A DNA stretch of 64,000 nt, from the NCBI RefSeq assembly GCF_900168065.1, contig NZ_FUZZ01000003.1:496001-560000 (forward strand). The letters run 5' to 3'. Origin of the DNA: Chitinophaga ginsengisegetis (GTDB lineage: Bacteria; Bacteroidota; Bacteroidia; Chitinophagales; Chitinophagaceae). The notes beneath the pieces were generated by a model. The model made no database searches. It was not told the origin of the DNA and was given only the letters and a program-made list of their open reading frames with translations. The translations under genes were made by a program, and so were the position numbers. Shown piece after piece: positions 1-64,000 of the stretch. How positions within the stretch are numbered: position 1 is the first letter of the stretch; the number at the start of each line of letters is the position of its first letter.

Positions 1-227
1 CTTCCAACGAAAAGCTGACGCTCTACATAAAAGACAATTTCAATAACACGCTGCACCGCGAAACACTGCCCGCCACCCTGCGCTTTGAAGCACGTTACAA
101 CCTCGGTTCTCTCGAGGATGGAGATTACACCTTCGAAATCAGAAGCGGCAAAAACAAACTGGCAGAGAAAGCTATTGCCATAAAAACGCAAACCATGATC
201 AACAGGAGCGTTTCCGTATCAGAGTAG
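1..227 (+). CDS. C-terminal end of an unidentified protein (5' truncated by window)
   Basis: An open frame (first full codon at base 3) runs from the window edge to a TAG at 225-227, encoding the last 74 residues of a protein. The tail has alternating hydrophobic and polar residues with phrases such as LTLYIKD and DGDYTFEIRSG, which suggests a beta-sandwich secreted domain of the kind found at the end of Bacteroidota exported proteins. I cannot name the family from this fragment. A strong hairpin terminator follows 27 bases later, as expected for a real gene end. Confidence 0.6.
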   Translation, partial: SNEKLTLYIKDNFNNTLHRETLPATLRFEARYNLGSLEDGDYTFEIRSGKNKLAEKAIAIKTQTMINRSVSVSE

Positions 228-254
228 TCCCGCATCGCATAATTGAAAAATGAA

Positions 255-288
255 AAGAGGTGGTATCCGTTAAACGATACCACCTCTT
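255..288. terminator. Bidirectional intrinsic terminator
   Basis: A 13-bp perfect stem (255-267 with 276-288) encloses an 8-base loop. It is flanked by A-rich sequence on the left and a T-rich tract on the right. It lies between two convergent genes, so it can serve both strands. Confidence 0.8.
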
Positions 289-308
289 CTTTTATTATCC
301 GTTATTTC

Positions 309-3293
309 TTATTTGCGGGCAGACTCATACACCGCTTCAAACATTTTCTCCCGGGTATGTAACGCCGCTATTTTCGTATTAACGCCACCGTTAGGATACA
401 CCCGGTTGCTCAGGAAAATAAATACCAATCCCGATGTTGGGTCAGCCCATACACAGGTACCGGTATAACCGGTATGCCCGAAAGTAGCCGCAGAAGCGCT
501 CCTGGCCGGGTATGGCTCCCGCCGGGTGGCATTGTCTTTTTCCGGCTTGTCAAATCCCAGGCCACGACGGCTGATATTGCTGTTATAGGCCGTAAACAAC
601 TTCACCGTTTCCGGCTTAATATATTGTACGCCATTGAAAGATCCTTTATTCAGCAACATCTGCATAATTACTGCCACATCATGCGCATCGGAAAATAATC
701 CGGCATGCCCCGCCACCCCGCCAAACATAGCGGCGCCGGGGTCATGCACATCTCCCCGTAATAACTGCATACGGAAAGAATACTCGCGCTCTGTAGGAAC
801 AATCTCCGACAAAGGAAAACGCGTTCTCGGTAAAAAGCCGGTGGTAGCCAATCCCAGCGGTACGTAAAACGTTTCACGCACATACTCATTCAGCTTCTTA
901 CCCGTTAATTGCTCTACAATTTTTCCCAGGAAAATAAAATCACAGTCGCTGTAAACATAACCCTGCCGGGGCGACAACTTACTGTCTAATATCCTTTGCC
1001 ACATGGTATCAACATAGCTGTTTTCCATGTACATCTGTTCTGCCACGCGGATGCCGTGCGTAGCATCGGGACTGCTGTGATATAACACCGTGTCGGGCTG
1101 CGCATTGTTGTAAAGGGTTTCTTTATAAAAGGGTATAAAAGCTACCAGTCCTGCCTGGTGCAAAAGAATATCGCGGATCCGTAACCCTGCTTTATCAGTG
1201 CCCAGCACCTGCGGCAGGTATACGCCCAATGTGGCGTCCAGGTTCAGTTTCCCTTCGTCATATAACCGCATCACCGATAACGTGGTAGCACATACTTTGG
1301 TTACCGAGGCCAGGTCATAAATAGCCGTTGGCGACACGGGTTCCTGTTTGTTGTATTCGTAATGACCGAAGCAACGGTTATAAATAATTTTTCCATCCTT
1401 CAGGGCAAGCACCTGCGCTCCCGGCGCTGCGCCGCGGGCAATCATATCGTTAGCTAAACCATCGATCTGCAGCAACGCCTGTTCATTAATGCCTGCTTCC
1501 TTTGCAGTGGCTGTGGGCAATAAATGAAACTTGTTCACTTCATAAGTGATGCCGGTGCCGGAAGGTAAATCCGGGCAAACGGTTACCGGTAATTTTCCGG
1601 AGGGGCCCAGCTGCCCGAAAAGCAGATCTGCAGCCGCTCTCTGGGTAGTGCTGTCATCTTCATAAGCAGCCACCAGGTGAGGCGCATCACAGAAATACTG
1701 GATCGCATACGGGTTACCAAAAACAACAGTTACTGAAGGCATTTCCGATTGCAGCTGACGGATAATCAACCGTTCCGCCATAGACAATCCAAAGTTTCCT
1801 GCGGGCCGGCGGCTGTAGTCGTGCAAACTGATAATAACCGCCTTGTAGTCGCGCTGGATGCGGGATACAATAGGTGCAATCTGTTGTACCGTTTGCCGAG
1901 AAGTGAAAATAAATGCGTCCGTACCGGGTTTATAATTCTTCACGGTTTCCAGGAAAGTGTTGCTGGCATCCGCTCCAACAGCAATCACCGCCAGCTTTTG
2001 CTGGGTCATGGCCGGTGAAAAAGGCACCAGTTTTTTATCGTTGCGTACCAGGGTGATCGCATTTTCCGCAATACGTTTACGTAAAAGATCTGTTTTGGCG
2101 TTGATATCTTCCGCCAGATGATCGGTATTGATATGTTGCGGCTGCCACAGTCCGAGGTTGTATTTGGCGCGCAGCACTTTTTTCACACGTCCGTCTACTT
2201 CTTCCTGGCTGATCTTACCCGCTTTGATCGCTTTTTTGATGGCCGTTACACTGCCTTCAGCGGTAGAAGGAAGGATCATCAGGTCGTTGCCCGCAAGCAG
2301 CGACTGTAAGGATTCCTGTCCGTTGGTATAAAATTTTGCGATGCCTTTCATTTCAAGTGCATCGGTTACAATCAGTCCTTTAAAACCCATTTCATCTTTC
2401 AGTAGTTTGGTAACGGCATTATAAGAAATGGAAGTAGGCGTATTTGGTTTTTTATCGATAGATGGAATATAAAGATGGCCGATCATCACAGATTGCACAC
2501 CGGCGGCAATGGCTTCGCGGAAAGGATACAGCTCCAGCGAATCCAGCTGGGCGCGCGTTTTATTGATAGTCGGCAGATCCAGGTGCGAATCCACGTTGGT
2601 ATCGCCATGACCGGGGAAGTGTTTGGCGCAGGCCATAATACCGGCGTCCTGCATGCCTCTTATGGTAGCTACCCCCATGCGGGCTACCTGGTATTTATTT
2701 TCTCCAAAGGAGCGGTCGTTGATTACGGGGTTGGATGGGTTGTTATTCACATCCATGTCCGGCGCAAAGTCGATATGAATCCCGAGACGGCGGCATTGTT
2801 CTCCCATGAGCTTTCCGGCATCATAGGCCAGTGCGGTATCCTGCATGGCGCCTATCATCATGTTCCGCGGCAGCGAAATAACGCTGTCGAGGCGCATGCC
2901 GAGGCCCCATTCGCCATCGATGGCCACCAGTAAGGGTACTTTGGAAATAGATTGATAGTAGTTGGTAAGATTGGCCTGCCGTACCGGGCCACCCTGGAAA
3001 AAGATAATTCCTCCTACTTTATTATCCTGTATATCTTTAATGACGGCATTAATATGGTCCTGCCCGAGATTGGAATGCGCCCGGATCATAATAAGCTGGG
3101 CAATGCGTTCTTCGGGGGTAAGCGACTGAAACACACTATCTGCCCACTGTGAGGCTTTGTCCTGCTGTGGCGTCACCTTTTGTGCGGTCACTTTTTTATG
3201 CTTCTTCTTTTCCTTAAACACCAGGGGCGCTGAGATGGCGCTGCCTGTCATCATTAGGCCTGTAAGTCCTGCAACCAATAATTGTTTCCTCAT
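309..3293 (-). CDS. Secreted GH3 beta-N-acetylhexosaminidase fused to a serine hydrolase (class C beta-lactamase fold)
   Basis: This 994-residue protein starts with a signal peptide (about 1-22). Residues 50-380 form a glycoside hydrolase family 3 domain of NagZ type: the KHFPGHGDT signature is at 224-232 and the predicted nucleophile Asp is in VTDALEMKG (D311). Residues 400-590 form the GH3 C-terminal domain. From about 600 to the end is a beta-lactamase/PBP-like domain with an SxxK motif (S663-K666), a YSD block (781-783) in place of YxN, and a late HTG in place of KTG. The likely role is periplasmic turnover of cell-wall or other GlcNAc-containing glycans, with the second domain acting as an esterase or peptidase. 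This two-domain architecture is known in Bacteroidota; the function of the serine hydrolase half is inference. Confidence 0.9.
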   Translation of the reverse strand: MRKQLLVAGLTGLMMTGSAISAPLVFKEKKKHKKVTAQKVTPQQDKASQWADSVFQSLTPEERIAQLIMIRAHSNLGQDHINAVIKDIQDNKVGGIIFFQGGPVRQANLTNYYQSISKVPLLVAIDGEWGLGMRLDSVISLPRNMMIGAMQDTALAYDAGKLMGEQCRRLGIHIDFAPDMDVNNNPSNPVINDRSFGENKYQVARMGVATIRGMQDAGIMACAKHFPGHGDTNVDSHLDLPTINKTRAQLDSLELYPFREAIAAGVQSVMIGHLYIPSIDKKPNTPTSISYNAVTKLLKDEMGFKGLIVTDALEMKGIAKFYTNGQESLQSLLAGNDLMILPSTAEGSVTAIKKAIKAGKISQEEVDGRVKKVLRAKYNLGLWQPQHINTDHLAEDINAKTDLLRKRIAENAITLVRNDKKLVPFSPAMTQQKLAVIAVGADASNTFLETVKNYKPGTDAFIFTSRQTVQQIAPIVSRIQRDYKAVIISLHDYSRRPAGNFGLSMAERLIIRQLQSEMPSVTVVFGNPYAIQYFCDAPHLVAAYEDDSTTQRAAADLLFGQLGPSGKLPVTVCPDLPSGTGITYEVNKFHLLPTATAKEAGINEQALLQIDGLANDMIARGAAPGAQVLALKDGKIIYNRCFGHYEYNKQEPVSPTAIYDLASVTKVCATTLSVMRLYDEGKLNLDATLGVYLPQVLGTDKAGLRIRDILLHQAGLVAFIPFYKETLYNNAQPDTVLYHSSPDATHGIRVAEQMYMENSYVDTMWQRILDSKLSPRQGYVYSDCDFIFLGKIVEQLTGKKLNEYVRETFYVPLGLATTGFLPRTRFPLSEIVPTEREYSFRMQLLRGDVHDPGAAMFGGVAGHAGLFSDAHDVAVIMQMLLNKGSFNGVQYIKPETVKLFTAYNSNISRRGLGFDKPEKDNATRREPYPARSASAATFGHTGYTGTCVWADPTSGLVFIFLSNRVYPNGGVNTKIAALHTREKMFEAVYESARK

Positions 3294-3533
3294 GTCATAA
3301 ACTTACAAATATTCATGCGTAAATCCAGAGTGACAGCCCTGAATATCAAAGAATTACTAATAATAATCATATGATTTTGTCAGATCCAAAGTATTTCATT
3401 AAATTAGAATACCCTGTTGAAGATATTTTACGAATTCTGGTAAAAAATTAAAATGTGTTTACTATTTTGTCAGAATATTTACATTTAGTTTAATCAATCG
3501 TAATTTTAATTACCAATACATTCATCTGTTTCT

Positions 3534-3541
3534 TATATTTG
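3534..3541 (+). promoter_or_regulatory. adk promoter, -7 box TATATTTG
   Basis: An exact match to the Bacteroidota -7 consensus TAnnTTTG lies 33 bases upstream of the adk start. The surrounding 200 bases are very AT-rich and gene-free. I see no clear -33 TTTG at the usual distance. Confidence 0.6.
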
Positions 3542-3574
3542 CAACCTTGCGAGTAAAGTAGATTTTAATAAAAC

Positions 3575-4165
3575 ATGGTCAATCTCATTTTATTTGGCCC
3601 TCCCGGTAGCGGCAAGGGTACACAAAGTGCTAACATTATCCAGAAGTACGGACTTATTCATCTTTCCACGGGCGATTTGCTTCGCAGCGAGATCGGTGAT
3701 AAAACGCCACTGGGTCTGGAAGCCAAGAAGTTTATGGATCAGGGCCAGCTGGTACCGGATGAAGTGGTGATTGGCATGATCAGTTCCAAACTGGACGCTA
3801 ATCCTGATACACGTGGTTTCATTTTCGACGGATTTCCCCGTACCACTGCGCAGGCAGAGGCGCTGGACAAGCTGCTCGCACTGAAAAAAACTTCTATTTC
3901 TACCGTTCTTTCACTGGAAGTACCGGAAGATGCGCTGATTAAACGCCTGCTGAACCGTGGCTTAACCTCCGGCCGCAGCGATGATGCCTCTGAAGATGTA
4001 GTGAAAGCACGTATCGTGGAATACCATAGCAAAACGGCTCCTGTGGCTGATCACTATGCCAAATTCGGCAAATTCAAAAAAGTGAAAGGCGACGGCACCG
4101 AAGAAGAAGTATTCGAACTGCTCTCCAAAGAACTGGATGAACTGGTAGGAGAAAAAGTGCAGTAA
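3575..4165 (+). CDS. adk: Adenylate kinase (short form)
   Basis: Adenylate kinase converts ATP and AMP to two ADP in the cytoplasm and balances the adenylate pool. The 196-residue product has the P-loop GPPGSGKGT at 8-16, the STGDLLR AMP-binding segment and the DGFPRT motif. At 196 residues it is the short-lid form, as in many Bacteroidota: the zinc-binding lid insertion is absent, and only a short R-x-S-D-D loop (RGLTSGRSDDASEDV) sits where the lid would be. The start ATG follows a consensus promoter. obgE lies downstream after a structured 166-base gap. Confidence 0.97.
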   Translation: MVNLILFGPPGSGKGTQSANIIQKYGLIHLSTGDLLRSEIGDKTPLGLEAKKFMDQGQLVPDEVVIGMISSKLDANPDTRGFIFDGFPRTTAQAEALDKLLALKKTSISTVLSLEVPEDALIKRLLNRGLTSGRSDDASEDVVKARIVEYHSKTAPVADHYAKFGKFKKVKGDGTEEEVFELLSKELDELVGEKVQ

Positions 4166-4208
4166 GCGGAATCCCGCTGTGATAAAGACTTTTAGCATCT
4201 TATTATAC

Positions 4209-4283
4209 AACGCAAAGATTGTAAGTAAAGAGCTCCTGGCACATGATGGTGCTAATTAGCTCAAACTTCACGATCTTTGCGTT
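4209..4283 (+). terminator. Nested inverted repeat between adk and obgE
   Basis: An 11-bp perfect stem (4209-4219 with 4273-4283) encloses two smaller nested stems: GAGCT/AGCTC at 4230-4234 with 4258-4262, and GCAC/GTGC at 4239-4242 with 4249-4252. A T-rich tract follows (from 4282). It could end adk transcription or act as a leader structure for obgE. The right arm contains TCTTTG, so it may also overlap a promoter. The choice between these is open. Confidence 0.5.
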
Positions 4284-4331
4284 TTGTTTTTCTGTGGTAA
4301 GGGACCCCAGAGTATTAAAAATTGAGAACTA

Positions 4332-5357
4332 GTGGAAAAAGCAAACTTTGTAGATTATATCCGTGTATTTTGTAAATCCGGGAAAGGTGGCGCAGGCAGT
4401 ATGCACTTTATGCGTACCAAGTTTAATGCGCAGGCCGGCCCTGATGGCGGCGATGGCGGCAGAGGCGGGCATGTTATTTTAAGAGGTAATTCACAGCTGT
4501 GGACCCTCCTGCACCTCCGCTGGCATAAAAACCTGCTTGCAGAAGATGGGGAAAACGGCAGTGGCGACAACTGTACCGGCCGTTTTGGTAAGGATATTAT
4601 CATTGAAGTTCCATTGGGCACACAGGCCAAAGACGAAGAAACCGGCCAGGTAGAAGCCGAAATTCTCCACGATGGCCAGGAAGTTATCTGGATCCCCGGC
4701 GGACAAGGCGGTAAAGGTAACGCCTACTTTAAATCTGCGACCAACCAAACACCCGAATATGCACAACCCGGCATGCCCGGCAGGGAAGGCTGGAAAGTAG
4801 TGGAGTTAAAAGTTTTGGCAGATGTGGGACTTGTTGGTTTCCCCAATGCCGGCAAATCCACCCTGTTGTCTACCATCACCGCAGCTAAACCTAAAGTAGC
4901 CGACTACGCCTTTACTACGCTAACCCCACAACTCGGAATGGTGGAATACCGCGACAGTAAATCGTTTTGCATCGCCGATCTCCCCGGTATCATCGAAGGC
5001 GCCCACGAAGGAAAAGGTTTAGGCCACCGTTTTTTACGACATATTGAAAGAAACGCCGTATTATTATTCCTTATTCCAGCTGATAGTGCAGACCACCGCA
5101 AAGATTTTGAAGTATTGGTAAATGAACTGGAACAATATAATCCCGAATTACTGGATAAACAGTTTCTGCTGGCCATCAGTAAAAGCGATATGCTGGATGA
5201 TGAGCTGAAAGCCGCTATATCCGCGGAGCTGCCGGAAGATGTTCCACATGTATTTATTTCCTCTGTTACAAACCAGGGCCTCAGTGAACTAAAAGATATT
5301 TTATGGGAGGCGCTTAACAGGAAAGTAGATACAACCGACGCTGTAGACGCAGAGTAA
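4332..5357 (+). CDS. obgE: Obg family GTPase (ribosome assembly)
   Basis: The product is 341 residues from a GTG start. The N-terminal glycine-rich Obg fold spans about 1-160 ([20 protein letters not shown]). It is followed by the GTPase domain, with G1 GFPNAGKST at 169-177, G2 as the TT of [10 protein letters not shown]3 DLPG, G4 as SKSD instead of NKxD, and G5 ISS. There is no long C-terminal OCT domain; the protein ends soon after the G domain. ObgE binds the 50S subunit and links ribosome maturation to GTP/ppGpp status. The GTG start is chosen because [10 protein letters not shown] is the conserved Obg N-terminus. The SKSD variant of G4 is the most notable departure. Confidence 0.96.
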
Positions 5358-5421
5358 CTGTTTCCGGACGCAAGAGGGGACTATTCCTGACGTCAATGTT
5401 CGTTACAGTATCCCGTATACC

Positions 5422-6129
5422 ATGAAGATATTTTTATTCCCCGCAATCGCGTTGCTGTTGCTCCCTGCCTGCCATCGAACCGTAAAGTCCGTGAAGGATA
5501 AACCCGTGCAGATCGATACCATGCAGCTGATAGCCATGCCTGCACCAACAATGAAGGTAGCCTCCAACGAAGTATATGTAGTGTGCCGCGACTCTACTAC
5601 GTATATCCGTTTCGGTGACTGCTACTTTTCGCTGGACTGGATCATACCGGATGCACAACTCAACGACTTTGAACTGCGCCCGGATACCCTCTACTTCCGG
5701 CTGGCACACCTCCATACCATCGAAGGACAGATGCTCGCCGTTACCACCGGCGAAACAGACAGGATAAAAGTATCCCAGTGCTACGAAACCAGCGCTGTTA
5801 TTGACACGGAACCATTGCCCGGATGGAAACATTACCGCTCTCCCTGGGAAACACTGCTCCCCGAAGCCAGCAACTTCTTCATCTGCAAAAAATATACGGC
5901 GGCAGAAAGAAGCCGCTTTCCTCCTGCCAGCTTACAGTCTTTACAGCAACACGTAAAGCATCATGGCACCCCCGGCACTTATGCCCGGGTGGCACAGCTG
6001 AACAACTTCCCCGAACCGCCCGTACAAATCGAAATCAGCCGGTACTACATCCGGCTGGATGGATGCTACAAAAAAACAACAAACAAAATCAATAAGCTAC
6101 TCATTATTGATGTGAACTTTAATGGATAA
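5422..6129 (+). CDS. Putative lipoprotein of unknown function
   Basis: This 235-residue protein has a lipoprotein signal: a hydrophobic stretch then LLPAC, giving a lipidated Cys at residue 17. The mature part contains paired cysteines (VVCRDSTTYIRFGDCYF) and a second CYETS/CYKK region, so periplasmic disulfides are possible. I do not recognise a family. It lies 64 bases after obgE on the same strand and could be cotranscribed. A hairpin follows its stop codon. Confidence 0.65.
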   Translation: MKIFLFPAIALLLLPACHRTVKSVKDKPVQIDTMQLIAMPAPTMKVASNEVYVVCRDSTTYIRFGDCYFSLDWIIPDAQLNDFELRPDTLYFRLAHLHTIEGQMLAVTTGETDRIKVSQCYETSAVIDTEPLPGWKHYRSPWETLLPEASNFFICKKYTAAERSRFPPASLQSLQQHVKHHGTPGTYARVAQLNNFPEPPVQIEISRYYIRLDGCYKKTTNKINKLLIIDVNFNG

Positions 6130-6143
6130 TAAACACGCGAAAA

Positions 6144-6169
6144 ACCGGCAATGCAAAAGCATCGCCGGT
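6144..6169 (+). terminator. Hairpin after the lipoprotein gene
   Basis: ACCGGC (6144-6149) pairs with GCCGGT (6164-6169), and an inner ATGC pairs with GCAT across an AAAA loop, with one A/C mismatch between the two helices. No long T-run follows, so it is a weak or factor-assisted terminator. Confidence 0.5.
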
Positions 6170-6216
6170 TGATTCATTGGCTGTAATTTCACCGTAAGAG
6201 GGTTCTCTTGTTTCAA

Positions 6217-6762
6217 TTATTGAAACGGCTGAAACAACATGGCAGTGCACAAACAATTCCTGTAATTTTTGCCTGCCAGGATAGGATAGTTCACGCAACT
6301 TTTACATCCCTCCCAAAAAAGAGGGTCATGTGTAATTTCATTATAAGTAACCGGTTCAAAACCCAACCGGGTATTTAGTTTCATCACAGGTAACCCGGTG
6401 GTGATACTGAATATTTTTGCCTGTGGATAAAGCAGCCGGCTTAACTCAAATATTTTCTGCTTGATGGCCTGCGCCACTTTCAATCCACGGAATGCCGGCG
6501 CCACAATTAAACCGCTGTTAGATACAAACCTGTTTTCTTCCCAGGATTGTATATAGGAAAATCCCGCCCATATTCCTTTCGCCGTAAAGGCAATAACGGC
6601 CTTCCCTTCCAGGATCTTTTCTTTAATAGTAAGAGGATTTCTTTTCGCAATCCCGGTGCCCCTTGCCTTTGCAGAGGCTTCCATTTCTGCCACTATAAGC
6701 AGGGCAAAATCAACGTCCATAGCCGTAGCCAACCGGACGACAATCTCCTCATCTGTTTCCAT
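6217..6762 (-). CDS. GNAT N-acetyltransferase with C-terminal four-cysteine motif
   Basis: The 181-residue protein has a GNAT fold with an acetyl-CoA loop around RGLKVA (92-97). Its C-terminus carries C153-x2-C156 and C170-x-C172 in the context FWEGCKSCVNYP and NCLCTAML. This variant is known from Bacteroidota, where it usually accompanies arginine biosynthesis genes beside argG and is suspected to act in N-acetylglutamate formation. Here no arg gene is nearby. Its start overlaps the end of the upstream gene by 14 bases, indicating an operon. The substrate is not provable from sequence, and the cysteines could bind metal. Confidence 0.85.
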   Translation of the reverse strand: METDEEIVVRLATAMDVDFALLIVAEMEASAKARGTGIAKRNPLTIKEKILEGKAVIAFTAKGIWAGFSYIQSWEENRFVSNSGLIVAPAFRGLKVAQAIKQKIFELSRLLYPQAKIFSITTGLPVMKLNTRLGFEPVTYNEITHDPLFWEGCKSCVNYPILAGKNYRNCLCTAMLFQPFQ

Positions 6763-7114
6763 TACCAGTAAGTTGATGTTGTATGTAAAGTGGATATATT
6801 GAATCCGGTATCAGTGAATACATCCGGATCCTGCTCACGGCATCTGCCAGGGGAACCCGGCAAAGTACCGGTAAAAAAATACGGGTAATCGCTTCTTTCA
6901 CAACCGTATTACCCCGTTCGTATAACCGGCCGGCCAGTTGCAAACACTTGCCTGCTACCGTAAAATTCTGCTCCCTCAGCTGCTTGTCGGTATACTCCGT
7001 AAAACAACCGATGGTTTCGTAGATATGATATACCGCCGGAAACTGGTGTAACGCTTTTCTTAGTGCCGGTATCGTGTCTTCAATACAAGCTGGCACTTCA
7101 TACTGATTAATCAT
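6749..7114 (-). CDS. Small helical protein (DUF7674-like), upstream partner of the GNAT gene
   Basis: The 121-residue protein is predicted to be all helical, soluble and without a signal peptide. The pattern MINQYEVPACIEDTIPALR followed by GKCLQLAGRLYERGNTVVKEAITRIFLPVL resembles the DUF7674 domain, which has no assigned function. Its 3' end overlaps the GNAT start by 14 bases, so the two are translationally coupled and probably work together. Confidence 0.65.
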   Translation of the reverse strand: MINQYEVPACIEDTIPALRKALHQFPAVYHIYETIGCFTEYTDKQLREQNFTVAGKCLQLAGRLYERGNTVVKEAITRIFLPVLCRVPLADAVSRIRMYSLIPDSIYPLYIQHQLTGNGNR

Positions 7115-7299
7115 ATAGGTAATATCATTTAGCAGGTATATGCCAAATGCTATTCCATATTCTGTGTGGAAATGTTAAAACTTAGCAGGGGTAAGGGTTT
7201 GCAAAGAAAATGTTAAAAGCGGATGGAGAGAAATGCGGTAAAAACCTACCGTTTCTGAAGGGTGTTTTCAGAAACGGAAAACGGAGAGAGGCGCCTGTT

Positions 7300-8532
7300 T
7301 TATGCTACCTGTGCAGTCGTTTCTTTGGATACAACCGGAGAGGCCACTTTCTTTTTTTTCTTCCGGGTTCTGTTCAGCCACATCAGGGTGCCTGTAACAG
7401 GGAAAATAGCGCCCAGCAACGCAAGGATCAAAGCAAATATTTTGGAAGGCGTACCAAAGATAGCGCCGGTGTGCAGTGGCTTTATGGTTCCCCGGATCTT
7501 TTGCCCCAGGTTCCTTTGCGCAAAAGTTTGCGATGTCAGTACGCTCCCATTGAACTGATCCAGGTAATAAGTAGTGGTGGCCGCTTCATGTAAGGCATCC
7601 GCCGGAAGCAGGCTTACCATAAAAGCCGCGGAGCTGTCTTTCGGCGCAGTAAAGGAATAAAACAGCGCATCAGGAACAGCATGTTTTACTACTGCCATTG
7701 CGGTTTCATAAGAAATACTTTTGCCACTGGCCTCCACTGCCGGAGCCGATAGCGGTGCTGCCAGGGGCTTCGGGGAAGTGCCCAATGAAGCGTACAACGC
7801 TTTGTTAAACCATTCAAACGACCAGGTTAAACCAGTGAAAACAGTTACAAAAAGAAAGATGGAAGTATAAAAACCCAGCACAATGTGCAAATCATTATTC
7901 ACCCGTTTCCAGTTGCCATCCCACTTAATTTTGATCCGCTGCCTGAAAATATTACGCGTTTTGGGCCACCAGAGAATGATGCCCGTAACCAGGATAAAGA
8001 AAAAGATGAGTGTGCTGATACCGGTAATAAGCTTGCCAACAGCGCCAGCCAGCAGCCAGCGGTGCAGGGAAAATACCTGGTAGTAGAATGTTTGCTGATA
8101 GCTGTAGAGTTCAATTATTTTACCGGTGTAGGGATTTACAAACGCCGTACGTCCTTTTTCTTTTTTGGGTCCGGCAGCTTCTTTTTCACCGGCTTTTGCG
8201 GTTCCTTTTTTTCTTCCCTCCTTACCAGCTCCGGCTTCTTTCTGCCCGCCCTTTTTACCTTCTTCCAGTTGCACCTGTAGCGTCCGGGTGGGGTCGGCAA
8301 ACACCTGGATCCTCGAAATACCTGCGCCGGGAACGGCCTCCTTTACCAATGTGGCTACCTTATCCAGCGGTAAACGCGCTCCTCCCGGCTCCACAAAATA
8401 ACGGTCGTGGTTAAACGCCTCTGTCAGCTCCTTCTCAAATACCAGTAAGGCACCTGTTAAGCAGCTGATAGTAATGACCAGGCCGGCAGTAAGGCCCAGG
8501 TATAAGTGAATGCGCCGGAAGAAAACTTTCAT
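7300..8532 (-). CDS. PepSY-associated transmembrane protein (iron-uptake-linked reductase type)
   Basis: The 410-residue inner-membrane protein begins MKVFFRRIHLYLGLTAGLVI, the typical start of the PepSY_TM family. It has four predicted membrane segments (about 11-33, 150-180, 205-235 and 365-385) with periplasmic PepSY regions between them. The family often accompanies TonB siderophore receptors and is thought to reduce ferric siderophores, but no receptor is adjacent here. Residues 91-128 are an unusual Lys/Gly/Ala/Glu low-complexity insert inside the first PepSY region. The C-terminus has a run of lysines (KKKKK) typical of a cytoplasmic tail. Confidence 0.85.
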   Translation of the reverse strand: MKVFFRRIHLYLGLTAGLVITISCLTGALLVFEKELTEAFNHDRYFVEPGGARLPLDKVATLVKEAVPGAGISRIQVFADPTRTLQVQLEEGKKGGQKEAGAGKEGRKKGTAKAGEKEAAGPKKEKGRTAFVNPYTGKIIELYSYQQTFYYQVFSLHRWLLAGAVGKLITGISTLIFFFILVTGIILWWPKTRNIFRQRIKIKWDGNWKRVNNDLHIVLGFYTSIFLFVTVFTGLTWSFEWFNKALYASLGTSPKPLAAPLSAPAVEASGKSISYETAMAVVKHAVPDALFYSFTAPKDSSAAFMVSLLPADALHEAATTTYYLDQFNGSVLTSQTFAQRNLGQKIRGTIKPLHTGAIFGTPSKIFALILALLGAIFPVTGTLMWLNRTRKKKKKVASPVVSKETTAQVA

Positions 8533-8695
8533 ATCAGAGTCGATCGTACCTGCAAAGAAAATCCACGCGCGGGGTATTATGGTATCGGAAACGGAATATT
8601 ATTTACGCAATGCAGAATTTATTCAGTATTTCCATAAAATAAAATTGCCATATATACTAAAGGTACATATGGCAATCCCCTGTATTGAAAATATA

Positions 8696-8998
8696 TTACA
8701 TCAGCCCACCCAGCATTCCGCCGGCAGCGTTTTTCATTTCTGCTTCCCAGGAATTCTCTGCATCTTTCAGTGCACGGTTCAGAGCAGTAAGCAACAGGTC
8801 TTCCATTTCTTCCTTATGCTCCGGTGCAAAAAGACGCTCCGCAATATCAATACTTTTCACCTGACGGTTACCATCCACGGTTACTTTTACGGCGCCATCA
8901 CCGGCCTCACCGGATAAAGTTACTGTAGCCAGACGCTCTTTGCCTTCCTGCATTTTCTGCTTGATCTGCGTCAGCTTTCCAAATAAATCACCAAACAT
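8696..8998 (-). CDS. YbaB/EbfC family nucleoid-associated protein
   Basis: The 100-residue protein starts MFGDLFGKLTQIKQKMQE and contains the VTVDGNRQVKSIDI core strand pair and a C-terminal amphipathic helix, matching YbaB/EbfC in length and order. The family forms tweezer-shaped dimers that bind DNA with little sequence preference. The gene stands alone, with a well-formed promoter just upstream and no recR or dnaX next to it. Confidence 0.92.
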   Translation of the reverse strand: MFGDLFGKLTQIKQKMQEGKERLATVTLSGEAGDGAVKVTVDGNRQVKSIDIAERLFAPEHKEEMEDLLLTALNRALKDAENSWEAEMKNAAGGMLGGLM

Positions 8999-9021
8999 GT
9001 TTCGTGTGTTTTTAAGAACGG

Positions 9022-9050
9022 CAAATATAGCGGATTTTTAACGGAGGCAA
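9022..9050 (-). promoter_or_regulatory. Promoter of the YbaB gene
   Basis: Read on the minus strand, TTG (9050-9048) is followed after 18 bases by TATATTTG (9029-9022), an exact -7 box. The predicted transcription start is about 20 bases upstream of the start codon at 8998. Confidence 0.65.
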
Positions 9051-9110
9051 TCCCCTCTGCTAAATCCACACTATTCCGTATCTTACCAGCACGTAACAGC
9101 ATCATTAATA

Positions 9111-10346
9111 ATGGAAACAAAAGTTTGTATCATAGGCGCAGGACCCGGCGGAGCCACCGCAGCACTGCAACTCGCCCAGCTTGGCATTGAATGTATCGTG
9201 GTAGATAAAGCCGTTTTCCCACGGGATAAAGTATGTGGAGACGGACTAAGCGGAAAAGTACTCACCCTCCTGGAACGTATCGACAAGGGCATCGGACAAC
9301 GCCTCCAGGAAGCCATGTTTAAAGCAGACAGCTGGGGCGTTACCTTCGTAGCACCCAACCGTATCGGAATGGACATCCCCTACCGCCTGGGTTACCAGGA
9401 AGATAAGAGCAACCCACGGGGCTTCGTTTGCAAACGTATCGACTTTGATAACTTCCTCGTAGATGAAATGAAACGCCGCTCCGAAATCCGTTTGTTCGAA
9501 GGCACAAGCATCGATAAATATGAACTGAAACCAGACGGATACCACCTCTCCAGTAAAGACGGCTCCTTCAAAGTAAAAGCCGACGTGGTAATAGTAGCCA
9601 ACGGCGCCCACTCCGGCTTCACCCGCGATGTGGCCGGTATCAAAATGGAACCCAAACATTATGTAGCCGGCATCCGCGCCTATTACAAAGGCATCACCGG
9701 CCTGCATAAAGACAACTTCATTGAACTGCACTTCCTGAAAAATATGCTCCCGGGCTATATCTGGATATTCCCCCTTCCCAATGGCGAAGCCAATGTAGGC
9801 GTAGGAATGCTCAGCAACTCCGCCCGCAACAAAAAGGTAAACCTGAAACAGCTGATGCTGGATACCATCGCCACCGATCCCGTAATGAAGGAACGCTTCA
9901 AAAACGCGGAACTCACCGGTAGCATCGACGGATACGGCCTCCCCCTCGGCAGCAAAAAAAGAAAACTGCACGGGGAACGCTACATGCTGGTTGGCGACGC
10001 CGGATTTCTCATTGATCCCTTCACCGGGGAAGGCATCGGCAACGCCCTGTACTCCGGCAGAATAGCCGCCCAACAAGCCGCTGCAGCCATTGCCGCTAAC
10101 GACTATTCCGATACCTTCTTCAACGCATACGATGAACACGTATACCGCATCCTCGGACCGGAATTACAGGTAAGCACCAAATTGCAGAAACTCATCAAAT
10201 ACCCGTGGCTGTTTAACATGCTGATGAAAATGGGCTCCCGCAATAAACAGCTGAAAGACCTGATGTCATGCATGTTCCATGAGGTAGACCTCCGCAAGAA
10301 ACTGGGCCAACCCATGTTCTACGTAAAATTGTTATTTAACAGATAA
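9111..10346 (+). CDS. Geranylgeranyl reductase family FAD-dependent oxidoreductase
   Basis: The 411-residue flavoprotein has an N-terminal Rossmann motif GAGPGGATAA (9-18), the PRDKVCGDGLSG block typical of the geranylgeranyl-reductase/halogenase branch, and the second FAD motif LVGDAGFLIDPFTGEGIGNAL near residue 300. These enzymes reduce isoprenoid double bonds or oxidise small lipophilic substrates. It sits 15 bases before a DUF2891 gene on the same strand, which does not reveal the substrate. In Bacteroidota, members are often annotated only as NAD(P)/FAD-dependent oxidoreductases. Confidence 0.88.
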   Translation: METKVCIIGAGPGGATAALQLAQLGIECIVVDKAVFPRDKVCGDGLSGKVLTLLERIDKGIGQRLQEAMFKADSWGVTFVAPNRIGMDIPYRLGYQEDKSNPRGFVCKRIDFDNFLVDEMKRRSEIRLFEGTSIDKYELKPDGYHLSSKDGSFKVKADVVIVANGAHSGFTRDVAGIKMEPKHYVAGIRAYYKGITGLHKDNFIELHFLKNMLPGYIWIFPLPNGEANVGVGMLSNSARNKKVNLKQLMLDTIATDPVMKERFKNAELTGSIDGYGLPLGSKKRKLHGERYMLVGDAGFLIDPFTGEGIGNALYSGRIAAQQAAAAIAANDYSDTFFNAYDEHVYRILGPELQVSTKLQKLIKYPWLFNMLMKMGSRNKQLKDLMSCMFHEVDLRKKLGQPMFYVKLLFNR

Positions 10347-10361
10347 AAGCATCCTTCCGTC

Positions 10362-11459
10362 GTGAAATTTTTAGGCCAATTATCCGTCATCCTCCTTTTC
10401 TCATTCAACATGAGCGCACAGGTACCCTCTTCCAATCCGGCACCAGCTACCCGCTTAACACGGGACATCGCCAATAAACTGGCAGAACTGCCCCTGAAAT
10501 GCCTGGACCTGGAATTCCCCTATAAAACAGGGATCGTATTCACCGACAGCTCATTGCTGACGGCGCCGAAAAATTATCACCCCGCTTTCTATGGCTGTTT
10601 CGACTGGCATAGCAGCGTACACGGACACTGGATGCTGGTGCGCCTGCTGAAGTCTTACCCCGACCTGGCCAAAGCCTCCGTCATCAGAAGCAAACTGGCA
10701 GCACACCTATCTTCAGAAAATATAAAAATTGAACAACAACTGTTCAGCAGCGCTGAAAACAAAAGCTTTGAACGCATCTATGGCTGGAGCTGGCTCCTGC
10801 AACTGCAAAATGAACTGCTCACCTGGAACGATCCCCTGGGTAAAACCATGAGCCAAAACCTGCAGCCACTGGCCACCCAGTTTTCCACCGCCTATATCCA
10901 GTTCCTCGATAAAATCATGTACCCGATCCGCGTGGGAGAACATACCAACCTCGCCTTCGGATTATGCCTCGCCTGGGACTATGCCGTTACCGCGAAAGAT
11001 GAAGCCCTGCAAAAAGCCATACACAACGCCGCCATGCGCTTCTACGCCGCCGATAAAAATGCGCCTATACAATGGGAACCCGGTGGCTACGACTTCCTCT
11101 CCCCCTCCCTCGAAGAAGCAGACCTGATGCGCAGGGTGATGCCGGAAGCCGACTACCGCAAATGGCTATACGCGTTTTTACCCGGCCTCTTTGAAAACAA
11201 GATAAGTATCCTGCAGGTGGCACAGGTAAAAGACAGAACCGACGGAAAACTCGTTCACCTCGATGGATTAAACCTCAGCCGCACCTGGTGCCTGGAAGCC
11301 ATCGCCGAACACGGCGGCAAAAACCAGCAGGCCATTCAGCAACTGGCCCACGCACACATGGAAGCAGGACTAAAACAGGTTTTCAGCGGTAGCTATGCCG
11401 GCGAACACTGGCTCGCATCTTTTGCAGTTTATATGTTAACTGTCGGAAAACAACCGTAA
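10362..11459 (+). CDS. Secreted DUF2891 protein
   Basis: The 365-residue protein begins at a GTG, 15 bases after the upstream flavoprotein, with a cleavable signal peptide ending near SAQ (about residue 20). The conserved block FYGCFDWHSSVHGHWMLVRLL identifies DUF2891, an alpha/alpha-barrel-like family of unknown activity with conserved Trp, His and Asp residues. WEPGGYDFLSPSLEEADLM is a second conserved block. Periplasmic location is inferred from the signal; the close spacing suggests cotranscription. Confidence 0.85.
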   Translation: MKFLGQLSVILLFSFNMSAQVPSSNPAPATRLTRDIANKLAELPLKCLDLEFPYKTGIVFTDSSLLTAPKNYHPAFYGCFDWHSSVHGHWMLVRLLKSYPDLAKASVIRSKLAAHLSSENIKIEQQLFSSAENKSFERIYGWSWLLQLQNELLTWNDPLGKTMSQNLQPLATQFSTAYIQFLDKIMYPIRVGEHTNLAFGLCLAWDYAVTAKDEALQKAIHNAAMRFYAADKNAPIQWEPGGYDFLSPSLEEADLMRRVMPEADYRKWLYAFLPGLFENKISILQVAQVKDRTDGKLVHLDGLNLSRTWCLEAIAEHGGKNQQAIQQLAHAHMEAGLKQVFSGSYAGEHWLASFAVYMLTVGKQP

Positions 11460-11532
11460 ATTCATCAACAAAAATTTTTATTCCCCTATACCCGGCCGCC
11501 CAAAAAGGGGGATCAATCAACATAACTGTACT

Positions 11533-14088
11533 ATGCACGTCATAAATTCCCGTGCCTGGATGTTAGTATTATCCCTGCTGCTGATACTAACCCCCGCCAT
11601 TGCACCCGCCCAAAAAGTAAACACCAGCCCGGCCCCGGCATGGCTCGTTCCCTTCACGCCCGATCTCTCCAAAAAACCCAACGCCAAAAATATCAGCGAT
11701 GGCTATTACCTCCTGCTGCTGGAAGAACAAAGACATGCAGAACTGAAAAGCAACTACCAACACTTCATCCGGCAAATTATCTCGGAAGCAGGCATCCAGA
11801 ACGGTTCAGAAATTTCAGTGGACTATGACCCCCAATACGAAAAACTTACGTTCCATAAAATAGTGATCCACCGCGACGGAAAGGAAATCAACCGCCTGCC
11901 CGGTGCAGCATTCAAGCTCCTTCAGAAAGAACAGGACCTGTCGCGCTTCATCTACAGCGGCACCTACACGGCTTACCTGATCCTCGAAGATGTGCGGAAA
12001 GGCGACCAGATAGAATACGCCTATTCCATTAACGGCGACAACCCCATCTTCAACGGGAAACTGGATAGCCGCATCTATTTCGTTGCCTACGAACCTATTG
12101 TTAACTACTATAAAAACCTGATCGTTAGCCCGCAAAGGCAAATCCGGTTTAAACGGTATAATAATGCAGCAGCCCCTCTCCAGAAATCATGGAACGGCCT
12201 CACTGTATACGAATGGAATAAAGTAGACGTAAGGGAAACCGATAACACCAACTTTGTTCCTTCCTGGTACAATCCCTTTACCTACGTACAGGTAAGCGAA
12301 TATCCTTCCTGGAAAGAGGTAGCGCAATGGGGCATGAAGGTGAACCAAACACCGGCTCCCGGCCCGCTGCTGGCCGGCAAAATCGCCGCGTTTAAAAAGG
12401 CGGCCAACGGTAATCCTGCCACCTACCTGCTGCAGGCGTTACGGTTTGTTCAGGACGATATCCGGTACATGGGTATCGAAATGGGAGAATACTCCCATCG
12501 CCCCAATAACCCCGACAGGGTGCTGGCACAGCGTTTCGGGGATTGTAAAGACAAAGCCCTGCTACTCTGCACCATCCTGCGCGCTAACAACATCGTGGCC
12601 GATATGGCTTATGTGAATACCGACCTGCGGGAAGCCGTCAGCGAAATACTCCCTTCTCCCAACGCCTTTAACCATGCCATTGTACACGCAGTACTGAATA
12701 ACAAAGTATACTGGCTGGATGGTACCATGTCGTACCAACGGGGAAGCCTCGCCGATTTATGCGAACCCGATTACGGGCGGGCATTAGTGGTAACCGATAC
12801 CACCACACAGCTCACGCCTGTCATCCCCACTACCCGTGGCAAAATTGCCGTCCGCGAAATCTTCACACTCCCGGACGATGCAAATAAAGATGGGAAACTG
12901 GAAGTGGTAACTACCTACCACCGCGATGATGCAGATGCACAACGCGCAGAACTGGCAGGTACCAGCATGAAGGACAAAGAGAAGTCCTATCTCGCCTTTT
13001 ATAAAAAGCTTTATGGAGATGTGGTGATCCGGGACTCTATCACCACCCGCGACAGCGTTGCCGGCAACACCATATATGTGAACGAAAGCTACCTGGTACA
13101 CGATATCTGGAAAAATGACAGCAGCAGCAATAAACTGTTGTTTACTACCAATGCGCAATCTTTTTATGATGCGCTTTCCTTTATCTCCGATGATAAACGT
13201 AAGATCCCTGTCAGCATCCGCTATCCATACGACCTCGATTACCAGATCATCCTGCATACACCCGTTAAGTGGTCGCTGGATCAAACGCCACTGCACTTAC
13301 AAAATGAATATTACACGTTCGACTATACCGCTACCATCAAGGAACAGCAGGTTATATTATCCTATCATTTCAAAACCTTCAGCGATCATATCCCGGTAAA
13401 GTTTATACCACAATATGTGAAGGATCTGAAGAAGATGAATGAAGTAACTTCTATGGATCTTACCTGGAATCCGGGAACCGCTGCTGCGCGCCATCCTGAT
13501 GGAAAAGGAAACTGGCTGGCCATTGTACTGGCGTTGTTATTTGCCGGCGTGTTTGCCGGCCTTGCATTTATTTTTTATAAACATTCCGTAACCCCGGCCG
13601 GGGAAACACCGGAGTCCCTGCCAATTGGCGGCGGACTGGTACTTCTCGCCATCGGGTTAGTGTTTACGCCAATGGGAGAAATCACTGGCATCTGTAAAAT
13701 GGCCGTATTTGATTACTCGTACTGGATCAGTATTTCCGACCGGCAGGATCTGGGAAATATCACCGTGGTACAGCTTTTCCTCATCATGGAAATGATGGTC
13801 AATATATTTATGCTGGCATACAGTATCCTGCTGGCAGTACTGTTTTTCCAACGCAGAGATACCTTCCCTTTTGCGCTGGCTACCTTTTATTTTATTGCTA
13901 CTGTTTTTATTTATGCAGATAATTCCCTGAATCACTATCTCTTCAAAACAGAAAAACCAAAAGATATCTTCAACATTAATTCTATCCTGTGGCCATTGCT
14001 GCGCATGGCTATCTGGGTGCCTTATCTGCTCATTTCACAAAGAGGCAAAAACACTTTTACCATGCCATACCGGCCACCACAGGGCTAA
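11533..14088 (+). CDS. DUF3857/transglutaminase-like protein with membrane-embedded C-terminal domain
   Basis: The 851-residue protein has a signal peptide (1-26), a DUF3857 beta domain (about 55-250) and a transglutaminase-like domain with the predicted triad C338 (in FGDCKDKA), H381 and D396 (in YWLDGT). From about 670 there are five hydrophobic segments resembling DUF2569 (GGGLVLLAIGLVFTPM). The first half is expected to be periplasmic and anchored by the C-terminal membrane bundle. Related proteins are widespread in Bacteroidota, but the substrate is unknown. The last 4 bases overlap the end of the convergent permease gene. Confidence 0.85.
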   Translation: MHVINSRAWMLVLSLLLILTPAIAPAQKVNTSPAPAWLVPFTPDLSKKPNAKNISDGYYLLLLEEQRHAELKSNYQHFIRQIISEAGIQNGSEISVDYDPQYEKLTFHKIVIHRDGKEINRLPGAAFKLLQKEQDLSRFIYSGTYTAYLILEDVRKGDQIEYAYSINGDNPIFNGKLDSRIYFVAYEPIVNYYKNLIVSPQRQIRFKRYNNAAAPLQKSWNGLTVYEWNKVDVRETDNTNFVPSWYNPFTYVQVSEYPSWKEVAQWGMKVNQTPAPGPLLAGKIAAFKKAANGNPATYLLQALRFVQDDIRYMGIEMGEYSHRPNNPDRVLAQRFGDCKDKALLLCTILRANNIVADMAYVNTDLREAVSEILPSPNAFNHAIVHAVLNNKVYWLDGTMSYQRGSLADLCEPDYGRALVVTDTTTQLTPVIPTTRGKIAVREIFTLPDDANKDGKLEVVTTYHRDDADAQRAELAGTSMKDKEKSYLAFYKKLYGDVVIRDSITTRDSVAGNTIYVNESYLVHDIWKNDSSSNKLLFTTNAQSFYDALSFISDDKRKIPVSIRYPYDLDYQIILHTPVKWSLDQTPLHLQNEYYTFDYTATIKEQQVILSYHFKTFSDHIPVKFIPQYVKDLKKMNEVTSMDLTWNPGTAAARHPDGKGNWLAIVLALLFAGVFAGLAFIFYKHSVTPAGETPESLPIGGGLVLLAIGLVFTPMGEITGICKMAVFDYSYWISISDRQDLGNITVVQLFLIMEMMVNIFMLAYSILLAVLFFQRRDTFPFALATFYFIATVFIYADNSLNHYLFKTEKPKDIFNINSILWPLLRMAIWVPYLLISQRGKNTFTMPYRPPQG

Positions 14089-15278
14089 ATATTATTTACA
14101 TACTTCCTCACGGTGAGGAGGTTTACGATATACACCAGTCCTAACACCAGCGCAATACCTGCAAACACAGGCACGCCCGGCCAGGTGCTTACCAGCATTT
14201 CATGCTGCGCCAGCTCCCGTGCCGCCCAGTATTGCAGTCCGGCTACCAGCAACAGCGACAATATCCCGATAACAATATACAGGGGTACAAACTGCCGCAG
14301 CAGGTACCGTTGCAGCTGCTTGGGAGCAGTGCCCAGTATCACCAGCAATTGAATTTCCCGCTTGCAGGAAGCAATCACCAGTTGTATAAACATGCTGAAA
14401 ACCAGCAACGCAAAAAACAGTAAGATCAATCCAAAAAATCCCACCACCGATACAATTGTTTGTACAATCAGTCTTGTTTTGCTGAACTTCAGCTTATCCT
14501 GGTTGGTAGTATAGCCGTTGTCTTCCAGGAACTTTACCAGGTCGGGGTTAGAAGGGTCCGGCGTTTTAATGATTACGCGGGAAGTACCCGCGGCAGTGGT
14601 CATGCCGTATTTCTCATTGGCCCAGGCCATAAAAGACGCCGGTACCAGGAAGGAGGAAATCCGGTCGGAGAAACCAACAATATGCCCCATATACTGATCC
14701 GATACCTGGTTGTTGGAAATATTTACCTGCAGTGGCAATGCTTTCACGGTTTCCTGTGAAATCTGCGGCAGGTCCTGGCTCAGGGAAAAGCCGAAGTTGT
14801 ACAGGTTCAGGAAGTCGTTAGGCAAAATAATAGGAATGGTGCGGTCGCCCTCACTCCATTTCCAGTCCTGTCCTTTCACATCCAGGAAGCTGTCCGGTAC
14901 TGCTTCAAAAAACATATCAGTAGCAAAGTGCAGGTCGCCGGGCGCCTGAACCACTACTTTATACTGGCTGGAGGTTACTAACCCAAACGACTGTACGAAT
15001 GGCTGCTTTTTTATAGTGGCAATTTCTTCCGGGGTAAAAATACTCTTGGCCGACTGTCCCATCATGGCGTTGGTGATGGTTTTATTGATCACGAGGAAAT
15101 CGGCCGTTTCATTCTGGTTTCTGCTGCTGTACAGCAGCTGGCTGAAGTTGGAATGCGCCTGGATGGCAATGAGGATCAGCAACATAGCAATGCCCAAACC
15201 AACTGCCGCCATCAGGAACCGGGTTTTTCCCACACCGGTTTGAATAATTTTCTTCAGTAATTCAAAAAATGGACGCAT
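14085..15278 (-). CDS. ABC transporter permease (FtsX/LolE-like)
   Basis: The 397-residue protein has one N-terminal membrane helix (about 22-42), a large extracytoplasmic domain, and three C-terminal helices (about 275-305, 325-350 and 365-390). This is the MacB/LolC/FtsX permease topology. It lies 9 bases downstream of an ATPase gene, so the two form one exporter or mechanotransmission complex. The cargo is not evident and no periplasmic adaptor gene is adjacent. Confidence 0.82.
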   Translation of the reverse strand: MRPFFELLKKIIQTGVGKTRFLMAAVGLGIAMLLILIAIQAHSNFSQLLYSSRNQNETADFLVINKTITNAMMGQSAKSIFTPEEIATIKKQPFVQSFGLVTSSQYKVVVQAPGDLHFATDMFFEAVPDSFLDVKGQDWKWSEGDRTIPIILPNDFLNLYNFGFSLSQDLPQISQETVKALPLQVNISNNQVSDQYMGHIVGFSDRISSFLVPASFMAWANEKYGMTTAAGTSRVIIKTPDPSNPDLVKFLEDNGYTTNQDKLKFSKTRLIVQTIVSVVGFFGLILLFFALLVFSMFIQLVIASCKREIQLLVILGTAPKQLQRYLLRQFVPLYIVIGILSLLLVAGLQYWAARELAQHEMLVSTWPGVPVFAGIALVLGLVYIVNLLTVRKYVNNI

Positions 15279-15287
15279 GAAATAACA

Positions 15288-15938
15288 TTAAAGATGATAA
15301 TGCACATCATAAGGGAAGTGCTGGTCATTATCCAGGTCGGTTAAAATGAACCCGGCATTGCGGGCTTTACATTCATCGGCAATCAGTGCAGCGGCGCGCT
15401 GCGTGTTTTCTTCATCCAGGTGGCTGAAGGGTTCATCCATCAGGAGCCACTGAAAAGGTTGTACCAGCGCCCGGATAATAGCAATACGCTGTCTTTCGCC
15501 ATACGAAAGGGTTTTGCCGCTTTGCTCCAGGATATGCGATACATTGAGCCGGGCGGCCATTTCATCAATCTTCTCCGCAGGGTAATAAGGCTTTGGCTCC
15601 ATTACCCGCTTCAGCGATATGTTTTCCCTGGCGCTGAGCTGTTCAAAAAGCCGAAGGTCCTGGAATACAATACTGATATCCCGCTGCCGCATGGCGGCTA
15701 TTTCATTCTTATTATATGACTGCCACGGCTGGCCATTCACCTGTACTTTCCCCGTATAGTCGTAACGGATATGATACAGGTAATGAATCAGGGTAGTTTT
15801 GCCGGTACCGGAAGGCGCCTTGATTTTCACCAAACTGCCTGGCTGAAAAGTTACGTCCTGGTTCCAGATGTCCGACGACCGTTGCCGGAGTTTATCCTGC
15901 AATGGTATGGGCATGAGCTGATTGAGCTGAATCTGCAT
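15288..15938 (-). CDS. ABC transporter ATP-binding protein (LolD-like)
   Basis: The 216-residue ATPase has Walker A (PSGTGKTT), the signature LSYGERQR and Walker B (WLLMDEP) followed by the switch region. I chose the ATG at 15938 (MQIQLNQLM). An in-frame upstream start at 16004 would place the first codons inside the terminator hairpin of the preceding gene and upstream of a -7-like TATATTCG box on this strand. The protein pairs with the FtsX-type permease immediately downstream. Confidence 0.88.
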   Translation of the reverse strand: MQIQLNQLMPIPLQDKLRQRSSDIWNQDVTFQPGSLVKIKAPSGTGKTTLIHYLYHIRYDYTGKVQVNGQPWQSYNKNEIAAMRQRDISIVFQDLRLFEQLSARENISLKRVMEPKPYYPAEKIDEMAARLNVSHILEQSGKTLSYGERQRIAIIRALVQPFQWLLMDEPFSHLDEENTQRAAALIADECKARNAGFILTDLDNDQHFPYDVHYHL

Positions 15939-15992
15939 AGTGGCATTTACTGTTAACAGTAGCGAATATAAATGATATATTTTTCGCAAAAG

Positions 15993-16027
15993 AAAAGGGC
16001 GCAACGGAGATGTTCCGGCGCCCTTTT
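15993..16027 (-). terminator. Terminator of the DUF4836 gene
   Basis: AAAAGGGCGC (15993-16002) pairs perfectly with GCGCCCTTTT (16018-16027), with an inner CGG/CCG extension. The arm read last on the minus strand ends in TTTT. It lies 17 bases after the stop codon of the minus-strand DUF4836 gene. Confidence 0.8.
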
Positions 16028-16044
16028 CCTGGTAAGGTTATAAA

Positions 16045-17847
16045 TTACTGTGGTGCAACAACGGTAGTATCTACCGGTGCAGCAAAGAGGCTGTCTTCAT
16101 ATGCTTTTTCCTTTGCTTTCCTTGCCTGCATTACTTTTGCAGCTTCGGTGCCCAGGTTGATCAGCTGTACAAGGCTGTTCTGATCTTTATTTTTAAAGGT
16201 CAGTACTGCTTCTCCATGTTGTACATCACCACCGTCGGCTTTGCTTACAAAGGTTACATCTTTCAGCAGTTCCTTTGCTTTCTTCGCCACTGGTTTTTCG
16301 TCTTCGTCCATTTTATCTTCAGGGATCACAGCAGTCACTTTTTCCAGGTCTACATAACCGCCCAGCATGCTGCCTTTTATTTTCCCTTCAATACCATCAG
16401 GTAATTTGATGTGGCCTTTACCACCCAGGTATTCCTGCAGTAAAGCACTGTCGGAGCCCAGTGTTACAAACTTCTCGTTGATGGACATAGCCGGCATGGT
16501 AGCCGCTGCCATTGGATTTACTACGGTATAGTGGTCACCTTCCCGTGTAAATACTTCTTTCAGCATCGGGGAAGTCATGATTTTATTGAATGCATCTTTG
16601 TTACCTACTTTCAGGCTGAAGATCCATTTGGCATCTGGTTTCTCTGTGAATTCGCCGGGGAAATAAGGAGATTCCTTTTTGGTGATAGCGAAATCGGAAG
16701 CCACATAAGTTAACTGGCCTTCAAATGCGTTCAGCACATCATCCATAGACAGGCCGGATTTACCCATCATCAGGTTCACCATACCATCCATACCGGTCGC
16801 TTTCACGATATCGCCGATCATGCGGAAATCAAAGGCATAAGAAATGAAACCGGTGATATTCTGGGAAGGATATTTGTTCAGCATATCCATATCGATCTCT
16901 TTCTTACCATATTTTTTATAGATAGCCGCCAATTCTTTACCCATGTAAGAGTGACCATTGAAAACGATTTTACCGTTTTCGAAGTTAACTGTACCGGTAT
17001 AGAAAGAGCCTTCCATCAGTTTCTTTACGTTGGCAGGGATCATGGTGAACTGACCGCTGTTGTAAATAGCTTCCGGGTTTACAAAGATACCGGCGTCGGC
17101 ATCTTCTTTCAGTAATTTGGCGAAAGGCTCGATGGAACCAGCTGTTTCATCCTTTTTCAGGTGAAAGAGATGATCCACTTCAGCTACCCAGGTTTTGATC
17201 TGCGCATCGTCTTCTGCAGTCGTCAGGGCGGCAGGAATGGCCATTGCGGAATCTGTTACTGCAGTTGCAGAATCTATCATGGGTTCTGAAGGATCTCCAT
17301 AATCGGGAGATGAAGAACCGCCCGGGTTATACTTTTCCAGGTTACTTGGATCTACTGCGCTGATATAGATAACGGCAGATTTATTCCATCCGATTACGGC
17401 ATGTTGCTTTTCTTCCCAGATATATTTGAAGTCATTTTGTGTTTTCAGGGAGAAGTTGGCGATGTTCTTTTTGAGATAGGCCTCAAATTTGTCGGCATCT
17501 TTCAGGCTCGCGGTAAGACTGATATAAGATTTGTGTTCTGCCGGCTGGCCCTGGAATACGAAAGAGGCAAAGAAGTGGCTTTGCATGTCGATACCGGAGT
17601 TTTCGGCATCTTTCCACGCCTTCATCACTTCATTGGAAGTGTCTTTACTTTGTGTGGCTTCAAACAGTTTATCCATTGTGATACCGTTTGTCACCAGTTT
17701 GGTGGTCAGTTGTTTGGCATTCAGGTCTACTACCACACCGGCTGTTTTCGGAATGTACCGGCTCTCATCAGGGGTCTTAGAGCAGGAAGACAGCATAACC
17801 GCTGACGTCACAGCGGCTAACAAAACTTTGGAAATTGATTTTTTCAT
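16045..17847 (-). CDS. DUF4836 family lipoprotein
   Basis: The 600-residue protein has a lipoprotein signal with the lipobox LSSC (Cys at about 22) and the opening RYIPKTAGVVVDLNAKQL that marks DUF4836, a Bacteroidota-specific family. The body alternates beta-rich repeats with phrases such as FNGHSYMGKELAAIYKKYGK. No enzymatic motif is visible. It is monocistronic, with its own promoter and terminator, and its length fits the family. Function is unknown; outer-membrane or periplasmic location is inferred. Confidence 0.88.
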   Translation of the reverse strand: MKKSISKVLLAAVTSAVMLSSCSKTPDESRYIPKTAGVVVDLNAKQLTTKLVTNGITMDKLFEATQSKDTSNEVMKAWKDAENSGIDMQSHFFASFVFQGQPAEHKSYISLTASLKDADKFEAYLKKNIANFSLKTQNDFKYIWEEKQHAVIGWNKSAVIYISAVDPSNLEKYNPGGSSSPDYGDPSEPMIDSATAVTDSAMAIPAALTTAEDDAQIKTWVAEVDHLFHLKKDETAGSIEPFAKLLKEDADAGIFVNPEAIYNSGQFTMIPANVKKLMEGSFYTGTVNFENGKIVFNGHSYMGKELAAIYKKYGKKEIDMDMLNKYPSQNITGFISYAFDFRMIGDIVKATGMDGMVNLMMGKSGLSMDDVLNAFEGQLTYVASDFAITKKESPYFPGEFTEKPDAKWIFSLKVGNKDAFNKIMTSPMLKEVFTREGDHYTVVNPMAAATMPAMSINEKFVTLGSDSALLQEYLGGKGHIKLPDGIEGKIKGSMLGGYVDLEKVTAVIPEDKMDEDEKPVAKKAKELLKDVTFVSKADGGDVQHGEAVLTFKNKDQNSLVQLINLGTEAAKVMQARKAKEKAYEDSLFAAPVDTTVVAPQ

Positions 17848-17931
17848 AAAAGCATTAAAAATTAAGAAAAATTATTCGGAGCAACACTATATCAAACAGT
17901 ACATTCCCACTATCGTGGTATTTCATTCGTG

Positions 17932-17939
17932 CAAAAGTA
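17932..17939 (-). promoter_or_regulatory. -7 box TACTTTTG of the DUF4836 gene
   Basis: On the minus strand TACTTTTG (17939-17932) matches TAnnTTTG, 85 bases upstream of the ATG at 17847. No clear -33 element is seen. Confidence 0.5.
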
Positions 17940-18010
17940 CGTATATTTTTGTAGCGCATATGTCTCATTTTTCCCTGGTACATACAATATTTCAATACTG
18001 ATTAAGTTTA

Positions 18011-18018
18011 TACCTTTG
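18011..18018 (+). promoter_or_regulatory. -7 box TACCTTTG of the YciI gene
   Basis: An exact TAnnTTTG match lies 45 bases upstream of the start codon at 18063. It predicts a leader of about 38 bases. Confidence 0.55.
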
Positions 18019-18062
18019 CTACTAACTATGAAACTATTACTAAATACCATAGAAAAACCATT

Positions 18063-18341
18063 ATGTTCCTGATTATGCTACAATACATACGGCCCGTTGC
18101 GGCTGTAGAACACTACATGGAAGCGCATACCGCCTTCCTGCAAAAGCACTTCGACAGTGGCCGGTTCATCTTATCAGGCAGGCGAAAGCCGAAGTCCGGG
18201 TCTGTTATTCTCTGTAATGCCGCCAGCCGCAGGGAGGTAGAAGAGATTATGAGTGAAGATCCGTTGGAAAGGTTCCAGCTGGCGCTTTATGAGATCATAG
18301 AGTTTGAACCAACCAAGTATGCCAACACACTGGGAAAATAG
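18063..18341 (+). CDS. YciI family protein
   Basis: The 92-residue protein has the YCII-related fold: an FLIMLQY first strand, a conserved HTAFLQKHFDSGRFILSGRR helix-strand segment, and EIMSEDPLERFQLALYEIIEFEP near the end. The His and Asp of this family line a small pocket whose reaction is mostly unknown; one homologue is a dehalogenase. The gene stands alone with its own promoter. No more specific role can be read. Confidence 0.85.
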   Translation: MFLIMLQYIRPVAAVEHYMEAHTAFLQKHFDSGRFILSGRRKPKSGSVILCNAASRREVEEIMSEDPLERFQLALYEIIEFEPTKYANTLGK

Positions 18342-18396
18342 TACTTCCCTCCTGTAATGCCGTGCCAATCGTTTTTGCTTCTTTACTTCCGGATAA

Positions 18397-19413
18397 CTAC
18401 TTCATAAAGTAAATGACTTTCGTAAGCCATTTGCTACTGTCCATTTCTTTGCCCGGACCAATCACATACATCTCTATAGTGGGTGGAATAATGGTCCTCC
18501 CTTTATCGGTTATAAAGTTTCTGATCGCCACGTGTGCGTTGACTACCTTGCTATGAGGCCCTACATAGTCGGCATACGCCGCCTGTGCCGCAGGGAGGGT
18601 AATGATTTCATATCCTGGTGCGGGTTTGCTTCCTTCCGGTACCGGTATGGCCGCTGCCATGTCTGTTTGCCCCTGCTTCCTGTCCCAGCTGAAGAAGATG
18701 CCGCAGGGCACGCCTGGCTGTAACCGGGCAGCGGAGGCCGCATTATAAATAGTCCGGAGGTTGGAACGGTAATAGTCGCTGATCTTGCTGATGGGGATGG
18801 TTTTTCGTACAGCCGCATACGTTGTTGCCGGGAAATTCATCTCTTTTACAGTCACGTCAATGCCATTGGGGGCATTTGGTCCTCTTACTTCTGCCTCTGC
18901 CATGCTTTTCAGGTTGTTGAGCCCCTGTTCAAAGTCCTTTTCCAGCGCACCTTTCATAAAAAGGGTCATTACATTCATGGGCCGGTCGTAATGCGTATCA
19001 AATCCCCAGGTCACCTTTGTTTTACCCGCTGCTTCCGACAAACGGAAAAACACATCCGACTCGGAGGCAAACGGAGTGATAAAAGTAAGCTTCTGGGTAA
19101 CCGACTTATAAGGGTCCATAGACAGGTGTTGCAGCTTTCCCTCCCCGATCTTGCTGCCTTTCCAGGAGTCAACCGCGCCAATAGAGCCATCTTCACCGGT
19201 AATAGTATACCTGGCGGTAGAGTCCATCTGTTTCCAGGTACTCCACTCGTTAAATTTCTCGAATTTCACAATATCATTCCATACAATCGTCGCGGGGGCA
19301 TTAATTTCCACCGAACGCTCCACATGCATAGTAGTGGGCGCAAAAAAGATCAGCACAATTGCAATGAACAGGATGATTCCTATGATCCAGGCGAGCGTTT
19401 TAAGTACTTTCAT
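18397..19413 (-). CDS. Membrane-anchored SRPBCC domain plus GyrI-like (AraC effector-binding) domain
   Basis: The 338-residue protein has an N-terminal membrane anchor (MKVLKTLAWIIGIILFIAIVLIFF), then an SRPBCC/polyketide-cyclase-like domain (HVERSVEINAPATIVWNDIVKFEKFNEWS) to about 180, then a GyrI-like small-molecule-binding domain from about 190 to the end. I use the ATG at 19413. The frame extends to a TTG at 19461, but that region looks like a promoter (TTG then TAttTTTA on the minus strand). Both domains bind hydrophobic ligands, so a ligand-sensing or carrier role is plausible but unproven. Confidence 0.82.
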   Translation of the reverse strand: MKVLKTLAWIIGIILFIAIVLIFFAPTTMHVERSVEINAPATIVWNDIVKFEKFNEWSTWKQMDSTARYTITGEDGSIGAVDSWKGSKIGEGKLQHLSMDPYKSVTQKLTFITPFASESDVFFRLSEAAGKTKVTWGFDTHYDRPMNVMTLFMKGALEKDFEQGLNNLKSMAEAEVRGPNAPNGIDVTVKEMNFPATTYAAVRKTIPISKISDYYRSNLRTIYNAASAARLQPGVPCGIFFSWDRKQGQTDMAAAIPVPEGSKPAPGYEIITLPAAQAAYADYVGPHSKVVNAHVAIRNFITDKGRTIIPPTIEMYVIGPGKEMDSSKWLTKVIYFMK

Positions 19414-19500
19414 GACTGTCGGGGGTTGATGATAATAAAAATACATCTTTTTATTGTTCAACCGACAGATGATGCTGGCAATCAGGCAGAAGAATGTTGA

Positions 19501-20004
19501 CTACTCTAGTTCTGGGTCACTTGATTTATTGTCTTGCTGGTAATGTTTATCCGCTTCTTTCGCTTTTTCAAAGTCGAGGATCACGGAATTAATACAGTAA
19601 CGGAGTCCGGTTGGTGGTGGACCATCGTCGAATACATGCCCCAGGTGGGATTTACAGCGGCCACACAATACTTCTGTCCTATGCATCCCATGACTGTTGT
19701 CCGGAGAATAGATAACACTGGTTTTGGTAAGTGGCTGAAAAAAACTGGGCCAGCCGCAGCTGCTTTCAAATTTGGCATCGGAAACAAATAGCGGATTTCC
19801 GCAGGCTGCACAGTAGTAGGTTCCGCTCTCGCTGCTATTCCAGTATTTTCCCGTAAAAGCCCACTCTGTTCCTTTTTCCCTGGCAATATGATATACGTCC
19901 GTTGGCAGTACTTTTCTCCATTCTTCGTCTGTCAGATTTACTTTAGCGGCATCTGTGTGGGAGTAAATCTCTCCCTTCTTTTTTCCATCTTCCATTGATT
20001 TCAT
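19501..20004 (-). CDS. msrB: Peptide-methionine (R)-S-oxide reductase
   Basis: The 167-residue enzyme reduces methionine-R-sulfoxide in proteins. Seen motifs are the zinc-binding pairs CAAC and CGRC, the SCGWPSFF segment, the HRTEVLCGRCKSHLGHVF block, and the catalytic Cys in RYCINS. Length fits single-domain MsrB. There is no signal peptide, so it is cytoplasmic. No msrA is adjacent. Confidence 0.96.
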   Translation of the reverse strand: MKSMEDGKKKGEIYSHTDAAKVNLTDEEWRKVLPTDVYHIAREKGTEWAFTGKYWNSSESGTYYCAACGNPLFVSDAKFESSCGWPSFFQPLTKTSVIYSPDNSHGMHRTEVLCGRCKSHLGHVFDDGPPPTGLRYCINSVILDFEKAKEADKHYQQDNKSSDPELE

Positions 20005-20321
20005 TTTTTCCCCATTTTTAGGGATAAGTATAGTTGGTGACCCTGATAGAGATAGTCAAAAATATCGGATTCCATAGGTACATATGTAAAGTTTTGATTC
20101 GTTAACTTCTCATTAACACTAGCATTGTGATTGTTGGGTCGTTGGCCGGTTCCTTTTTTTATCTCTACCTAAATTACGTATGAACAAGCATAATGGATTG
20201 TTATTTCCTGCAAATCAAGGGGGTAATTAACAAAACAGTTAGTTTTTTGTTTAAAACTGTCTGATAATCACCGGCCAGCAACTGCATATAAATTGTTAAC
20301 TTTACAGCAAAAGGCTAGTAA
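20005..20321. other. Intergenic region with divergent start signals for msrB and mutL
   Basis: These 317 AT-rich bases separate the divergent msrB and mutL genes. The right end holds TAACTTTA (20297-20304), a near match to the -7 box, 18 bases before the mutL GTG. I see no small ORF, hairpin or repeat that stands out. Confidence 0.5.
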
Positions 20322-22211
20322 GTGGCGGATATCATCAATTTATTACCAGACAATATAGCGAACCAGATAGCTGCAGGGGAAGTGATACAAAGACCGGCAT
20401 CAGCGGTAAAAGAATTACTGGAAAATGCAGTGGATGCAGGTGCTACCGATATTCAACTGATCATTAAAGATGCAGGAAAAGAGTTAGTGCAGGTAATTGA
20501 TAACGGCGGCGGTATGAGCGAAACAGATGCCCGGATGTGCTTTGAACGCCATGCTACCTCTAAAATACAATCCATAGAAGATCTCTTCCAGATCACTACA
20601 ATGGGATTCAGAGGTGAAGCGCTGGCTTCCATTGCCGCAGTTTCCCAGGTAGAACTCAAAACCCGCAAAAAAGGCGCAGAAGTAGGCACCTATGTGGAAA
20701 TTGACAACAGCTTCGTAAATAAACAGGAACCCTGTCAAACCGCTGAAGGAACCAGCATTGCCATGAAAAACCTGTTCTTCAATGTGCCCGCACGCAGAAA
20801 CTTCCTGAAAAGTAACGCCGCGGAAATGAGACACATCGTAGACGAGTTCATCCGCGTGGCCATGTCGTTCCCCCAACTGCAGTTCTCCCTGACAAATAAT
20901 AATCAACAGCTGTTCCACCTGGACAAAGGATCGCTTAAACAGCGCATCGTGGCCATCCTGGGACAACATTATAACGCCCGGCTCGTAAGCGTAAAGGAAA
21001 CTACCGACTACATGAATGTGTACGGATTTGTAGGAAAACCCGAAACCGCTAAAAAAACCAGGGGCGACCAGTTCTTCTTCGTCAATAACCGGTTTATCAA
21101 GAGCTCGTACCTGAACCATGCCGTGATGAACGCCTTTGCAGACATCATCCCGGCAGACAGCTTCCCGCTCTATGTACTGTTTATTGACGTAAACCCCGAA
21201 CATGTAGACATCAACGTACACCCTACCAAACAGGAGATCAAGTTCGATGATGAAAAACTCATGTATGCCTTCGTGCAGTCGGCCGTAAAACACTCCCTGG
21301 CCCAGTTCAGCATCACTGCTACACTGGATTTCGACCTGGACCCAAGCATTCAGGCACTGGATGCGGTAAGCAAACCCTTCACCGCCCAGCAGCAGAATGA
21401 ATCAACCCAGAGTCCCCTGTATAAATCATTTACACAGGCCAACCAGGCGCACATGATCGATAAAAGCAGCAACAGCAGCAACCTGAAGCACTGGAAAGAT
21501 CTGTACGAAACCAACAGCAACAACGAAAGCACTTATACCATCGCCCCGGAGCCGGAAACACGCCCGGCCGTGACTTACGAAAGTCAGCCGCACGCCACCG
21601 CCTCCGTGATCGATGAACGCTGGCAGGATACCGCCACCGACCAGAAAGTACCGGTACAGGTACACCAGCAATATATCCTGTCGCAGATTAAGTCAGGATT
21701 TATATTGATTGACCAGCAGGCTGCCCATGAAAGGATCCTCTATGAACGCTACCAGCGTGCCTTACAGGAAGCCCCCATGGCCACCCAGCAAAGCCTGTTC
21801 CCGCAAACCCTGCAGCTGCCCCCGGCAGATGCAGCCCTGGTCAGCGAAATGCTCGGCGACCTGCAAACACTGGGCTACGACCTGGAACCGTTTGGCAACA
21901 ATACCTTCATCGTTCGCGGTACCCCCGCCGACATTCAGAATGGTAACGACCATGCCACCATCCAGAACCTGCTGGAGCAATTCAAAAACTTCAGCCACGA
22001 ACTGAAAGTAAATAACCGCGAGCAACTAATCCGCTCAATGGCACGTAATAACGCCATACCGGCCGGCAAAATACTGGCTGCCCGCGAAATGCAGAATATT
22101 ATCGATGAACTCTTCGCCTGCAGCATGCCCAATGTAGCACCCGGCGGTAAGTTCACGTTTATATCATTCAAACTCACAGACCTCGCCCGTATGTTTGAAC
22201 GGGGGAATTGA
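20322..22211 (+). CDS. mutL: DNA mismatch repair protein MutL
   Basis: The 629-residue protein starts at GTG with the conserved LLPDNIANQIAAGEVIQRPASAVKELLENAVDAGAT. GHKL ATPase motifs follow: ENAVDAG (34-40), DNGGGM (60-65) and TMGFRGEALASI. The N-terminal half ends near 330, followed by a Gln/Ser/Asn-rich linker (about 345-440) and the C-terminal dimerisation domain. The endonuclease-type motif reads D464-Q-Q-A-x2-E470-x4-E475, with Gln in place of the usual His. The CPHGRP zinc motif is replaced by a sequence around C600 (CSMPNVAPGG). MutL couples MutS mismatch recognition to strand removal. Confidence 0.96.
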   Translation: MADIINLLPDNIANQIAAGEVIQRPASAVKELLENAVDAGATDIQLIIKDAGKELVQVIDNGGGMSETDARMCFERHATSKIQSIEDLFQITTMGFRGEALASIAAVSQVELKTRKKGAEVGTYVEIDNSFVNKQEPCQTAEGTSIAMKNLFFNVPARRNFLKSNAAEMRHIVDEFIRVAMSFPQLQFSLTNNNQQLFHLDKGSLKQRIVAILGQHYNARLVSVKETTDYMNVYGFVGKPETAKKTRGDQFFFVNNRFIKSSYLNHAVMNAFADIIPADSFPLYVLFIDVNPEHVDINVHPTKQEIKFDDEKLMYAFVQSAVKHSLAQFSITATLDFDLDPSIQALDAVSKPFTAQQQNESTQSPLYKSFTQANQAHMIDKSSNSSNLKHWKDLYETNSNNESTYTIAPEPETRPAVTYESQPHATASVIDERWQDTATDQKVPVQVHQQYILSQIKSGFILIDQQAAHERILYERYQRALQEAPMATQQSLFPQTLQLPPADAALVSEMLGDLQTLGYDLEPFGNNTFIVRGTPADIQNGNDHATIQNLLEQFKNFSHELKVNNREQLIRSMARNNAIPAGKILAAREMQNIIDELFACSMPNVAPGGKFTFISFKLTDLARMFERGN

Positions 22212-22229
22212 TTTTCAGGATGTTAAGAC

Positions 22230-22273
22230 GTCCGGGGAGATAAAGCAGGCACGCCTCCTTCTTCTCCCCGGAC
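22230..22273 (+). terminator. Terminator after mutL
   Basis: An 11-bp perfect stem (22230-22240 with 22263-22273, GTCCGGGGAGA and its complement) encloses a 22-base loop and begins 18 bases after the mutL stop. It is followed by CTTTAAA rather than a long T-run. The rest of the gap to 22448 shows no other feature. Confidence 0.6.
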
Positions 22274-22448
22274 CTTTAAACAACGGCTCAACCTCCATAA
22301 CGCCGCCCTTTCAATAGCCTCCAAACCCTTTACAGTAAAGGCTTTCCAGATCAAGTCCACATCACCTCCACCATCACTCCGCGTTTAGTCCATGTGTAAT
22401 GCAGGTCCTATCTATGTGCAAGGCCACTGCTAAGGCTGTCCTATACCA

Positions 22449-23915
22449 TTATTCCGCTACAAGAATGGCTTCAATCTGCCCGTACAATTGCAGGAACATC
22501 TTATACTTTTTACGATACGCTTCAAATTTGGCGGCATCCGGCGTAAATACCGTTTGCGTGGGTTCCGGGGCTCTCTGCGGCCATCCAAGCACTTCAGCGG
22601 CCAACAGGATCGCACCGAGTGCGGAAGCGTCGCTTTCCTGCTGCAGGTGCATTTCCTGGCCAAAGATGTCTGCCAGCAACTGAATCCACCCCGGCGCATT
22701 GGTAAACCCTCCACTCACAGAGATTTTCCGCACCGGCCCGGCCGTTTCCTCCAGGGCCTCTTTGATACTCAGCAATGCAAAACAGATCCCTTCCAGCACG
22801 GCCCGGGTGAAATGCGCCGGCGTATGCTGGGGCTGAATGCCTATAAAGGCGGCAGTGGCATGACTGTTCCACACCGGCGCCCTTTCCCCCAGCAGGTAAG
22901 GCAAACAAAGGAGCTTGCCCGGGTCCGTGACCAATGCTTCTCCCACCAGGTCGTTAAGGCTACTCAGAGGCTGCCGCAGGAAATCCCTCACCAGCCATTG
23001 CAGCACCACGCCTCCATTATTGGAGGCGCCACCGGTAATATAGATATCATCCGTTAAGAGATACGTGAACAACCGGCCACGGGCATCAGTGAGTGGTTGG
23101 GCGCCCGCCATTCTTACCGCGCCGCTGGTGCCAATGGTAAGCGTGGCATGCCCTGCGTCCAGCGCGCCGCTGCCCAGTTGGGCCAGGCAGCCATCGCTGC
23201 CCCCTATCACAAACGGCGTATCGGCCGGGATGCCCAGTGTGGCCGCCATATCAGGGGATAGCCCGCTAACCACATAATTGGCCGGCACGGGCTGAGGCAG
23301 CTGCGCAGCGGTAATACCCGCCACACTTAAAGCCGTTTCGTTCCATTGAAGCGTATGGATATCAAACAGGCCCGTGGCCGAGGCAATAGAGTGATCTGTT
23401 ATCCAGCGTCCGAAGAAATGATGAAAGATGTATTCCTTGATGCCCGGGAATATCGCTGCAGCGGCAAATACAGCCGGTTGCCGCTCCCGCAGCCACATGA
23501 TTTTGCACAGGGGCGACATGGCGTGCACCGGGGTCCCGGTTTGCCGGTAAATTTGCCTGCCCTCCGGGGTATCGCGTAACGCCAGCGCATTGGGTTCACT
23601 CCGGTTATCGGCCCAGATGATCAGCGGCGTAAGCGCCGTCCCATCGGGACCCACAGCCATCATACTGTGCATGGCGCTGCTAAAGGAAATGGCCGCCGGG
23701 GCGCCCCCAGCCTGGGCCACCACCTCCCGGATACCGGCTATCACCGCTTCCAGGATCACCTCCGGCTTTTGCTCGCTGTATCCCGGTTGCGGGTGACTGG
23801 TAGCATATGCCTGCTGAAACACCGCCAGAATTTTTCCGTCCATTCCTTGCACAATCGATTTTGTACTGCTGGTGCCTATATCTACACCAATAATATACGC
23901 TGTATGATCACTCAT
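22449..23915 (-). CDS. FGGY family carbohydrate kinase, gluconokinase type
   Basis: The 488-residue kinase has the FGGY ATPase fold: GVDIGTSSTKSIV near the start, SSAMHSMMAV (gluconokinase-like), GGSDGCLAQLGSG, and ISVSGGFTNAPGWIQLLADIFGQEM near the end. It phosphorylates a sugar or sugar acid with ATP in the cytoplasm; the MHSMM segment and overall pattern favour D-gluconate. It is divergent from a GMC flavoprotein operon, which fits a system that oxidises sugars outside the cytoplasm and then phosphorylates the acid product. Xylulose or another substrate cannot be excluded. Confidence 0.82.
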   Translation of the reverse strand: MSDHTAYIIGVDIGTSSTKSIVQGMDGKILAVFQQAYATSHPQPGYSEQKPEVILEAVIAGIREVVAQAGGAPAAISFSSAMHSMMAVGPDGTALTPLIIWADNRSEPNALALRDTPEGRQIYRQTGTPVHAMSPLCKIMWLRERQPAVFAAAAIFPGIKEYIFHHFFGRWITDHSIASATGLFDIHTLQWNETALSVAGITAAQLPQPVPANYVVSGLSPDMAATLGIPADTPFVIGGSDGCLAQLGSGALDAGHATLTIGTSGAVRMAGAQPLTDARGRLFTYLLTDDIYITGGASNNGGVVLQWLVRDFLRQPLSSLNDLVGEALVTDPGKLLCLPYLLGERAPVWNSHATAAFIGIQPQHTPAHFTRAVLEGICFALLSIKEALEETAGPVRKISVSGGFTNAPGWIQLLADIFGQEMHLQQESDASALGAILLAAEVLGWPQRAPEPTQTVFTPDAAKFEAYRKKYKMFLQLYGQIEAILVAE

Positions 23916-23996
23916 AAAAAAAACCGTTCTTTTTCCGCATTTAATTTATAGATTTAAAACCGGTGTTCTTCTAAAAAGTCTAAAATATCCACGCAA

Positions 23997-25736
23997 ATGG
24001 CTTTCGAAATCAAAAAACAGGGGAAGGTTTATGACGTTTGTATTGTTGGTTCCGGCGCCGGAGGGGGCATGGCTGCAAAAATCCTATCGGATGCCGGCCT
24101 CAAAGTAGCCCTCCTGGAAGCAGGTCCTAAATACGACCCCGCCGACCCCGAGCAGGCAACACAGCTGAAATGGTCATATGAATCGCCCAGAAGAGGCGCC
24201 AGCACCACCCGCCCTTTCGGTGACTTCGACGCATCCTACGGCGGATGGGAAATCAACGGTGAACCTTACACGAAAAAAAACGGAACTGAATTCGACTGGT
24301 TCCGCTCCCGCATGTTAGGGGGCAGAACTAACCACTGGGGCCGCATTTCACTGCGCTTTGGCCCACGCGACTTCAAACACAAAAGTTATGATGGCCTCGG
24401 CGACGACTGGCCCATCACCTACGATGAGGTAGCACCCTTCTACGACCGGGTAGATAAGATGGTCGGCGTATTCGGCACCAAAGAAAACCTGCCCAACGAA
24501 CCGGATGGCTTCTTCCTCCCGCCGCCCAAACCCAGGCTACATGAGCTGATGGTGAAGAAAGCAGGCGATCGTTTAGGCATCCCCGTTATCCCGGCGCGCC
24601 TCTCCATATTAACCCGCTCAGTAAATAAAGACCGCAGCCCATGCTTCTATTGCAGCCAGTGTAACCGCGGCTGTACCGTGTATGGCGACTTCTCCGCCTC
24701 TTCTGTGCTGGTGAAACCAGCCATGAAAAGCGGACATGTGGACCTCTACACCAACGCAATGGTGCGGGAAGTATTAACAGACGGCAACGGCAAAGCCACC
24801 GGCGTAGCTTACGTAGATAAAACAGACCTGCAGGAATATTCCGTGAACGCACGGGTAGTAGTGCTGGCCGCCAGCGCATGCGAATCGGCCCGTTTGCTGC
24901 TGAACTCAAAATCAGCCAAACATCCGAACGGACTCGCCAACTCCAGCGGTGTAGTGGGTAAATACCTGCACGATTCTACCGGCTCCTCCCGCGGAGGTTT
25001 CCTCCCCCAGCTGATGGACCGCAAAAGATATAATGAAGATGGCGTAGGCGGCATGCACATGTATGTTCCCTGGTGGGGCGATAACAAGAAACTGGACTTT
25101 GCACGCGGCTACCACATTGAATTTGGCGGTGGCATGCACATGCCCGGTTATGGTTTCGGCTTTGGTATGGAAAATATGAACGGCCGGGTTCCTGGTCGTG
25201 ATGGCCAAACCAAAGCTGCCGGCGGCTACGGCGCTTCACTGAAAGATGACTACCGCCGCTTTTACGGCTCCCAGATCGGCTTTGCCGGCAGGGGCGAATG
25301 TATTGCGCGGGAAGATAATTACTGTGAAATAGATCCGAACGTAGTAGATAAGTTCGGAATTCCTGTTCTGCGCTTCAACTACACCTGGAGCGATCATGAA
25401 ATCAAACAGGCCAAACACATGCAGGACACGTTTGAACAAATCATTCATGAAATGGGCGGCATTGCCTTTGGCACCAAACCGGGAGCCGATACCAAATACG
25501 GACTGGAAAATCCGGGCCGCATTATTCATGAAGTAGGTACCACCCGCATGGGCGACGATCCTAATAAATCCGTGCTGAATAAATTTAACCAGGCACACGA
25601 AGTAAAAAATCTCTTCGTGGTAGATGGTGGCGCGTTTGTGTCGCAGGCAGATAAAAATCCTACCTGGACCATACTGGCACTGTCTATGCGGGCATCCGAA
25701 TATATCGTGGATCAATTGAAGAAACAGAATCTCTAA
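23997..25736 (+). CDS. GMC family oxidoreductase, catalytic subunit of a membrane sugar/glycoside dehydrogenase
   Basis: The 579-residue flavoprotein has the FAD motif GSGAGGG (18-24), the GGRTNHWG block (109-116), and a cysteine cluster C216-x2-C219-x2-C222-x3-C226 as in the Fe-S-binding FAD-glucose and fructose dehydrogenases. The C-terminal GTTRMGDDP and NPTWTI segments carry the catalytic His/Asn pair region. It lacks its own signal peptide. The next gene, 18 bases downstream, encodes a gluconate-2-dehydrogenase-subunit-3-like protein with an export signal, so hitchhiker Tat export is likely. Known relatives include glucoside 3-dehydrogenases and gluconate 2-dehydrogenases. Confidence 0.88.
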   Translation: MAFEIKKQGKVYDVCIVGSGAGGGMAAKILSDAGLKVALLEAGPKYDPADPEQATQLKWSYESPRRGASTTRPFGDFDASYGGWEINGEPYTKKNGTEFDWFRSRMLGGRTNHWGRISLRFGPRDFKHKSYDGLGDDWPITYDEVAPFYDRVDKMVGVFGTKENLPNEPDGFFLPPPKPRLHELMVKKAGDRLGIPVIPARLSILTRSVNKDRSPCFYCSQCNRGCTVYGDFSASSVLVKPAMKSGHVDLYTNAMVREVLTDGNGKATGVAYVDKTDLQEYSVNARVVVLAASACESARLLLNSKSAKHPNGLANSSGVVGKYLHDSTGSSRGGFLPQLMDRKRYNEDGVGGMHMYVPWWGDNKKLDFARGYHIEFGGGMHMPGYGFGFGMENMNGRVPGRDGQTKAAGGYGASLKDDYRRFYGSQIGFAGRGECIAREDNYCEIDPNVVDKFGIPVLRFNYTWSDHEIKQAKHMQDTFEQIIHEMGGIAFGTKPGADTKYGLENPGRIIHEVGTTRMGDDPNKSVLNKFNQAHEVKNLFVVDGGAFVSQADKNPTWTILALSMRASEYIVDQLKKQNL

Positions 25737-25754
25737 TCTTTTTAAGTTTTTTTC

Positions 25755-26450
25755 ATGGATAGAAGAGAATCACTCAAAGCGCTTGCACTGGGAACGTTAT
25801 CAGTTGGTACCATTTTATCTGCCACTGGTTGTGAAGATAAAAAAACAACGGCCGATAAAAATGATCATCCTAATGTGAAAACAGCCGGCTATGGCCGTAC
25901 TCCGGATGAAGTGTCGCGGGATAAAAAGCTGATGGAGGAAAAGTTTTTCACAGACGCTGAAATGAAAACCATCACCATACTGGCGGATATCATTATCCCG
26001 GCAGATGAACATTCCGGCAGCGCCTCCGATGCAAAGGTGCCGGAGTTTATAGAATTCATTGTAAAAGATATACCGGAACACCAGTTGCCTATGCGGGGCG
26101 GATTACGCTGGCTGGATATGCAATGTGCCAAACGGTATAATAAATCTTTTGCAGAAAGCACTGCAGAACAACGTATCGCAGTGGTAGACCTGGTAGCTTA
26201 TCCGGGAAAAGCATCTCCGGAAAACAGCCAGGGTGTGGCCTTCTTTAACCGGATGCGTAATCTCACTGCCACAGGATTTTTCACCAGTAAAATGGGCATC
26301 AAGGACCTCAACTACATCGGTAATACGCCCAACGAATGGGATGGCGTACCTGCAGATGTATTGAAGCAGTACGGCTATGCCTATGATGAAAAAACATTGG
26401 CTACCTGTTTGAAAATCGAAGACAGGGGCAAGCTGATGACCTGGGAATAA
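25755..26450 (+). CDS. Gluconate 2-dehydrogenase subunit 3 family protein
   Basis: The 231-residue protein begins MDRRESLKALALGTLSVGTILSATGC, combining a twin-arginine-like motif with a lipobox Cys at about 26. The core ITILADIIIPADEHSGSASDAKVPEFIEFIV is diagnostic of the family. Such small subunits escort the GMC flavoprotein across the membrane and hold it there. Its position 18 bases after the flavoprotein gene supports this pairing. A heme cytochrome c partner, normal for such complexes, is not encoded nearby. Confidence 0.9.
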   Translation: MDRRESLKALALGTLSVGTILSATGCEDKKTTADKNDHPNVKTAGYGRTPDEVSRDKKLMEEKFFTDAEMKTITILADIIIPADEHSGSASDAKVPEFIEFIVKDIPEHQLPMRGGLRWLDMQCAKRYNKSFAESTAEQRIAVVDLVAYPGKASPENSQGVAFFNRMRNLTATGFFTSKMGIKDLNYIGNTPNEWDGVPADVLKQYGYAYDEKTLATCLKIEDRGKLMTWE

Positions 26451-26498
26451 CGACTTAACTTGCTATTTCATAATTTAAATCCAGAAAACTTCACATCA

Positions 26499-27953
26499 AT
26501 GATTCCAGAAAAAAAGAATGAGGGAGAAAACGGTGTTTCCCGCAGATCATTCCTGAGAAACGGTGCGCTCGCCGCCGCCGGTTTCATGATAGTTCCACGT
26601 CATGTATTAGGCAGAGGCTATGTAGCGCCAAGCGATCGCCTGCGCGTAGCAGGTATCGGTGTAGGCGGTAAAGGCTTCAGCGATATATCTGAATTTGCTA
26701 AAGGCCCGGCTGATATTACTTTCCTGTGTGATGTGGACAAACGTCGTGCAGCCGAAGCCGTGAAGAAATTCCCTAAGGCGAAGTTCTATACTGATTTCCG
26801 GGAAATGTTTGACAAGGAACACAAAAACTTCGACGCCGTTTCCGTATCCACTCCGGATCACACACACGCCGTAGCAACAATGGGCGCTATGCAGCTGAAG
26901 AAGGATGTATATGTGCAGAAACCATTAACCCACGACATCTACGAAGCACGTATGCTTACGCAGGGCGCCAACAAATACAAGGTAGTAAGCCAGATGGGTA
27001 ACCAGGGCTCTTCCGGTGATGGCGTTCGTCAGCTGATGGAATGGTACAATGCCGGTCTTGTTGGAGATGTACACACCATCTACTGCTGGACAGATCGTCC
27101 GGTATGGCCACAGGGCGTTCCCTGGCCAACCAACCGCGAGGAAGTACCCGCAGAACTGAACTGGGACCTGTGGTTAGGTACCGCTCCTAAAAAAGATTAC
27201 GTAGGCAACCTGGTACCATTCAACTGGCGCGGCTGGTGGGATTACGGTACCGGCGCCATCGGCGATATGGGCTGTCATATTATTGAACCTCCTTTCCGTG
27301 TACTGGGCCTGGGCTACCCTACTTCTGTAGAGTGCAGCGTTGGTAGCGTATACGTAGGAGAATTCACCCGCGGATATTTCCCGGAAAGCTGCCCTCCTTC
27401 TTCCCATGTAATTATGAAATTCCCTGGAAAGAATGGTAAAGAAGTAACCCTTCACTGGATGGACGGTGGTATTCAACCGGAACGTCCGGAAGAACTGGGT
27501 CCTAACGAAACAATGGGTGACGGTGGTAACGGCGCCCTGTTTATCGGTGATAAAGGCAAAATGATGTGCGGTACTTACGGTATGTATCCTAAGTTGCTGC
27601 CTACTTCCCGCACTACGGAAGCGAATGTGCCGCAAACTATTGCACGTGTACCGGAAGGTCACTACGTACAGTGGGTGAACGCGGCTATCGCCGGTTACGG
27701 CAGCAAACAACAGAAAGCGCTCAGCTCTCCGTTCGATATTGCCGGTCCGCTTACTGAAACCATCCTGATGGCTAACCTGGCTATCCGTAGCTTTGATATC
27801 CGTAAGGAGAAAGCAAATGGTAAAGGCTTTGATTATCCGGGCCGTTATATCAAGCTGCTGTGGGATGGTAACAATATGAAGATTACCAACTTCGACGAAG
27901 CCAACCAGTTTGTGAAACGCACTTACCGCGATGGCTGGTCACTGGGTGTATAA
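26499..27953 (+). CDS. Secreted Gfo/Idh/MocA family oxidoreductase
   Basis: The 484-residue protein starts at the ATG at 26499; the frame extends to a TTG at 26460 but the Tat signal fits the ATG. The signal reads SRRSFLRNGALAAAGFMI. The Rossmann NAD(P)-binding region follows (LRVAGIGVGGKGFSD), then the VQKPLTHD motif with the catalytic Lys of EKP-type sites, and the C-terminal GFO domain with a WWDYGTGAIGDMGCHI segment. Exported members keep a tightly bound nucleotide and act on sugars. It is the third gene of the GMC operon (48 bases after subunit 3). Confidence 0.9.
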   Translation: MIPEKKNEGENGVSRRSFLRNGALAAAGFMIVPRHVLGRGYVAPSDRLRVAGIGVGGKGFSDISEFAKGPADITFLCDVDKRRAAEAVKKFPKAKFYTDFREMFDKEHKNFDAVSVSTPDHTHAVATMGAMQLKKDVYVQKPLTHDIYEARMLTQGANKYKVVSQMGNQGSSGDGVRQLMEWYNAGLVGDVHTIYCWTDRPVWPQGVPWPTNREEVPAELNWDLWLGTAPKKDYVGNLVPFNWRGWWDYGTGAIGDMGCHIIEPPFRVLGLGYPTSVECSVGSVYVGEFTRGYFPESCPPSSHVIMKFPGKNGKEVTLHWMDGGIQPERPEELGPNETMGDGGNGALFIGDKGKMMCGTYGMYPKLLPTSRTTEANVPQTIARVPEGHYVQWVNAAIAGYGSKQQKALSSPFDIAGPLTETILMANLAIRSFDIRKEKANGKGFDYPGRYIKLLWDGNNMKITNFDEANQFVKRTYRDGWSLGV

Positions 27954-27970
27954 ATGATTATACCTGTTAT

Positions 27971-28011
27971 AAAAAGAAATGCCGCGACGATCTCGCGGCA
28001 TTTTCTTTTTA
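27971..28011. terminator. Bidirectional terminator between the Gfo/Idh and SusD genes
   Basis: AAAAAGAAATGCCGCGA (27971-27987) pairs with the arm at 27993-28010 with one extra T bulged. The loop is short (CGATC). A/T tracts on both sides fit termination on both strands between convergent genes. Confidence 0.85.
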
Positions 28012-28035
28012 TGAAAAGCTAGTACATGAATACTG

Positions 28036-29790
28036 TTACTTATAATCCTCCTGCTGTTTCAGGTTACTGTTCTTCCTGATTTCATTGGCAGGAATGGGCA
28101 GCAGGTAATTCTTCGCCTTATTAAATTTACGGTCCTGGATACTGTATACATGATATACAAACGGATGCCCGGCAATCATGGACCCTAACACTTCAATACC
28201 TTTGGCATTTTCGTTGAAAGCCGTTTCAGCATCTCTCCACCTGCGGGCATCAAAGAAACGTTGTTCTTCATAAGCCAGTTCGTACCGTCTTTCATATTTC
28301 AACACGGCCCATAAAGCAGCTCCGGATGCAGTAGTAGCAGGCATCCCGGCACGTTCACGCACCCTGTTCAATATAATACGGCCATTTGCCTCATCGCCAT
28401 ACCCGATGGCTGCTTCTGCATAGTTCAGCAAAATTTCCGCATAACGGATGAAGACCCAGGACTGGTCGCCACGGAAGAATTGGGCATCCAGGTTCTTGTC
28501 CATAAACTTACGCAGGTAGTAACCGGAGTAAGTACCATTCCAGTTTTCGATGGTACTATTACGGGTATCAAGTCCCCAAACGCTATCCCTGCCATTGGCA
28601 GCTTCATATTTTCCGGTTTGTATCACCCCCACCGGGTCGGTTTTGGCTGCATCGGAAGGGCGTGGTTTCCATTTAGCGCCATCATACAGGATGGTGGCGT
28701 AAAAGCGGGGATCACGGTTTTCATACGGCGCCTTTGCCTGGGCAACATTACTCCAGGAAAAAGCAGTCCCGTCTTTCATTTGATAGCCGGTCACAAAGTT
28801 TTCGATCGGCACATTTCCGCCCCAGTTATGATACCCGTTAGGACCGTTATACAGGTCGTGCGAAGTACCCAGTAATGCTTTATCATATTGCTTGATAAAG
28901 ATCAGTTCCGGGTTATCTTTATCGAGAAACACACGGGTATAATTTTCTACCGGGTTGGCAGTGGGCTGGTAAAGACTATAAGTGTTAAGATCCATCACCG
29001 CTTTAGCCGCATCCATTGCCAGTTTGTAACGGTCTTTCTGCAGACCGGATTTATACCCCATTAAATCGTTCGGTACTTTCGCATCATTGAACAAGTCGCT
29101 GGCGGCGAAAAGCAGGATCCTGGATTTCAGGGCCATAGCGGCGCCTTTGGTCACTCTTCCTTTGCTCGCCACGGCATCATAGGAAGCCGGGAGTTGTTGG
29201 GTGGCCAGGTCACATTCTGCTGCAATGAACTTAACGCATTCGTCGAAAGTGGCTCTCTTCACACTCAGGATCTCCTGTTCATCTCCCTTAATACTAAAGG
29301 TTTTGGTGATCAACGGAACACCGCCATAGTATTTCACCAACAGGTGATAGTACCAGGCCCGCATAAAATGCACCTCGCCGGTCATGCGTGTACGCACTGC
29401 TTCATCGGTGAAAGGCACTTGCGCCACCTTTTCCAGGAACATATTACAGTTACGGATAGCCTTGTAGTGTAAATCCCACCTGGCAAAATCATTGATGGCG
29501 CCTACATCATCAGCGGAGGCGTTCCCCTGCACTACCCTGGAGGTGTTGTAGTCGTGAATAAACCGGCTTTCATCTGTCATTGAGGAAAGCATTACTTCCA
29601 GGTAGCCGGAGCGCATCTGTACATACAGGTCGTTTACAAACGCCTGTACCAGGCCCACATCTTTCCACACGTCGTTTTCTTCATATTCGGTTAACGGCTT
29701 CTTTTCGAGGAAGTCTTTATTACAACCGGCGGAAACCGCGCATAGTAAAAACGCTCCCGCTATATATCTGATGATTGTTGTTTTCTTCAT
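28036..29790 (-). CDS. SusD/RagB family nutrient-binding outer-membrane lipoprotein
   Basis: The 584-residue lipoprotein (lipobox SAGC, then NKDFLEKKPLTEYEENDVWKD) has the SusD start and four TPR-like regions. The conserved FIRYAEILLNYAEAAIGYGDE and ERRYELAYEEQRFFDARRW blocks are present. It caps the SusC barrel on the cell surface and binds the glycan or glycoside to be imported. It begins 10 bases after the SusC stop. The ligand cannot be read from sequence. Confidence 0.95.
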   Translation of the reverse strand: MKKTTIIRYIAGAFLLCAVSAGCNKDFLEKKPLTEYEENDVWKDVGLVQAFVNDLYVQMRSGYLEVMLSSMTDESRFIHDYNTSRVVQGNASADDVGAINDFARWDLHYKAIRNCNMFLEKVAQVPFTDEAVRTRMTGEVHFMRAWYYHLLVKYYGGVPLITKTFSIKGDEQEILSVKRATFDECVKFIAAECDLATQQLPASYDAVASKGRVTKGAAMALKSRILLFAASDLFNDAKVPNDLMGYKSGLQKDRYKLAMDAAKAVMDLNTYSLYQPTANPVENYTRVFLDKDNPELIFIKQYDKALLGTSHDLYNGPNGYHNWGGNVPIENFVTGYQMKDGTAFSWSNVAQAKAPYENRDPRFYATILYDGAKWKPRPSDAAKTDPVGVIQTGKYEAANGRDSVWGLDTRNSTIENWNGTYSGYYLRKFMDKNLDAQFFRGDQSWVFIRYAEILLNYAEAAIGYGDEANGRIILNRVRERAGMPATTASGAALWAVLKYERRYELAYEEQRFFDARRWRDAETAFNENAKGIEVLGSMIAGHPFVYHVYSIQDRKFNKAKNYLLPIPANEIRKNSNLKQQEDYK

Positions 29791-29800
29791 GGCACATTAA

Positions 29801-32800
29801 TTAAAAGGTTACGTTTAATCCCACATTGTAAATCTTGGTTTGCGGATAGAACTGTCCGCTTCCACTTGGCGCTTCAGGGTCAAAAATCTTCACTTTGTCG
29901 ATGGTGACCAGGTTCTGACCACTTACATATACCCGGAGGTTTTGCAGTCCAATCCGCTTGCAAAGAGTGGTAGGTATATTGTAACCAAGATCCAGGGTTT
30001 TTAAACGGACATAGTTGGTATTCCAATACCAGAAAGTATTCTGACGGTTTACCCAGTACTCACGGTCACGGTCGTACGCTCTTGGCCATGATCCGTTGAT
30101 GTTGTCTTCTGTCCAGCGGTCTTTTACATATGCCATCGGGAAGTTACCGATCAACCCGGATTCTGTACGCAGGTACTGGCTTGCGCCGGTAGCGCCCTGC
30201 CACAGCATGGTGAAGTCGAAGTTTTTGAACTTGGCGGTCATGGTTAACCCGAAGATCCAGGTAGGATTTTCGGTACGGTCCATACGAACGCGGTCGAGAT
30301 CATCAATAGCGCCGTCGCCGTTTTTATCCAGGAAGATAACATCGCCGGCTCTTGCGCCGCCTACGTGTGCGCTCTTGTCTACTTCATCCTGTGTTTTGTA
30401 AATGCCAATGGCCTGGTAATACAGCGGCGCACCTATCTGTTTGCCGGTAGCCTGCTGATATGCCGGAAGATTTGGCGTTTCGTCGAAGAACAATACTTTG
30501 TTTTCTGCGTGAGTAACCGTTCCTATAATTTCATAATGGAATTTTTTGATGTCGTTTTTGTGGCTTAATACCAGTTCAAACCCTTTGTTTTCCACTTTGG
30601 CGATATTTTCCTGTGGCAGGGTCATACCGGTATAACCGGGCATCGACTGGCTGCGGCTGGCGAGGATGTTGGATCTTTTTGTCAGGAAGTAATCTCCTTC
30701 AAAGGCCAGCTTATCTCCCAGTATTTTTGCTTCGATACCGAAATCATAGTTATTGGCTACTTCCCAGGTGATGGACTCATTGGGTGACCGCAGCTGGTAA
30801 AGCCCTTTATTCAAGTCGCCGCCCAGCATTACACCACCGGCGCTGAAGCCATAGGTGCTCAGGTATTGGAACGGATCTATCTGGTCGTTACCCATCTGGC
30901 CCCAGGATGCGCGCAGTTTAAAGTAGTCGAGCGTACGAATGCTTTTTTTCCAGAAGGCTTCGTTAGATAATACCCAACCTGCTGAAGCGCCGGGGAACAG
31001 TCCCATACGGCGGCCTTCCGGGAAATTCTGGGAGCCGTCGTAACGCATGTTATAATCAAACAGGTAGGTTTCTTTGTAATTATAGGAAATACGTCCGAAG
31101 TAATTACGGCGGGCATATTCAAAACCACTGCCGGCATTGTTCTTTTCTTTATCACCGCCTAAATTCAACTGGTCCAGCTTATCGCTGATAAAGTACCTGC
31201 GGTTAGCAGAGAAGCCGTCATTTTTCAACGTAGCCTGTTCAAAGGCGATGAAGCTGCTGAGGTTATGCTTTCCGAAAGAACGTACATAGTTCACTTTAAA
31301 GTTGACGGTGATTTGCCGTGTTGTACTGAACTGTTCCGTTAACTCCGGTGCGCTTACTCCCCTGGAACCCGCATTCAGCTTATGCGTAGGATCATTGGCA
31401 TCTGCCAGCGTGTATAACGTCCAGGGTTTGATGTAGGATTTGTAGAAGTCGAAATTCTGATCGTATGCAAAACTACCATCTACAAACAATCCTTCTACCC
31501 CCGGAATATTCACAACGGCAGACATGTTGGTGTTGATCACATAGTTCTTATCGTTTGTGTAACCGATTGCATTTGTTCCCGTAACAACGGGGTTATCGCC
31601 GTATTCAATATCAGGCCCGGGTAGTCCGTTGGGCCAGATAGCGTTTTCTGTAGGGCGGCCGCGCATGAGTGATCTGAAAATAGAACCGGCACTGCGTGGA
31701 GGAAAGTTCCTGTTTTCGAGACGCCCTGCCAGGTCGAAACGCAGGCGGATGTAATCACTTACTACTGCATCCAGGTTGGCTCTTACGTTCTGTTGTTTGT
31801 AATTGGTAGCACTGCTTTTATAAATACCATCCTGGAATAACGACCCCAGGGAAACGTAGTACGACATTTTTTCTGTACCTCCGCTGAGCGACAGGTCGTG
31901 CCTGTTTTGCAAAGAGTATTTTTTAATCGCGGCATCGTACCAGTTGGTGTTAGGGTACAGCCATGGATCGGATCCATCTCCAAATTTCTTGATCTGTTCA
32001 TCTGTATACTTCGGAGCGTCTCCTCCATACTTTAAAATTTCGTTCACCACTTTAGCATACGTAGGCGCATCAGCCATTTCCGGCAGCCTGGTGGGTGTTA
32101 CAAAAGATTGGTTAAAGCCGTAACTCAGTGTAGGTTTACCTCCCTTACCACGTTTGGTGGTAACGAGGATAACGCCATTGGCTGCGCGGGAACCATAAAT
32201 GGCCGCAGCAGCGTCTTTCAGAATGGAAACACTTTCGATGTCGTTGGGGTTCATGCGCTCAAAGCCATCGCGCGGGAAACCATCAATTACAACGAGCGGG
32301 TTACTGTTGCCTAAAGTACTGCGGCCACGGATAAAAATACGGGAGCCATCGTAACCGGGCTCTCCACTGTTGTTAACGGCGATAATGCCGGGAATACGTC
32401 CAACAAGCGAATTAGAGATATTAACGTTTGGTGACTGCTGTAACTCGGCGCCTTTTACAGAAGATACTGCGCCGGTTTTAGTAACTTTTTTCTGTGTACC
32501 GTAGCCAACTACTACGTACTCGTCCAGTGTTTTCTGGTTTTCTTTTAATACAACATTCAGGGCCGTCTTTCCGTCTACTTTCAGCTCCTGTGCATCAAAG
32601 CCGATGTATTGGAATACGAGTACCGCATCTTTTTTTACATCGGTTAGTACATAGTTACCTTTTTCATCGGAAGTGGCTCCTTTCTTAGAGTCTTTCACCA
32701 ACACCGTAACCCCGGGCAGCGGGTTACCGTTGATGTCTTTTACCTTTCCCTTAACTGTGAGATTTCCTTGTTGCCATACGCTGGGTAATGGCGCACGCGC

Positions 32801-32869
32801 GGTAATGGCGCTGCTGGTGGTTGCAAAAAGGCATAGCAATAGCGTAGCCTTTGCATAACGTGGGTTCAT
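29801..32869 (-). CDS. SusC/RagA family TonB-dependent outer-membrane transporter
   Basis: The 1022-residue protein has a signal peptide, then a carboxypeptidase-D-like domain (VKGKVKDINGNPLPGVTVLV), the YVVVGYGTQKK SusC signature, a plug with IFIRGRSTLGNSNPLVVIDG and ILKDAAAAIYGSRAANGVILVTTKRG, and a long beta-barrel ending in an aromatic-rich strand (YNVGLNVTF). I use the ATG at 32869; the frame extends to 32962 but that extension lacks signal-peptide character. It imports large solutes with the SusD partner. No ECF sigma/anti-sigma or HTCS regulator lies next to it. Confidence 0.95.
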   Translation of the reverse strand: MNPRYAKATLLLCLFATTSSAITARAPLPSVWQQGNLTVKGKVKDINGNPLPGVTVLVKDSKKGATSDEKGNYVLTDVKKDAVLVFQYIGFDAQELKVDGKTALNVVLKENQKTLDEYVVVGYGTQKKVTKTGAVSSVKGAELQQSPNVNISNSLVGRIPGIIAVNNSGEPGYDGSRIFIRGRSTLGNSNPLVVIDGFPRDGFERMNPNDIESVSILKDAAAAIYGSRAANGVILVTTKRGKGGKPTLSYGFNQSFVTPTRLPEMADAPTYAKVVNEILKYGGDAPKYTDEQIKKFGDGSDPWLYPNTNWYDAAIKKYSLQNRHDLSLSGGTEKMSYYVSLGSLFQDGIYKSSATNYKQQNVRANLDAVVSDYIRLRFDLAGRLENRNFPPRSAGSIFRSLMRGRPTENAIWPNGLPGPDIEYGDNPVVTGTNAIGYTNDKNYVINTNMSAVVNIPGVEGLFVDGSFAYDQNFDFYKSYIKPWTLYTLADANDPTHKLNAGSRGVSAPELTEQFSTTRQITVNFKVNYVRSFGKHNLSSFIAFEQATLKNDGFSANRRYFISDKLDQLNLGGDKEKNNAGSGFEYARRNYFGRISYNYKETYLFDYNMRYDGSQNFPEGRRMGLFPGASAGWVLSNEAFWKKSIRTLDYFKLRASWGQMGNDQIDPFQYLSTYGFSAGGVMLGGDLNKGLYQLRSPNESITWEVANNYDFGIEAKILGDKLAFEGDYFLTKRSNILASRSQSMPGYTGMTLPQENIAKVENKGFELVLSHKNDIKKFHYEIIGTVTHAENKVLFFDETPNLPAYQQATGKQIGAPLYYQAIGIYKTQDEVDKSAHVGGARAGDVIFLDKNGDGAIDDLDRVRMDRTENPTWIFGLTMTAKFKNFDFTMLWQGATGASQYLRTESGLIGNFPMAYVKDRWTEDNINGSWPRAYDRDREYWVNRQNTFWYWNTNYVRLKTLDLGYNIPTTLCKRIGLQNLRVYVSGQNLVTIDKVKIFDPEAPSGSGQFYPQTKIYNVGLNVTF

Positions 32870-33073
32870 GCTACAAGTGATTTTGGAAGATGATGAAATT
32901 TGTCTGTTAACTAGCTTTTCATAACGACGAAACGGGTATTCATGTCTATGTAAGATAAACATGAAAGGTTTAATTATTTTCTAAAAATAAATGTCGCAAA
33001 TACAATTATTTTAAAAATTCTTCCTTAAAAAAAGAGGAAATGTAATTTCTACTAGTATAAGTATCTGAGAGAC

Positions 33074-33304
33074 TAACTTTTCTTGTGTGAAAAGTTCCGT
33101 GCCCGGTTCCTGGGGCGTTTTGCCGTTGCAGGTTCAAAAAGTAGGTATCTGGTCAGCCCGCTGCAATTTTTATCTGCCGCAGATCTTTTTGCCAATCCCG
33201 TTATCAGCTCCACTCAGTGGCCGTTTCCGGTTCAGGATCGGCCGGCAGTTCCTGATTATTATATTATTAAAAACCCACCAGTGGAGATACTGGTGATTTT
33301 TTTT
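33074..33304 (+). ncRNA. Candidate small RNA with intrinsic terminator
   Basis: TAACTTTT (33074-33081) resembles a -7 box, and a 7-bp GC-containing stem followed by a T8 tract ends the unit at about 33304. That would give a transcript of about 215 bases divergent from susC. No convincing coding frame lies in it. The evidence is positional; an mRNA leader for the downstream lipoprotein is the alternative, although the terminator precedes that gene. Confidence 0.35.
33276..33303 (+). terminator. Strong intrinsic terminator with no upstream annotated gene on this strand
   Basis: CACCAGT (33276-33282) pairs with ACTGGTG (33289-33295) over a six-base loop, then A and eight T residues. The polarity is plus strand. 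Confidence 0.75.
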
Positions 33305-33365
33305 GCATAATTTTATACCCTTAAGCGTTATTTGAACGTTATAGTAACATCAACCATATGGTTTT

Positions 33366-34022
33366 ATGAAAAAACGTTACTTTCTCATAGCTATCCTTTC
33401 AATGGTAACATTGCTGTTTTCCTGCAGTAAGGAAATGAGCAATGAAGGAGAAGGTACACAACCCTCCAACAGTAATTGCGAATATGCTCCTTACACGAAC
33501 GGCTCCTCCTTTTCCTACATTAACGTAAATAGCGCTAAAGACACGATTACCTATACCCTCACGGTTTCAGAAGATACAACCATCAACGGCATTGTGTATA
33601 AAAAAGTGGGGAACGACAGCGTATTTACCTGCTCCAACTGTAAAGACGGCATTTATACACAAGTGGCCAGCATCCTTACTTTTCAGGGTTACAGCGCAGA
33701 CAGCCTGGAGCTTACCTACCTGAAAGATAATGTACCCGCCGGCACCAGCTGGAAAGACACTATTACTGTGAACAACGGTGGCGTAACCACCTCCGGTATC
33801 CTGGAATTCACCATCACAGAAAAGGATATCACCAAAACGGTGAATGGCAAAAATTACGCCTCCGTGATCGCCGTGAAAATGGACGCCTATGCCATTGTTT
33901 TTGGCAACCCGGTTTCTGTGGGCACTATCTCTACCAGCTATTACGGCAAAGGAGTAGGACTGATAGAAGCTGATCAGCTGCATGATACTACCACCATCGT
34001 TTCTTATACCATAAAGCCTTAA
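33366..34022 (+). CDS. Putative lipoprotein of unknown function
   Basis: The 218-residue protein has a lipoprotein signal with LLFSC (Cys at about 20), then a Ser/Asn/Glu-rich tether and a predicted beta-sandwich rich in Thr (DTITYTLTVSEDTTING). A pair CSNC in the middle could form a disulfide. I recognise no family; similar short surface lipoproteins are common in Chitinophagaceae. Its last 4 bases overlap the end of the convergent PBP4-type gene. Confidence 0.7.
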   Translation: MKKRYFLIAILSMVTLLFSCSKEMSNEGEGTQPSNSNCEYAPYTNGSSFSYINVNSAKDTITYTLTVSEDTTINGIVYKKVGNDSVFTCSNCKDGIYTQVASILTFQGYSADSLELTYLKDNVPAGTSWKDTITVNNGGVTTSGILEFTITEKDITKTVNGKNYASVIAVKMDAYAIVFGNPVSVGTISTSYYGKGVGLIEADQLHDTTTIVSYTIKP

Positions 34023-35311
34023 TAGGCCGCACTCACCATCGAGAGCAACCGCTCTACCGCCCTTCTTACACTGGTAGCGGATTCATGATGATTATTCACC
34101 AGCACACTGAATACCAGCGTTCTCTTTTTCTTTGTTTCCAGGTAGCCGCTTAATGCTACCACACCGTTCAGCGTACCCGTTTTGGCGTGTACTTTCTGTT
34201 GCTGATAATAGTTCTTCATTGTTCCCCTGCCGCCAGTGGGGAAAATTTGCCAGAGGCGTTCCTGCGGAAACTGTTCCCGCATCAGGGTGAGCACGGTTAC
34301 AAAGTCGCGGGGCGTAAACAGGTTATACCGGGAAAGACCGGAACCATCCTCCCATTGCGGCGGATGCGGCAGGCTTTTGAGGTCGCCGGCAAGCAGGTAC
34401 TTAATGGTCCGGGCGCTGCTGATGGTATCCCATAAAGCGGAAGAGGCCATCATCAGTGTTTGTTCTGCAAAGAAATTATCGCTGCGCTCCATCATCGGGA
34501 TAAACAACGAATCTGCCGGGATGCTTTTCAGTACCGTGTAGTTTCCCGCCGGCGGTATAACGGCCAGCCCTATACGTTTATGCAACGTGTCTTCCAACCT
34601 TTGCCGCAGCTCCTGTACCGATCCGGTGATGAAAGGCACTTCGGCTTTTTCCAATGCTTTATCTTTCGGATTGTATTTCAGGTAGAATAAATTATTCCGT
34701 TCATCCCTCGACGTGATAGTTTCGCTCAGGGTATCATCTTCCATAATATCCAGGTCATAAAAAGCAGGTGTGATGCTATTGTTATTTCCCTGGTGAAGGA
34801 TACGTACCACATTGCCGTACATAGGCCATTCGTTTAGTTCCGGCTGATAATCGTCCGCATAATCACCCCAACTCCAGCCCGGGCCGAAACGTTGATTGGC
34901 ATTTACGCCCTGCACCAGGTATATCTTTTTAGCGGTTTGCTGCAACAGCTGCAGCAGGGGTTGGTAGTTATAGTCCGGGTGAAGAAAAGACGGGTCACCC
35001 ATTCCTTTTACAAAGAGAGCCGTATCGTTTTCATAATACCGCGCCGCCGGAAGAGAATCCCCCAGCAGTTTCAATCCTGCGTACAACGAGAAGATCTTGG
35101 TATTGGATGCGGGCGTGAAAAACTTATTGTCCTGGTACTGGTACCAATATTTCCCGGTGGCCGGTTCATAAATGCAGATGCCCACATGTGCCTGCTCCAT
35201 TGGTATTTTATGAAGCAGCTCTGCTTCTGCCCATTTCTTTATCGCCGCCACCTGGGCGGTTACACTTCCTCCGGTTAATATGGATATAATTACTACCAGT
35301 AATTTTTTCAT
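34019..35311 (-). CDS. dacB: D-alanyl-D-alanine carboxypeptidase/endopeptidase, PBP4 type (S13)
   Basis: The 430-residue exported protein (signal peptide 1-20) has the S13 motifs: SNTK (69-72) as SxxK, the DGSGLSRYN block as SxN, and HAKTGTLNG as KTG. The large insert between SxxK and SxN is present, as usual for PBP4. It cleaves D-Ala-D-Ala bonds and peptide crosslinks in periplasmic peptidoglycan. It is a single gene set within the carbohydrate region, with no evident link to its neighbours. Confidence 0.93.
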   Translation of the reverse strand: MKKLLVVIISILTGGSVTAQVAAIKKWAEAELLHKIPMEQAHVGICIYEPATGKYWYQYQDNKFFTPASNTKIFSLYAGLKLLGDSLPAARYYENDTALFVKGMGDPSFLHPDYNYQPLLQLLQQTAKKIYLVQGVNANQRFGPGWSWGDYADDYQPELNEWPMYGNVVRILHQGNNNSITPAFYDLDIMEDDTLSETITSRDERNNLFYLKYNPKDKALEKAEVPFITGSVQELRQRLEDTLHKRIGLAVIPPAGNYTVLKSIPADSLFIPMMERSDNFFAEQTLMMASSALWDTISSARTIKYLLAGDLKSLPHPPQWEDGSGLSRYNLFTPRDFVTVLTLMREQFPQERLWQIFPTGGRGTMKNYYQQQKVHAKTGTLNGVVALSGYLETKKKRTLVFSVLVNNHHESATSVRRAVERLLSMVSAAY

Positions 35312-35342
35312 AGATGGAAATTACGAATTGTGCATTACGAAA

Positions 35343-35390
35343 CAGGGATTTATGAGAAGACCATTTTATTGATCTTCCCATAAATCCCTG
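35343..35390. terminator. Long hairpin between the Gfo/Idh and dacB genes
   Basis: A 12-bp perfect stem (35343-35354 with 35379-35390) continues after one mismatch into a 5-bp stem (35356-35360 with 35373-35377). A T-run lies on the plus side (35396-35402) and TTTCG on the minus side. It probably ends the minus-strand operon at 35418-37758. Confidence 0.65.
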
Positions 35391-35417
35391 ATCCGTTTTT
35401 TTGGCCTGGTAATTTTA

Positions 35418-36749
35418 TCAGGTAAAATATTTGGTAATGCCTGGTTTTGCGTAAGCATAATTACCGGAAGCATCCGGCATAACCGGCGGCTGTGCATCAA
35501 ATGAATATGATTTAGGATGCAGATCCAGACCGGAGTTCAGCGCTACATTCCAATCGATCACCTGGCCGGAATAAGTAGCCAAACGGCCTATGATCGCAGA
35601 AAGGGTAGCCTGCGCGCCTCTTTCCGCATCTGCAAATTTGTATTCGCCTTTGGCAATAGCGGCAAACAGTTCATCGTGTTCCGTTTGGTAAGGATTGTTT
35701 TCTTTCTTCTTATCAAACTGGTATAACACTTTGCCTTTATGATCCACTATCTGTGCTTTATCACAGTAGATACGGCCCTTTGTTCCTACAATTTCCTCGT
35801 CTACTTTACTGGGAGCGTCTTTCCAGTGGCGGCACTGGCTGTTCATCACTACACCGTTGGCATAGCGGTACTCCACAAAGTGGTGGTCAAATATTTCACC
35901 GAACTCTTTGCCGGTACGCACAGCACGGCCGCCCATACCACCTGCGGTAACAGGGGTAGCGCCCATGAACCAGTTGCCCACGTCAATATTGTGGATATGC
36001 TGTTCTACGATATGATCGCCGCAGAGCCAGTTGAAATAATACCAGTTGCGCATCTGGTATTCCATTTCAGTATACTCGGGCTTGCGGGGTTTTACCCACA
36101 GCGCGCCCTGGTTCCACCACACCTGTGCCGACAGCATATCACCGATCATACCATCCTGGAAGCGTTTGTACAGTTCGCGGTAAGAATTCTGGTAGCGGCG
36201 TTGTAAACCTACTACTACGTTCAGCTTCTTGGTTTTAGCCACAGCAGCAGCTTCCAGTACTTTTTTAATACCGGCGGGATCTGTTGCTACCGGTTTTTCC
36301 ATGAAGACATGTTTCCCTTGTTTAACCGCTTCTTCAAAATGAATGGGTCTGAAACCCGGAGGGGTGGCAAGGATCACTACATCCGCCAGTGCAATGGCTT
36401 GTTTGTAAGCGTCGAAGCCAATAAATTTATTGCTTTCAGGTACGTTTACCCGGTTGGCTTTATCGCCCAGTGCTTCTTTAATATCATTAAAGCTGTTGCT
36501 CAGCCTGTCGGGGAAGGCATCCGCCATCGCTACCAGCTCCACATTTTCTTTTGTGCTGAGCGCCTGTGTGGCAGCACCTGTACCTCGGCCACCGCAGCCA
36601 ATCAGGGCTATTTTGATAACACCGGTAGATCCTGAGAAATAATTTGCTTTGGATAAAATAGGCATAGCCAACAAACCGCCCGCAAGCAAGGTAGTTTGCT
36701 TTACGAATTCGCGGCGGCCTTCACCGTGGAATTTCTTTTCGTTGTCCAT
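35418..36749 (-). CDS. Secreted Gfo/Idh/MocA family oxidoreductase
   Basis: The 443-residue protein has a Tat-type signal (GRREFVKQTTLLAGGLLAMPIL), a Rossmann region (IKIALIGCGGRGTGAA), an MEKPVATD motif holding the catalytic Lys, and the GFO C-terminal domain with an HNIDVGNWFMGATP block. It is a different subfamily from the protein at 26499 (shorter, with different motifs). It follows a SUMF1-type gene by 40 bases and is probably cotranscribed. Substrates are likely sugars or glycosides held outside the cytoplasm. Confidence 0.9.
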   Translation of the reverse strand: MDNEKKFHGEGRREFVKQTTLLAGGLLAMPILSKANYFSGSTGVIKIALIGCGGRGTGAATQALSTKENVELVAMADAFPDRLSNSFNDIKEALGDKANRVNVPESNKFIGFDAYKQAIALADVVILATPPGFRPIHFEEAVKQGKHVFMEKPVATDPAGIKKVLEAAAVAKTKKLNVVVGLQRRYQNSYRELYKRFQDGMIGDMLSAQVWWNQGALWVKPRKPEYTEMEYQMRNWYYFNWLCGDHIVEQHIHNIDVGNWFMGATPVTAGGMGGRAVRTGKEFGEIFDHHFVEYRYANGVVMNSQCRHWKDAPSKVDEEIVGTKGRIYCDKAQIVDHKGKVLYQFDKKKENNPYQTEHDELFAAIAKGEYKFADAERGAQATLSAIIGRLATYSGQVIDWNVALNSGLDLHPKSYSFDAQPPVMPDASGNYAYAKPGITKYFT

Positions 36750-36789
36750 AAATGAATAAGATTTTTAGATTTTTGGATGTTGAATCTTT

Positions 36790-37758
36790 CTAGCGTGCTC
36801 CTTTATATTTCGCGATCATCTCTTCAAAAAATGTTGTGGCTTCTGCTGCTGTTGGTTGTTTCACTGGTCTTACTATCCGGAAGCCAACAAAGGGGGCGTC
36901 TGCATTCCACCAGGAGCTTTTTGGGATCTGTGGATCCCGGCGGTTCCAGATGGGGTCCGACTTCAGGCGGGCGGCGCTGCGGAGCAGCGGGGCTTCATCC
37001 TGGAAGCTGCCGCCTTTCAGCAGCCGCGGGGTTTTAGCGGTAGGCTGTGTCCAGGGATCAGTAGCAGCTGCATTGGCTACGCCGTTTTCATCATATTGGT
37101 CCAGTGTCCATTCCTCCACATTGCCCAGCATATCGTATAGTCCCCAGGCATTGGGTTTCAGCTGTCCTACCTTATGGTATTTATTATCGCTGTTGCCCTG
37201 GAACCAGGCGTACTCTTTCAGCTCACCGGCATCGGCGCCAAAAGGATACGCTGTAGTGGAACCTGCCCTGCAGGCATATTCCCATTCTGCCGCTGTTGGC
37301 AGGCGATAAAAAACACCGGTTTTTATGTACAGCCACTGGCAATACATCAGGGCTGCATACTGGCTCATACTGTTGGCGGGAAATCCACCGGATTTGCCCA
37401 TTCCCAGGGTAAGGTCAATATATGGCGGACTCGGACGGGTCATTCCATCCGGTGTGGGGGTTTTATCCTTTTCCGCATCGGCATATATATCGTATTCGTC
37501 AAAAGTAACTTCTGTGGCGCCCATCCAGAAATCCGAAATTGCTACCTTCTTTGCCGGGCCTTCATCTTTATTCCTTCCTTTTTCACTGTCGGGGCTTCCC
37601 AGTTGAAAGCTGCCTCCTTTTACTGGTACCATTTTAAAACTGACATCGGTTCCGGGGATTTGCTGGCTATAAGCTTCGAATGCCTGTTTTGATTGTGCTA
37701 CAACAACAACCTGGCTGAACAATCCGCCCAGCGCTAAGGTCACATACTGTTTTATCAT
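36790..37758 (-). CDS. Secreted SUMF1/formylglycine-generating-enzyme-like protein
   Basis: The 322-residue protein has a signal peptide (about 1-21), then the SUMF1 (FGE-sulfatase) fold: VPVKGGSFQLGSPDSEKGRNKDEGP, FWMGATEVTFDEYD, YRLPTAAEWEYACRAG and GLYDMLGNVEEW. The paired active-site cysteines of true FGE are not obvious, so it is more likely a structural or carbohydrate-binding homologue (as are GldJ/GldK) than a sulfatase activator. No sulfatase is in the window. It is the first gene of an operon with the Gfo/Idh gene. Confidence 0.88.
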   Translation of the reverse strand: MIKQYVTLALGGLFSQVVVVAQSKQAFEAYSQQIPGTDVSFKMVPVKGGSFQLGSPDSEKGRNKDEGPAKKVAISDFWMGATEVTFDEYDIYADAEKDKTPTPDGMTRPSPPYIDLTLGMGKSGGFPANSMSQYAALMYCQWLYIKTGVFYRLPTAAEWEYACRAGSTTAYPFGADAGELKEYAWFQGNSDNKYHKVGQLKPNAWGLYDMLGNVEEWTLDQYDENGVANAAATDPWTQPTAKTPRLLKGGSFQDEAPLLRSAARLKSDPIWNRRDPQIPKSSWWNADAPFVGFRIVRPVKQPTAAEATTFFEEMIAKYKGAR

Positions 37759-37936
37759 CTAACGTGTTTGAAAATATATAAGTGGGTGAATCTAAAAAAA
37801 ACTAATCTGGAAAGCAATATTTTTTTATGAATGCGAAAATGGGCTGATGAATTGAAAATTTTTCATCAATATTAGTATTTCCTTAGAAAAGCGATTAAAT
37901 TTAGCTCCCTGTCAATTATACAATCAATCAAACGTT

Positions 37937-38869
37937 ATGGAAAGAAGAAAATTCCTGCAAAACGGCACCCTGGCCGGTATTTCAGCACTGGCACTGGGAG
38001 GCATCAGCAACGCTGCGCAAGCGGCCAGCGCCAATAACGCCAGCGTGGCCGGAAAGCCGTTTAACATGAACTATGGCCCTCATGATGGCATGTTTAAAAA
38101 CAGTGCCAATGGCGGCAACTTCCTGGACCAGATAAAATATATGTACGACCAGGGATTCCGGTCTATCGAAGACAATGGCATGCTGGGGCGCTCTCCTGAG
38201 GAACAATCCAAAATAGGCGAACTCCTGAATAAACTGGGCATGACCATGGGCGTGTTTGTAGTAGATACCGGCAACAACTGGAAACCCTCCCTGGCCACAG
38301 GCAAACAGGAATTTAAAGAGGCCTTTATTAAAACCTGCAAAGCCAGCCTGGAAACAGCCAAACGTTGTAACGCCAAATGGGCCACCGTTGTACCCGGCTA
38401 CTTTGAACGGACGCTCCCGATCGGCGTTCAAACCGCACACGTAATCGATGCACTGCGCAGCGGCGCGGAAATCTTTGAACCGCATGGCCTCATCATGGTG
38501 CTGGAACCCCTGAGCGATAACCCCGACCTGTTTCTCCGTACCGCCGAACAAAGCTTTGAAATATGCAAAGCCGTGAAAAGTCCTTCCTGCAAAATTTTAT
38601 ACGACATCTACCATATGCAGCGTAATACCGGTAACCTCATTCCTGTAATGGACTGGTGCTGGGATGAAATTGCCTATATCCAGATCGGCGACAACCCCGG
38701 TCGTAAGGAACCTGGCACCGGCGAAATCAATTATAAAAACATCTTTAAACATCTCCACAACAAAGGATATAAAGGTGTACTGGGCATGGAACACGGGATC
38801 GCCGGAAAAGGAAAAGAAGGCGAAGACGCACTGATAAAGGCATACCGCGAAGCAGACAGTTTTATATAA
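37937..38869 (+). CDS. Secreted TIM-barrel protein (xylose isomerase-like/hydroxypyruvate isomerase family)
   Basis: The 310-residue protein has an MERRKFLQNGTLAGISALALGG Tat-type signal, then an AP-endonuclease-2-type TIM barrel. Metal-binding residues are visible in VLEPLSDNP (Glu), ILYDIYHMQ (Asp and His), YIQIGDNPG and the final GMEHG (Glu). Cytoplasmic homologues isomerise hydroxypyruvate. Exported forms beside Gfo/Idh and GMC enzymes are linked to processing of oxidised sugars. It is divergent from the SUMF1/Gfo/Idh operon, 178 bases away. Confidence 0.85.
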   Translation: MERRKFLQNGTLAGISALALGGISNAAQAASANNASVAGKPFNMNYGPHDGMFKNSANGGNFLDQIKYMYDQGFRSIEDNGMLGRSPEEQSKIGELLNKLGMTMGVFVVDTGNNWKPSLATGKQEFKEAFIKTCKASLETAKRCNAKWATVVPGYFERTLPIGVQTAHVIDALRSGAEIFEPHGLIMVLEPLSDNPDLFLRTAEQSFEICKAVKSPSCKILYDIYHMQRNTGNLIPVMDWCWDEIAYIQIGDNPGRKEPGTGEINYKNIFKHLHNKGYKGVLGMEHGIAGKGKEGEDALIKAYREADSFI

Positions 38870-38882
38870 ACAACTGATAAGT

Positions 38883-38921
38883 AGCTGTTGGTAACAAAAC
38901 ATTTACCTGTTACCAACAGCT
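38883..38921 (+). terminator. Terminator after the TIM-barrel gene
   Basis: A 13-bp perfect stem (38883-38895 with 38909-38921) has a 13-base loop and begins 13 bases after the stop. A T-rich stretch follows slightly downstream. Confidence 0.7.
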
Positions 38922-38975
38922 AAACTTTGCCATTCACTTTTTTTTTCGTTACCTTAACTAGTAAAATGACGTACA

Positions 38976-39326
38976 ATGGGTTTCCTGCTTCGTATACTAG
39001 TTAGTGCTTTAGCTGCCATGTTAACCGCCTACCTGCTGAAACCGGCAGTAAAAGTTGATAGCTTCATTACCGCGCTGATACTGGCGCTGGTGTTAGCGCT
39101 GTTAAATGCCCTGGTTAAACCCCTGCTCATTTTACTGACATTCCCGGTAACCATCGTTACCCTCGGGCTTTTTCTTTTTGTTATCAATGCACTGATCATT
39201 CTACTGGCCGCTAAACTGGTACCCGGTTTTAAAGTGGACGGTTTCTGGTGGGCCCTGCTTTTCAGTATAGTCATGACCGTAATCAACAGCGTCATGATCA
39301 GCCTTGCCGGCGGTAACAACGATTAG
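38976..39326 (+). CDS. Four-helix membrane protein of the 'phage holin family IV' type
   Basis: The 116-residue protein is almost wholly hydrophobic, with four predicted helices (about 2-22, 28-48, 52-80 and 88-111) and the conserved motif NALVKPLLILLTFPVTIVTLGLF. It resembles the YvlD/DUF360-type family, often mislabelled as a holin. It stands 34 bases before the E1 dehydrogenase start. Nothing else in the region is phage-like. Role unknown; envelope stress is the usual guess. Confidence 0.82.
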   Translation: MGFLLRILVSALAAMLTAYLLKPAVKVDSFITALILALVLALLNALVKPLLILLTFPVTIVTLGLFLFVINALIILLAAKLVPGFKVDGFWWALLFSIVMTVINSVMISLAGGNND

Positions 39327-39360
39327 CCCTTACCTTTACTGCCTGTTAAAAAGCCAATTC

Positions 39361-41334
39361 ATGCACTTTGACCGGTCAGACCTGAGCGATGCGCAATTAG
39401 TGTCTTTCTATAAAGCATTGGTATATCCACGGCTTATAGAAGAAAAAATGCTGTTGTTACTTCGACAGGGTAAAATAAGTAAATGGTTTTCAGGCATCGG
39501 CCAGGAGGCTATTGCCGTAGGCGCCACCCTGGCGCTGGAAGCAGACGAGTGGATACTTCCACTGCACCGCAACCTCGGCGTGTTTACCACCCGCGAAATG
39601 CCGCTCCACAAACTATTGCAGCAATGGCAGGGAAGCGAAGACGGCTACAGTAAAGGCCGCGAACGCTCCTTTCACTTTGGCAGCAGGCCACATCACATAT
39701 GTGGTATGATCTCCCATCTCGGGCCCCAGCTCTCCATTGCCGACGGCATTGCACTGGCACACCAACTGAAAAAAGAAGAAAAGGTATCCCTCACTTTTAC
39801 CGGCGAAGGCGGTACCAGCGAAGGAGAATTTCATGAAGCGCTCAATGTGGCCGCCGTATGGGGACTGCCGGTCATCTTCCTGATAGAAAATAATGGTTAC
39901 GGACTAAGTACTCCCGTCAGTGAACAATATCGCTGTGCCAGCCTGGTAGATAAAGCCATTGGCTACGGCATGGAAGGTGTACAGATAGATGGCAACAACC
40001 TGCTGGAAGTATATCAAACCATACGAACCGCAAGAACCTATGCCATCAGGGAACAGAAACCAGTACTGATAGAAGCCATGACCTTCCGCATGCGCGGCCA
40101 TGAGGAAGCCAGCGGCGTAAAATATGTGCCTCCGGCCCTGTTTGAGGAATGGGGTAAAAAAGATCCTATCACACAATATGAATCCTTCCTGGTACACGCA
40201 AACATACTTTCTGCAGAAAATATGTCCGCTATCCGGGAAGAACTGAAACATGAAATAGAAGTACAAGTGGCCGCGGGCCTTACCGATACCCCGTTTATTG
40301 CCAATACACAAACAGAACTAAATGACCTCTATGCCCCGGCTCCCGCTCCCATAGCCGCTTCGGGACCATCTTCAGAAAAGCGTTTTATCAATGCCTTGTC
40401 CGACGGTCTTAAACAGGCGATGGAGCAACACCCGGAGCTGATCCTGATGGGGCAGGACATTGCAGCCTATGGTGGGGCTTTTAAAATCACGGAAGGCTTC
40501 CTGGAACAGTTTGGCGCAAACAGGGTGCGCAATACCCCACTGTGCGAAAGCGCGGTGATCGGCGCTGCACTGGGCCTCTCCATCGGGGGATTCAAGAGCA
40601 TGGTGGAAATGCAGTTCGCTGATTTTGTGACCTGTGGCTTCAACCAGATTGTGAACAACCTGGCAAAAATACATTACCGCTGGGGCCAACCGGCAGATGT
40701 GGTGATCAGGATGCCCGCCGGTGGCGGCGTTGGTGCCGGTCCCTTCCACTCACAAACCAACGAAGCCTGGTTTACCCATGTACCCGGCCTGAAAGTGGTA
40801 TACCCTTCCAACCCTGCAGACGCCAAAGGCTTGCTCACTGCGGCTTTCGCCGACCCCAACCCCGTCATGTATTTCGAACATAAAGCGCTGTACCGCAGCA
40901 TCAGCGGACCGGTACCCGATAATTATTACACCCTGGAAATAGGGAAAGCTGCGCTGGTACAGCCCGGAGAAGATATCAGCATCATTACCTGGGGCAGCGG
41001 CGTACACTGGGCGCTGGACTACGCCCAACAACACCCGGCGCTTTCTATCGCTATCCTGGACCTGCGTACCCTGCTGCCTCTCGATTACGCGGCCATCCGC
41101 GAAATAGTAGCGGCAACCGGTAAAGTGCTGATCCTGCATGAAGACACGCTGACAGGCGGCTTTGGCGCGGAAATCAGCGCCTGGATCGCTGAACACTGCT
41201 TCCCTCTCCTGGATGCCCCGGTGATGCGGTGTGCCAGCCTGGATACCCCCGTGCCTTTTGCCGGCTCCCTGGAAAAAAATTTTCTCGCCAAAGCAAGGCT
41301 GGACAAGTACATACAGCAATTAACCAACTGGTAA
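39361..41334 (+). CDS. Fused alpha/beta E1 component of a 2-oxoacid dehydrogenase
   Basis: The 657-residue cytoplasmic enzyme joins an E1-alpha domain (about 1-310, with GEGGTSEGEFHEALNVAAVWGLPVIFLIENN as the thiamine diphosphate region) to an E1-beta domain (about 340-657, with MGQDIAAYGGAFKITEGF and EMQFADF). Both halves are usually separate genes in branched-chain or acetoin dehydrogenase complexes; Bacteroidota often carry this fusion. No E2 or E3 gene is adjacent. I use the ATG at 39361; an upstream TTG at 39304 would overlap the preceding gene. Substrate is probably branched-chain 2-oxoacids. Confidence 0.9.
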   Translation: MHFDRSDLSDAQLVSFYKALVYPRLIEEKMLLLLRQGKISKWFSGIGQEAIAVGATLALEADEWILPLHRNLGVFTTREMPLHKLLQQWQGSEDGYSKGRERSFHFGSRPHHICGMISHLGPQLSIADGIALAHQLKKEEKVSLTFTGEGGTSEGEFHEALNVAAVWGLPVIFLIENNGYGLSTPVSEQYRCASLVDKAIGYGMEGVQIDGNNLLEVYQTIRTARTYAIREQKPVLIEAMTFRMRGHEEASGVKYVPPALFEEWGKKDPITQYESFLVHANILSAENMSAIREELKHEIEVQVAAGLTDTPFIANTQTELNDLYAPAPAPIAASGPSSEKRFINALSDGLKQAMEQHPELILMGQDIAAYGGAFKITEGFLEQFGANRVRNTPLCESAVIGAALGLSIGGFKSMVEMQFADFVTCGFNQIVNNLAKIHYRWGQPADVVIRMPAGGGVGAGPFHSQTNEAWFTHVPGLKVVYPSNPADAKGLLTAAFADPNPVMYFEHKALYRSISGPVPDNYYTLEIGKAALVQPGEDISIITWGSGVHWALDYAQQHPALSIAILDLRTLLPLDYAAIREIVAATGKVLILHEDTLTGGFGAEISAWIAEHCFPLLDAPVMRCASLDTPVPFAGSLEKNFLAKARLDKYIQQLTNW

Positions 41335-41346
41335 CCGGCCGTTTGA

Positions 41347-41376
41347 TTGGGAATATGCATTGAAAGTTTTAATTTG
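41347..41376 (+). promoter_or_regulatory. Promoter of the small membrane protein gene
   Basis: TTG at 41347-41349, a 19-base spacer, and TTAATTTG at 41369-41376 match the Bacteroidota -33/-7 pattern with one mismatch. The start codon follows about 30 bases later. Confidence 0.6.
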
Positions 41377-41405
41377 CATCCGGAATAATATAAAATCATT
41401 ATACA

Positions 41406-41549
41406 ATGTTGATGAATCTTTTAACAGTAGTACACACCACCAATTTTTATAAAGTTGGCGATAGTATCGGAGGTTTCCTGGCTCCTGTGGCCATTATCAT
41501 TTTTGCTGCCATGTTTATCTACGCATGGGTTAAATACGCAAAAATCTAA
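41406..41549 (+). CDS. Small single-span membrane protein (47 residues)
   Basis: An ATG at 41406 opens a frame of 47 codons plus TAA (41547-41549). Residues 1-22 are polar to mixed (ending KVGDSIGG), and 23-41 are a continuous hydrophobic helix (PVAIIIFAAMFIYAWV) with a short basic tail (KYAKI). A matching promoter lies upstream and a perfect 22-bp hairpin terminator downstream, giving a complete small transcription unit. I know no family for it. A second ATG at 41412 is an alternative start. Confidence 0.65.
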   Translation: MLMNLLTVVHTTNFYKVGDSIGGFLAPVAIIIFAAMFIYAWVKYAKI

Positions 41550-41573
41550 TTGCAATAGTTTTTCACATCGCAT

Positions 41574-41620
41574 TATAAATAGAAGGGGCCATCTCAATGA
41601 GATGGCCCCTTCTATTTATA
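41574..41620. terminator. Very strong bidirectional terminator (22-bp perfect stem)
   Basis: Bases 41574-41595 pair perfectly with 41599-41620 across a three-base loop (AAT). The stem has a GC-rich middle and AT-rich ends, so each strand reads a T-rich arm end. It separates the small plus-strand gene from the minus-strand macro-domain gene. Confidence 0.9.
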
Positions 41621-41680
41621 AAGTTTCTTCAAACTTCCAGCTTTTCATGGTAAGCTGCGATAGCACGGAAGTATACCGGA

Positions 41681-42223
41681 TCACTCTTCCGGACGTATAT
41701 ACTGGTTATAATAGTGTTCGGTGTAACGCAAATTCTCTTCGTCAAAACATACCAGGATCACTTCTTCTATTTCTGTATTTTTCTCCAGGTATTTCACGAT
41801 GGTGTCCATCGCTATTTTTGCAGCAAGGTCTTTAGGAAAATGGTAGATGCCTGTACTGATATTAGGGAAGGCAATACTTTTCAAGTGGTGCCGGTCGGCC
41901 AACTCCAGTGAGTGCCGGTAGCAATTGGCCAACAGGATATCTTCTTCACGGGTGCCGTTGTTCCAAACCGGTCCTACCGTATGAATAACATGTTTTGCCG
42001 GTAAACGACCGGCAGTGGTAATAACCGCTTCGCCGGTTTTGCAGCCTCCCTGCCGGGCAACAATGGCCCTGCAATCATTGAGTATATCCGGCCCGCCGGC
42101 GCGATGAATGGCTCCATCCACACCACCTCCACCCAAAAGCGAAGAGTTGGCCGCGTTAACAATGGCATCTGCCTTTACTTTTGTGATGTCGCCCTGAATT
42201 ATGCTGATCTTTCTATATGCCAT
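41681..42223 (-). CDS. Macro-domain ADP-ribose hydrolase
   Basis: The 180-residue protein is a single macro domain. Seen are [36 protein letters not shown] (ADP-ribose pocket, catalytic Asn/Asp) and [12 protein letters not shown]. This MacroD-type form removes O-acetyl from O-acetyl-ADP-ribose or ADP-ribose from acidic residues. It lies 4 bases after the NYN-domain gene, in the same operon. Length fits stand-alone bacterial macro proteins. Confidence 0.93.
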
Positions 42224-42227
42224 AGGA

Positions 42228-42980
42228 TTATACAGTTCTTACGTACACCAGCTTCCCGGTTTTCTTTCCACTTTCCCTGATATCTATTTCAAAGTCCGGA
42301 AAACTTTTCAGCAATTGCACCAGCTTATTGAATCCAAAGTTACGGGAGTCAAAATCGGGCTGTTTCTTCAAAAGCAGGTTACCAAGTTCTCCCAGGTATG
42401 CCCATCCGTCTTCATCTGCAATATCATTGATGCTGGTGGATATTAAAGATACCAGTTGCTTATCCGCTTTACTGATGCTGTTCCGTTTGTCTTTGGTAGT
42501 CTTTGTTGTTTTTTCAGTATCTGTTTTCTTTTCTCTGACCTGTAAAATTTCCAGGTAAATAAATTTGTCGCACGCGGCCCTGAACGCACTAGGCGTTTTT
42601 TGTTCTCCCATACCATATACAATCATCCCGGCCTCGCGCAGGCGGGTAGCCAATCGGGTAAAATCGCTGTCGCTGGATACGAGGCAAAAGCCATCCACCC
42701 TCCCGGTATACAGTATATCCATTGCATCAATGATCATGGCCGAATCGGTGGCGTTTTTACCGGAGGTATAACTGTATTGCTGGATGGGAGTGATCGCATA
42801 ATCGAGGAGTACCCCCTTCCATCCTACTACCGTGGGCTTCGTCCAGTCGCCGTAAATTCTTTTAAAGGTAGGATTACCATACTTGGCTATCTCTTCCAGC
42901 ATACCTTTAATATTGTGATACGGGATGTTATCAGCGTCTATCAGCACTGCCAGGCGGAGATCTTTCGTGGTGTTATCCAT
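42228..42980 (-). CDS. NYN (PIN-like RNase) domain protein with C-terminal OST-HTH/LOTUS domain
   Basis: The 250-residue protein starts at the ATG at 42980; the frame extends to 43076 but the conserved beginning [14 protein letters not shown] follows this ATG. The NYN/LabA domain carries Asp residues at [19 protein letters not shown] and nearby, forming the metal-dependent nuclease site. A Lys/Thr-rich linker (about 155-180) leads to the OST-HTH domain ([24 protein letters not shown]), which binds RNA. It is the first gene of a two-gene operon with a macro-domain protein. Confidence 0.9.
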
Positions 42981-43013
42981 TGTTTTAATTTTTGGGTTGA
43001 AGGGGAACATCAG

Positions 43014-43021
43014 CAAAGGTA
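43014..43021 (-). promoter_or_regulatory. -7 box TACCTTTG of the NYN/macro operon
   Basis: On the minus strand this is an exact TAnnTTTG match, 34 bases upstream of the ATG at 42980. It also supports that start over the longer frame to 43076. Confidence 0.55.
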
Positions 43022-43040
43022 GCCAATTGATGAAAACTAA

Positions 43041-43079
43041 AACGTGCCGGCTACAGTTATTTACTGCCACCAGCACGTT
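43041..43079 (-). terminator. Terminator of the dps gene
   Basis: AACGTGC (43041-43047) pairs with GCACGTT (43073-43079) and the minus-strand sequence continues TTAGTTTTC. It lies 21 bases after the stop of the Dps-family gene. Confidence 0.5.
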
Positions 43080-43099
43080 AGTTATTTTAAGTGCTTTGT

Positions 43100-43570
43100 T
43101 TAGCTCAGGTATGCGCGGATCATCCAGGCCAGCTTCATGTGCTTTTGCAGCATTTGGGTGGCAAAATCTGCGGCCCCTTTATCTTTGTATTTCTCATCAA
43201 ATTCGTCGATGAGCCTGCGCAGGTTGCGGATAATTGTTTCATGATCATCCAGTAATTCCTTGAGTTGTTTTTTCTGGTCGTTGGAATACTCAGATTCGAG
43301 CAGGTTGGTCAGTTTCAATACATCGGCGTAACGGCCTTCTGCGTAGTGTCCCAGTGAACGGATGTATTCTGCTACCTCATCACCAAAGTCCTGCAGCTCT
43401 TCATATTGTGCTTCATAGAACTTATGCATTTCCATGAAATTACTTCCTTCGATATTCCAATGGGAATTGCGTGTTTTAGCATAAATCAATAATTCATCAG
43501 CCAATACTTTATTGAGTTCTAGTGCTATTTTCTTTGTGTTTTCTGCTGAAACACCAATGTTTGCTTTCAT
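43100..43570 (-). CDS. dps: Dps family DNA-protection ferritin-like protein
   Basis: The 156-residue protein has the Dps four-helix pattern: LADELLIYAKTRNSHWNIEG (His/Trp of the dinuclear iron site), MHKFYEAQYEELQDFGDEVAEYIRSLG (Asp/Glu of the site) and HETIIRNLRRLIDEF. Dodecamers oxidise ferrous iron with peroxide and cover DNA in stationary phase. There is no long Lys-rich tail, so DNA binding may be weak. It is monocistronic. Confidence 0.93.
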   Translation of the reverse strand: MKANIGVSAENTKKIALELNKVLADELLIYAKTRNSHWNIEGSNFMEMHKFYEAQYEELQDFGDEVAEYIRSLGHYAEGRYADVLKLTNLLESEYSNDQKKQLKELLDDHETIIRNLRRLIDEFDEKYKDKGAADFATQMLQKHMKLAWMIRAYLS

Positions 43571-43710
43571 ATCATCGAGTTTTTTTGGTTACTATAAATT
43601 TAATATTTCCCTGATTAGCGGACTATGATGATTGTCATAATTTAACAACCGGTTAATATAAACAGACCACTACTGATTTTTGTTCATGAGATCGCCGGGG
43701 TGGCAATTAC

Positions 43711-43743
43711 TTTGCTAAAATTGTACCATAGTTCCTAATTTTG
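43711..43743 (+). promoter_or_regulatory. Promoter of the MFS transporter gene, possibly leaderless
   Basis: TTTG (43711-43714), a 21-base spacer and TAATTTTG (43736-43743) form a full-consensus Bacteroidota promoter. The expected transcription start (about 5-7 bases after the box) coincides with the ATG at 43749. Confidence 0.65.
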
Positions 43744-43748
43744 TGTGC

Positions 43749-44942
43749 ATGTATCAGTCGAAGGAAAGAATTTACACCCTGCATTTTATACTTCTTTGTC
43801 TTAGTAATGCGCTCTTTTCTGCCAGCTTCAATATGATGATCCCTGAGCTGCCGGCTTATCTTACCCGGATGGGCGGCGCCGATTACAAAGGATATATTAT
43901 TGGTCTGTTTACCTTAATGGCGGGGCTGTCGAGGCCATTCAGCGGAAAATTGACAGACACCATAGGACGTGTGCCTGTTATGATTTTCGGGTCGCTGGTA
44001 TGTGTGGTGTGCAGCCTGATCTATCCGTTGATCAGTTCTGTGGGTGCGTTTCTGTTACTGCGGTTCTTTCACGGATTTTCTACGGGGTTTAAGCCTACGG
44101 GCACTTCTGCCTACGTGTCTGATATGGTGCCGGTTACGCGGCGTGGCGAAGCGATGGGGATGGTGGGATTATTCAGTACCATTGGTATGGCTATGGGGCC
44201 GGCCATTGGCGGATATGTGGCGGTACGATGGAATATTAACATCATGTTCCAGTTGTCTGCTGTATTTGCGCTGTTGTCTGTGGTTATTCTTATAGGGATG
44301 AAAGAAACCCTTACCAATAAGCAGCCCTTCCGGTTTTCCCTGCTAAAGATTTCCGGTAATGAGATCTTTGAACCATTGGTATGGTCACCGGTGATCATTA
44401 CTTTCCTCACCTATTTCAGTTATGGCGCCATTCTCACTATCATACCGGATTTCAGCGCCTACCTGGGAATAAGCAATAAAGGGCTCTTCTTCACTTTCTT
44501 CACAGTCAGCTCCATCGGTATCCGGTTATTAGCGGGCAGGGTATCAGATCAGTTTGGCCGCGTACCTGTTTTAAAGATCTCCGCGCTGATGATGGCTGGC
44601 TCCATGCTGATGATGGCGCTGGCCCATAATAGCATATTACTCCTTTCCTCCGCAGTGGTATACGGAATTTCTGTGGGTCTCAACTCCCCTGCCGTTACTG
44701 CCTGGACGGTTGATCTGGGGCGGCCAGAACATCGTGGGCGCGCACTGGCCAGTATGTATATTGCCATGGAAGCCGGTATCGGCCTGGGAGCTTACTTTTC
44801 GGCTTTCATTTATAATAATCACGCCACCAATTTCCCGGTTACGTTCTATGTATTTGCCGCTATCACGATAATGGCTACTTTATATCTCAGTTTCATCTAT
44901 AAACCCAGGAAGGCAACTGATGCTGCTCCGCAGCAGTTGTAA
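43749..44942 (+). CDS. MFS transporter (drug/metabolite efflux type)
   Basis: The 397-residue membrane protein has 12 predicted helices. It shows the MFS signature GKLTDTIGRVP between helices 2 and 3 and its repeat GRVSDQFGRVP between helices 8 and 9. The pattern fits the DHA1 antiporter group. The substrate is unknown. I start it at ATG 43749 (MYQSKERIYT); a GTG six bases earlier lies inside the promoter box. It is divergent from dps. Confidence 0.9.
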   Translation: MYQSKERIYTLHFILLCLSNALFSASFNMMIPELPAYLTRMGGADYKGYIIGLFTLMAGLSRPFSGKLTDTIGRVPVMIFGSLVCVVCSLIYPLISSVGAFLLLRFFHGFSTGFKPTGTSAYVSDMVPVTRRGEAMGMVGLFSTIGMAMGPAIGGYVAVRWNINIMFQLSAVFALLSVVILIGMKETLTNKQPFRFSLLKISGNEIFEPLVWSPVIITFLTYFSYGAILTIIPDFSAYLGISNKGLFFTFFTVSSIGIRLLAGRVSDQFGRVPVLKISALMMAGSMLMMALAHNSILLLSSAVVYGISVGLNSPAVTAWTVDLGRPEHRGRALASMYIAMEAGIGLGAYFSAFIYNNHATNFPVTFYVFAAITIMATLYLSFIYKPRKATDAAPQQL

Positions 44943-45048
44943 TTTGCAGTCCCGGAAGATGTTCGCGGTAAAGCAGCGGATAGTAAAGGTGGTCCCATAG
45001 TTGCGCCTTCCCTCCGGCATCATTGATGCCCCTGCTTTTTCCTCCGCA

Positions 45049-46491
45049 CTATTCCACAACATCCGTGTCTGCAATCCCTTTTGCAGGAATTACAGTAATC
45101 TGCTCTTCATCAGGCAGTGACAGGTCTGCAGCCGGATCTGCTTTCAGATCTTTTGGCAGCACCTTCTTATTGTCAAGACCCAATTTGCGCATTCTTTCCG
45201 CACGGCCCACAAGATTGCCGTTACCGGTGGATAACTTATTCATGGCGCTTTCGTAAACATTCTGGCTGCGTTTCAGGTGTTCCCCGATCAGGCCCATATC
45301 TTCTGCAAAGCCCACAAACTTATCATACAAGGCGCTTCCCTGTCTTACAATTTCTTCCGCGTTCTTATTTTGTTTATCCAATCGCCACATATTATCAATC
45401 ACACGAAGTGTAGCCAGTAAAGATGGTACACTCACCAGTATGATCCTTTTACGGAAAGCGAAATCATACAAGTCTTCGTCCACCTGCATAATGGCCAGCG
45501 CATAAGCCGGCTCAATGGGGATAAACAACATCACAAAGTCGGTAGTGTTTTTATACAGCGTATGATAAGCTTTGGCACTTAGTTCGGTTACATGGTTTTT
45601 CACCGACTGCAGATGCATCCTGAGTGCCTGTTTCTTTTCATCTTCATTGGTGGCGCTGCAATACTGCTCATAGGCTTTCAGCGATACCTTGGAGTCAATC
45701 ACCAGTTGCCGGTTTTCCGGCAGCTGCAATACCAGGTCGGGTTTTCTCAGTTGCCCGGTTTCATCACGTTGCGCATCCTGTGTAAAATAATGCACCCCCT
45801 TTTCCAGCCCGGAAGCTTCCAATACCCTTTCCAGGATCATTTCCCCCCAGTTTCCCTGCTTCTTCGTATCTGCCTTCAGCGCATTCGTCAGGTTATTCGC
45901 TTCTTTGGACAGCGTTTGATTGAGCAGTAACAACCGCTGCAACTCATTCTTTAACTCGGTACGCTGCGCCGTTTCCGCTACCAGCGACTGCTGCACGCTA
46001 CTGCGGAAGTTGTCGATCTTCTCGGCCAGCGGCTTCAGTACATCATCCATTTTCACCTTGTTCTGCTCCATGAACGTACCGGAAATACGCTGTAACAGTT
46101 GCTGGGCAATATTTTCAAACTGGATTTTAAAATCCTGCTGCACCTGTTGCAACCGCTCCTTCTCCCCGCTCAACTGCAACTGGAGATATTTATTCTGCTC
46201 CATGATGCGGCCCTGCTCAGACATCAGCACCGAAAACTCTTCGTTTATCCGTTCCAGTTGCTCCTGCTTCTCTTTCACCAATGCCCCTTTATCATCCAGC
46301 ATATTCTGCAGGTATTGCTGCCGGGCTTCCAGCAGGTTATACTTTTCCTGCAGGGCCGCCTGGCTGGCCTGCCAAATACCCTGCTGCTGCGTCAGCACCG
46401 CCTCCTGGGCACGCTGTTGTTGTTTAGCAGCGAACAAAAGGTAGCCGAGCACCAGTATCACAATTCCCGAAATGACGATTAGTGTAATCAT
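45049..46491 (-). CDS. rmuC: DNA recombination protein RmuC
   Basis: The 480-residue protein has an N-terminal membrane helix (MITLIVISGIVILVLGYLLFAA), a long Gln/Glu-rich coiled coil (about 25-190), and a PD-(D/E)xK nuclease-like domain (KPDLVLQLPENRQLVIDSKVSLKAYEQY). RmuC limits inversions at short inverted repeats and acts against foreign DNA replication forks. I use the ATG at 46491; the frame extends to a TTG at 46512. The gene is monocistronic. Confidence 0.94.
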   Translation of the reverse strand: MITLIVISGIVILVLGYLLFAAKQQQRAQEAVLTQQQGIWQASQAALQEKYNLLEARQQYLQNMLDDKGALVKEKQEQLERINEEFSVLMSEQGRIMEQNKYLQLQLSGEKERLQQVQQDFKIQFENIAQQLLQRISGTFMEQNKVKMDDVLKPLAEKIDNFRSSVQQSLVAETAQRTELKNELQRLLLLNQTLSKEANNLTNALKADTKKQGNWGEMILERVLEASGLEKGVHYFTQDAQRDETGQLRKPDLVLQLPENRQLVIDSKVSLKAYEQYCSATNEDEKKQALRMHLQSVKNHVTELSAKAYHTLYKNTTDFVMLFIPIEPAYALAIMQVDEDLYDFAFRKRIILVSVPSLLATLRVIDNMWRLDKQNKNAEEIVRQGSALYDKFVGFAEDMGLIGEHLKRSQNVYESAMNKLSTGNGNLVGRAERMRKLGLDNKKVLPKDLKADPAADLSLPDEEQITVIPAKGIADTDVVE

Positions 46492-46580
46492 GATAATTTC
46501 CTCTGAAAGCAAAATAACTTATTACTACGCACTGAATCTGCGTTGCGGTGAATAGATAAACTTCTTCAAAAATCATTAAA

Positions 46581-46622
46581 AAAGCAGGAACAACCGGAAA
46601 TTGTTCCGCCCGTTCCTGCTTT
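46581..46622 (-). terminator. Terminator of the Kdo8N operon
   Basis: AAAGCAGGAAC (46581-46591) pairs with GTTCCTGCTTT (46612-46622), and an inner CGGAA pairs with TTCCG. On the minus strand a T-rich stretch follows. It begins 18 bases after the stop of the last operon gene. Confidence 0.8.
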
Positions 46623-46639
46623 CAATATAGTTAACCCAG

Positions 46640-47716
46640 TTATAAACGCTCGTATAGCTTACGCAGTCTTTCGCGGGTCATAATCTGCTGCCAGTCCTTG
46701 CCCAACGCATTTTCCCACAACGGCGCCATACCCAGCGACACATTGATCATCGTTTCAAACTGCTCATCTGTTAAGCCTTTGGTAATACCCTGCGGAATAT
46801 CAATCTTGTGCTTTTTCACCATCTGCTTGAATTTGATCACTCCTTCCGGATAAAATTCTTCCAGCTTATCAAACACTATACAGTTACCAATACCATGCTT
46901 GGTACCGAGCAGGTACGCCAGGCCATAACTCACGGCATGCGCCACTCCCACCTGGGAATACGCAATGCTCATCCCGCCTGCATAAGAAGCCATCATCAGC
47001 TTTTCGTCGGCATCATCATCCCACTGATCCTTTTGCAGGAAAATTTCTTCACACAGCTCCTGCGCCTTTTCACCATATGATTTACTGAATGCGTTCAGGT
47101 AAGTCCCTTCCAGCGATTCCACACAGTGAATAAAGCAGTCCATCGCTGTATAAAAGCGCTGGTTTGCTTCCACGGTCCTGGTCAGCGAGGGGTCCAGCAC
47201 GATCTGATCAAACGGCGTAAAGTCTGAGTTCATACCCAGCTTACGGGTAGGCCCTGTTAACACACAGGTACGGCTTACTTCCGCTCCTGTACCGGAAATA
47301 GTAGGAATACCCACTTTATATACACCGGCTACTTTCACAAGATCCCATCCCTGGTAATCAGCAGAAGAACCCGGATTGGTCATCATCAGGGATACCGCTT
47401 TAGCCATGTCCATCACAGAACCGCCGCCAATACCAATGATACCGGATACTGTGCCGAATTCCGCTTTTAGCTCATCACGGATCTTATCTACTGTTTTGGT
47501 TTTAGGCTCATCGGTCACATCAATCACCACAATTTTGTCCTTCCCTTCCAACGGAAGACGGGCCAAAAATTCATTCTTATCCTGGAAGTACTCATCCACG
47601 AAGAATATCATGGGAGCATCACCTATGCGCCTGGGGGCCAGTATTTCACCCAGCTGATCAAAACATCCGCTGCCGTAAACTACGTAGTCCACCATTTTAA
47701 AATTCCTGAATTTCAT
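46640..47716 (-). CDS. kdnB: Iron-containing alcohol dehydrogenase, predicted Kdo 8-oxidase (KdnB)
   Basis: The 358-residue enzyme has the group III alcohol dehydrogenase pattern: IGIGGGSVMDMAKAV binds the nucleotide, and the metal site is formed by Asp and His residues including H(AVSYGLAYLLGTK)H. It follows kdsB and an aminotransferase gene in one operon. That trio matches the Shewanella kdnB-kdsB-kdnA set, in which KdnB oxidises the C8 hydroxyl of Kdo to the aldehyde. The assignment rests on this neighbourhood; family membership alone would leave the substrate open. Confidence 0.85.
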   Translation of the reverse strand: MKFRNFKMVDYVVYGSGCFDQLGEILAPRRIGDAPMIFFVDEYFQDKNEFLARLPLEGKDKIVVIDVTDEPKTKTVDKIRDELKAEFGTVSGIIGIGGGSVMDMAKAVSLMMTNPGSSADYQGWDLVKVAGVYKVGIPTISGTGAEVSRTCVLTGPTRKLGMNSDFTPFDQIVLDPSLTRTVEANQRFYTAMDCFIHCVESLEGTYLNAFSKSYGEKAQELCEEIFLQKDQWDDDADEKLMMASYAGGMSIAYSQVGVAHAVSYGLAYLLGTKHGIGNCIVFDKLEEFYPEGVIKFKQMVKKHKIDIPQGITKGLTDEQFETMINVSLGMAPLWENALGKDWQQIMTRERLRKLYERL

Positions 47717-47736
47717 ATATCCGTGTTAGTTAGGTA

Positions 47737-48462
47737 TTATAAAAGTTTTGCTGCCTTCTCCAGGTCTTCCGGAGTATCTATTTCCACACCCATATAAGAA
47801 GTCACCACCATTTTCATGGGAATGCCATTCTCCAGGTAACGCAAACATTCAATCTTTTCGGCGGCCTCCAGCGGAGTCACCGCCAGCTGTGTGAAATCCA
47901 GCAGGGTTTGTTTGCGGAAAGCGTAAATACCGATATGTTCGTAGTAGATGCTTTTGATATCTTTATTCCGTGGATAGGGAATAACGGAACGGGAGAAGAA
48001 TAATGCGTTGAAGTTCTTATCTACCGCCACTTTCACGTAATTAGGATCTTCAATGGATGCCGGGTCTTTCAGTTCCTGCATCAGCGAAGCCACCTGTACT
48101 TTCTTTCCTTCTTCTCCTTCAAATACTTTCAACAGCTTTTCCAGCGGCGCTTTCTGTGTAAAAGGCTCATCTCCCTGCACATTCACCACAATATCCACAT
48201 CCATATCTACAACGGCTTCGGCTATACGATCGGTACCGCACTCATGTTCCTTTTTGCTCATAACGGCCTTGCCTCCGTTATTTACAATTTCATTATAGAT
48301 AAGATCACTGTCTGTCACTACCATTACATCGTCAAAAACCCCGGTGTTTACAGCAGATTCATAGGTTCTGAGTATCACCGTTTTATCACCCAGCTTAGCC
48401 ATCATCTTACCTGGAAAGCGGGATGCTCCATAACGGGCAGGTATCAACGCTATTTTTCTCAT
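47737..48462 (-). CDS. kdsB: 3-deoxy-manno-octulosonate cytidylyltransferase
   Basis: The 241-residue enzyme joins CMP to Kdo (or Kdo8N) before transfer to lipid A. Motifs are [19 protein letters not shown], the NVQGDEPF nucleotide site and [23 protein letters not shown] use the ATG at 48462; the frame extends to 48498. It sits between the kdnB- and kdnA-type genes with short gaps, so its natural substrate may be the 8-amino sugar. Confidence 0.95.
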
Positions 48463-48533
48463 GTAGTATTGGTTTAACTGCAAAGGCGCAGACAACAAAT
48501 ATACATTGCTGCCGCACGCCTTTACCAGATCAA

Positions 48534-49724
48534 TTATAATGCGCTTTTAACCGCCTTCACGAGTTTATCTGCTCTTTCGCGGATTTCCTCATCGCTCCAG
48601 CCCAGGTTGATCGGGGTGGAAATGTTTCTGCCGATAATAGCATCTGAAGCAGGGAATTCTTTGGTTTTGTAAACTTCCATGGCCTGTTTCAGTTCTTTTG
48701 CAAAAGGAGTTAATACACTTCCTTCTTTAAAATGCTGCCACTGGCGGATGTAGTGCCAGTTGTTATCATAGTAATGGAAGGCGGCCAGTCCTGCAGCTTT
48801 CATCGCAGCAGCCGCTTTGGCTGCCTGGGCTGTTTCCGGCAGGAAAAACGACAGGAAGGTAGCGCTGTCGCCGGCTTCATCAGGCAAACGGCGGAAGGTT
48901 ACACCCGGCACAGCAGCCAGTGCGTCTTTGAATATTTTCTTGGTTTTACGCTGTATTTCCAGGAAGGTATCCAGTTTGCGGATCTGCGCCAGTCCTACTG
49001 CAGCATGCAGTTCAGAAATACGGTAATTGTAACCGATAAACGGATGAAGATCAGCACCGCGGTCTACCCCGAGATGGTCATGACCATGATCCGTATAGCC
49101 GTCACATTTAGTATAAATGTCTTTATTATTGGTAATGATGGCGCCGCCTTCTGCGCAGGTGATTGTTTTTACGAAATCAAAAGAAAACGTACCGGCATCA
49201 CCGATAGAACCCAGCGCTTTCCCTTTATAGGAAGCACCGAAGCTCTGGCAGGCATCTTCCAGCAGGAACAGGTTATGCTTTTTGCAAATGGCCTGTAACG
49301 CATCCAGATCCGCCATTGCGCCACACATATGCACCGGCATTACTGCCTTTGTACGGGGAGTGATGGCAGCTTCCACTGCTTTGGGGTCCAGGGTAAGGGT
49401 ATCATCCACATCTACCAGTACCGGTGTAGCGCCTACGGAAAATACCGATTCAAAGCTGGCCACAAAAGTAAAGGTGGGCATAATGATTTCATCGCCGGCG
49501 CCCAATCCCAGGGCTGCCATAGCGGTGGTTAACGCGGCTGTACCACTGGAGGCCAGCTGGGTGTACTGTACATTCAGTTTATCGCAAATAGCCTGTTCCA
49601 GCTCCTTTGCTTTCCAGATGCCTTTACGCGGACCGTCGAATCCGTAACGCATCATTATTCCTGTTTCCAGTACGTCGTTTACTTCTTTCCTTTCCTCGGC
49701 TCCAAATAGTTCATATCCGGGCAT
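48534..49724 (-). CDS. kdnA: DegT/DnrJ/EryC1/StrS aminotransferase, predicted Kdo8N transaminase (KdnA)
   Basis: The 396-residue PLP enzyme has the sugar-aminotransferase pattern: [64 protein letters not shown] with the PLP lysine, and [22 protein letters not shown]. It is the first gene of the operon and has an exact -7 box upstream. In the Kdo8N pathway it converts 8-oxo-Kdo to the 8-amino sugar using glutamate. Specificity is inferred from the operon. Confidence 0.87.
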
Positions 49725-49776
49725 AAACTGTTGATTTTAAAATATAATTTGAATGAGTGCTTTTTAAATAGTGCTG

Positions 49777-49784
49777 CAAAGTTA
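49777..49784 (-). promoter_or_regulatory. -7 box TAACTTTG of the Kdo8N operon
   Basis: On the minus strand TAACTTTG matches TAnnTTTG, 53 bases upstream of the aminotransferase ATG at 49724. Confidence 0.55.
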
Positions 49785-49842
49785 CTATAATAGGCATTGC
49801 GTTACATCGGAAAAACTGTTTATCTTTTGCTAAAAATTCACC

Positions 49843-50280
49843 ATGCGTTTTATACTGTTCCTTACCCTGTTGGGTGTTTTAGCCGGAATGCCCACCCACG
49901 CACAGAAAGCCCGGCCCGCCGATCAGCAGCAGATTGCTGCACTCATGGCCACACAAACATCTGCCTGGAATAAGGGGGATATCGAGGGCTTCATGACTAC
50001 CTACTGGCATTCCGATTCCCTGCTGTTTATTGGCAAAAACGGGGTAACCTATGGCTGGCAGGCCACGCTGGACCGCTATAAGAAAACATATCCGGATGCC
50101 GCCGCAATGGGTAAACTGGATTTTAAACTGCTGGAATTCAAACCCCTGGCTTCAGATACCTACCTCTTAATCGGGAAATGGCACCTGGAAAGGACTATAG
50201 GAGACCTACAGGGCCACTTCAGCCTCATCTTACAAAAAATAAAAGGACAATGGAAAATTATTGCTGACCATAGCAGCTAA
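49843..50280 (+). CDS. Secreted SnoaL/DUF4440-like (NTF2 fold) protein
   Basis: The 145-residue protein has a signal peptide ending near HAQ (about 21), then a nuclear-transport-factor-2 fold: QQIAALMATQTSAWNKGDIEGFMTTYWHSDSLLFIGKNG and GHFSLILQKIKGQWKIIADHSS. The family binds small hydrophobic molecules; the reaction is unknown. It diverges from the Kdo8N operon. TATCTTTTG (49821-49829) just upstream resembles a -7 box, giving a very short leader. Confidence 0.8.
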   Translation: MRFILFLTLLGVLAGMPTHAQKARPADQQQIAALMATQTSAWNKGDIEGFMTTYWHSDSLLFIGKNGVTYGWQATLDRYKKTYPDAAAMGKLDFKLLEFKPLASDTYLLIGKWHLERTIGDLQGHFSLILQKIKGQWKIIADHSS

Positions 50281-50286
50281 AAAAAA

Positions 50287-50306
50287 CCATCCCAGGAATA
50301 GGATGG
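50287..50306 (-). terminator. Minus-strand terminator
   Basis: CCATCC (50287-50292) pairs with GGATGG (50301-50306). Reading the minus strand, a run of six T residues follows directly. It supports transcription of the small minus-strand gene at 50396-50581. Confidence 0.55.
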
Positions 50307-50395
50307 CCGCTATACACCACAACATTAAAGAAGTTCTGGACTTCTTTATCTTTAGAAATAAAGTTTGAAAGTTTTCATATGATATGGTAAAAAGC

Positions 50396-50581
50396 TCAAT
50401 GCTTTGATTTTTTACCGGCTTCACTATCCCTTACGGCTTTGTTCTCCTTCTCAGGTTTATCAGACAAATCGCCATGTAAGGGATTACGGGTAGTAGTGCC
50501 TTTATCCTGATCCAGTATATCTACCGGTTTTTTCTTCCTGTCATGATATTCACCGGTATGATCTGTTTCCTTCTTTTTCAT
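50396..50581 (-). CDS. Small highly charged protein (61 residues)
   Basis: From the ATG at 50581 the frame encodes a 61-residue hydrophilic protein rich in Lys, Asp, Glu and His with no hydrophobic core (KKKETDHTGEYHDRKKKP, ending EAGKKSKH). It is probably disordered. A minus-strand terminator follows 90 bases later. The frame extends upstream to 50617 with a weaker start. I know no family; similar short charged proteins occur in Chitinophagaceae, but coding status is not certain. Confidence 0.5.
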   Translation of the reverse strand: MKKKETDHTGEYHDRKKKPVDILDQDKGTTTRNPLHGDLSDKPEKENKAVRDSEAGKKSKH

Positions 50582-50617
50582 ACGTTCTTTTTTGAAGATG
50601 AAAATATGGAGATACAC

Positions 50618-50949
50618 AGAAGGATCACAAACACTATTCCACCTGCAAAACAGGCCGTTTTGGGCACTTAGCGAACTGTGTCCGGGGCATCAGTTCCACA
50701 AAACCCTGATGCACAGTGAGAAAGAATAACAACATAACGGGTGCGGAAATATTGCAGTTATGATTAACATTAGATTTACAAAAACTATGATCATTATCTC
50801 ATATCTTCGATGCCTCAAACGAGTTTTAACCCGTAACCTCTGATCAACCACGAGTAGTTTTAATCAAGTTCCTCCTAAAGCCGATTTTTAGTTTTAATCC
50901 AAGTCCTGTTTAGAACCCGGTATCTATTTACTATAACTTATTACTGGTT
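50618..50949. other. Intergenic region with a hairpin and 34-base-period repeats
   Basis: The 332-base gap holds a compound hairpin (ACTGTG 50675-50680 with CACAGT 50712-50717, inner CATCAG/CTGATG) and three spaced copies of AGTTTTAAYC (see the repeat entry). No other gene is seen. Confidence 0.55.
50822..50923 (+). repeat. Three degenerate 34-base repeats, AGTTTTAAYC-N5-CCT
   Basis: AGTTTTAA occurs at 50822, 50856 and 50890, exactly 34 bases apart. In all three copies position 10 is C and positions 16-18 are CCT. They lie 27-128 bases upstream of the CAP-domain lipoprotein gene, suggesting repeated binding sites or a degenerate tandem repeat. Confidence 0.6.
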
Positions 50950-51495
50950 ATGCCCGGGAAAATTATGCGTATTGCCACCGCACTGATGGCTGTTATTATT
51001 TATTGCAGTTGTACTAAAAAGACAGATCTGGCCCTGGATGAGCCGGGAAAAACACCTCCTGCAGATACGTCGGTGGTGCCCGAAAATAAAGTGGACCGCA
51101 ACGCCTTATTACTGCTGGTAAACGGATTACGCAGCCGCGGCTGTAACTGCGGTACAGAACAGATGCCCGCCGTGAGCCCTGTTACCTGGAACGGCCTGCT
51201 GGAAAGAGCAGCCTATGATCACAGCAAAGACATGGTACTGAATAAATATTTCGATCATACCGGGCTCAATGGCTCTACGCCTGGCGCCCGTCTGGATGCC
51301 GCCGGGTACAAATGGAACTACTACGGGGAAAATATTGCCACCGGCAGCCTCGATGAACAGGCCGTGATACTCGGCTGGCTAAACAGCCCGAAACATTGTC
51401 ATAATATGATGGATGCTAAATTTACAGAGATTGGCATCGGCCGCTATAACAACGACTGGACAATGGAATTGGGCAGAAGATCCATTGCTAACTAA
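50950..51495 (+). CDS. CAP/SCP-domain lipoprotein
   Basis: The 181-residue protein has a lipoprotein signal (IYCSC, Cys at about 21 from the first ATG) and a CAP domain: LLLLVNGLRSRGC, HSKDMVLNKYFDHTG, GENIATG, and LNSPKHCHNMMDAKFTEIGIG. The CAP cavity His and Glu residues are present. Bacterial members (YkwD-like) are secreted and of unknown activity. The ATG at 50965 is an alternative start. It ends one base before the convergent gene. Confidence 0.88.
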   Translation: MPGKIMRIATALMAVIIYCSCTKKTDLALDEPGKTPPADTSVVPENKVDRNALLLLVNGLRSRGCNCGTEQMPAVSPVTWNGLLERAAYDHSKDMVLNKYFDHTGLNGSTPGARLDAAGYKWNYYGENIATGSLDEQAVILGWLNSPKHCHNMMDAKFTEIGIGRYNNDWTMELGRRSIAN

Positions 51496-51765
51496 TCAGG
51501 GAGCGCTCATCTTTTTGCGCCACATGCGCCATACAAAATAAAGATACGCTGCCATAGAAATCCCAAACCAGCTATAGAAAAAGATCATCCTGCCGGGGGT
51601 AGACTCCTCCGGCACGGCAAATCCCAGGTACAACCCCAGGAATACATTGATCATTAACCAGAAAAAGCCAATAAAGATGGTCCGCATAATTTTTATGAGG
51701 AAATGAAACAATTCATAATCCATCTTATTGGGATCCGGCGCCGGTTTTTCCTGTTCTTCTTCCAT
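51496..51765 (-). CDS. Small two-helix membrane protein
   Basis: The 89-residue protein has a charged N-terminus (EEEQEKPAPDPNK) and two predicted membrane helices (about 27-50 and 62-80), ending WRMWRKKMSAP. No family is recognised. It lies 20 bases after the GH25 gene on the same strand and may be cotranscribed with it. Confidence 0.65.
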   Translation of the reverse strand: MEEEQEKPAPDPNKMDYELFHFLIKIMRTIFIGFFWLMINVFLGLYLGFAVPEESTPGRMIFFYSWFGISMAAYLYFVWRMWRKKMSAP

Positions 51766-51785
51766 AATCTTTTATATCAGCAATA

Positions 51786-52535
51786 CTAAGGTATGCACAG
51801 TTTGGCAAGGTCTGTACTGTCGCCCTTAAATACATTAAAATCCACGGTGGTCCGGATACCATTTACCCGGCCGATATCGCTGTGCTGCCAGAACAACCAG
51901 GCCCTGTCGGAACGCGGCCGCTCTTTCTGATAGTAATGTGCAATCCATAAAGGATAACGGTCAAATTCGCTGCCAAGATACGTTTCGTAAAAATGAATAT
52001 TGGTGTAGATGATGGGTTTTACTTTGTATACTTTCTCCATTTCTTCCAGCCAGATCTTTGCGGTGCTGCGGATTACCGCCGCAGGCTGGTTATTACTGGT
52101 TTCTATATCCAGCACCGGCGGAAGGTCGCCGGTTTGCAGGTCGGCCACATTGTGAAAGTTAATGGCCTGTTTCAGCGGATCCCGGGTGGCATAGAAGAAA
52201 TGGTAAGCGCCCCGGATTAAGCCAGCCTTTCCGGCCCTGTCCCAGTTTTGTTTGAAGGCGGCGTCCTGCCGTGTAATACCCTCTGTTGCTTTTATAAACG
52301 CAAAGGATATACGAATTTTATCCACCTGCATTTGCTTTACTGCTGCCCAGTTGATGTCTTTCTGGAATTTAGAAACATCTATACCGTGTATCTTATAATT
52401 CACCGGCATGTCAATTCCAAATTCTTCGTACCGCACAAATTTCACTTGCTTTTCCCGCTCGCGCCACCATAAATAAGCCACTGCGGCTAATACTACCAGT
52501 AATATTAATAATAATCGGATCCGGATGCTTTTCAC
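51786..52535 (-). CDS. Glycoside hydrolase family 25 lysozyme
   Basis: The 249-residue protein has an N-terminal membrane anchor or signal (about 5-25) and a GH25 barrel: HGIDVSKFQKDINWAAVK, FAFIKATEG, and LPPVLDIETS carrying the catalytic Asp/Glu pair. The C-terminal FWQHSDIGRVNGIRTTVDFNVFKG is also conserved. It cleaves the MurNAc-GlcNAc bond of peptidoglycan. Facing the periplasm, it could act in wall remodelling or against competitors. No phage or secretion genes are next to it. Confidence 0.93.
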   Translation of the reverse strand: MKSIRIRLLLILLVVLAAVAYLWWREREKQVKFVRYEEFGIDMPVNYKIHGIDVSKFQKDINWAAVKQMQVDKIRISFAFIKATEGITRQDAAFKQNWDRAGKAGLIRGAYHFFYATRDPLKQAINFHNVADLQTGDLPPVLDIETSNNQPAAVIRSTAKIWLEEMEKVYKVKPIIYTNIHFYETYLGSEFDRYPLWIAHYYQKERPRSDRAWLFWQHSDIGRVNGIRTTVDFNVFKGDSTDLAKLCIP

Positions 52536-52666
52536 TTTTGCTTCTGTTAGTTGCAGGGTAATTGGGTAAGGATGCTGTAAAATTGCCGGCAGTCCTATTT
52601 TTTACAGCAAGTATAGGTTATAATTTGTTTAAAGGAGCTACTTTTACAATGGTCAAGTGATTTTTT

Positions 52667-53692
52667 ATGCCCGATTTTAACCTGAAGGATACCCTTAATT
52701 TGTTTTCCAAGTTCACGTTGCGCCGCGGTTTGAATGCCGGCAAAGTACTTGGAAGCTATTTTATGAGCAAGTGGACCGGTAAGCCGGTTCAGTGGGGTTA
52801 TCCTATTTCTATATCTTTTGAACCCACCACCTCCTGCAATCTCCGTTGCCCCGAATGTCCCAGTGGACTCCGGGCGTTTACCCGCCCTACCGGCATGCTG
52901 GAACAGGATTTTTTCAGGAAAACGATCGATGAAATTTCCAAAGAACTGCTATACCTGATCTTTTACTTCCAGGGAGAACCTTATCTCAATACCGGTTTCC
53001 TGGACATGGTGAAATACGCAGCAGACAAAGGAATATATACCGCTACCTCTACCAACGCTCACTACCTTACAGACGCCAATGCAAAGAAAACGGTGGAAAG
53101 TGGGTTGGACAGGCTCATTATCTCTATCGACGGTACTACCCAGGACGTATATACGCAGTATCGTGTAGGTGGTCATCTTGATAAAGTGATACAAGGTGCA
53201 AAAAACATCGTAAAATGGAAAAAAGAGCTGAATTCATCTAAACCCTTTGTTTTCTTTCAGTTCCTCGTAGTAAAACCCAATGAACACCAGATAGAAGATA
53301 TTAAACGGCTGGCTAAGGAAATAGGCGTAGACCAGGTGCGGTTTAAAACAGCCCAGGTATATGATTATGAAGAAGGCAACCGCTTAATCCCTACCATTGA
53401 TAAATACTCGCGCTACCACCGCAATGAAGACGGTACCTACGCCATAAAAAACAAGCTGAGCAACCATTGCTGGCGCCTGTGGCACTCCCCGGTGGTTACC
53501 TGGGATGGCCTTGTGGTGCCCTGCTGCTTCGACAAAGACGCACAGCACCGGCTGGGCGATCTGAAGAAAGAATCCTTTAAGGCACTATGGCATAATAAAG
53601 AGTATATCCGTTTCCGTAGTGAAATCCTCGAAACCCGCAAAAACATAGATATCTGCGCCAATTGCAGCGAAGGCACTAAAGTCTGGGGATAA
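52667..53692 (+). CDS. Radical SAM protein with SPASM domain
   Basis: The 341-residue protein has the radical SAM cysteines C57-x3-C61-x2-C64 (SCNLRCPEC) and a C-terminal SPASM-like region with Cys in NHCWRLW, VPCCFDKD and ICANCSEG, which bind auxiliary Fe-S clusters. Members mature peptides or modify lipids and sugars. No precursor peptide gene is adjacent, so the substrate is unknown. It is monocistronic. Confidence 0.88.
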   Translation: MPDFNLKDTLNLFSKFTLRRGLNAGKVLGSYFMSKWTGKPVQWGYPISISFEPTTSCNLRCPECPSGLRAFTRPTGMLEQDFFRKTIDEISKELLYLIFYFQGEPYLNTGFLDMVKYAADKGIYTATSTNAHYLTDANAKKTVESGLDRLIISIDGTTQDVYTQYRVGGHLDKVIQGAKNIVKWKKELNSSKPFVFFQFLVVKPNEHQIEDIKRLAKEIGVDQVRFKTAQVYDYEEGNRLIPTIDKYSRYHRNEDGTYAIKNKLSNHCWRLWHSPVVTWDGLVVPCCFDKDAQHRLGDLKKESFKALWHNKEYIRFRSEILETRKNIDICANCSEGTKVWG

Positions 53693-53734
53693 TTCCCTCC
53701 CGCTGATTTTTTTCTTATTGACATTCAATCTATT

Positions 53735-53789
53735 AACTACATTTATAGTTTAATACTACAAAAATAGTTTTTAAACTACTAAAATAGTT
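53735..53789 (+). promoter_or_regulatory. BlaI-type operator, three tandem palindromes AACTA-N6-TAGTT
   Basis: AACTA-N6-TAGTT occurs at 53735-53750 and 53774-53789, and a variant TACTA-N6-TAGTT at 53754-53769. The copies are spaced 19 and 20 bases apart, about two helical turns. They end 14 bases before the BlaI-family start codon, so autorepression is the likely function. Confidence 0.75.
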
Positions 53790-53802
53790 ATAGATTCGTG
53801 TT

Positions 53803-54165
53803 ATGAAAAAGCTATCCCGTAAAGAAGAAGAGTTAATGCAGGTAATGTGGGATCTCGAAAAAGCATTCGTAAAGGATGCTATCGAGCAACTCCCCGACCC
53901 GAAACCTCATTACAACACCATCGCCACGCTCATGAAGCGACTAGAAGAAAAAGGATATCTCGCCCATCATGAATATGGTGGCTCCTTCGAGTATTATCCC
54001 ACCATTGCAAAGGAAAGTTATAAAGATACTTTTATGAAAAAAGTACTCAATACTTTCTTTGATAACTCCTATCTCAACATGCTGGCCTATTTCGCCAAGG
54101 AAGAAAAAATAAGTGCGGAAGAAATGAAGACACTGGTGAAGATGATTGAAAAAGATAAAAAATAA
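53803..54165 (+). CDS. BlaI/MecI/CopY family repressor
   Basis: The 120-residue protein is a winged-helix repressor: LSRKEEELMQVMWDLEKAFVKDAIEQLPDPKPHYNTIATLMKRLEEKGYL. The C-terminal dimerisation helices follow. It sits just behind three palindromic operators and 3 bases before an M56 peptidase gene, its usual sensor partner. It probably represses its own operon and is cleaved or released on signal. No beta-lactamase gene is in the window. Confidence 0.95.
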   Translation: MKKLSRKEEELMQVMWDLEKAFVKDAIEQLPDPKPHYNTIATLMKRLEEKGYLAHHEYGGSFEYYPTIAKESYKDTFMKKVLNTFFDNSYLNMLAYFAKEEKISAEEMKTLVKMIEKDKK

Positions 54166-54168
54166 CGT

Positions 54169-55869
54169 ATGCCTACCCTGTTTATATACATTCTGCAAGC
54201 ATCCTGCGCGATGACGCTTTTTTATCTCCTGTATATCAGCTGTTTTAAAAAAGAAACATTTTACAGGTATAACAGGATAGTTCTGCTGAGTGCTTTCATC
54301 TTCTCTGCAGCATTACCACTGCTTCCGCTTCCGGCACTACGCTGGACGCAAAAGCCAACAGAAAGCGCCTCCCCGGTAAACGTTTACTTCAGCGATAACG
54401 CGCACGCATCTACGCAAACAACCACCACGGCAATAGTAAGCCACTGGTGGGATCCATTGACACAACATGCCGCCACCATACTGGTTACCGTATACACAGC
54501 GGTAGTCGTCCTGCTACTGTTGCTGCATATGCTGCAGCTCTTAAAAATCAGGCAACTGGTGCGGGCAGGCAATGTGTATACTCGCAACAACATACGCTAT
54601 GTGCAACTCCCCGGAATAACGGCGCCCTTCTCTTTCCTGAGAACCATCTTCTTCGATCCTAACGCCCACGCACACACGGAACTGCAACATGTTCTCAAAC
54701 ATGAAGAAGCGCATGTACAGCAATACCACTCTGCCGATATGCTGCTGTCTGCCTTTTACTGCTGCATTTGCTGGATCAATCCCTTTGCATGGCGTTGCAA
54801 AAGGGCCCTGCAGCTGAACCTGGAATTCCTGGCAGATGAAGCCGTTATCCAAACTACAGATGCGCCGGATGCCTACCAGTACAGTTTACTGAAGATTGGC
54901 CTGGCCGGAAGCCGGGTAACAATCGTGAATCATTTTAGTAAGTCATTCATTAAAAACAGAATACTCATGATGAACAAAACACAATCACCCCGGTTACGCA
55001 CCTGGCGGTACCTGCTGTTGCTGCCGGTATTGGCGCTGGCAGCCGGCCTTCTGGCGGCTACCGCCCCTTCGTCCGCGAAAAATGATGCAGGTAGTAAATA
55101 CCTGGCCACAGAAAAAGATCAACTTTATGGAGTTGTTACGCGCCTAACTACCGATGAAGATTTTGCAGTGATGAAGAAAGTGCTGCTGAAAAAAGGAATA
55201 ACGCTGCACATCCCAACCCTCAAACGTAATGAGAACGGGGAAATCACAGATATTGAGTTCAAACTGACAGCTGAAAGGTGGTCAATGAAGGAAACATCGG
55301 GAAATCCGTTTGATACTTATTTCTTCTATTGTTTTCCAAAGGAAGGCGGTATAGGAGCTTTTCCTGTGAAAAGCTGCCCGCAACAGCTGCTGGACCTGGC
55401 ATTGGCTGAAAGCAATGGTGCAGTTAAGGGGATTACTACCGACTCTACCTTTTTGAATCGTTTTCCCGGCGGGGAAAGTGCATACCGCAAAACGTTTGCA
55501 AAAAACGTCCGCTATCCAAGGGCAAGCCAGCAAAACAAAGCGGCTGGTGTAGTTATGCTACAATATAAAATTCAACCCAACGGAACTATCAATGATATAG
55601 AGGTGCTGCAAACACCGGATAAAGCATTGGGTGATGAGGTAAAACGCGTTACAGGATTGCTTCCCACTTTTGCCGCGGATCCTTCCGGTAAAACTGTTAC
55701 CGTTTCCCTGCGCATATCATTTATGCTGGATAACGGCGCAGGAGGATATATCAAAGGACCCGATGCAGACAATGCAGATGTAATAGTGATGGGATTTTTA
55801 CCAAAATCTATTTCCTTTATTCAGCCACTGGCTCTTTCTTTTTTCGACGACCCTTCGTCACCTTGTTAA
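54169..55869 (+). CDS. BlaR1-like M56 metallopeptidase with TonB C-terminal domain
   Basis: The 566-residue membrane protein has N-terminal helices (about 1-25, 35-55, 100-125), an M56 domain with the zinc motif HEEAH and FLADE Glu ligand, a further helix near 285-305, and a TonB-C-like domain (about 440-540, VRYPRASQQNKAAGVVMLQYKIQPNG). It senses an envelope signal and acts on the BlaI-type repressor encoded upstream. The TonB-like domain in place of a penicillin-binding sensor is common in Bacteroidota. Its last 53 bases overlap a minus-strand gene. Confidence 0.9.
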   Translation: MPTLFIYILQASCAMTLFYLLYISCFKKETFYRYNRIVLLSAFIFSAALPLLPLPALRWTQKPTESASPVNVYFSDNAHASTQTTTTAIVSHWWDPLTQHAATILVTVYTAVVVLLLLLHMLQLLKIRQLVRAGNVYTRNNIRYVQLPGITAPFSFLRTIFFDPNAHAHTELQHVLKHEEAHVQQYHSADMLLSAFYCCICWINPFAWRCKRALQLNLEFLADEAVIQTTDAPDAYQYSLLKIGLAGSRVTIVNHFSKSFIKNRILMMNKTQSPRLRTWRYLLLLPVLALAAGLLAATAPSSAKNDAGSKYLATEKDQLYGVVTRLTTDEDFAVMKKVLLKKGITLHIPTLKRNENGEITDIEFKLTAERWSMKETSGNPFDTYFFYCFPKEGGIGAFPVKSCPQQLLDLALAESNGAVKGITTDSTFLNRFPGGESAYRKTFAKNVRYPRASQQNKAAGVVMLQYKIQPNGTINDIEVLQTPDKALGDEVKRVTGLLPTFAADPSGKTVTVSLRISFMLDNGAGGYIKGPDADNADVIVMGFLPKSISFIQPLALSFFDDPSSPC

Positions 55870-56164
55870 ACAGGTTGATGCCTAACTGAACTCCTATAAA
55901 CTCAAGTGCTGTCATTAATGCCCCGGTAGCAAAATTCTTAAATTTACCACTTCCCCAGGCAATCTTAGCCACGTTCATGGCTACGTTCAGGGCACCGCTA
56001 TGTTTTGCGCTACCGGGGATAACAGCATTCAGGGCCATCTTTTTATAGTTGTCCCTGAAATAATCTACCCTGTTACCCATCTCATTTTCCAGCCGCCTGG
56101 ACTTCATTTTTAACCGTTCAATTTCCAGCTCCAGTGATTCGAAGCTGTTTATTTTCTTACTCAT
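55817..56164 (-). CDS. Hypothetical basic protein of the YtxH/holin operon
   Basis: The 115-residue protein begins with a coiled-coil-like segment (ESLELEIERLKMKSRRLENEM), has a hydrophobic middle (about 65-100) and a basic C-terminus (KGRRKKKEP). It is the third gene of a minus-strand operon, 20 bases after the holin-like gene. Its last 53 bases overlap the end of the convergent M56 gene. I do not recognise a family. Confidence 0.65.
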   Translation of the reverse strand: MSKKINSFESLELEIERLKMKSRRLENEMGNRVDYFRDNYKKMALNAVIPGSAKHSGALNVAMNVAKIAWGSGKFKNFATGALMTALEFIGVQLGINLFNKVTKGRRKKKEPVAE

Positions 56165-56184
56165 GTGTAAACATTTATCATTGT

Positions 56185-56655
56185 TTATCCTTTCATGGTG
56201 TTTTCAGTGGCTTCTTCATCCGGAACATACCCGGGATCCACAGGTTGCTCAGGATATTCCTTCGCCCGCTGATTATGAATATGATTGGAATGCTCATCCT
56301 GCTCAGTGATTTCATCTACCAGCTCAGTAATCAGCAATTTAGCCAGCGGCCGCTGTATCAGCTGTTTACGGAACAACAAAATAACAAGAAATAACAAAAT
56401 AAATAATCCCGCGGCACAGCTGAAACCAATTGTAAAACTATTGGTCATTTCACCGATCCAGAAGCCTACTACCATGCCCAGGAACACAATCACAAAAAAG
56501 AACAGCAGGAAAGCCATCAAAAGCGAGAAAAACAATCCCAACGCTTTTGACAGCTTTCCTGCTGCCTGGAGCTTAATCAGGTCCAGTCTGGTTTCCAGGT
56601 ATTCCCTGGCTACTTTACCCGTTTGGGTAAAATAGTTGCTGAAATTATCTTCCAT
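56185..56655 (-). CDS. YqjE/holin-superfamily-III-like membrane protein
   Basis: The 156-residue protein starts at the ATG at 56655 and has an amphipathic N-terminal helix (REYLETRLDLIKLQAAGKLSK) followed by two membrane helices (about 45-70 and 80-105). This is the YqjE/Actinobacterial holin-X pattern. Despite the name, it is a chromosomal stress-related membrane protein. It lies between the YtxH gene and an unknown gene in one operon. An in-frame start exists at 56673. Confidence 0.82.
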   Translation of the reverse strand: MEDNFSNYFTQTGKVAREYLETRLDLIKLQAAGKLSKALGLFFSLLMAFLLFFFVIVFLGMVVGFWIGEMTNSFTIGFSCAAGLFILLFLVILLFRKQLIQRPLAKLLITELVDEITEQDEHSNHIHNQRAKEYPEQPVDPGYVPDEEATENTMKG

Positions 56656-56679
56656 GCAAATCAATTTATTCAAATGGGG

Positions 56680-56874
56680 TTATGCCAACTCATTTTCTAA
56701 CTCATCCTGGAATTGATCTTTTTTCTTTCTCCATTTTTCTTTCAGCTTTTCAGACTGATCTCTTAATTTTTCTACCAGTTCATCTTTTTTATCTGAATTG
56801 AGGAAATACCCTACTGCAACGCCCACGGCTGCACCTACAATAAATGAAACCACGGCTTTGGAACTTGTACTCAT
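56680..56874 (-). CDS. YtxH domain protein
   Basis: The 64-residue protein has a glycine-rich membrane helix (VVSFIVGAAVGVAVGYFL) and a Lys/Glu-rich coiled tail (DELVEKLRDQSEKLKEKWRKK), the YtxH pattern. The family is tied to general stress, and such genes often precede YqjE-type genes. It is the first gene of the operon, 24 bases before the next. Confidence 0.88.
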   Translation of the reverse strand: MSTSSKAVVSFIVGAAVGVAVGYFLNSDKKDELVEKLRDQSEKLKEKWRKKKDQFQDELENELA

Positions 56875-57056
56875 AACTAAAGGTTTTTAAGATGTTATAA
56901 ATTAGGTTTTCTTTTTTGGTAACAGAGGTGCAACAAACATTATTCCATAAATAACAATTGAATAAAAAGCTGTGTTAAACCTCCGCCAAATAAGAACAAG
57001 CTCTCGGCAATTTTGTTTAGGCTTTATAAAAGTATCACAGGCTGTCGGTCTGCTTT

Positions 57057-57086
57057 TTGACATTCCAGATAATTACACGATATTAT
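57057..57086 (+). promoter_or_regulatory. Sigma70-like TTGACA-N18-TATTAT promoter candidate
   Basis: TTGACA (57057-57062), an 18-base spacer and TATTAT (57081-57086) match the Escherichia-type pattern, unlike the TAnnTTTG boxes elsewhere. It ends 5 bases before the AI-2E-type start codon. Confidence 0.4.
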
Positions 57087-57091
57087 GTACT

Positions 57092-58168
57092 ATGAGCTAT
57101 CTTGACAACGACCGCCTTAAACAAATTGGCTTTTTACTCCTGATCCTTTTTCTTGCTGTGCTCCTGTTTATGGAGATGTTTACCTTTTTTCCCGGCTTTC
57201 TCGGGGCCGTTACCCTGTATGTGATCTGCCGGAAATGGATGTTCAAACTTGTAGAACAACGCAAGTGGAGGAAGAGCCTCGCTGCTGCCTTGCTGATGGT
57301 GCTGTCCTTTCTCGTAATCCTGCTGCCAATAGGCATGCTGATAAACATGCTAGGGGCTAAAGCTGCATATGCCGCAAACCACTCTACAGAGCTCATCAAC
57401 AGCCTGAAACAAACCAATGCCCGGCTGGAAAACAGCCTGGGATTTGGCCTGCTCACTGCAGAAAGGCTGCAAAAAATACAGGAAGGTATCACTGGTTTTC
57501 TGCCTGGATTCCTGGGCGCCACCTTTAATACGCTTACCACTATTGCCCTCATGTACTTTATGCTGTATTTTATGCTGGTAAGCGGCCGGAAAATGGAAGA
57601 AACCCTGTATGAATATATTCCCCTGAAAGATAAAAATGTGGAAAGACTGGGTAAAGAGTTCAACACTTTGGTAATTGCCAACGCCGTAGGTATCCCCCTC
57701 ATTGCGGTGGTACAGGGTATTATTTCTTTGATCGGCTATTTAATTTTTGGAATCCCCCAGCCATTCTTCTGGTTTGTAATTACCTGTTTCACAGCAATGC
57801 TGCCGGTAATAGGCGCCGCCGCGGTATATGTGCCCCTGGGTGTTTATTTACTGGCTTCCGGCAGTACCTGGCAGGGCATTGCTGTACTGGCGTATGGATT
57901 CGGTGTTGTAGGCACCTCCGATAACATCGCGCGGATGCTGCTGGCTAAACGAATTGCAGACGTACATCCTCTCATCACTATATTCGGTGTAATCATTGGC
58001 GTTAGTCTCTTTGGCTTCATCGGTCTTATTTTCGGCCCGTTACTCATCTCCATGTTTATCCTTTTGCTGGATATCTATGGGAATGAATTTGTGATAAAAA
58101 GAAGGGATATCGCCCAGAAAAAATCCTCCCCTGATACAGATATCCGTGACACGCCCGGAACAAGGTGA
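57092..58168 (+). CDS. AI-2E family transporter (YdiK/TqsA type)
   Basis: The 358-residue membrane protein has the AI-2E topology with helices near 15-60, 65-90, 150-175 and 205-330, and the conserved GIPQPFFWFVITCFTAMLPVIGAAAVYVP block. The family exports or imports small molecules; some members are Na+/H+ antiporters. I use the ATG at 57092; a frame to 56972 exists but adds a non-membrane leader. It ends one base before the convergent nadD gene. Confidence 0.88.
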   Translation: MSYLDNDRLKQIGFLLLILFLAVLLFMEMFTFFPGFLGAVTLYVICRKWMFKLVEQRKWRKSLAAALLMVLSFLVILLPIGMLINMLGAKAAYAANHSTELINSLKQTNARLENSLGFGLLTAERLQKIQEGITGFLPGFLGATFNTLTTIALMYFMLYFMLVSGRKMEETLYEYIPLKDKNVERLGKEFNTLVIANAVGIPLIAVVQGIISLIGYLIFGIPQPFFWFVITCFTAMLPVIGAAAVYVPLGVYLLASGSTWQGIAVLAYGFGVVGTSDNIARMLLAKRIADVHPLITIFGVIIGVSLFGFIGLIFGPLLISMFILLLDIYGNEFVIKRRDIAQKKSSPDTDIRDTPGTR

Positions 58169-58738
58169 TCAGCGGTAATAATTATTTTCAGAGATATAAT
58201 TAATCACATTATCAGGTACCATAAAACGTACAGATTTGCCTTCTTTCAGCCATTTGCGGATATCAGTAGCAGAGATGTCCAGCATAGGCGCATCCAGTAT
58301 TTCAATCTGGGCGCCAAAGGTGTCTGTTATTTCGTGTCCCGGCCGGCGGTAAACATAGATCGGATAGTTTTTCACAATCTGCTCATAGTTTTTCCAGCGC
58401 GGTAAATTCTGAAAGCTGTCGCTTCCCATAATAATGGCAAATTCCTGCGTAGGAAATTTCTCCTGTAAATAAGTGAGCGTGTCCACTGTATAGGAAGGCC
58501 GGGGTAACGAAAACTCAATGTTACTGGCGCGCAGCCGCACCTCGTCCTTGATGGCCAGCTCCACCAGGTGAAATCGGTCGTGCTCATTCAGTAAGGCCGA
58601 CTGTGGTTTCAGCGGGTTATGCGGCGAAACCACCAGCCATACTTTATCAAGATCAGTATTGTACGCTACGTAATTGGCAATGATCAAATGCCCCGTGTGT
58701 ATAGGATTAAAAGACCCAAAATACAAGCCTATTCTCAT
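58169..58738 (-). CDS. nadD: Nicotinate-nucleotide adenylyltransferase
   Basis: The 189-residue enzyme makes nicotinate adenine dinucleotide from nicotinate mononucleotide and ATP in NAD synthesis. Motifs are MRIGLYFGSFNPIHTGHL (HxGH), VVSPHNPLKP, and ISATDIRKWL near the end. I start at the ATG at 58738 because this is the conserved beginning; the frame runs to 58933 without family support. It follows the paa genes on the same strand after 82 bases. Confidence 0.95.
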   Translation of the reverse strand: MRIGLYFGSFNPIHTGHLIIANYVAYNTDLDKVWLVVSPHNPLKPQSALLNEHDRFHLVELAIKDEVRLRASNIEFSLPRPSYTVDTLTYLQEKFPTQEFAIIMGSDSFQNLPRWKNYEQIVKNYPIYVYRRPGHEITDTFGAQIEILDAPMLDISATDIRKWLKEGKSVRFMVPDNVINYISENNYYR

Positions 58739-58820
58739 GTTTTCATCGTATAAATTGCCAATGGCTACTTCATAATGCGTGTAAAAATAGGTATTTATAG
58801 CGGGAACATGGAAATAAGGC

Positions 58821-59318
58821 TTATTCCAGTGGTTTGAATTGCTCAAACACCTGACCGCAGGCCTTGCAAAAATGAATAGCACGGCACAACGTAGAGCCAA
58901 AAGGAGAACGTAAATAAGTTTGTTCGCTGCCACAATGCGGGCAGGGAACCTCCATCATAATTTCTGTACTTACCTCGCCGGACAATACCTTAGGAGGGGC
59001 TATCCCAAAGGCTTTCAGCTTTTCCTTGGCCGCCGGCGTCATCCGGTTACTATGCCAGTGTTCCTGTTTGTCTACTTCAACGCTAACGGCTATACCAAGT
59101 TCACTTTCCAGCACCGTTTTAATATTATGCCGGATATAACTCACTGCCGGGCATGCCGCAAAGGTGGGGATCATTTTAATATGCACCGCCGCTTCACCCA
59201 GTTCCACCCCCGTGATCATGCCCAGGTCCACCACGCTCAATACCGGGATTTCCGGGTCCATCACATGTTCCAGTGATGCATATACTGCGGCTATCGTAAT
59301 TGTTTGGGAAGACATCAT
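58821..59318 (-). CDS. paaD: Phenylacetyl-CoA epoxidase subunit PaaD
   Basis: The 165-residue protein has an MIP18/DUF59-type domain (LEHVMDPEIPVLSVVDLGMI, IPTFAACPAV) and a C-terminal zinc-ribbon with CPHCGSE and CKACGQ. It is thought to help mature the Fe centre of the epoxidase. The start codon directly abuts the paaC stop, so translation is coupled. Confidence 0.95.
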   Translation of the reverse strand: MMSSQTITIAAVYASLEHVMDPEIPVLSVVDLGMITGVELGEAAVHIKMIPTFAACPAVSYIRHNIKTVLESELGIAVSVEVDKQEHWHSNRMTPAAKEKLKAFGIAPPKVLSGEVSTEIMMEVPCPHCGSEQTYLRSPFGSTLCRAIHFCKACGQVFEQFKPLE

Positions 59319-60083
59319 TTACCAGCTGGCCTCCGCATCCAGGTTAAACACTTCACTCATTTCTTTCAGCAACGGCTGCAGGTGCGGAGTATGAAGTCCA
59401 TGACGACCACCATACACCGGCACAATAGCACTCATCTCCGGCAGGTTCAGGGAAGCCTTCACCAACACCGGGTAAATACGATCCAGCCAGCGATGATACA
59501 ACTCCTTTTCACCAGGATACACTTTATCATCAATCAACGCTTCTTCATAGTGCTGTGATGGTTCAAAAATTCCTGCTGCCAGTGCAATGGTCTGGTTCAG
59601 CGCCTGCTGCATCCGGTCGTAGCTCTCTTCTCCGGCCCTGCTCAGTTGCATGATCCAGGCATTCGCATGCAGCGTATGATATTTCAACTCCCCCTTTACT
59701 TTTTTACTCAGCAGCCGGAAAGGCTCATAGCTGCTGTCCTGTAAACTTTCATACCTGATGGCCTCCGCCAGATCGAATAAAAAATGCCGCATCAGGCTGA
59801 AATCATATTCGCCATTAGGCATTTCTACCAGGTGTGATGATTTGAATTCTTTCTCCGGCCGCAGAAAGGCAAATGTATCCGGATGTTTTCCTCCGAGATC
59901 TTCATGAAGGATGCGATACAACGCCCACGCATGGCCTATTTTGTCCTGTGCCATAGAAGAAAAAGCGATGTCTTCTTCCATCACAGGCCCCAACCCGGTC
60001 CACTCAGAATTACGATGCCCCTGAATCAGCTCATCGTCTGCCATTTTTATAATCAGATCTGTTAGTGCTGCGTTGTTCATCAT
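59319..60083 (-). CDS. paaC: Phenylacetyl-CoA epoxidase subunit PaaC
   Basis: The 254-residue protein is the structural ferritin-like partner of PaaA (LIIKMADDELIQGHRNSEWTGLGPVMEEDIAFSSMAQDKIGHAWALYRIL). It lacks a full set of iron ligands and stabilises PaaA in the (AC)n complex. Its start overlaps the paaB stop by 4 bases. Confidence 0.96.
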   Translation of the reverse strand: MMNNAALTDLIIKMADDELIQGHRNSEWTGLGPVMEEDIAFSSMAQDKIGHAWALYRILHEDLGGKHPDTFAFLRPEKEFKSSHLVEMPNGEYDFSLMRHFLFDLAEAIRYESLQDSSYEPFRLLSKKVKGELKYHTLHANAWIMQLSRAGEESYDRMQQALNQTIALAAGIFEPSQHYEEALIDDKVYPGEKELYHRWLDRIYPVLVKASLNLPEMSAIVPVYGGRHGLHTPHLQPLLKEMSEVFNLDAEASW

Positions 60084-60448
60084 TTGGATTGTTTGAATTT
60101 ATTGATCTTCTCCATCACTTTAAAGCCACTGGCATCCCGGTAAGTTTTCTCCATGTTGTTGGCAAACATATCTTCATCTTCCACATCAAAAGCCAGGATG
60201 TCTGCGCTTTTCACTACCCACAGGTTTACGCATTTTTTCCGCCGGGCAAATTGCTCCTTCGCAAATACCAGCGCCAGCTGAGGGTCCGGAGCATGCACGC
60301 AACCCACATGCTCATGGTGAGCGCCTCTTTTCTCCTGGTGAAACACCTCATATATATTCCAGTTCTCGCCCTCCTCTACTTTCACTACTTCCCCGGCCGG
60401 GCCCAGTTTCAGCCTGTTTACACGGGGATCTAAAGAATCGTTAGACAT
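60080..60448 (-). CDS. paaB: Phenylacetyl-CoA epoxidase subunit PaaB
   Basis: The 122-residue protein contains WNIYEVFHQEKRGAHHEHVGCVHAPDPQLALVFAKEQFARR and LWVVKSADILAF, the PaaB core. It bridges the PaaAC dimers. I use the ATG at 60448 (MSNDSLDPRVNRL); an upstream start at 60487 is less likely. Its stop overlaps the paaC start. Confidence 0.95.
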   Translation of the reverse strand: MSNDSLDPRVNRLKLGPAGEVVKVEEGENWNIYEVFHQEKRGAHHEHVGCVHAPDPQLALVFAKEQFARRKKCVNLWVVKSADILAFDVEDEDMFANNMEKTYRDASGFKVMEKINKFKQSK

Positions 60449-60514
60449 GAATATTTGAATAGTTTTAATGATAAAGTTTTGACGCACACAATACCGCCGG
60501 TAAACCGGCGCATC

Positions 60515-61513
60515 CTATGCCACGGGCAATACCCGTTTTTCTGTTGGTTTCATGAGCGCTTTACGTACCCAGCGCCCTTTTTCTTCCGCCCACTTGCGCA
60601 CCTGCAAACGTTCCATATTACAGGGACCACCGCCGTTGATCACCCTGAAAAACTCATCCCAGTCGGGATCTGTATATTCCCAACGGCCGGTTTCCGCATT
60701 CTTGCGCAGCGCCGGATCCGGCAGGGTAAGCCCCAGTTCCCAGATCTTGGGCACATAGGATTCCAGGAATTGATTCCGCATATCATCATTACTCGCCATT
60801 TTCACTTTCCACTGCATCAGTTTTTCGCTGTGACTGGAACTTTTATCCGGGGGACCAAAGAAATGCATGATCGGCTGCCACCAACGGTTAAGAGCATCCT
60901 GTAGCATTTCCTTCTGCGCCGGTGTACCCGTTGCCAGTTCAATAAAAGCATCATGGCCCTGTTTGAGATGGAAACTTTCTTCGTAACAAATACGTTCCAG
61001 CGCCCTGCAGTAAGGACCGTAGGATCCTTTGGCATTGGCAACCTGGTTTACAATTGCTGCGGCATCAATCAGGAATCCGATTACAGCCACATCTGCCCAG
61101 GTTTCAGCGGGATAATTAAATACGTTGGAGTATTTGGATTTGCCGCTGAGCAGGTCGTTGATCATGGCCTCCCTCGATTTGCCAAGTGTTTCGGCCGCAT
61201 TGTAGAGTAATTGCCCGTGGCCTATTTCATCCTGTACTTTGGCGATCAGGGCCAGCTTGCGCTTAAAGCCCGGCGCCCTCGTAATCCAGGTGCCTTCCGG
61301 TAATGCGCCGATAATTTCTGAGTGAGCATGTTGTTCAATAAGGCGTATTAACTGCCGCCGGTATTCTACCGGCATCCAGTCGCCGGGTTCTATCTTTTCC
61401 CCTTTGGCAATACGTTCCTCAAAAGCAGCGAGCTTTTCCGGCTCATCATGCTGTTGTTCTTCCCGCAACTGATTTCTGTTGGGTTCATCGAAAATATATC
61501 CACCGCCGTACAT
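60515..61513 (-). CDS. paaA: Phenylacetyl-CoA epoxidase catalytic subunit PaaA
   Basis: The 332-residue di-iron oxygenase has Glu and His ligands in [20 protein letters not shown] and [16 protein letters not shown]. It epoxidises phenylacetyl-CoA, the first committed step of aerobic phenylacetate breakdown. It heads the paaABCD operon. No paaE reductase, paaG, paaZ or paaK lies in the window. Confidence 0.97.
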
Positions 61514-61675
61514 AGTGCGATTGTTTTGGTCGGTAGTAAATTACGGAAAAAACACCGTTTCAGCAGGAATAGATTGTTAAAACACCGGTATTCAAATGTT
61601 ATAGAATCGCCAAATTTTCCCGGCATGAAACAGATAGCCGGGCATTCCCTTAATTTTATTAACTTCTAACCGATA

Positions 61676-62329
61676 ATGCTGTCTGCTGCTACCATACTGA
61701 GCTTTCTGTTATTGTCCCACGGGCATAAAAAACCGTGCCCGGAGACCCGGCATTTTACCGTCATTCAGCTGAATTTTGAAGAAAAACAAGCCCCGGCGCC
61801 ACCCGGATCCGATACTATTTACTATGACTTCGAAAGAAAACTGCAATGGGAGGATTTTCTGGCAAAACCATCGCCCAATGGTCCCAGCGCTGCAGTTTCC
61901 TACACCAGCTTCGCCTATGAAGGCAATAGTAACCTGGTAAACGATACCCTCCGGATCACATTACGGCTGCAGGTGTTCTTTATAAAAAGTGCATCCTGGG
62001 TAAGACCGGAAGCAAGAAACAGCTATGCCCTGGCACATGAACAGCTTCATTTCGATATTACCCGCCTGGTAGTGGAACGGTTTAAGCAGAAGCTCCGGCA
62101 AACCGCGTTAAACCGCGATGACTACGATAGTATCATACAATATCAGTACCTTCAGTCTTTCCGGGAAATGAACCGCCTCCAATACCGTTTCGACCAGGAA
62201 ACCCACCACGGACTAAACGCCGTGGAACAGATCCGCTGGCGGGATAGAGTAAATGTAGGACTGAAAAATAACGGGGTGCTTCCGGAAGAACTGGGTATTG
62301 AAGGCATTAACTTTACCCCCATACAATAA
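61676..62329 (+). CDS. Secreted DUF922-like protein with HExxH motif
   Basis: The 217-residue protein has a hydrophobic N-terminus, then a DUF922-like core (YYDFERKLQWEDFLAKPSP, AVSYTSFAYEG) and ALAHEQLHFDITRLVVERF, which holds the zincin motif HEQLH. It is predicted to be an extracytoplasmic metalloprotease-like protein. It diverges from paaA and precedes an S41 protease gene by 31 bases. Confidence 0.8.
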   Translation: MLSAATILSFLLLSHGHKKPCPETRHFTVIQLNFEEKQAPAPPGSDTIYYDFERKLQWEDFLAKPSPNGPSAAVSYTSFAYEGNSNLVNDTLRITLRLQVFFIKSASWVRPEARNSYALAHEQLHFDITRLVVERFKQKLRQTALNRDDYDSIIQYQYLQSFREMNRLQYRFDQETHHGLNAVEQIRWRDRVNVGLKNNGVLPEELGIEGINFTPIQ

Positions 62330-62360
62330 CAACCCGTTTTAACGTTTATTCATAGCGGTT

Positions 62361-63824
62361 ATGCAGCATAAAAAAGGATCTATGCAACCAAATAATTTCT
62401 ACCATTCACTGCTCACTGGCTTAGCGCTCATTTTTTTGATGTCTGCCTGTAATAAAAAAGATAGTAACACTCCACGAAACCGGGGAGATAACGGCGTAAC
62501 CGGCTCCGTCAACGACAGCGTCTTTTTTATCGCAAAAGATATTTACCTCTGGAACGATGTGCTGCCCGACTCTGCAACGTTCAAGCCCAATCAATATGCA
62601 AACCCGATCGTGTTGTTTAATGCACTGAGAACTTATAAAAAAGATGCTTCCGGCAATAACCTCGACAGGTACAGCTTTGTAGATAATGGCGGCACGTCCA
62701 GGGCCCTGCAGCAAGGAATTGCGGGCGATATGGGATTTGAAGTCGGTTATCAAACAGATTCAACCTTATTTGTGGTATACGCATATCCCGGCTCTCCGGC
62801 CGACAAAGCCGGCATCAAAAGAGGTTGGGAATTAATTGCCGTAAATGAGGTTACCCGCTTCAGAAATGATGATGCAACAAATGATATGCTGAATGCTGCC
62901 TTCGGCAGCGCCAGCACCTCCTGGAGTTTCCGCAAACCAGACAACACTACCCAACAGTATAATTTAAGCCGTGTAGATTATAAGTTAAACCCTATTCTTT
63001 ATTCTCATTTATATGACTTCAACGGCAATAAAATCGGCTACTTTGTCTTTAATAACTTTGTAGCATTATCTGATGTTAAAGCGCAGATCGACTCAACTTT
63101 CGATGCTTATACAAAGGCTGGCGTAAAGCAGGTGATCATCGATCTGCGGTATAACGGCGGTGGGCTCATTGAAACGGCAGAATATCTTGCCAACATACTG
63201 GTACCTGCGGCCAAAACCAATACCACCATGTATTCCCAGTATTTCAATAATAACGTGAATACCAATAATTACGGCCCCTATTTCAAATACATGAAGGCCG
63301 TACCTTATTACCCCAGCGTAAACTGGTCGGATATCTTCTACAGCGAAGCCACCACTTATAAAACAGCGAAGTTCCAGAAAAGCGGCGCCCTTGCTTTAAA
63401 CAAGGTCACATTCCTCGGAACACGTAACACCGTATCTGCCAGCGAACTGCTGTACAATGTGCTGAAACCGGTGATGACTACCAAGCTGGTAGGAAGTAAC
63501 ACTTATGGCAAACCGGTTGGTTTTATCAACATCTCTTTTGGTAAATACGATATGTATGCGGTAAACTTCCAGACAAAAAATTCGGCTAACGAAGGCGATT
63601 ATTTCAGCGGCCTTCCGGCGGATATAAAGGTAACTGATAACTTTTCTCTCGACTGGGGCTCCCTTAGTGATCCGTTGTTACGCGCTGCACTTACTGATAT
63701 GGGTGTTGATGCCGGTTCACTGGGCCGCACTGCAAAATTAAACGGAAACAGGCTGGCTGTAACACCCGCCAACAGGCTGGAATCCACTAAATTCAAAGGG
63801 ATGATACAAACCATCCGGCAATAA
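62361..63824 (+). CDS. S41 family peptidase lipoprotein with PDZ domain
   Basis: The 487-residue lipoprotein (LMSACNKK, Cys at about residue 30 from the first ATG) has a PDZ region (about 130-200, MGFEVGYQTDSTLFVVYAYPGSPADKAGIKRGWELIAVN) and an S41 protease domain with YNGGGLIETAEYLANIL and FLGTRNTVSASELLYNVLKP carrying the nucleophile Ser, then GKPVG. An ATG at 62382 is an alternative start. Such enzymes cleave envelope proteins from their C-termini. Confidence 0.9.
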   Translation: MQHKKGSMQPNNFYHSLLTGLALIFLMSACNKKDSNTPRNRGDNGVTGSVNDSVFFIAKDIYLWNDVLPDSATFKPNQYANPIVLFNALRTYKKDASGNNLDRYSFVDNGGTSRALQQGIAGDMGFEVGYQTDSTLFVVYAYPGSPADKAGIKRGWELIAVNEVTRFRNDDATNDMLNAAFGSASTSWSFRKPDNTTQQYNLSRVDYKLNPILYSHLYDFNGNKIGYFVFNNFVALSDVKAQIDSTFDAYTKAGVKQVIIDLRYNGGGLIETAEYLANILVPAAKTNTTMYSQYFNNNVNTNNYGPYFKYMKAVPYYPSVNWSDIFYSEATTYKTAKFQKSGALALNKVTFLGTRNTVSASELLYNVLKPVMTTKLVGSNTYGKPVGFINISFGKYDMYAVNFQTKNSANEGDYFSGLPADIKVTDNFSLDWGSLSDPLLRAALTDMGVDAGSLGRTAKLNGNRLAVTPANRLESTKFKGMIQTIRQ

Positions 63825-63831
63825 TATTTAC

Positions 63832-63860
63832 GGCCGGTAGTTCGGAAAAAGCTACCGGCC
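63832..63860. terminator. Terminator between S41 peptidase and the last gene
   Basis: GGCCGGTAG (63832-63840) pairs with CTACCGGCC (63852-63860) over an 11-base loop, followed by TTCTTCT. It lies 7 bases after the S41 stop and just before the convergent gene end. Confidence 0.75.
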
Positions 63861-63867
63861 TTCTTCT

Positions 63868-64000
63868 CTACATTGTTTTCGCACCGCTGTATTTGTTCTC
63901 CGGCATATCGCTGTCCAGCTTCTTTACTACTTCCAGCACTGCCTGTACCGCCCTGTAATAGAAAGAATGATTAATGCGGGAATATTCATCGGAAAGACGA
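63868..64000 (-). CDS. C-terminal end of an unidentified protein (5' part outside window)
   Basis: On the minus strand a frame enters from the right edge and ends at TAG (63868-63870), giving 43 residues rich in helix formers (FYYRAVQAVLEVVKKLDSDMPEN). It is not enough to name a family. The shared terminator next to its stop supports a real gene end. Confidence 0.55.
   Translation of the reverse strand, partial: RLSDEYSRINHSFYYRAVQAVLEVVKKLDSDMPENKYSGAKTM

Follow-up and report, generated by a model that had tools for sequence, protein, structure and literature searches.

The interval from 22449 to 38869 of the Chitinophaga ginsengisegetis DNA analysed here (64,000 nucleotides, hereafter the window) raises the question of whether its genes act together in extracytoplasmic oxidation of sugars or glycosides, as a sequence-only reading had proposed, or whether only some of them do. 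Profile searches with Pfam and NCBIfam models bore out the inventory of that reading: FGGY, GMC, PF13618, two Gfo/Idh, SusC/SusD, SUMF1-like and TIM proteins are all present. These genes do not make up a single unit. The core consists of a GMC flavoprotein, a PF13618 escort and a Tat-exported Gfo/Idh protein (23997-27953), with a divergent FGGY kinase gene beside them. The features are as follows:

22449..23915, minus strand: FGGY carbohydrate kinase, gluconokinase-like (Pfam/NCBIfam, PDB 3gbt), divergent from the GMC gene
23945..23958, plus strand: promoter-like element TTTATAGATTTAAA, 39-52 bases upstream of the GMC start
23987..23993, plus strand: ATCCACG leader, directly 5' of the GMC start codon
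23997..25736, plus strand: GMC flavoprotein (PF05199/PF00732), probable catalytic subunit of a direct-electron-transfer-type dehydrogenase
25755..26450, plus strand: escort, gluconate 2-dehydrogenase subunit 3 family (PF13618), with Tat signal, likely a lipoprotein (lipobox seen by eye)
26460..27953, plus strand: Gfo1, Tat-exported Gfo/Idh (PF01408), related to the BT_2158 glycoside 3-dehydrogenase family
28036..32962, minus strand: SusD and SusC pair (Pfam/NCBIfam matches), clade-restricted
33366-34022: 218-aa ORF without Pfam match, not mentioned in the sequence-only reading
34019-35311: PBP4-like peptidase S13, likewise not mentioned there
35418-36749, minus strand: Gfo2, Tat-exported Gfo/Idh (PF01408), downstream of the SUMF1-like gene
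36790-37758, minus strand: SUMF1-like protein, FGE-sulfatase domain (PF03781), by profile match
37937..38869, plus strand: xylose-isomerase-like TIM barrel (PF01261), Tat-exported, hydroxypyruvate-isomerase-like, by profile match

Twin-arginine N-termini were seen by eye in the escort, Gfo1, Gfo2 and the TIM protein. No glycoside hydrolase or DUF1080 match was obtained among the 10 interval proteins and the TIM protein scanned, in agreement with the local absence noted before; PF06439 (DUF1080) does, though, have 18 matches elsewhere in the genome (17 above cut-off, with some proteins contributing two domains each), so that the local absence does not mean an organism without DUF1080. SusCD is there, but the linked carbohydrate-cleaving enzyme of a polysaccharide utilisation locus (glycosidase or DUF1080) is missing among the interval proteins.

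The GMC, escort and Gfo1 proteins

GMC proteins of the window type were found in 177 of 294 family genomes (E 1e-120), and an escort gene follows the GMC gene in 40/40 family loci and in all of the 80 named loci (the best 80 of 175, comprising 43 of the Chitinophaga group and 37 others, about ten of which end early at contig ends). Residues C216, C219, C222, C226, H511 and N554 of the GMC protein are identical in 81/81 orthologs; of these, C216, C222 and C226 align with Cys212, 218 and 222 of BcGDH, the 3Fe-4S cysteine ligands. BcGDH, a glucose dehydrogenase, is also the nearest solved GMC protein by sequence, and the four other GMC proteins of the same genome are 34-37% identical to that of the window. 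The predicted GMC model is weak (pLDDT 68) and, with fructose dehydrogenase and BcGDH as its best matches, adds little beyond the sequence. A twin arginine occurs within the first 25 residues in just 1/81 GMC proteins and within the first 40 residues in 81/81 escorts, which is the BcGDH-type arrangement of a GMC protein without its own Tat signal adjoining a Tat escort. Together with the lipobox, a cysteine within residues 15-60 in 76/81 escorts makes lipid anchoring likely. Beside the GMC gene, no multihaem cytochrome c subunit was detected among the window proteins scanned. The escort did not match BcGDH by sequence, nor did its model (pLDDT 74) match the BcGDH gamma subunit at E 0.001 or better, and its assigned role therefore rests on its Pfam family and on gene adjacency. 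These conserved features suggest that the GMC protein is probably the catalytic subunit of a direct-electron-transfer-type dehydrogenase.

Gfo1 scored 480.6 bits against NF058561, under the curated cut-off of 750, and 354/344 bits against PDB 8tdf/8tdh. K154 and H273, which we take to be the active-site Lys and His of Gfo/Idh enzymes, are kept in 79/79 sequences, as is the QKP motif. Its listed start codon is TTG, and the true start may lie slightly downstream. The Gfo1 gene stands right behind the escort gene in 22/37 non-Chitinophaga loci (doubled in 13) and occurs in 11 of 40 family loci (12 by clustering; the protein of locus L057 was left out because it is just 27% identical), a gene on the opposite strand separating it from the escort gene in two of these 11 (L050 and L051). 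In one genome of the genus Chitinophaga (G006), Gfo1 is present along with a hydratase operon of the kind described below, and the window-type GMC protein and escort are absent.

A probable partner operon on another contig

Gene content and linkage in relatives point to the remaining components of a 3-keto-glycoside pathway being encoded in trans, which we consider likely. The operon in question is found on a different contig (C9, at roughly 3.152-3.158 Mb) and encodes an MFS carrier, a Gfo/Idh protein with no evident signal peptide, a hydratase, a small cytochrome c, a DUF1080 protein and ThuA. The hydratase matches PDB 8ro4, a solved 2-hydroxy-3-keto-glucal hydratase, over its full length (618 bits); literature searches on this hydratase and under the genus name Chitinophaga found no paper.

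In some relatives the two gene sets are joined. In four of the 40 family loci, GMC, escort, Gfo/Idh, hydratase and DUF1080 genes are consecutive; three of these loci contain Gfo1, and in three a cytochrome c was recognised. DUF1080 occurs in 7/40 GMC loci against 1.58 expected (simulated P 0.0009). A Pseudoalteromonas megaplasmid has, also in a row, Gfo/Idh (56%), hydratase (69%), MFS (47%), DUF1080 (40%), GMC and escort genes, its GMC protein being of the window type (47% versus 32% to the other type). Distances were taken from the matches listed (118, 98 and 106 genomes). Among these, the window-type GMC gene lies within 10 kb of the hydratase gene in 18/118 genomes with both listed. A second GMC type lies within 11 kb of it in 36/44 one-per-genus genomes, a set typed among the matches listed with one best-listed copy each; in that set the window type comes within 10 kb in only five genomes (G008, G009, G080, G083 and G095). 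The role of main 3-dehydrogenase may therefore belong to the second type rather than to that of the window.

The upstream regions of the two operons are also similar. The promoter-like element TTTATAGATTTAAA is conserved 5' of the GMC gene in Chitinophaga, and the pattern TTTATARATTTAAA has two sites in the genome, one upstream of the window GMC operon and one upstream of the C9 hydratase/DUF1080 operon; this 14-mer was selected post hoc with both sites already seen, and its reversed control likewise occurs twice. The ATCCACG leader is identically placed before the GMC gene and before the C9 operon. When each region is judged by its single best block, the C9 operon comes only about 13th of 302, within a set of 303 upstream regions confined to the window and to own-genome loci around GMC, Gfo/Idh and DUF1080 paralogs. 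A shared promoter element is possible.

From what the genes encode, the conservation of cysteines and of active-site residues, linkage in relatives, co-occurrence and the similar upstream sequences, we propose that the GMC-escort-Gfo1 operon supplies the oxidative half of a 3-keto-glycoside pathway that is divided over two loci and partly periplasmic, with a probability of about 0.58. The GMC subunit would take up FAD and a 3Fe-4S cluster as it folds and exit in the folded state via the Tat pore, guided by the signal peptide that the lipid-anchored escort carries. Once exported, it would oxidise a hydroxyl group of a sugar, with C3 of either a glycoside or released glucose as the likeliest position, its electrons passing through the Fe-S cluster to the small cytochrome c, while Gfo1, Tat-exported too, would perform or relay the same 3-oxidation with NAD bound. 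The DUF1080 protein would cleave the keto-glycoside, the hydratase would hydrate 2-hydroxy-3-keto-glucal, and the second Gfo/Idh, that of the C9 operon, would reduce 3-keto-glucose to glucose; DUF1080, hydratase, reductase, cytochrome c and MFS carrier would all come from that operon. Further results that count against this pathway are the score of Gfo1 below the NF058561 cut-off, the gene content of genome G006, and the unimpaired growth on raffinose-family sugars of Bacteroides strains in which BT2157 or BT2158 was deleted singly, as given in the portion of the report considered (PMC11501099).

Self-recycling 3-keto chemistry operates in gut Bacteroides. It is tempting, if doubtful, to speculate that the respiratory GMC flavin/Fe-S complex recharges an NAD-locked exported Gfo1, the electrons from the GMC reaction going to cytochrome c and the 3-keto group made by GMC being swapped by Gfo1 onto incoming glycosides. 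If true, the GMC-Gfo1 relay would be an aerobic primer for such self-recycling chemistry within a two-operon regulon.

Competing readings and the neighbouring genes

The FGGY kinase is suggestive of aldonate chemistry, which counts against the 3-keto-glycoside pathway: GMC and escort could instead form a periplasmic glucose or aldonate dehydrogenase whose acid product is imported and phosphorylated by the kinase. We regard this as unlikely. The kinase carries domains PF00370/PF02782, its nearest solved structure is gluconate kinase PDB 3gbt (301 bits), and its gene lies beside that of GMC, itself closest to BcGDH, in 43/43 Chitinophaga-group loci and 4/36 other family loci (one with an ORF in between). 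Against this, it is missing (at least 40% identity) in 36/37 named non-Chitinophaga loci, some of which end at contig ends, and it scores 419 bits with the gluconokinase model TIGR01314, below the cut-off of 648.55. A gluconate transporter and a 6-phosphogluconate gene were not found among the window proteins scanned, and the linkage with hydratase and DUF1080 in relatives would be left unexplained.

GMC, Gfo1 and the hydratase operon might also co-occur only as markers of sugar-eating Bacteroidota, the GMC protein acting on an unrelated polyol or alcohol, which seems to us quite improbable. Among 294 genomes, GMC and hydratase are both present in 169, both absent in 98 and discordant in 27 (169/8/19/98), and with one genome per genus the counts are 57/1/3/19 of 80 (phi 0.87), figures inflated by common ancestry and lifestyle and uncorrected for phylogeny. 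The latter set comprises 80 of 100 genomes, 20 having been dropped by hand, partly for low completeness and with the GMC and hydratase lists already in view (G012, G043, G046, G048, G049, G054, G059, G074, G076, G078, G079, G081, G082, G088, G089, G090, G092, G094, G097 and G099). DUF1080 was, moreover, not found in the 20-kb stretch of 33/40 GMC loci. What argues against mere markers is the far lower phi of the control Gfo2 (0.34 with hydratase and 0.43 with GMC in the same 80 genomes) and the physical joining seen in Bacteroidota and in a gammaproteobacterium.

The remaining genes stand apart. Window-type SusCD was seen in 18/43 Chitinophaga-group loci and 0/37 others (19 of the 25 Chitinophaga-group loci without it run into S13 or Gfo2, and 6 end too early), so the pair is clade-restricted, outside the conserved unit as judged by gene order, and the proposal that it supplies substrate does not hold as a general feature. 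Gfo2 (26/80 genera), the SUMF1-like protein and the TIM protein look like a separate block; MutL and MsrB hold the same synteny across the genus, and adjacency there therefore reflects stable gene order. The TIM protein was rejected as the hydratase of the pathway, its best overlap having E 0.02. Formylglycine-generating enzymes carry a C-terminal pair of catalytic cysteines; the SUMF1-like protein, with cysteines at 140 and 163 only and no such pair, was rejected as one of them. On these distributions, it is very improbable that all genes of the interval work together as one locus for glycoside oxidation with import by SusCD, even though every gene type named is there and several of the proteins have a twin-arginine N-terminus.

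Of the earlier proposals, redox-based cleavage outside the cytoplasm has support solely where GMC, escort and Gfo1 are concerned, and this support comes from beyond the interval: the C9 operon in trans, the joined loci, the co-occurrence and the possible shared promoter element.

Relation to known systems

The proposed pathway would tie a widespread, highly conserved Bacteroidota GMC-escort(-Gfo/Idh) operon to non-hydrolytic glycoside breakdown and name its partner operon in trans; the local absence of DUF1080 can mislead if such loci are judged from their neighbourhood alone. In Caulobacter and Pedobacter, the part of the LacABC report drawn on here describes a lactose 3-dehydrogenase with DUF1080 (PMC9007349). 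Like LacABC, the window operon would encode an exported multi-subunit dehydrogenase proposed to work with DUF1080 on glycosides; unlike LacABC as described in that part, it has Gfo1 in addition and lacks DUF1080 and cytochrome. The excerpted account of the Agrobacterium GlycDH-OGE-hydratase-Gfo pathway (PMC10628242) offers a similar sequence of C3 oxidation by a Tat-partnered flavoenzyme, elimination, hydration and reduction, and its hydratase has a relative in the C9 operon. In contrast to that account, the cleavage enzyme expected here is DUF1080 rather than OGE, and the genes are spread over two loci. With the FAD glucose dehydrogenase BcGDH (PDB 6a2u/8grj), as far as the sections of PMC6719666 used here describe it, the window shares a GMC alpha subunit, a Tat hitchhiker and the three Fe-S cysteines; it differs in that no multihaem subunit was found adjoining, Cys213 of the inter-subunit disulfide corresponds to Phe217 in the window GMC, and the escort is unmatched by sequence or fold. 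Finally, Gfo1 resembles the BT_2158 family (NF058561; PDB 8tdf/8tdh) in its long collinear match and in keeping K154 and H273, but falls under the curated cut-off, has QKP in 79/79 where 8tdf has EKP, and has as its operon partner a flavoprotein complex.

Gene content of the interval and its conserved core

The window corresponds to contig C6:496001-560000 of a 7.93 Mb genome. Pfam and NCBIfam scans of the interval 22449-38869 found all the gene types that the sequence-only reading had named, with the expected domains, in the following order:

22449-23915 (-), FGGY kinase
23997-27953 (+), GMC protein, PF13618 escort and a Gfo/Idh protein (Gfo1)
28036-32962 (-), SusD and SusC
next gene (+), 218-aa ORF without a Pfam match
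next gene (-), PBP4-like peptidase (S13)
35418-36749 (-), second Gfo/Idh protein (Gfo2)
36790-37758 (-), SUMF1-like protein
37937-38869 (+), TIM-barrel protein

Also as claimed, neither a glycosidase nor DUF1080 was found among the proteins of the interval; elsewhere in the genome DUF1080 gave 18 matches, 17 of them above the cut-off. The GMC protein shares 97% identity with its Chitinophaga polysaccharea counterpart, which places the genome in Chitinophaga. Further along the window, 39304-41334 encodes one protein of 676 aa that combines E1, transketolase pyrimidine-binding and C-terminal domains (a fused 2-oxoacid dehydrogenase E1), whose gene overlaps a small holin superfamily IV gene, and 42228-43076 encodes a protein with NYN and OST-HTH/LOTUS domains that also occurs in locus L052.

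In a family comparison of 40 GMC loci from 35 genera, the escort follows GMC in all 40, 11 continue with a Gfo1 ortholog of 57-91% identity, two of them with an intervening opposite-strand gene, and an FGGY kinase lies upstream of GMC on the other strand in eight, once with an ORF between. Among the best 80 of 175 named loci, all 80 have the escort; 43 form the Chitinophaga group (one labelled as a Flavihumibacter MAG), and all 43 carry FGGY, GMC, escort and Gfo1; SusC and SusD of the window type were seen in 18 of them. In the 37 loci from other genera, some of which end early at contig ends, Gfo1 follows the escort in 22 (13 with two Gfo1 copies), FGGY occurs in one, and window-type SusC, SusD, Gfo2 and SUMF1-like genes were found in none. 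Of the 25 Chitinophaga-group loci lacking SusCD, 19 continue with S13 or Gfo2 and six are too short to tell; in species without this SusCD, such as C. arvensicola (L129), Gfo1 is followed by the 218-aa ORF, S13, Gfo2, SUMF1-like and TIM genes. Given this patchy presence and the direct order without it, SusCD appears to be a clade-restricted insertion, and the genes to its right appear to be a separate conserved block.

Two variants of the arrangement were observed. Tandem Gfo1 pairs follow GMC-escort in Cyclobacteriaceae and other Bacteroidota (L170, L172-L175, L177, L182, L188, L193, L195, L197, L200, L201), copy 1 being 60-73% and copy 2 56-60% identical to the window Gfo1. In some Chitinophaga, an opposite-strand gene for a protein of 545-558 aa, peptide-transporter-like and membrane-bound as judged by eye, lies between escort and Gfo1 (L050 6651-8291, L051, L102, L105, L107, L108).

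A natural deletion bears on the status of Gfo1. In the Chitinophaga genome G006 (L227, G006:C11:688000-702000), FGGY and the GMC promoter region, with its element and leader, are followed directly by Gfo1 as an open frame of 486 aa; GMC and escort were not found in the 14 kb examined there, nor was any GMC match at E 1e-120 in the genome. Such an arrangement points to Gfo1 being part of the GMC transcription unit. At the same time, it argues against an obligatory Gfo1-GMC partnership, since Gfo1 is kept there without this GMC.

A probable partner operon in trans

GMC and escort run on, in four relatives (L056, L057, L064, L070), into Gfo/Idh, TIM and DUF1080 genes; Gfo1 is present in three of these joined loci, and a cytochrome c gene was recognised in three. 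The same set of Gfo/Idh, TIM, DUF1080 and cytochrome c genes, together with MFS and ThuA genes, was confirmed by Pfam/NCBIfam in the window's own genome at about 3.152-3.158 Mb of contig C9. The TIM protein of this C9 operon matches PDB 8ro4, deposited as a 2-hydroxy-3-keto-glucal hydratase, from end to end (618 bits). The same genome encodes a long protein with two DUF1080 domains (L112 10420-13776; domain matches L009 and L012). Its neighbours are SusCD and a Gfo1-like gene, so that this is probably a more classical 3-keto-glycoside locus.

DUF1080 occurs in 7 of the 40 GMC loci (20 kb each), where the DUF1080 density of each genome would predict 1.58 (simulated P 0.0009, association P values not being taken at face value because genomes share ancestry). 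Across 294 genomes, 169 have both GMC and hydratase, 8 GMC only, 19 hydratase only and 98 neither. Taking a single genome for each of 80 genera gives 57, 1, 3 and 19 in the same order (phi 0.87); phi is 0.84 for GMC and Gfo1, and the control Gfo2, present in 26/80 genera, gave 0.43 with GMC and 0.34 with hydratase. Among the matches listed for both GMC and hydratase, 18 of 118 genomes have the two genes no more than 10 kb apart. A Pseudoalteromonas megaplasmid, an independent case of joining in another phylum, has an uninterrupted series of Gfo/Idh, hydratase, MFS, DUF1080, GMC and escort genes; its hydratase is 69% identical to the C9 protein, and the GMC shares 47% identity with the window GMC versus 32% with a second GMC type (paralog at C9:1.089 Mb). 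In contrast, on a Hymenobacter plasmid (L204) a GMC with 71% identity and its escort lie among SusCD, GH92 and LacI genes, with no DUF1080 beside them in the stretch shown.

The second GMC type, present in 60/80 genera, speaks against the link. Among the matches listed, 36 of 44 genomes have its best copy no more than 11 kb from the hydratase, as against at least five cases within 10 kb for the window type in the one-per-genus set, so that it is usually the second type that adjoins the hydratase. Both types may contribute to the same task; alternatively, the window type may be used at a different step, e.g. oxidation of released glucose.

Upstream sequences of the two operons

The GMC gene is preceded by TTTATAGATTTAAA and, immediately ahead of its start codon, by the leader ATCCACG, both mostly conserved across the genus. 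At corresponding positions, the C9 operon carries TTTATAAATTTAAA and ATCCACG. TTTATARATTTAAA occurs twice genome-wide, exactly at these two sites, and its reversed control also occurs twice. Before C9-type operons elsewhere in the genus, TTTATARATTTAAA is exact in G177 and G229 and has one mismatch in G106 and G270; it was not found before that of G006, the genome without this GMC. Among 15 loci outside the genus there were no exact copies and one single-mismatch copy, not before a hydratase operon. Because this pattern was chosen after both sites had been seen, the GMC upstream region was compared with those of other genes in the window and in own-genome loci around GMC, Gfo/Idh and DUF1080 paralogs: the C9 operon ranked second of 302 when anchored at the start codon and only about thirteenth of 302 by single best block. 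These results no more than hint at co-regulation of the two operons. A Gfo1-like paralog (C5:246442; L032 1489-2847) likewise carries TTCCACG immediately ahead of its start, and its upstream region is one of those most similar to that of the GMC gene.

Overall reading and comparison with known systems

These genes are best read as encoding an exported sugar dehydrogenase linked to respiration, together with a Gfo/Idh partner that is exported too, feeding a 3-keto-glycoside pathway encoded in trans. Sequence comparison shows what the genes are, how they are linked, the conserved residues and the resemblance of the upstream sequences; the substrate, oxidation at C3, the electron acceptor and the parts played by Gfo1 and FGGY are inferred. 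The GMC-escort complex would pass electrons from a sugar, putatively oxidised at C3, to a respiratory acceptor; Gfo1 would act as its partner, and the product would enter the pathway in trans. The sequence-only reading of an extracytoplasmic sugar or glycoside oxidation region was right in theme and key genes, but the unit falls short of the interval on one side and extends beyond the window on the other.

In Agrobacterium, glycoside breakdown is proposed to end with 2-hydroxy-3-keto-glucal being hydrated and a Gfo enzyme reducing 3-keto-glucose; the authors term their hydratase evidence preliminary (PMC10628242). DUF1080 proteins have been linked to 3-keto-glycoside cleavage (PMC9007349). A caution for the pathway reading comes from Bacteroides, where single deletions of BT2157 (DUF1080) or BT2158 are reported to grow on raffinose-family sugars without defect (PMC11501099).

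A twin-arginine signal is present in the window's escort and absent from the GMC itself, a pattern repeated across orthologs (81/81 escorts versus 1/81 GMC). GMC C216, C222 and C226, present in 81/81 orthologs, align with Cys212, Cys218 and Cys222 of the FAD glucose dehydrogenase BcGDH, described as its 3Fe-4S ligands (PMC6719666); C219, H511 and N554 are likewise kept in 81/81. At the position of Cys213, the disulfide partner in BcGDH, the window GMC has Phe217. In Gfo1, K154 and H273 are kept in 79/79 orthologs. As Gfo1 has QKP where PDB 8tdf, its BT_2158-type relative, has EKP, and scores 480.6 against the BT_2158 family model (cut-off 750), we treat it as a relative, rather than a member, of the BT_2158 family.
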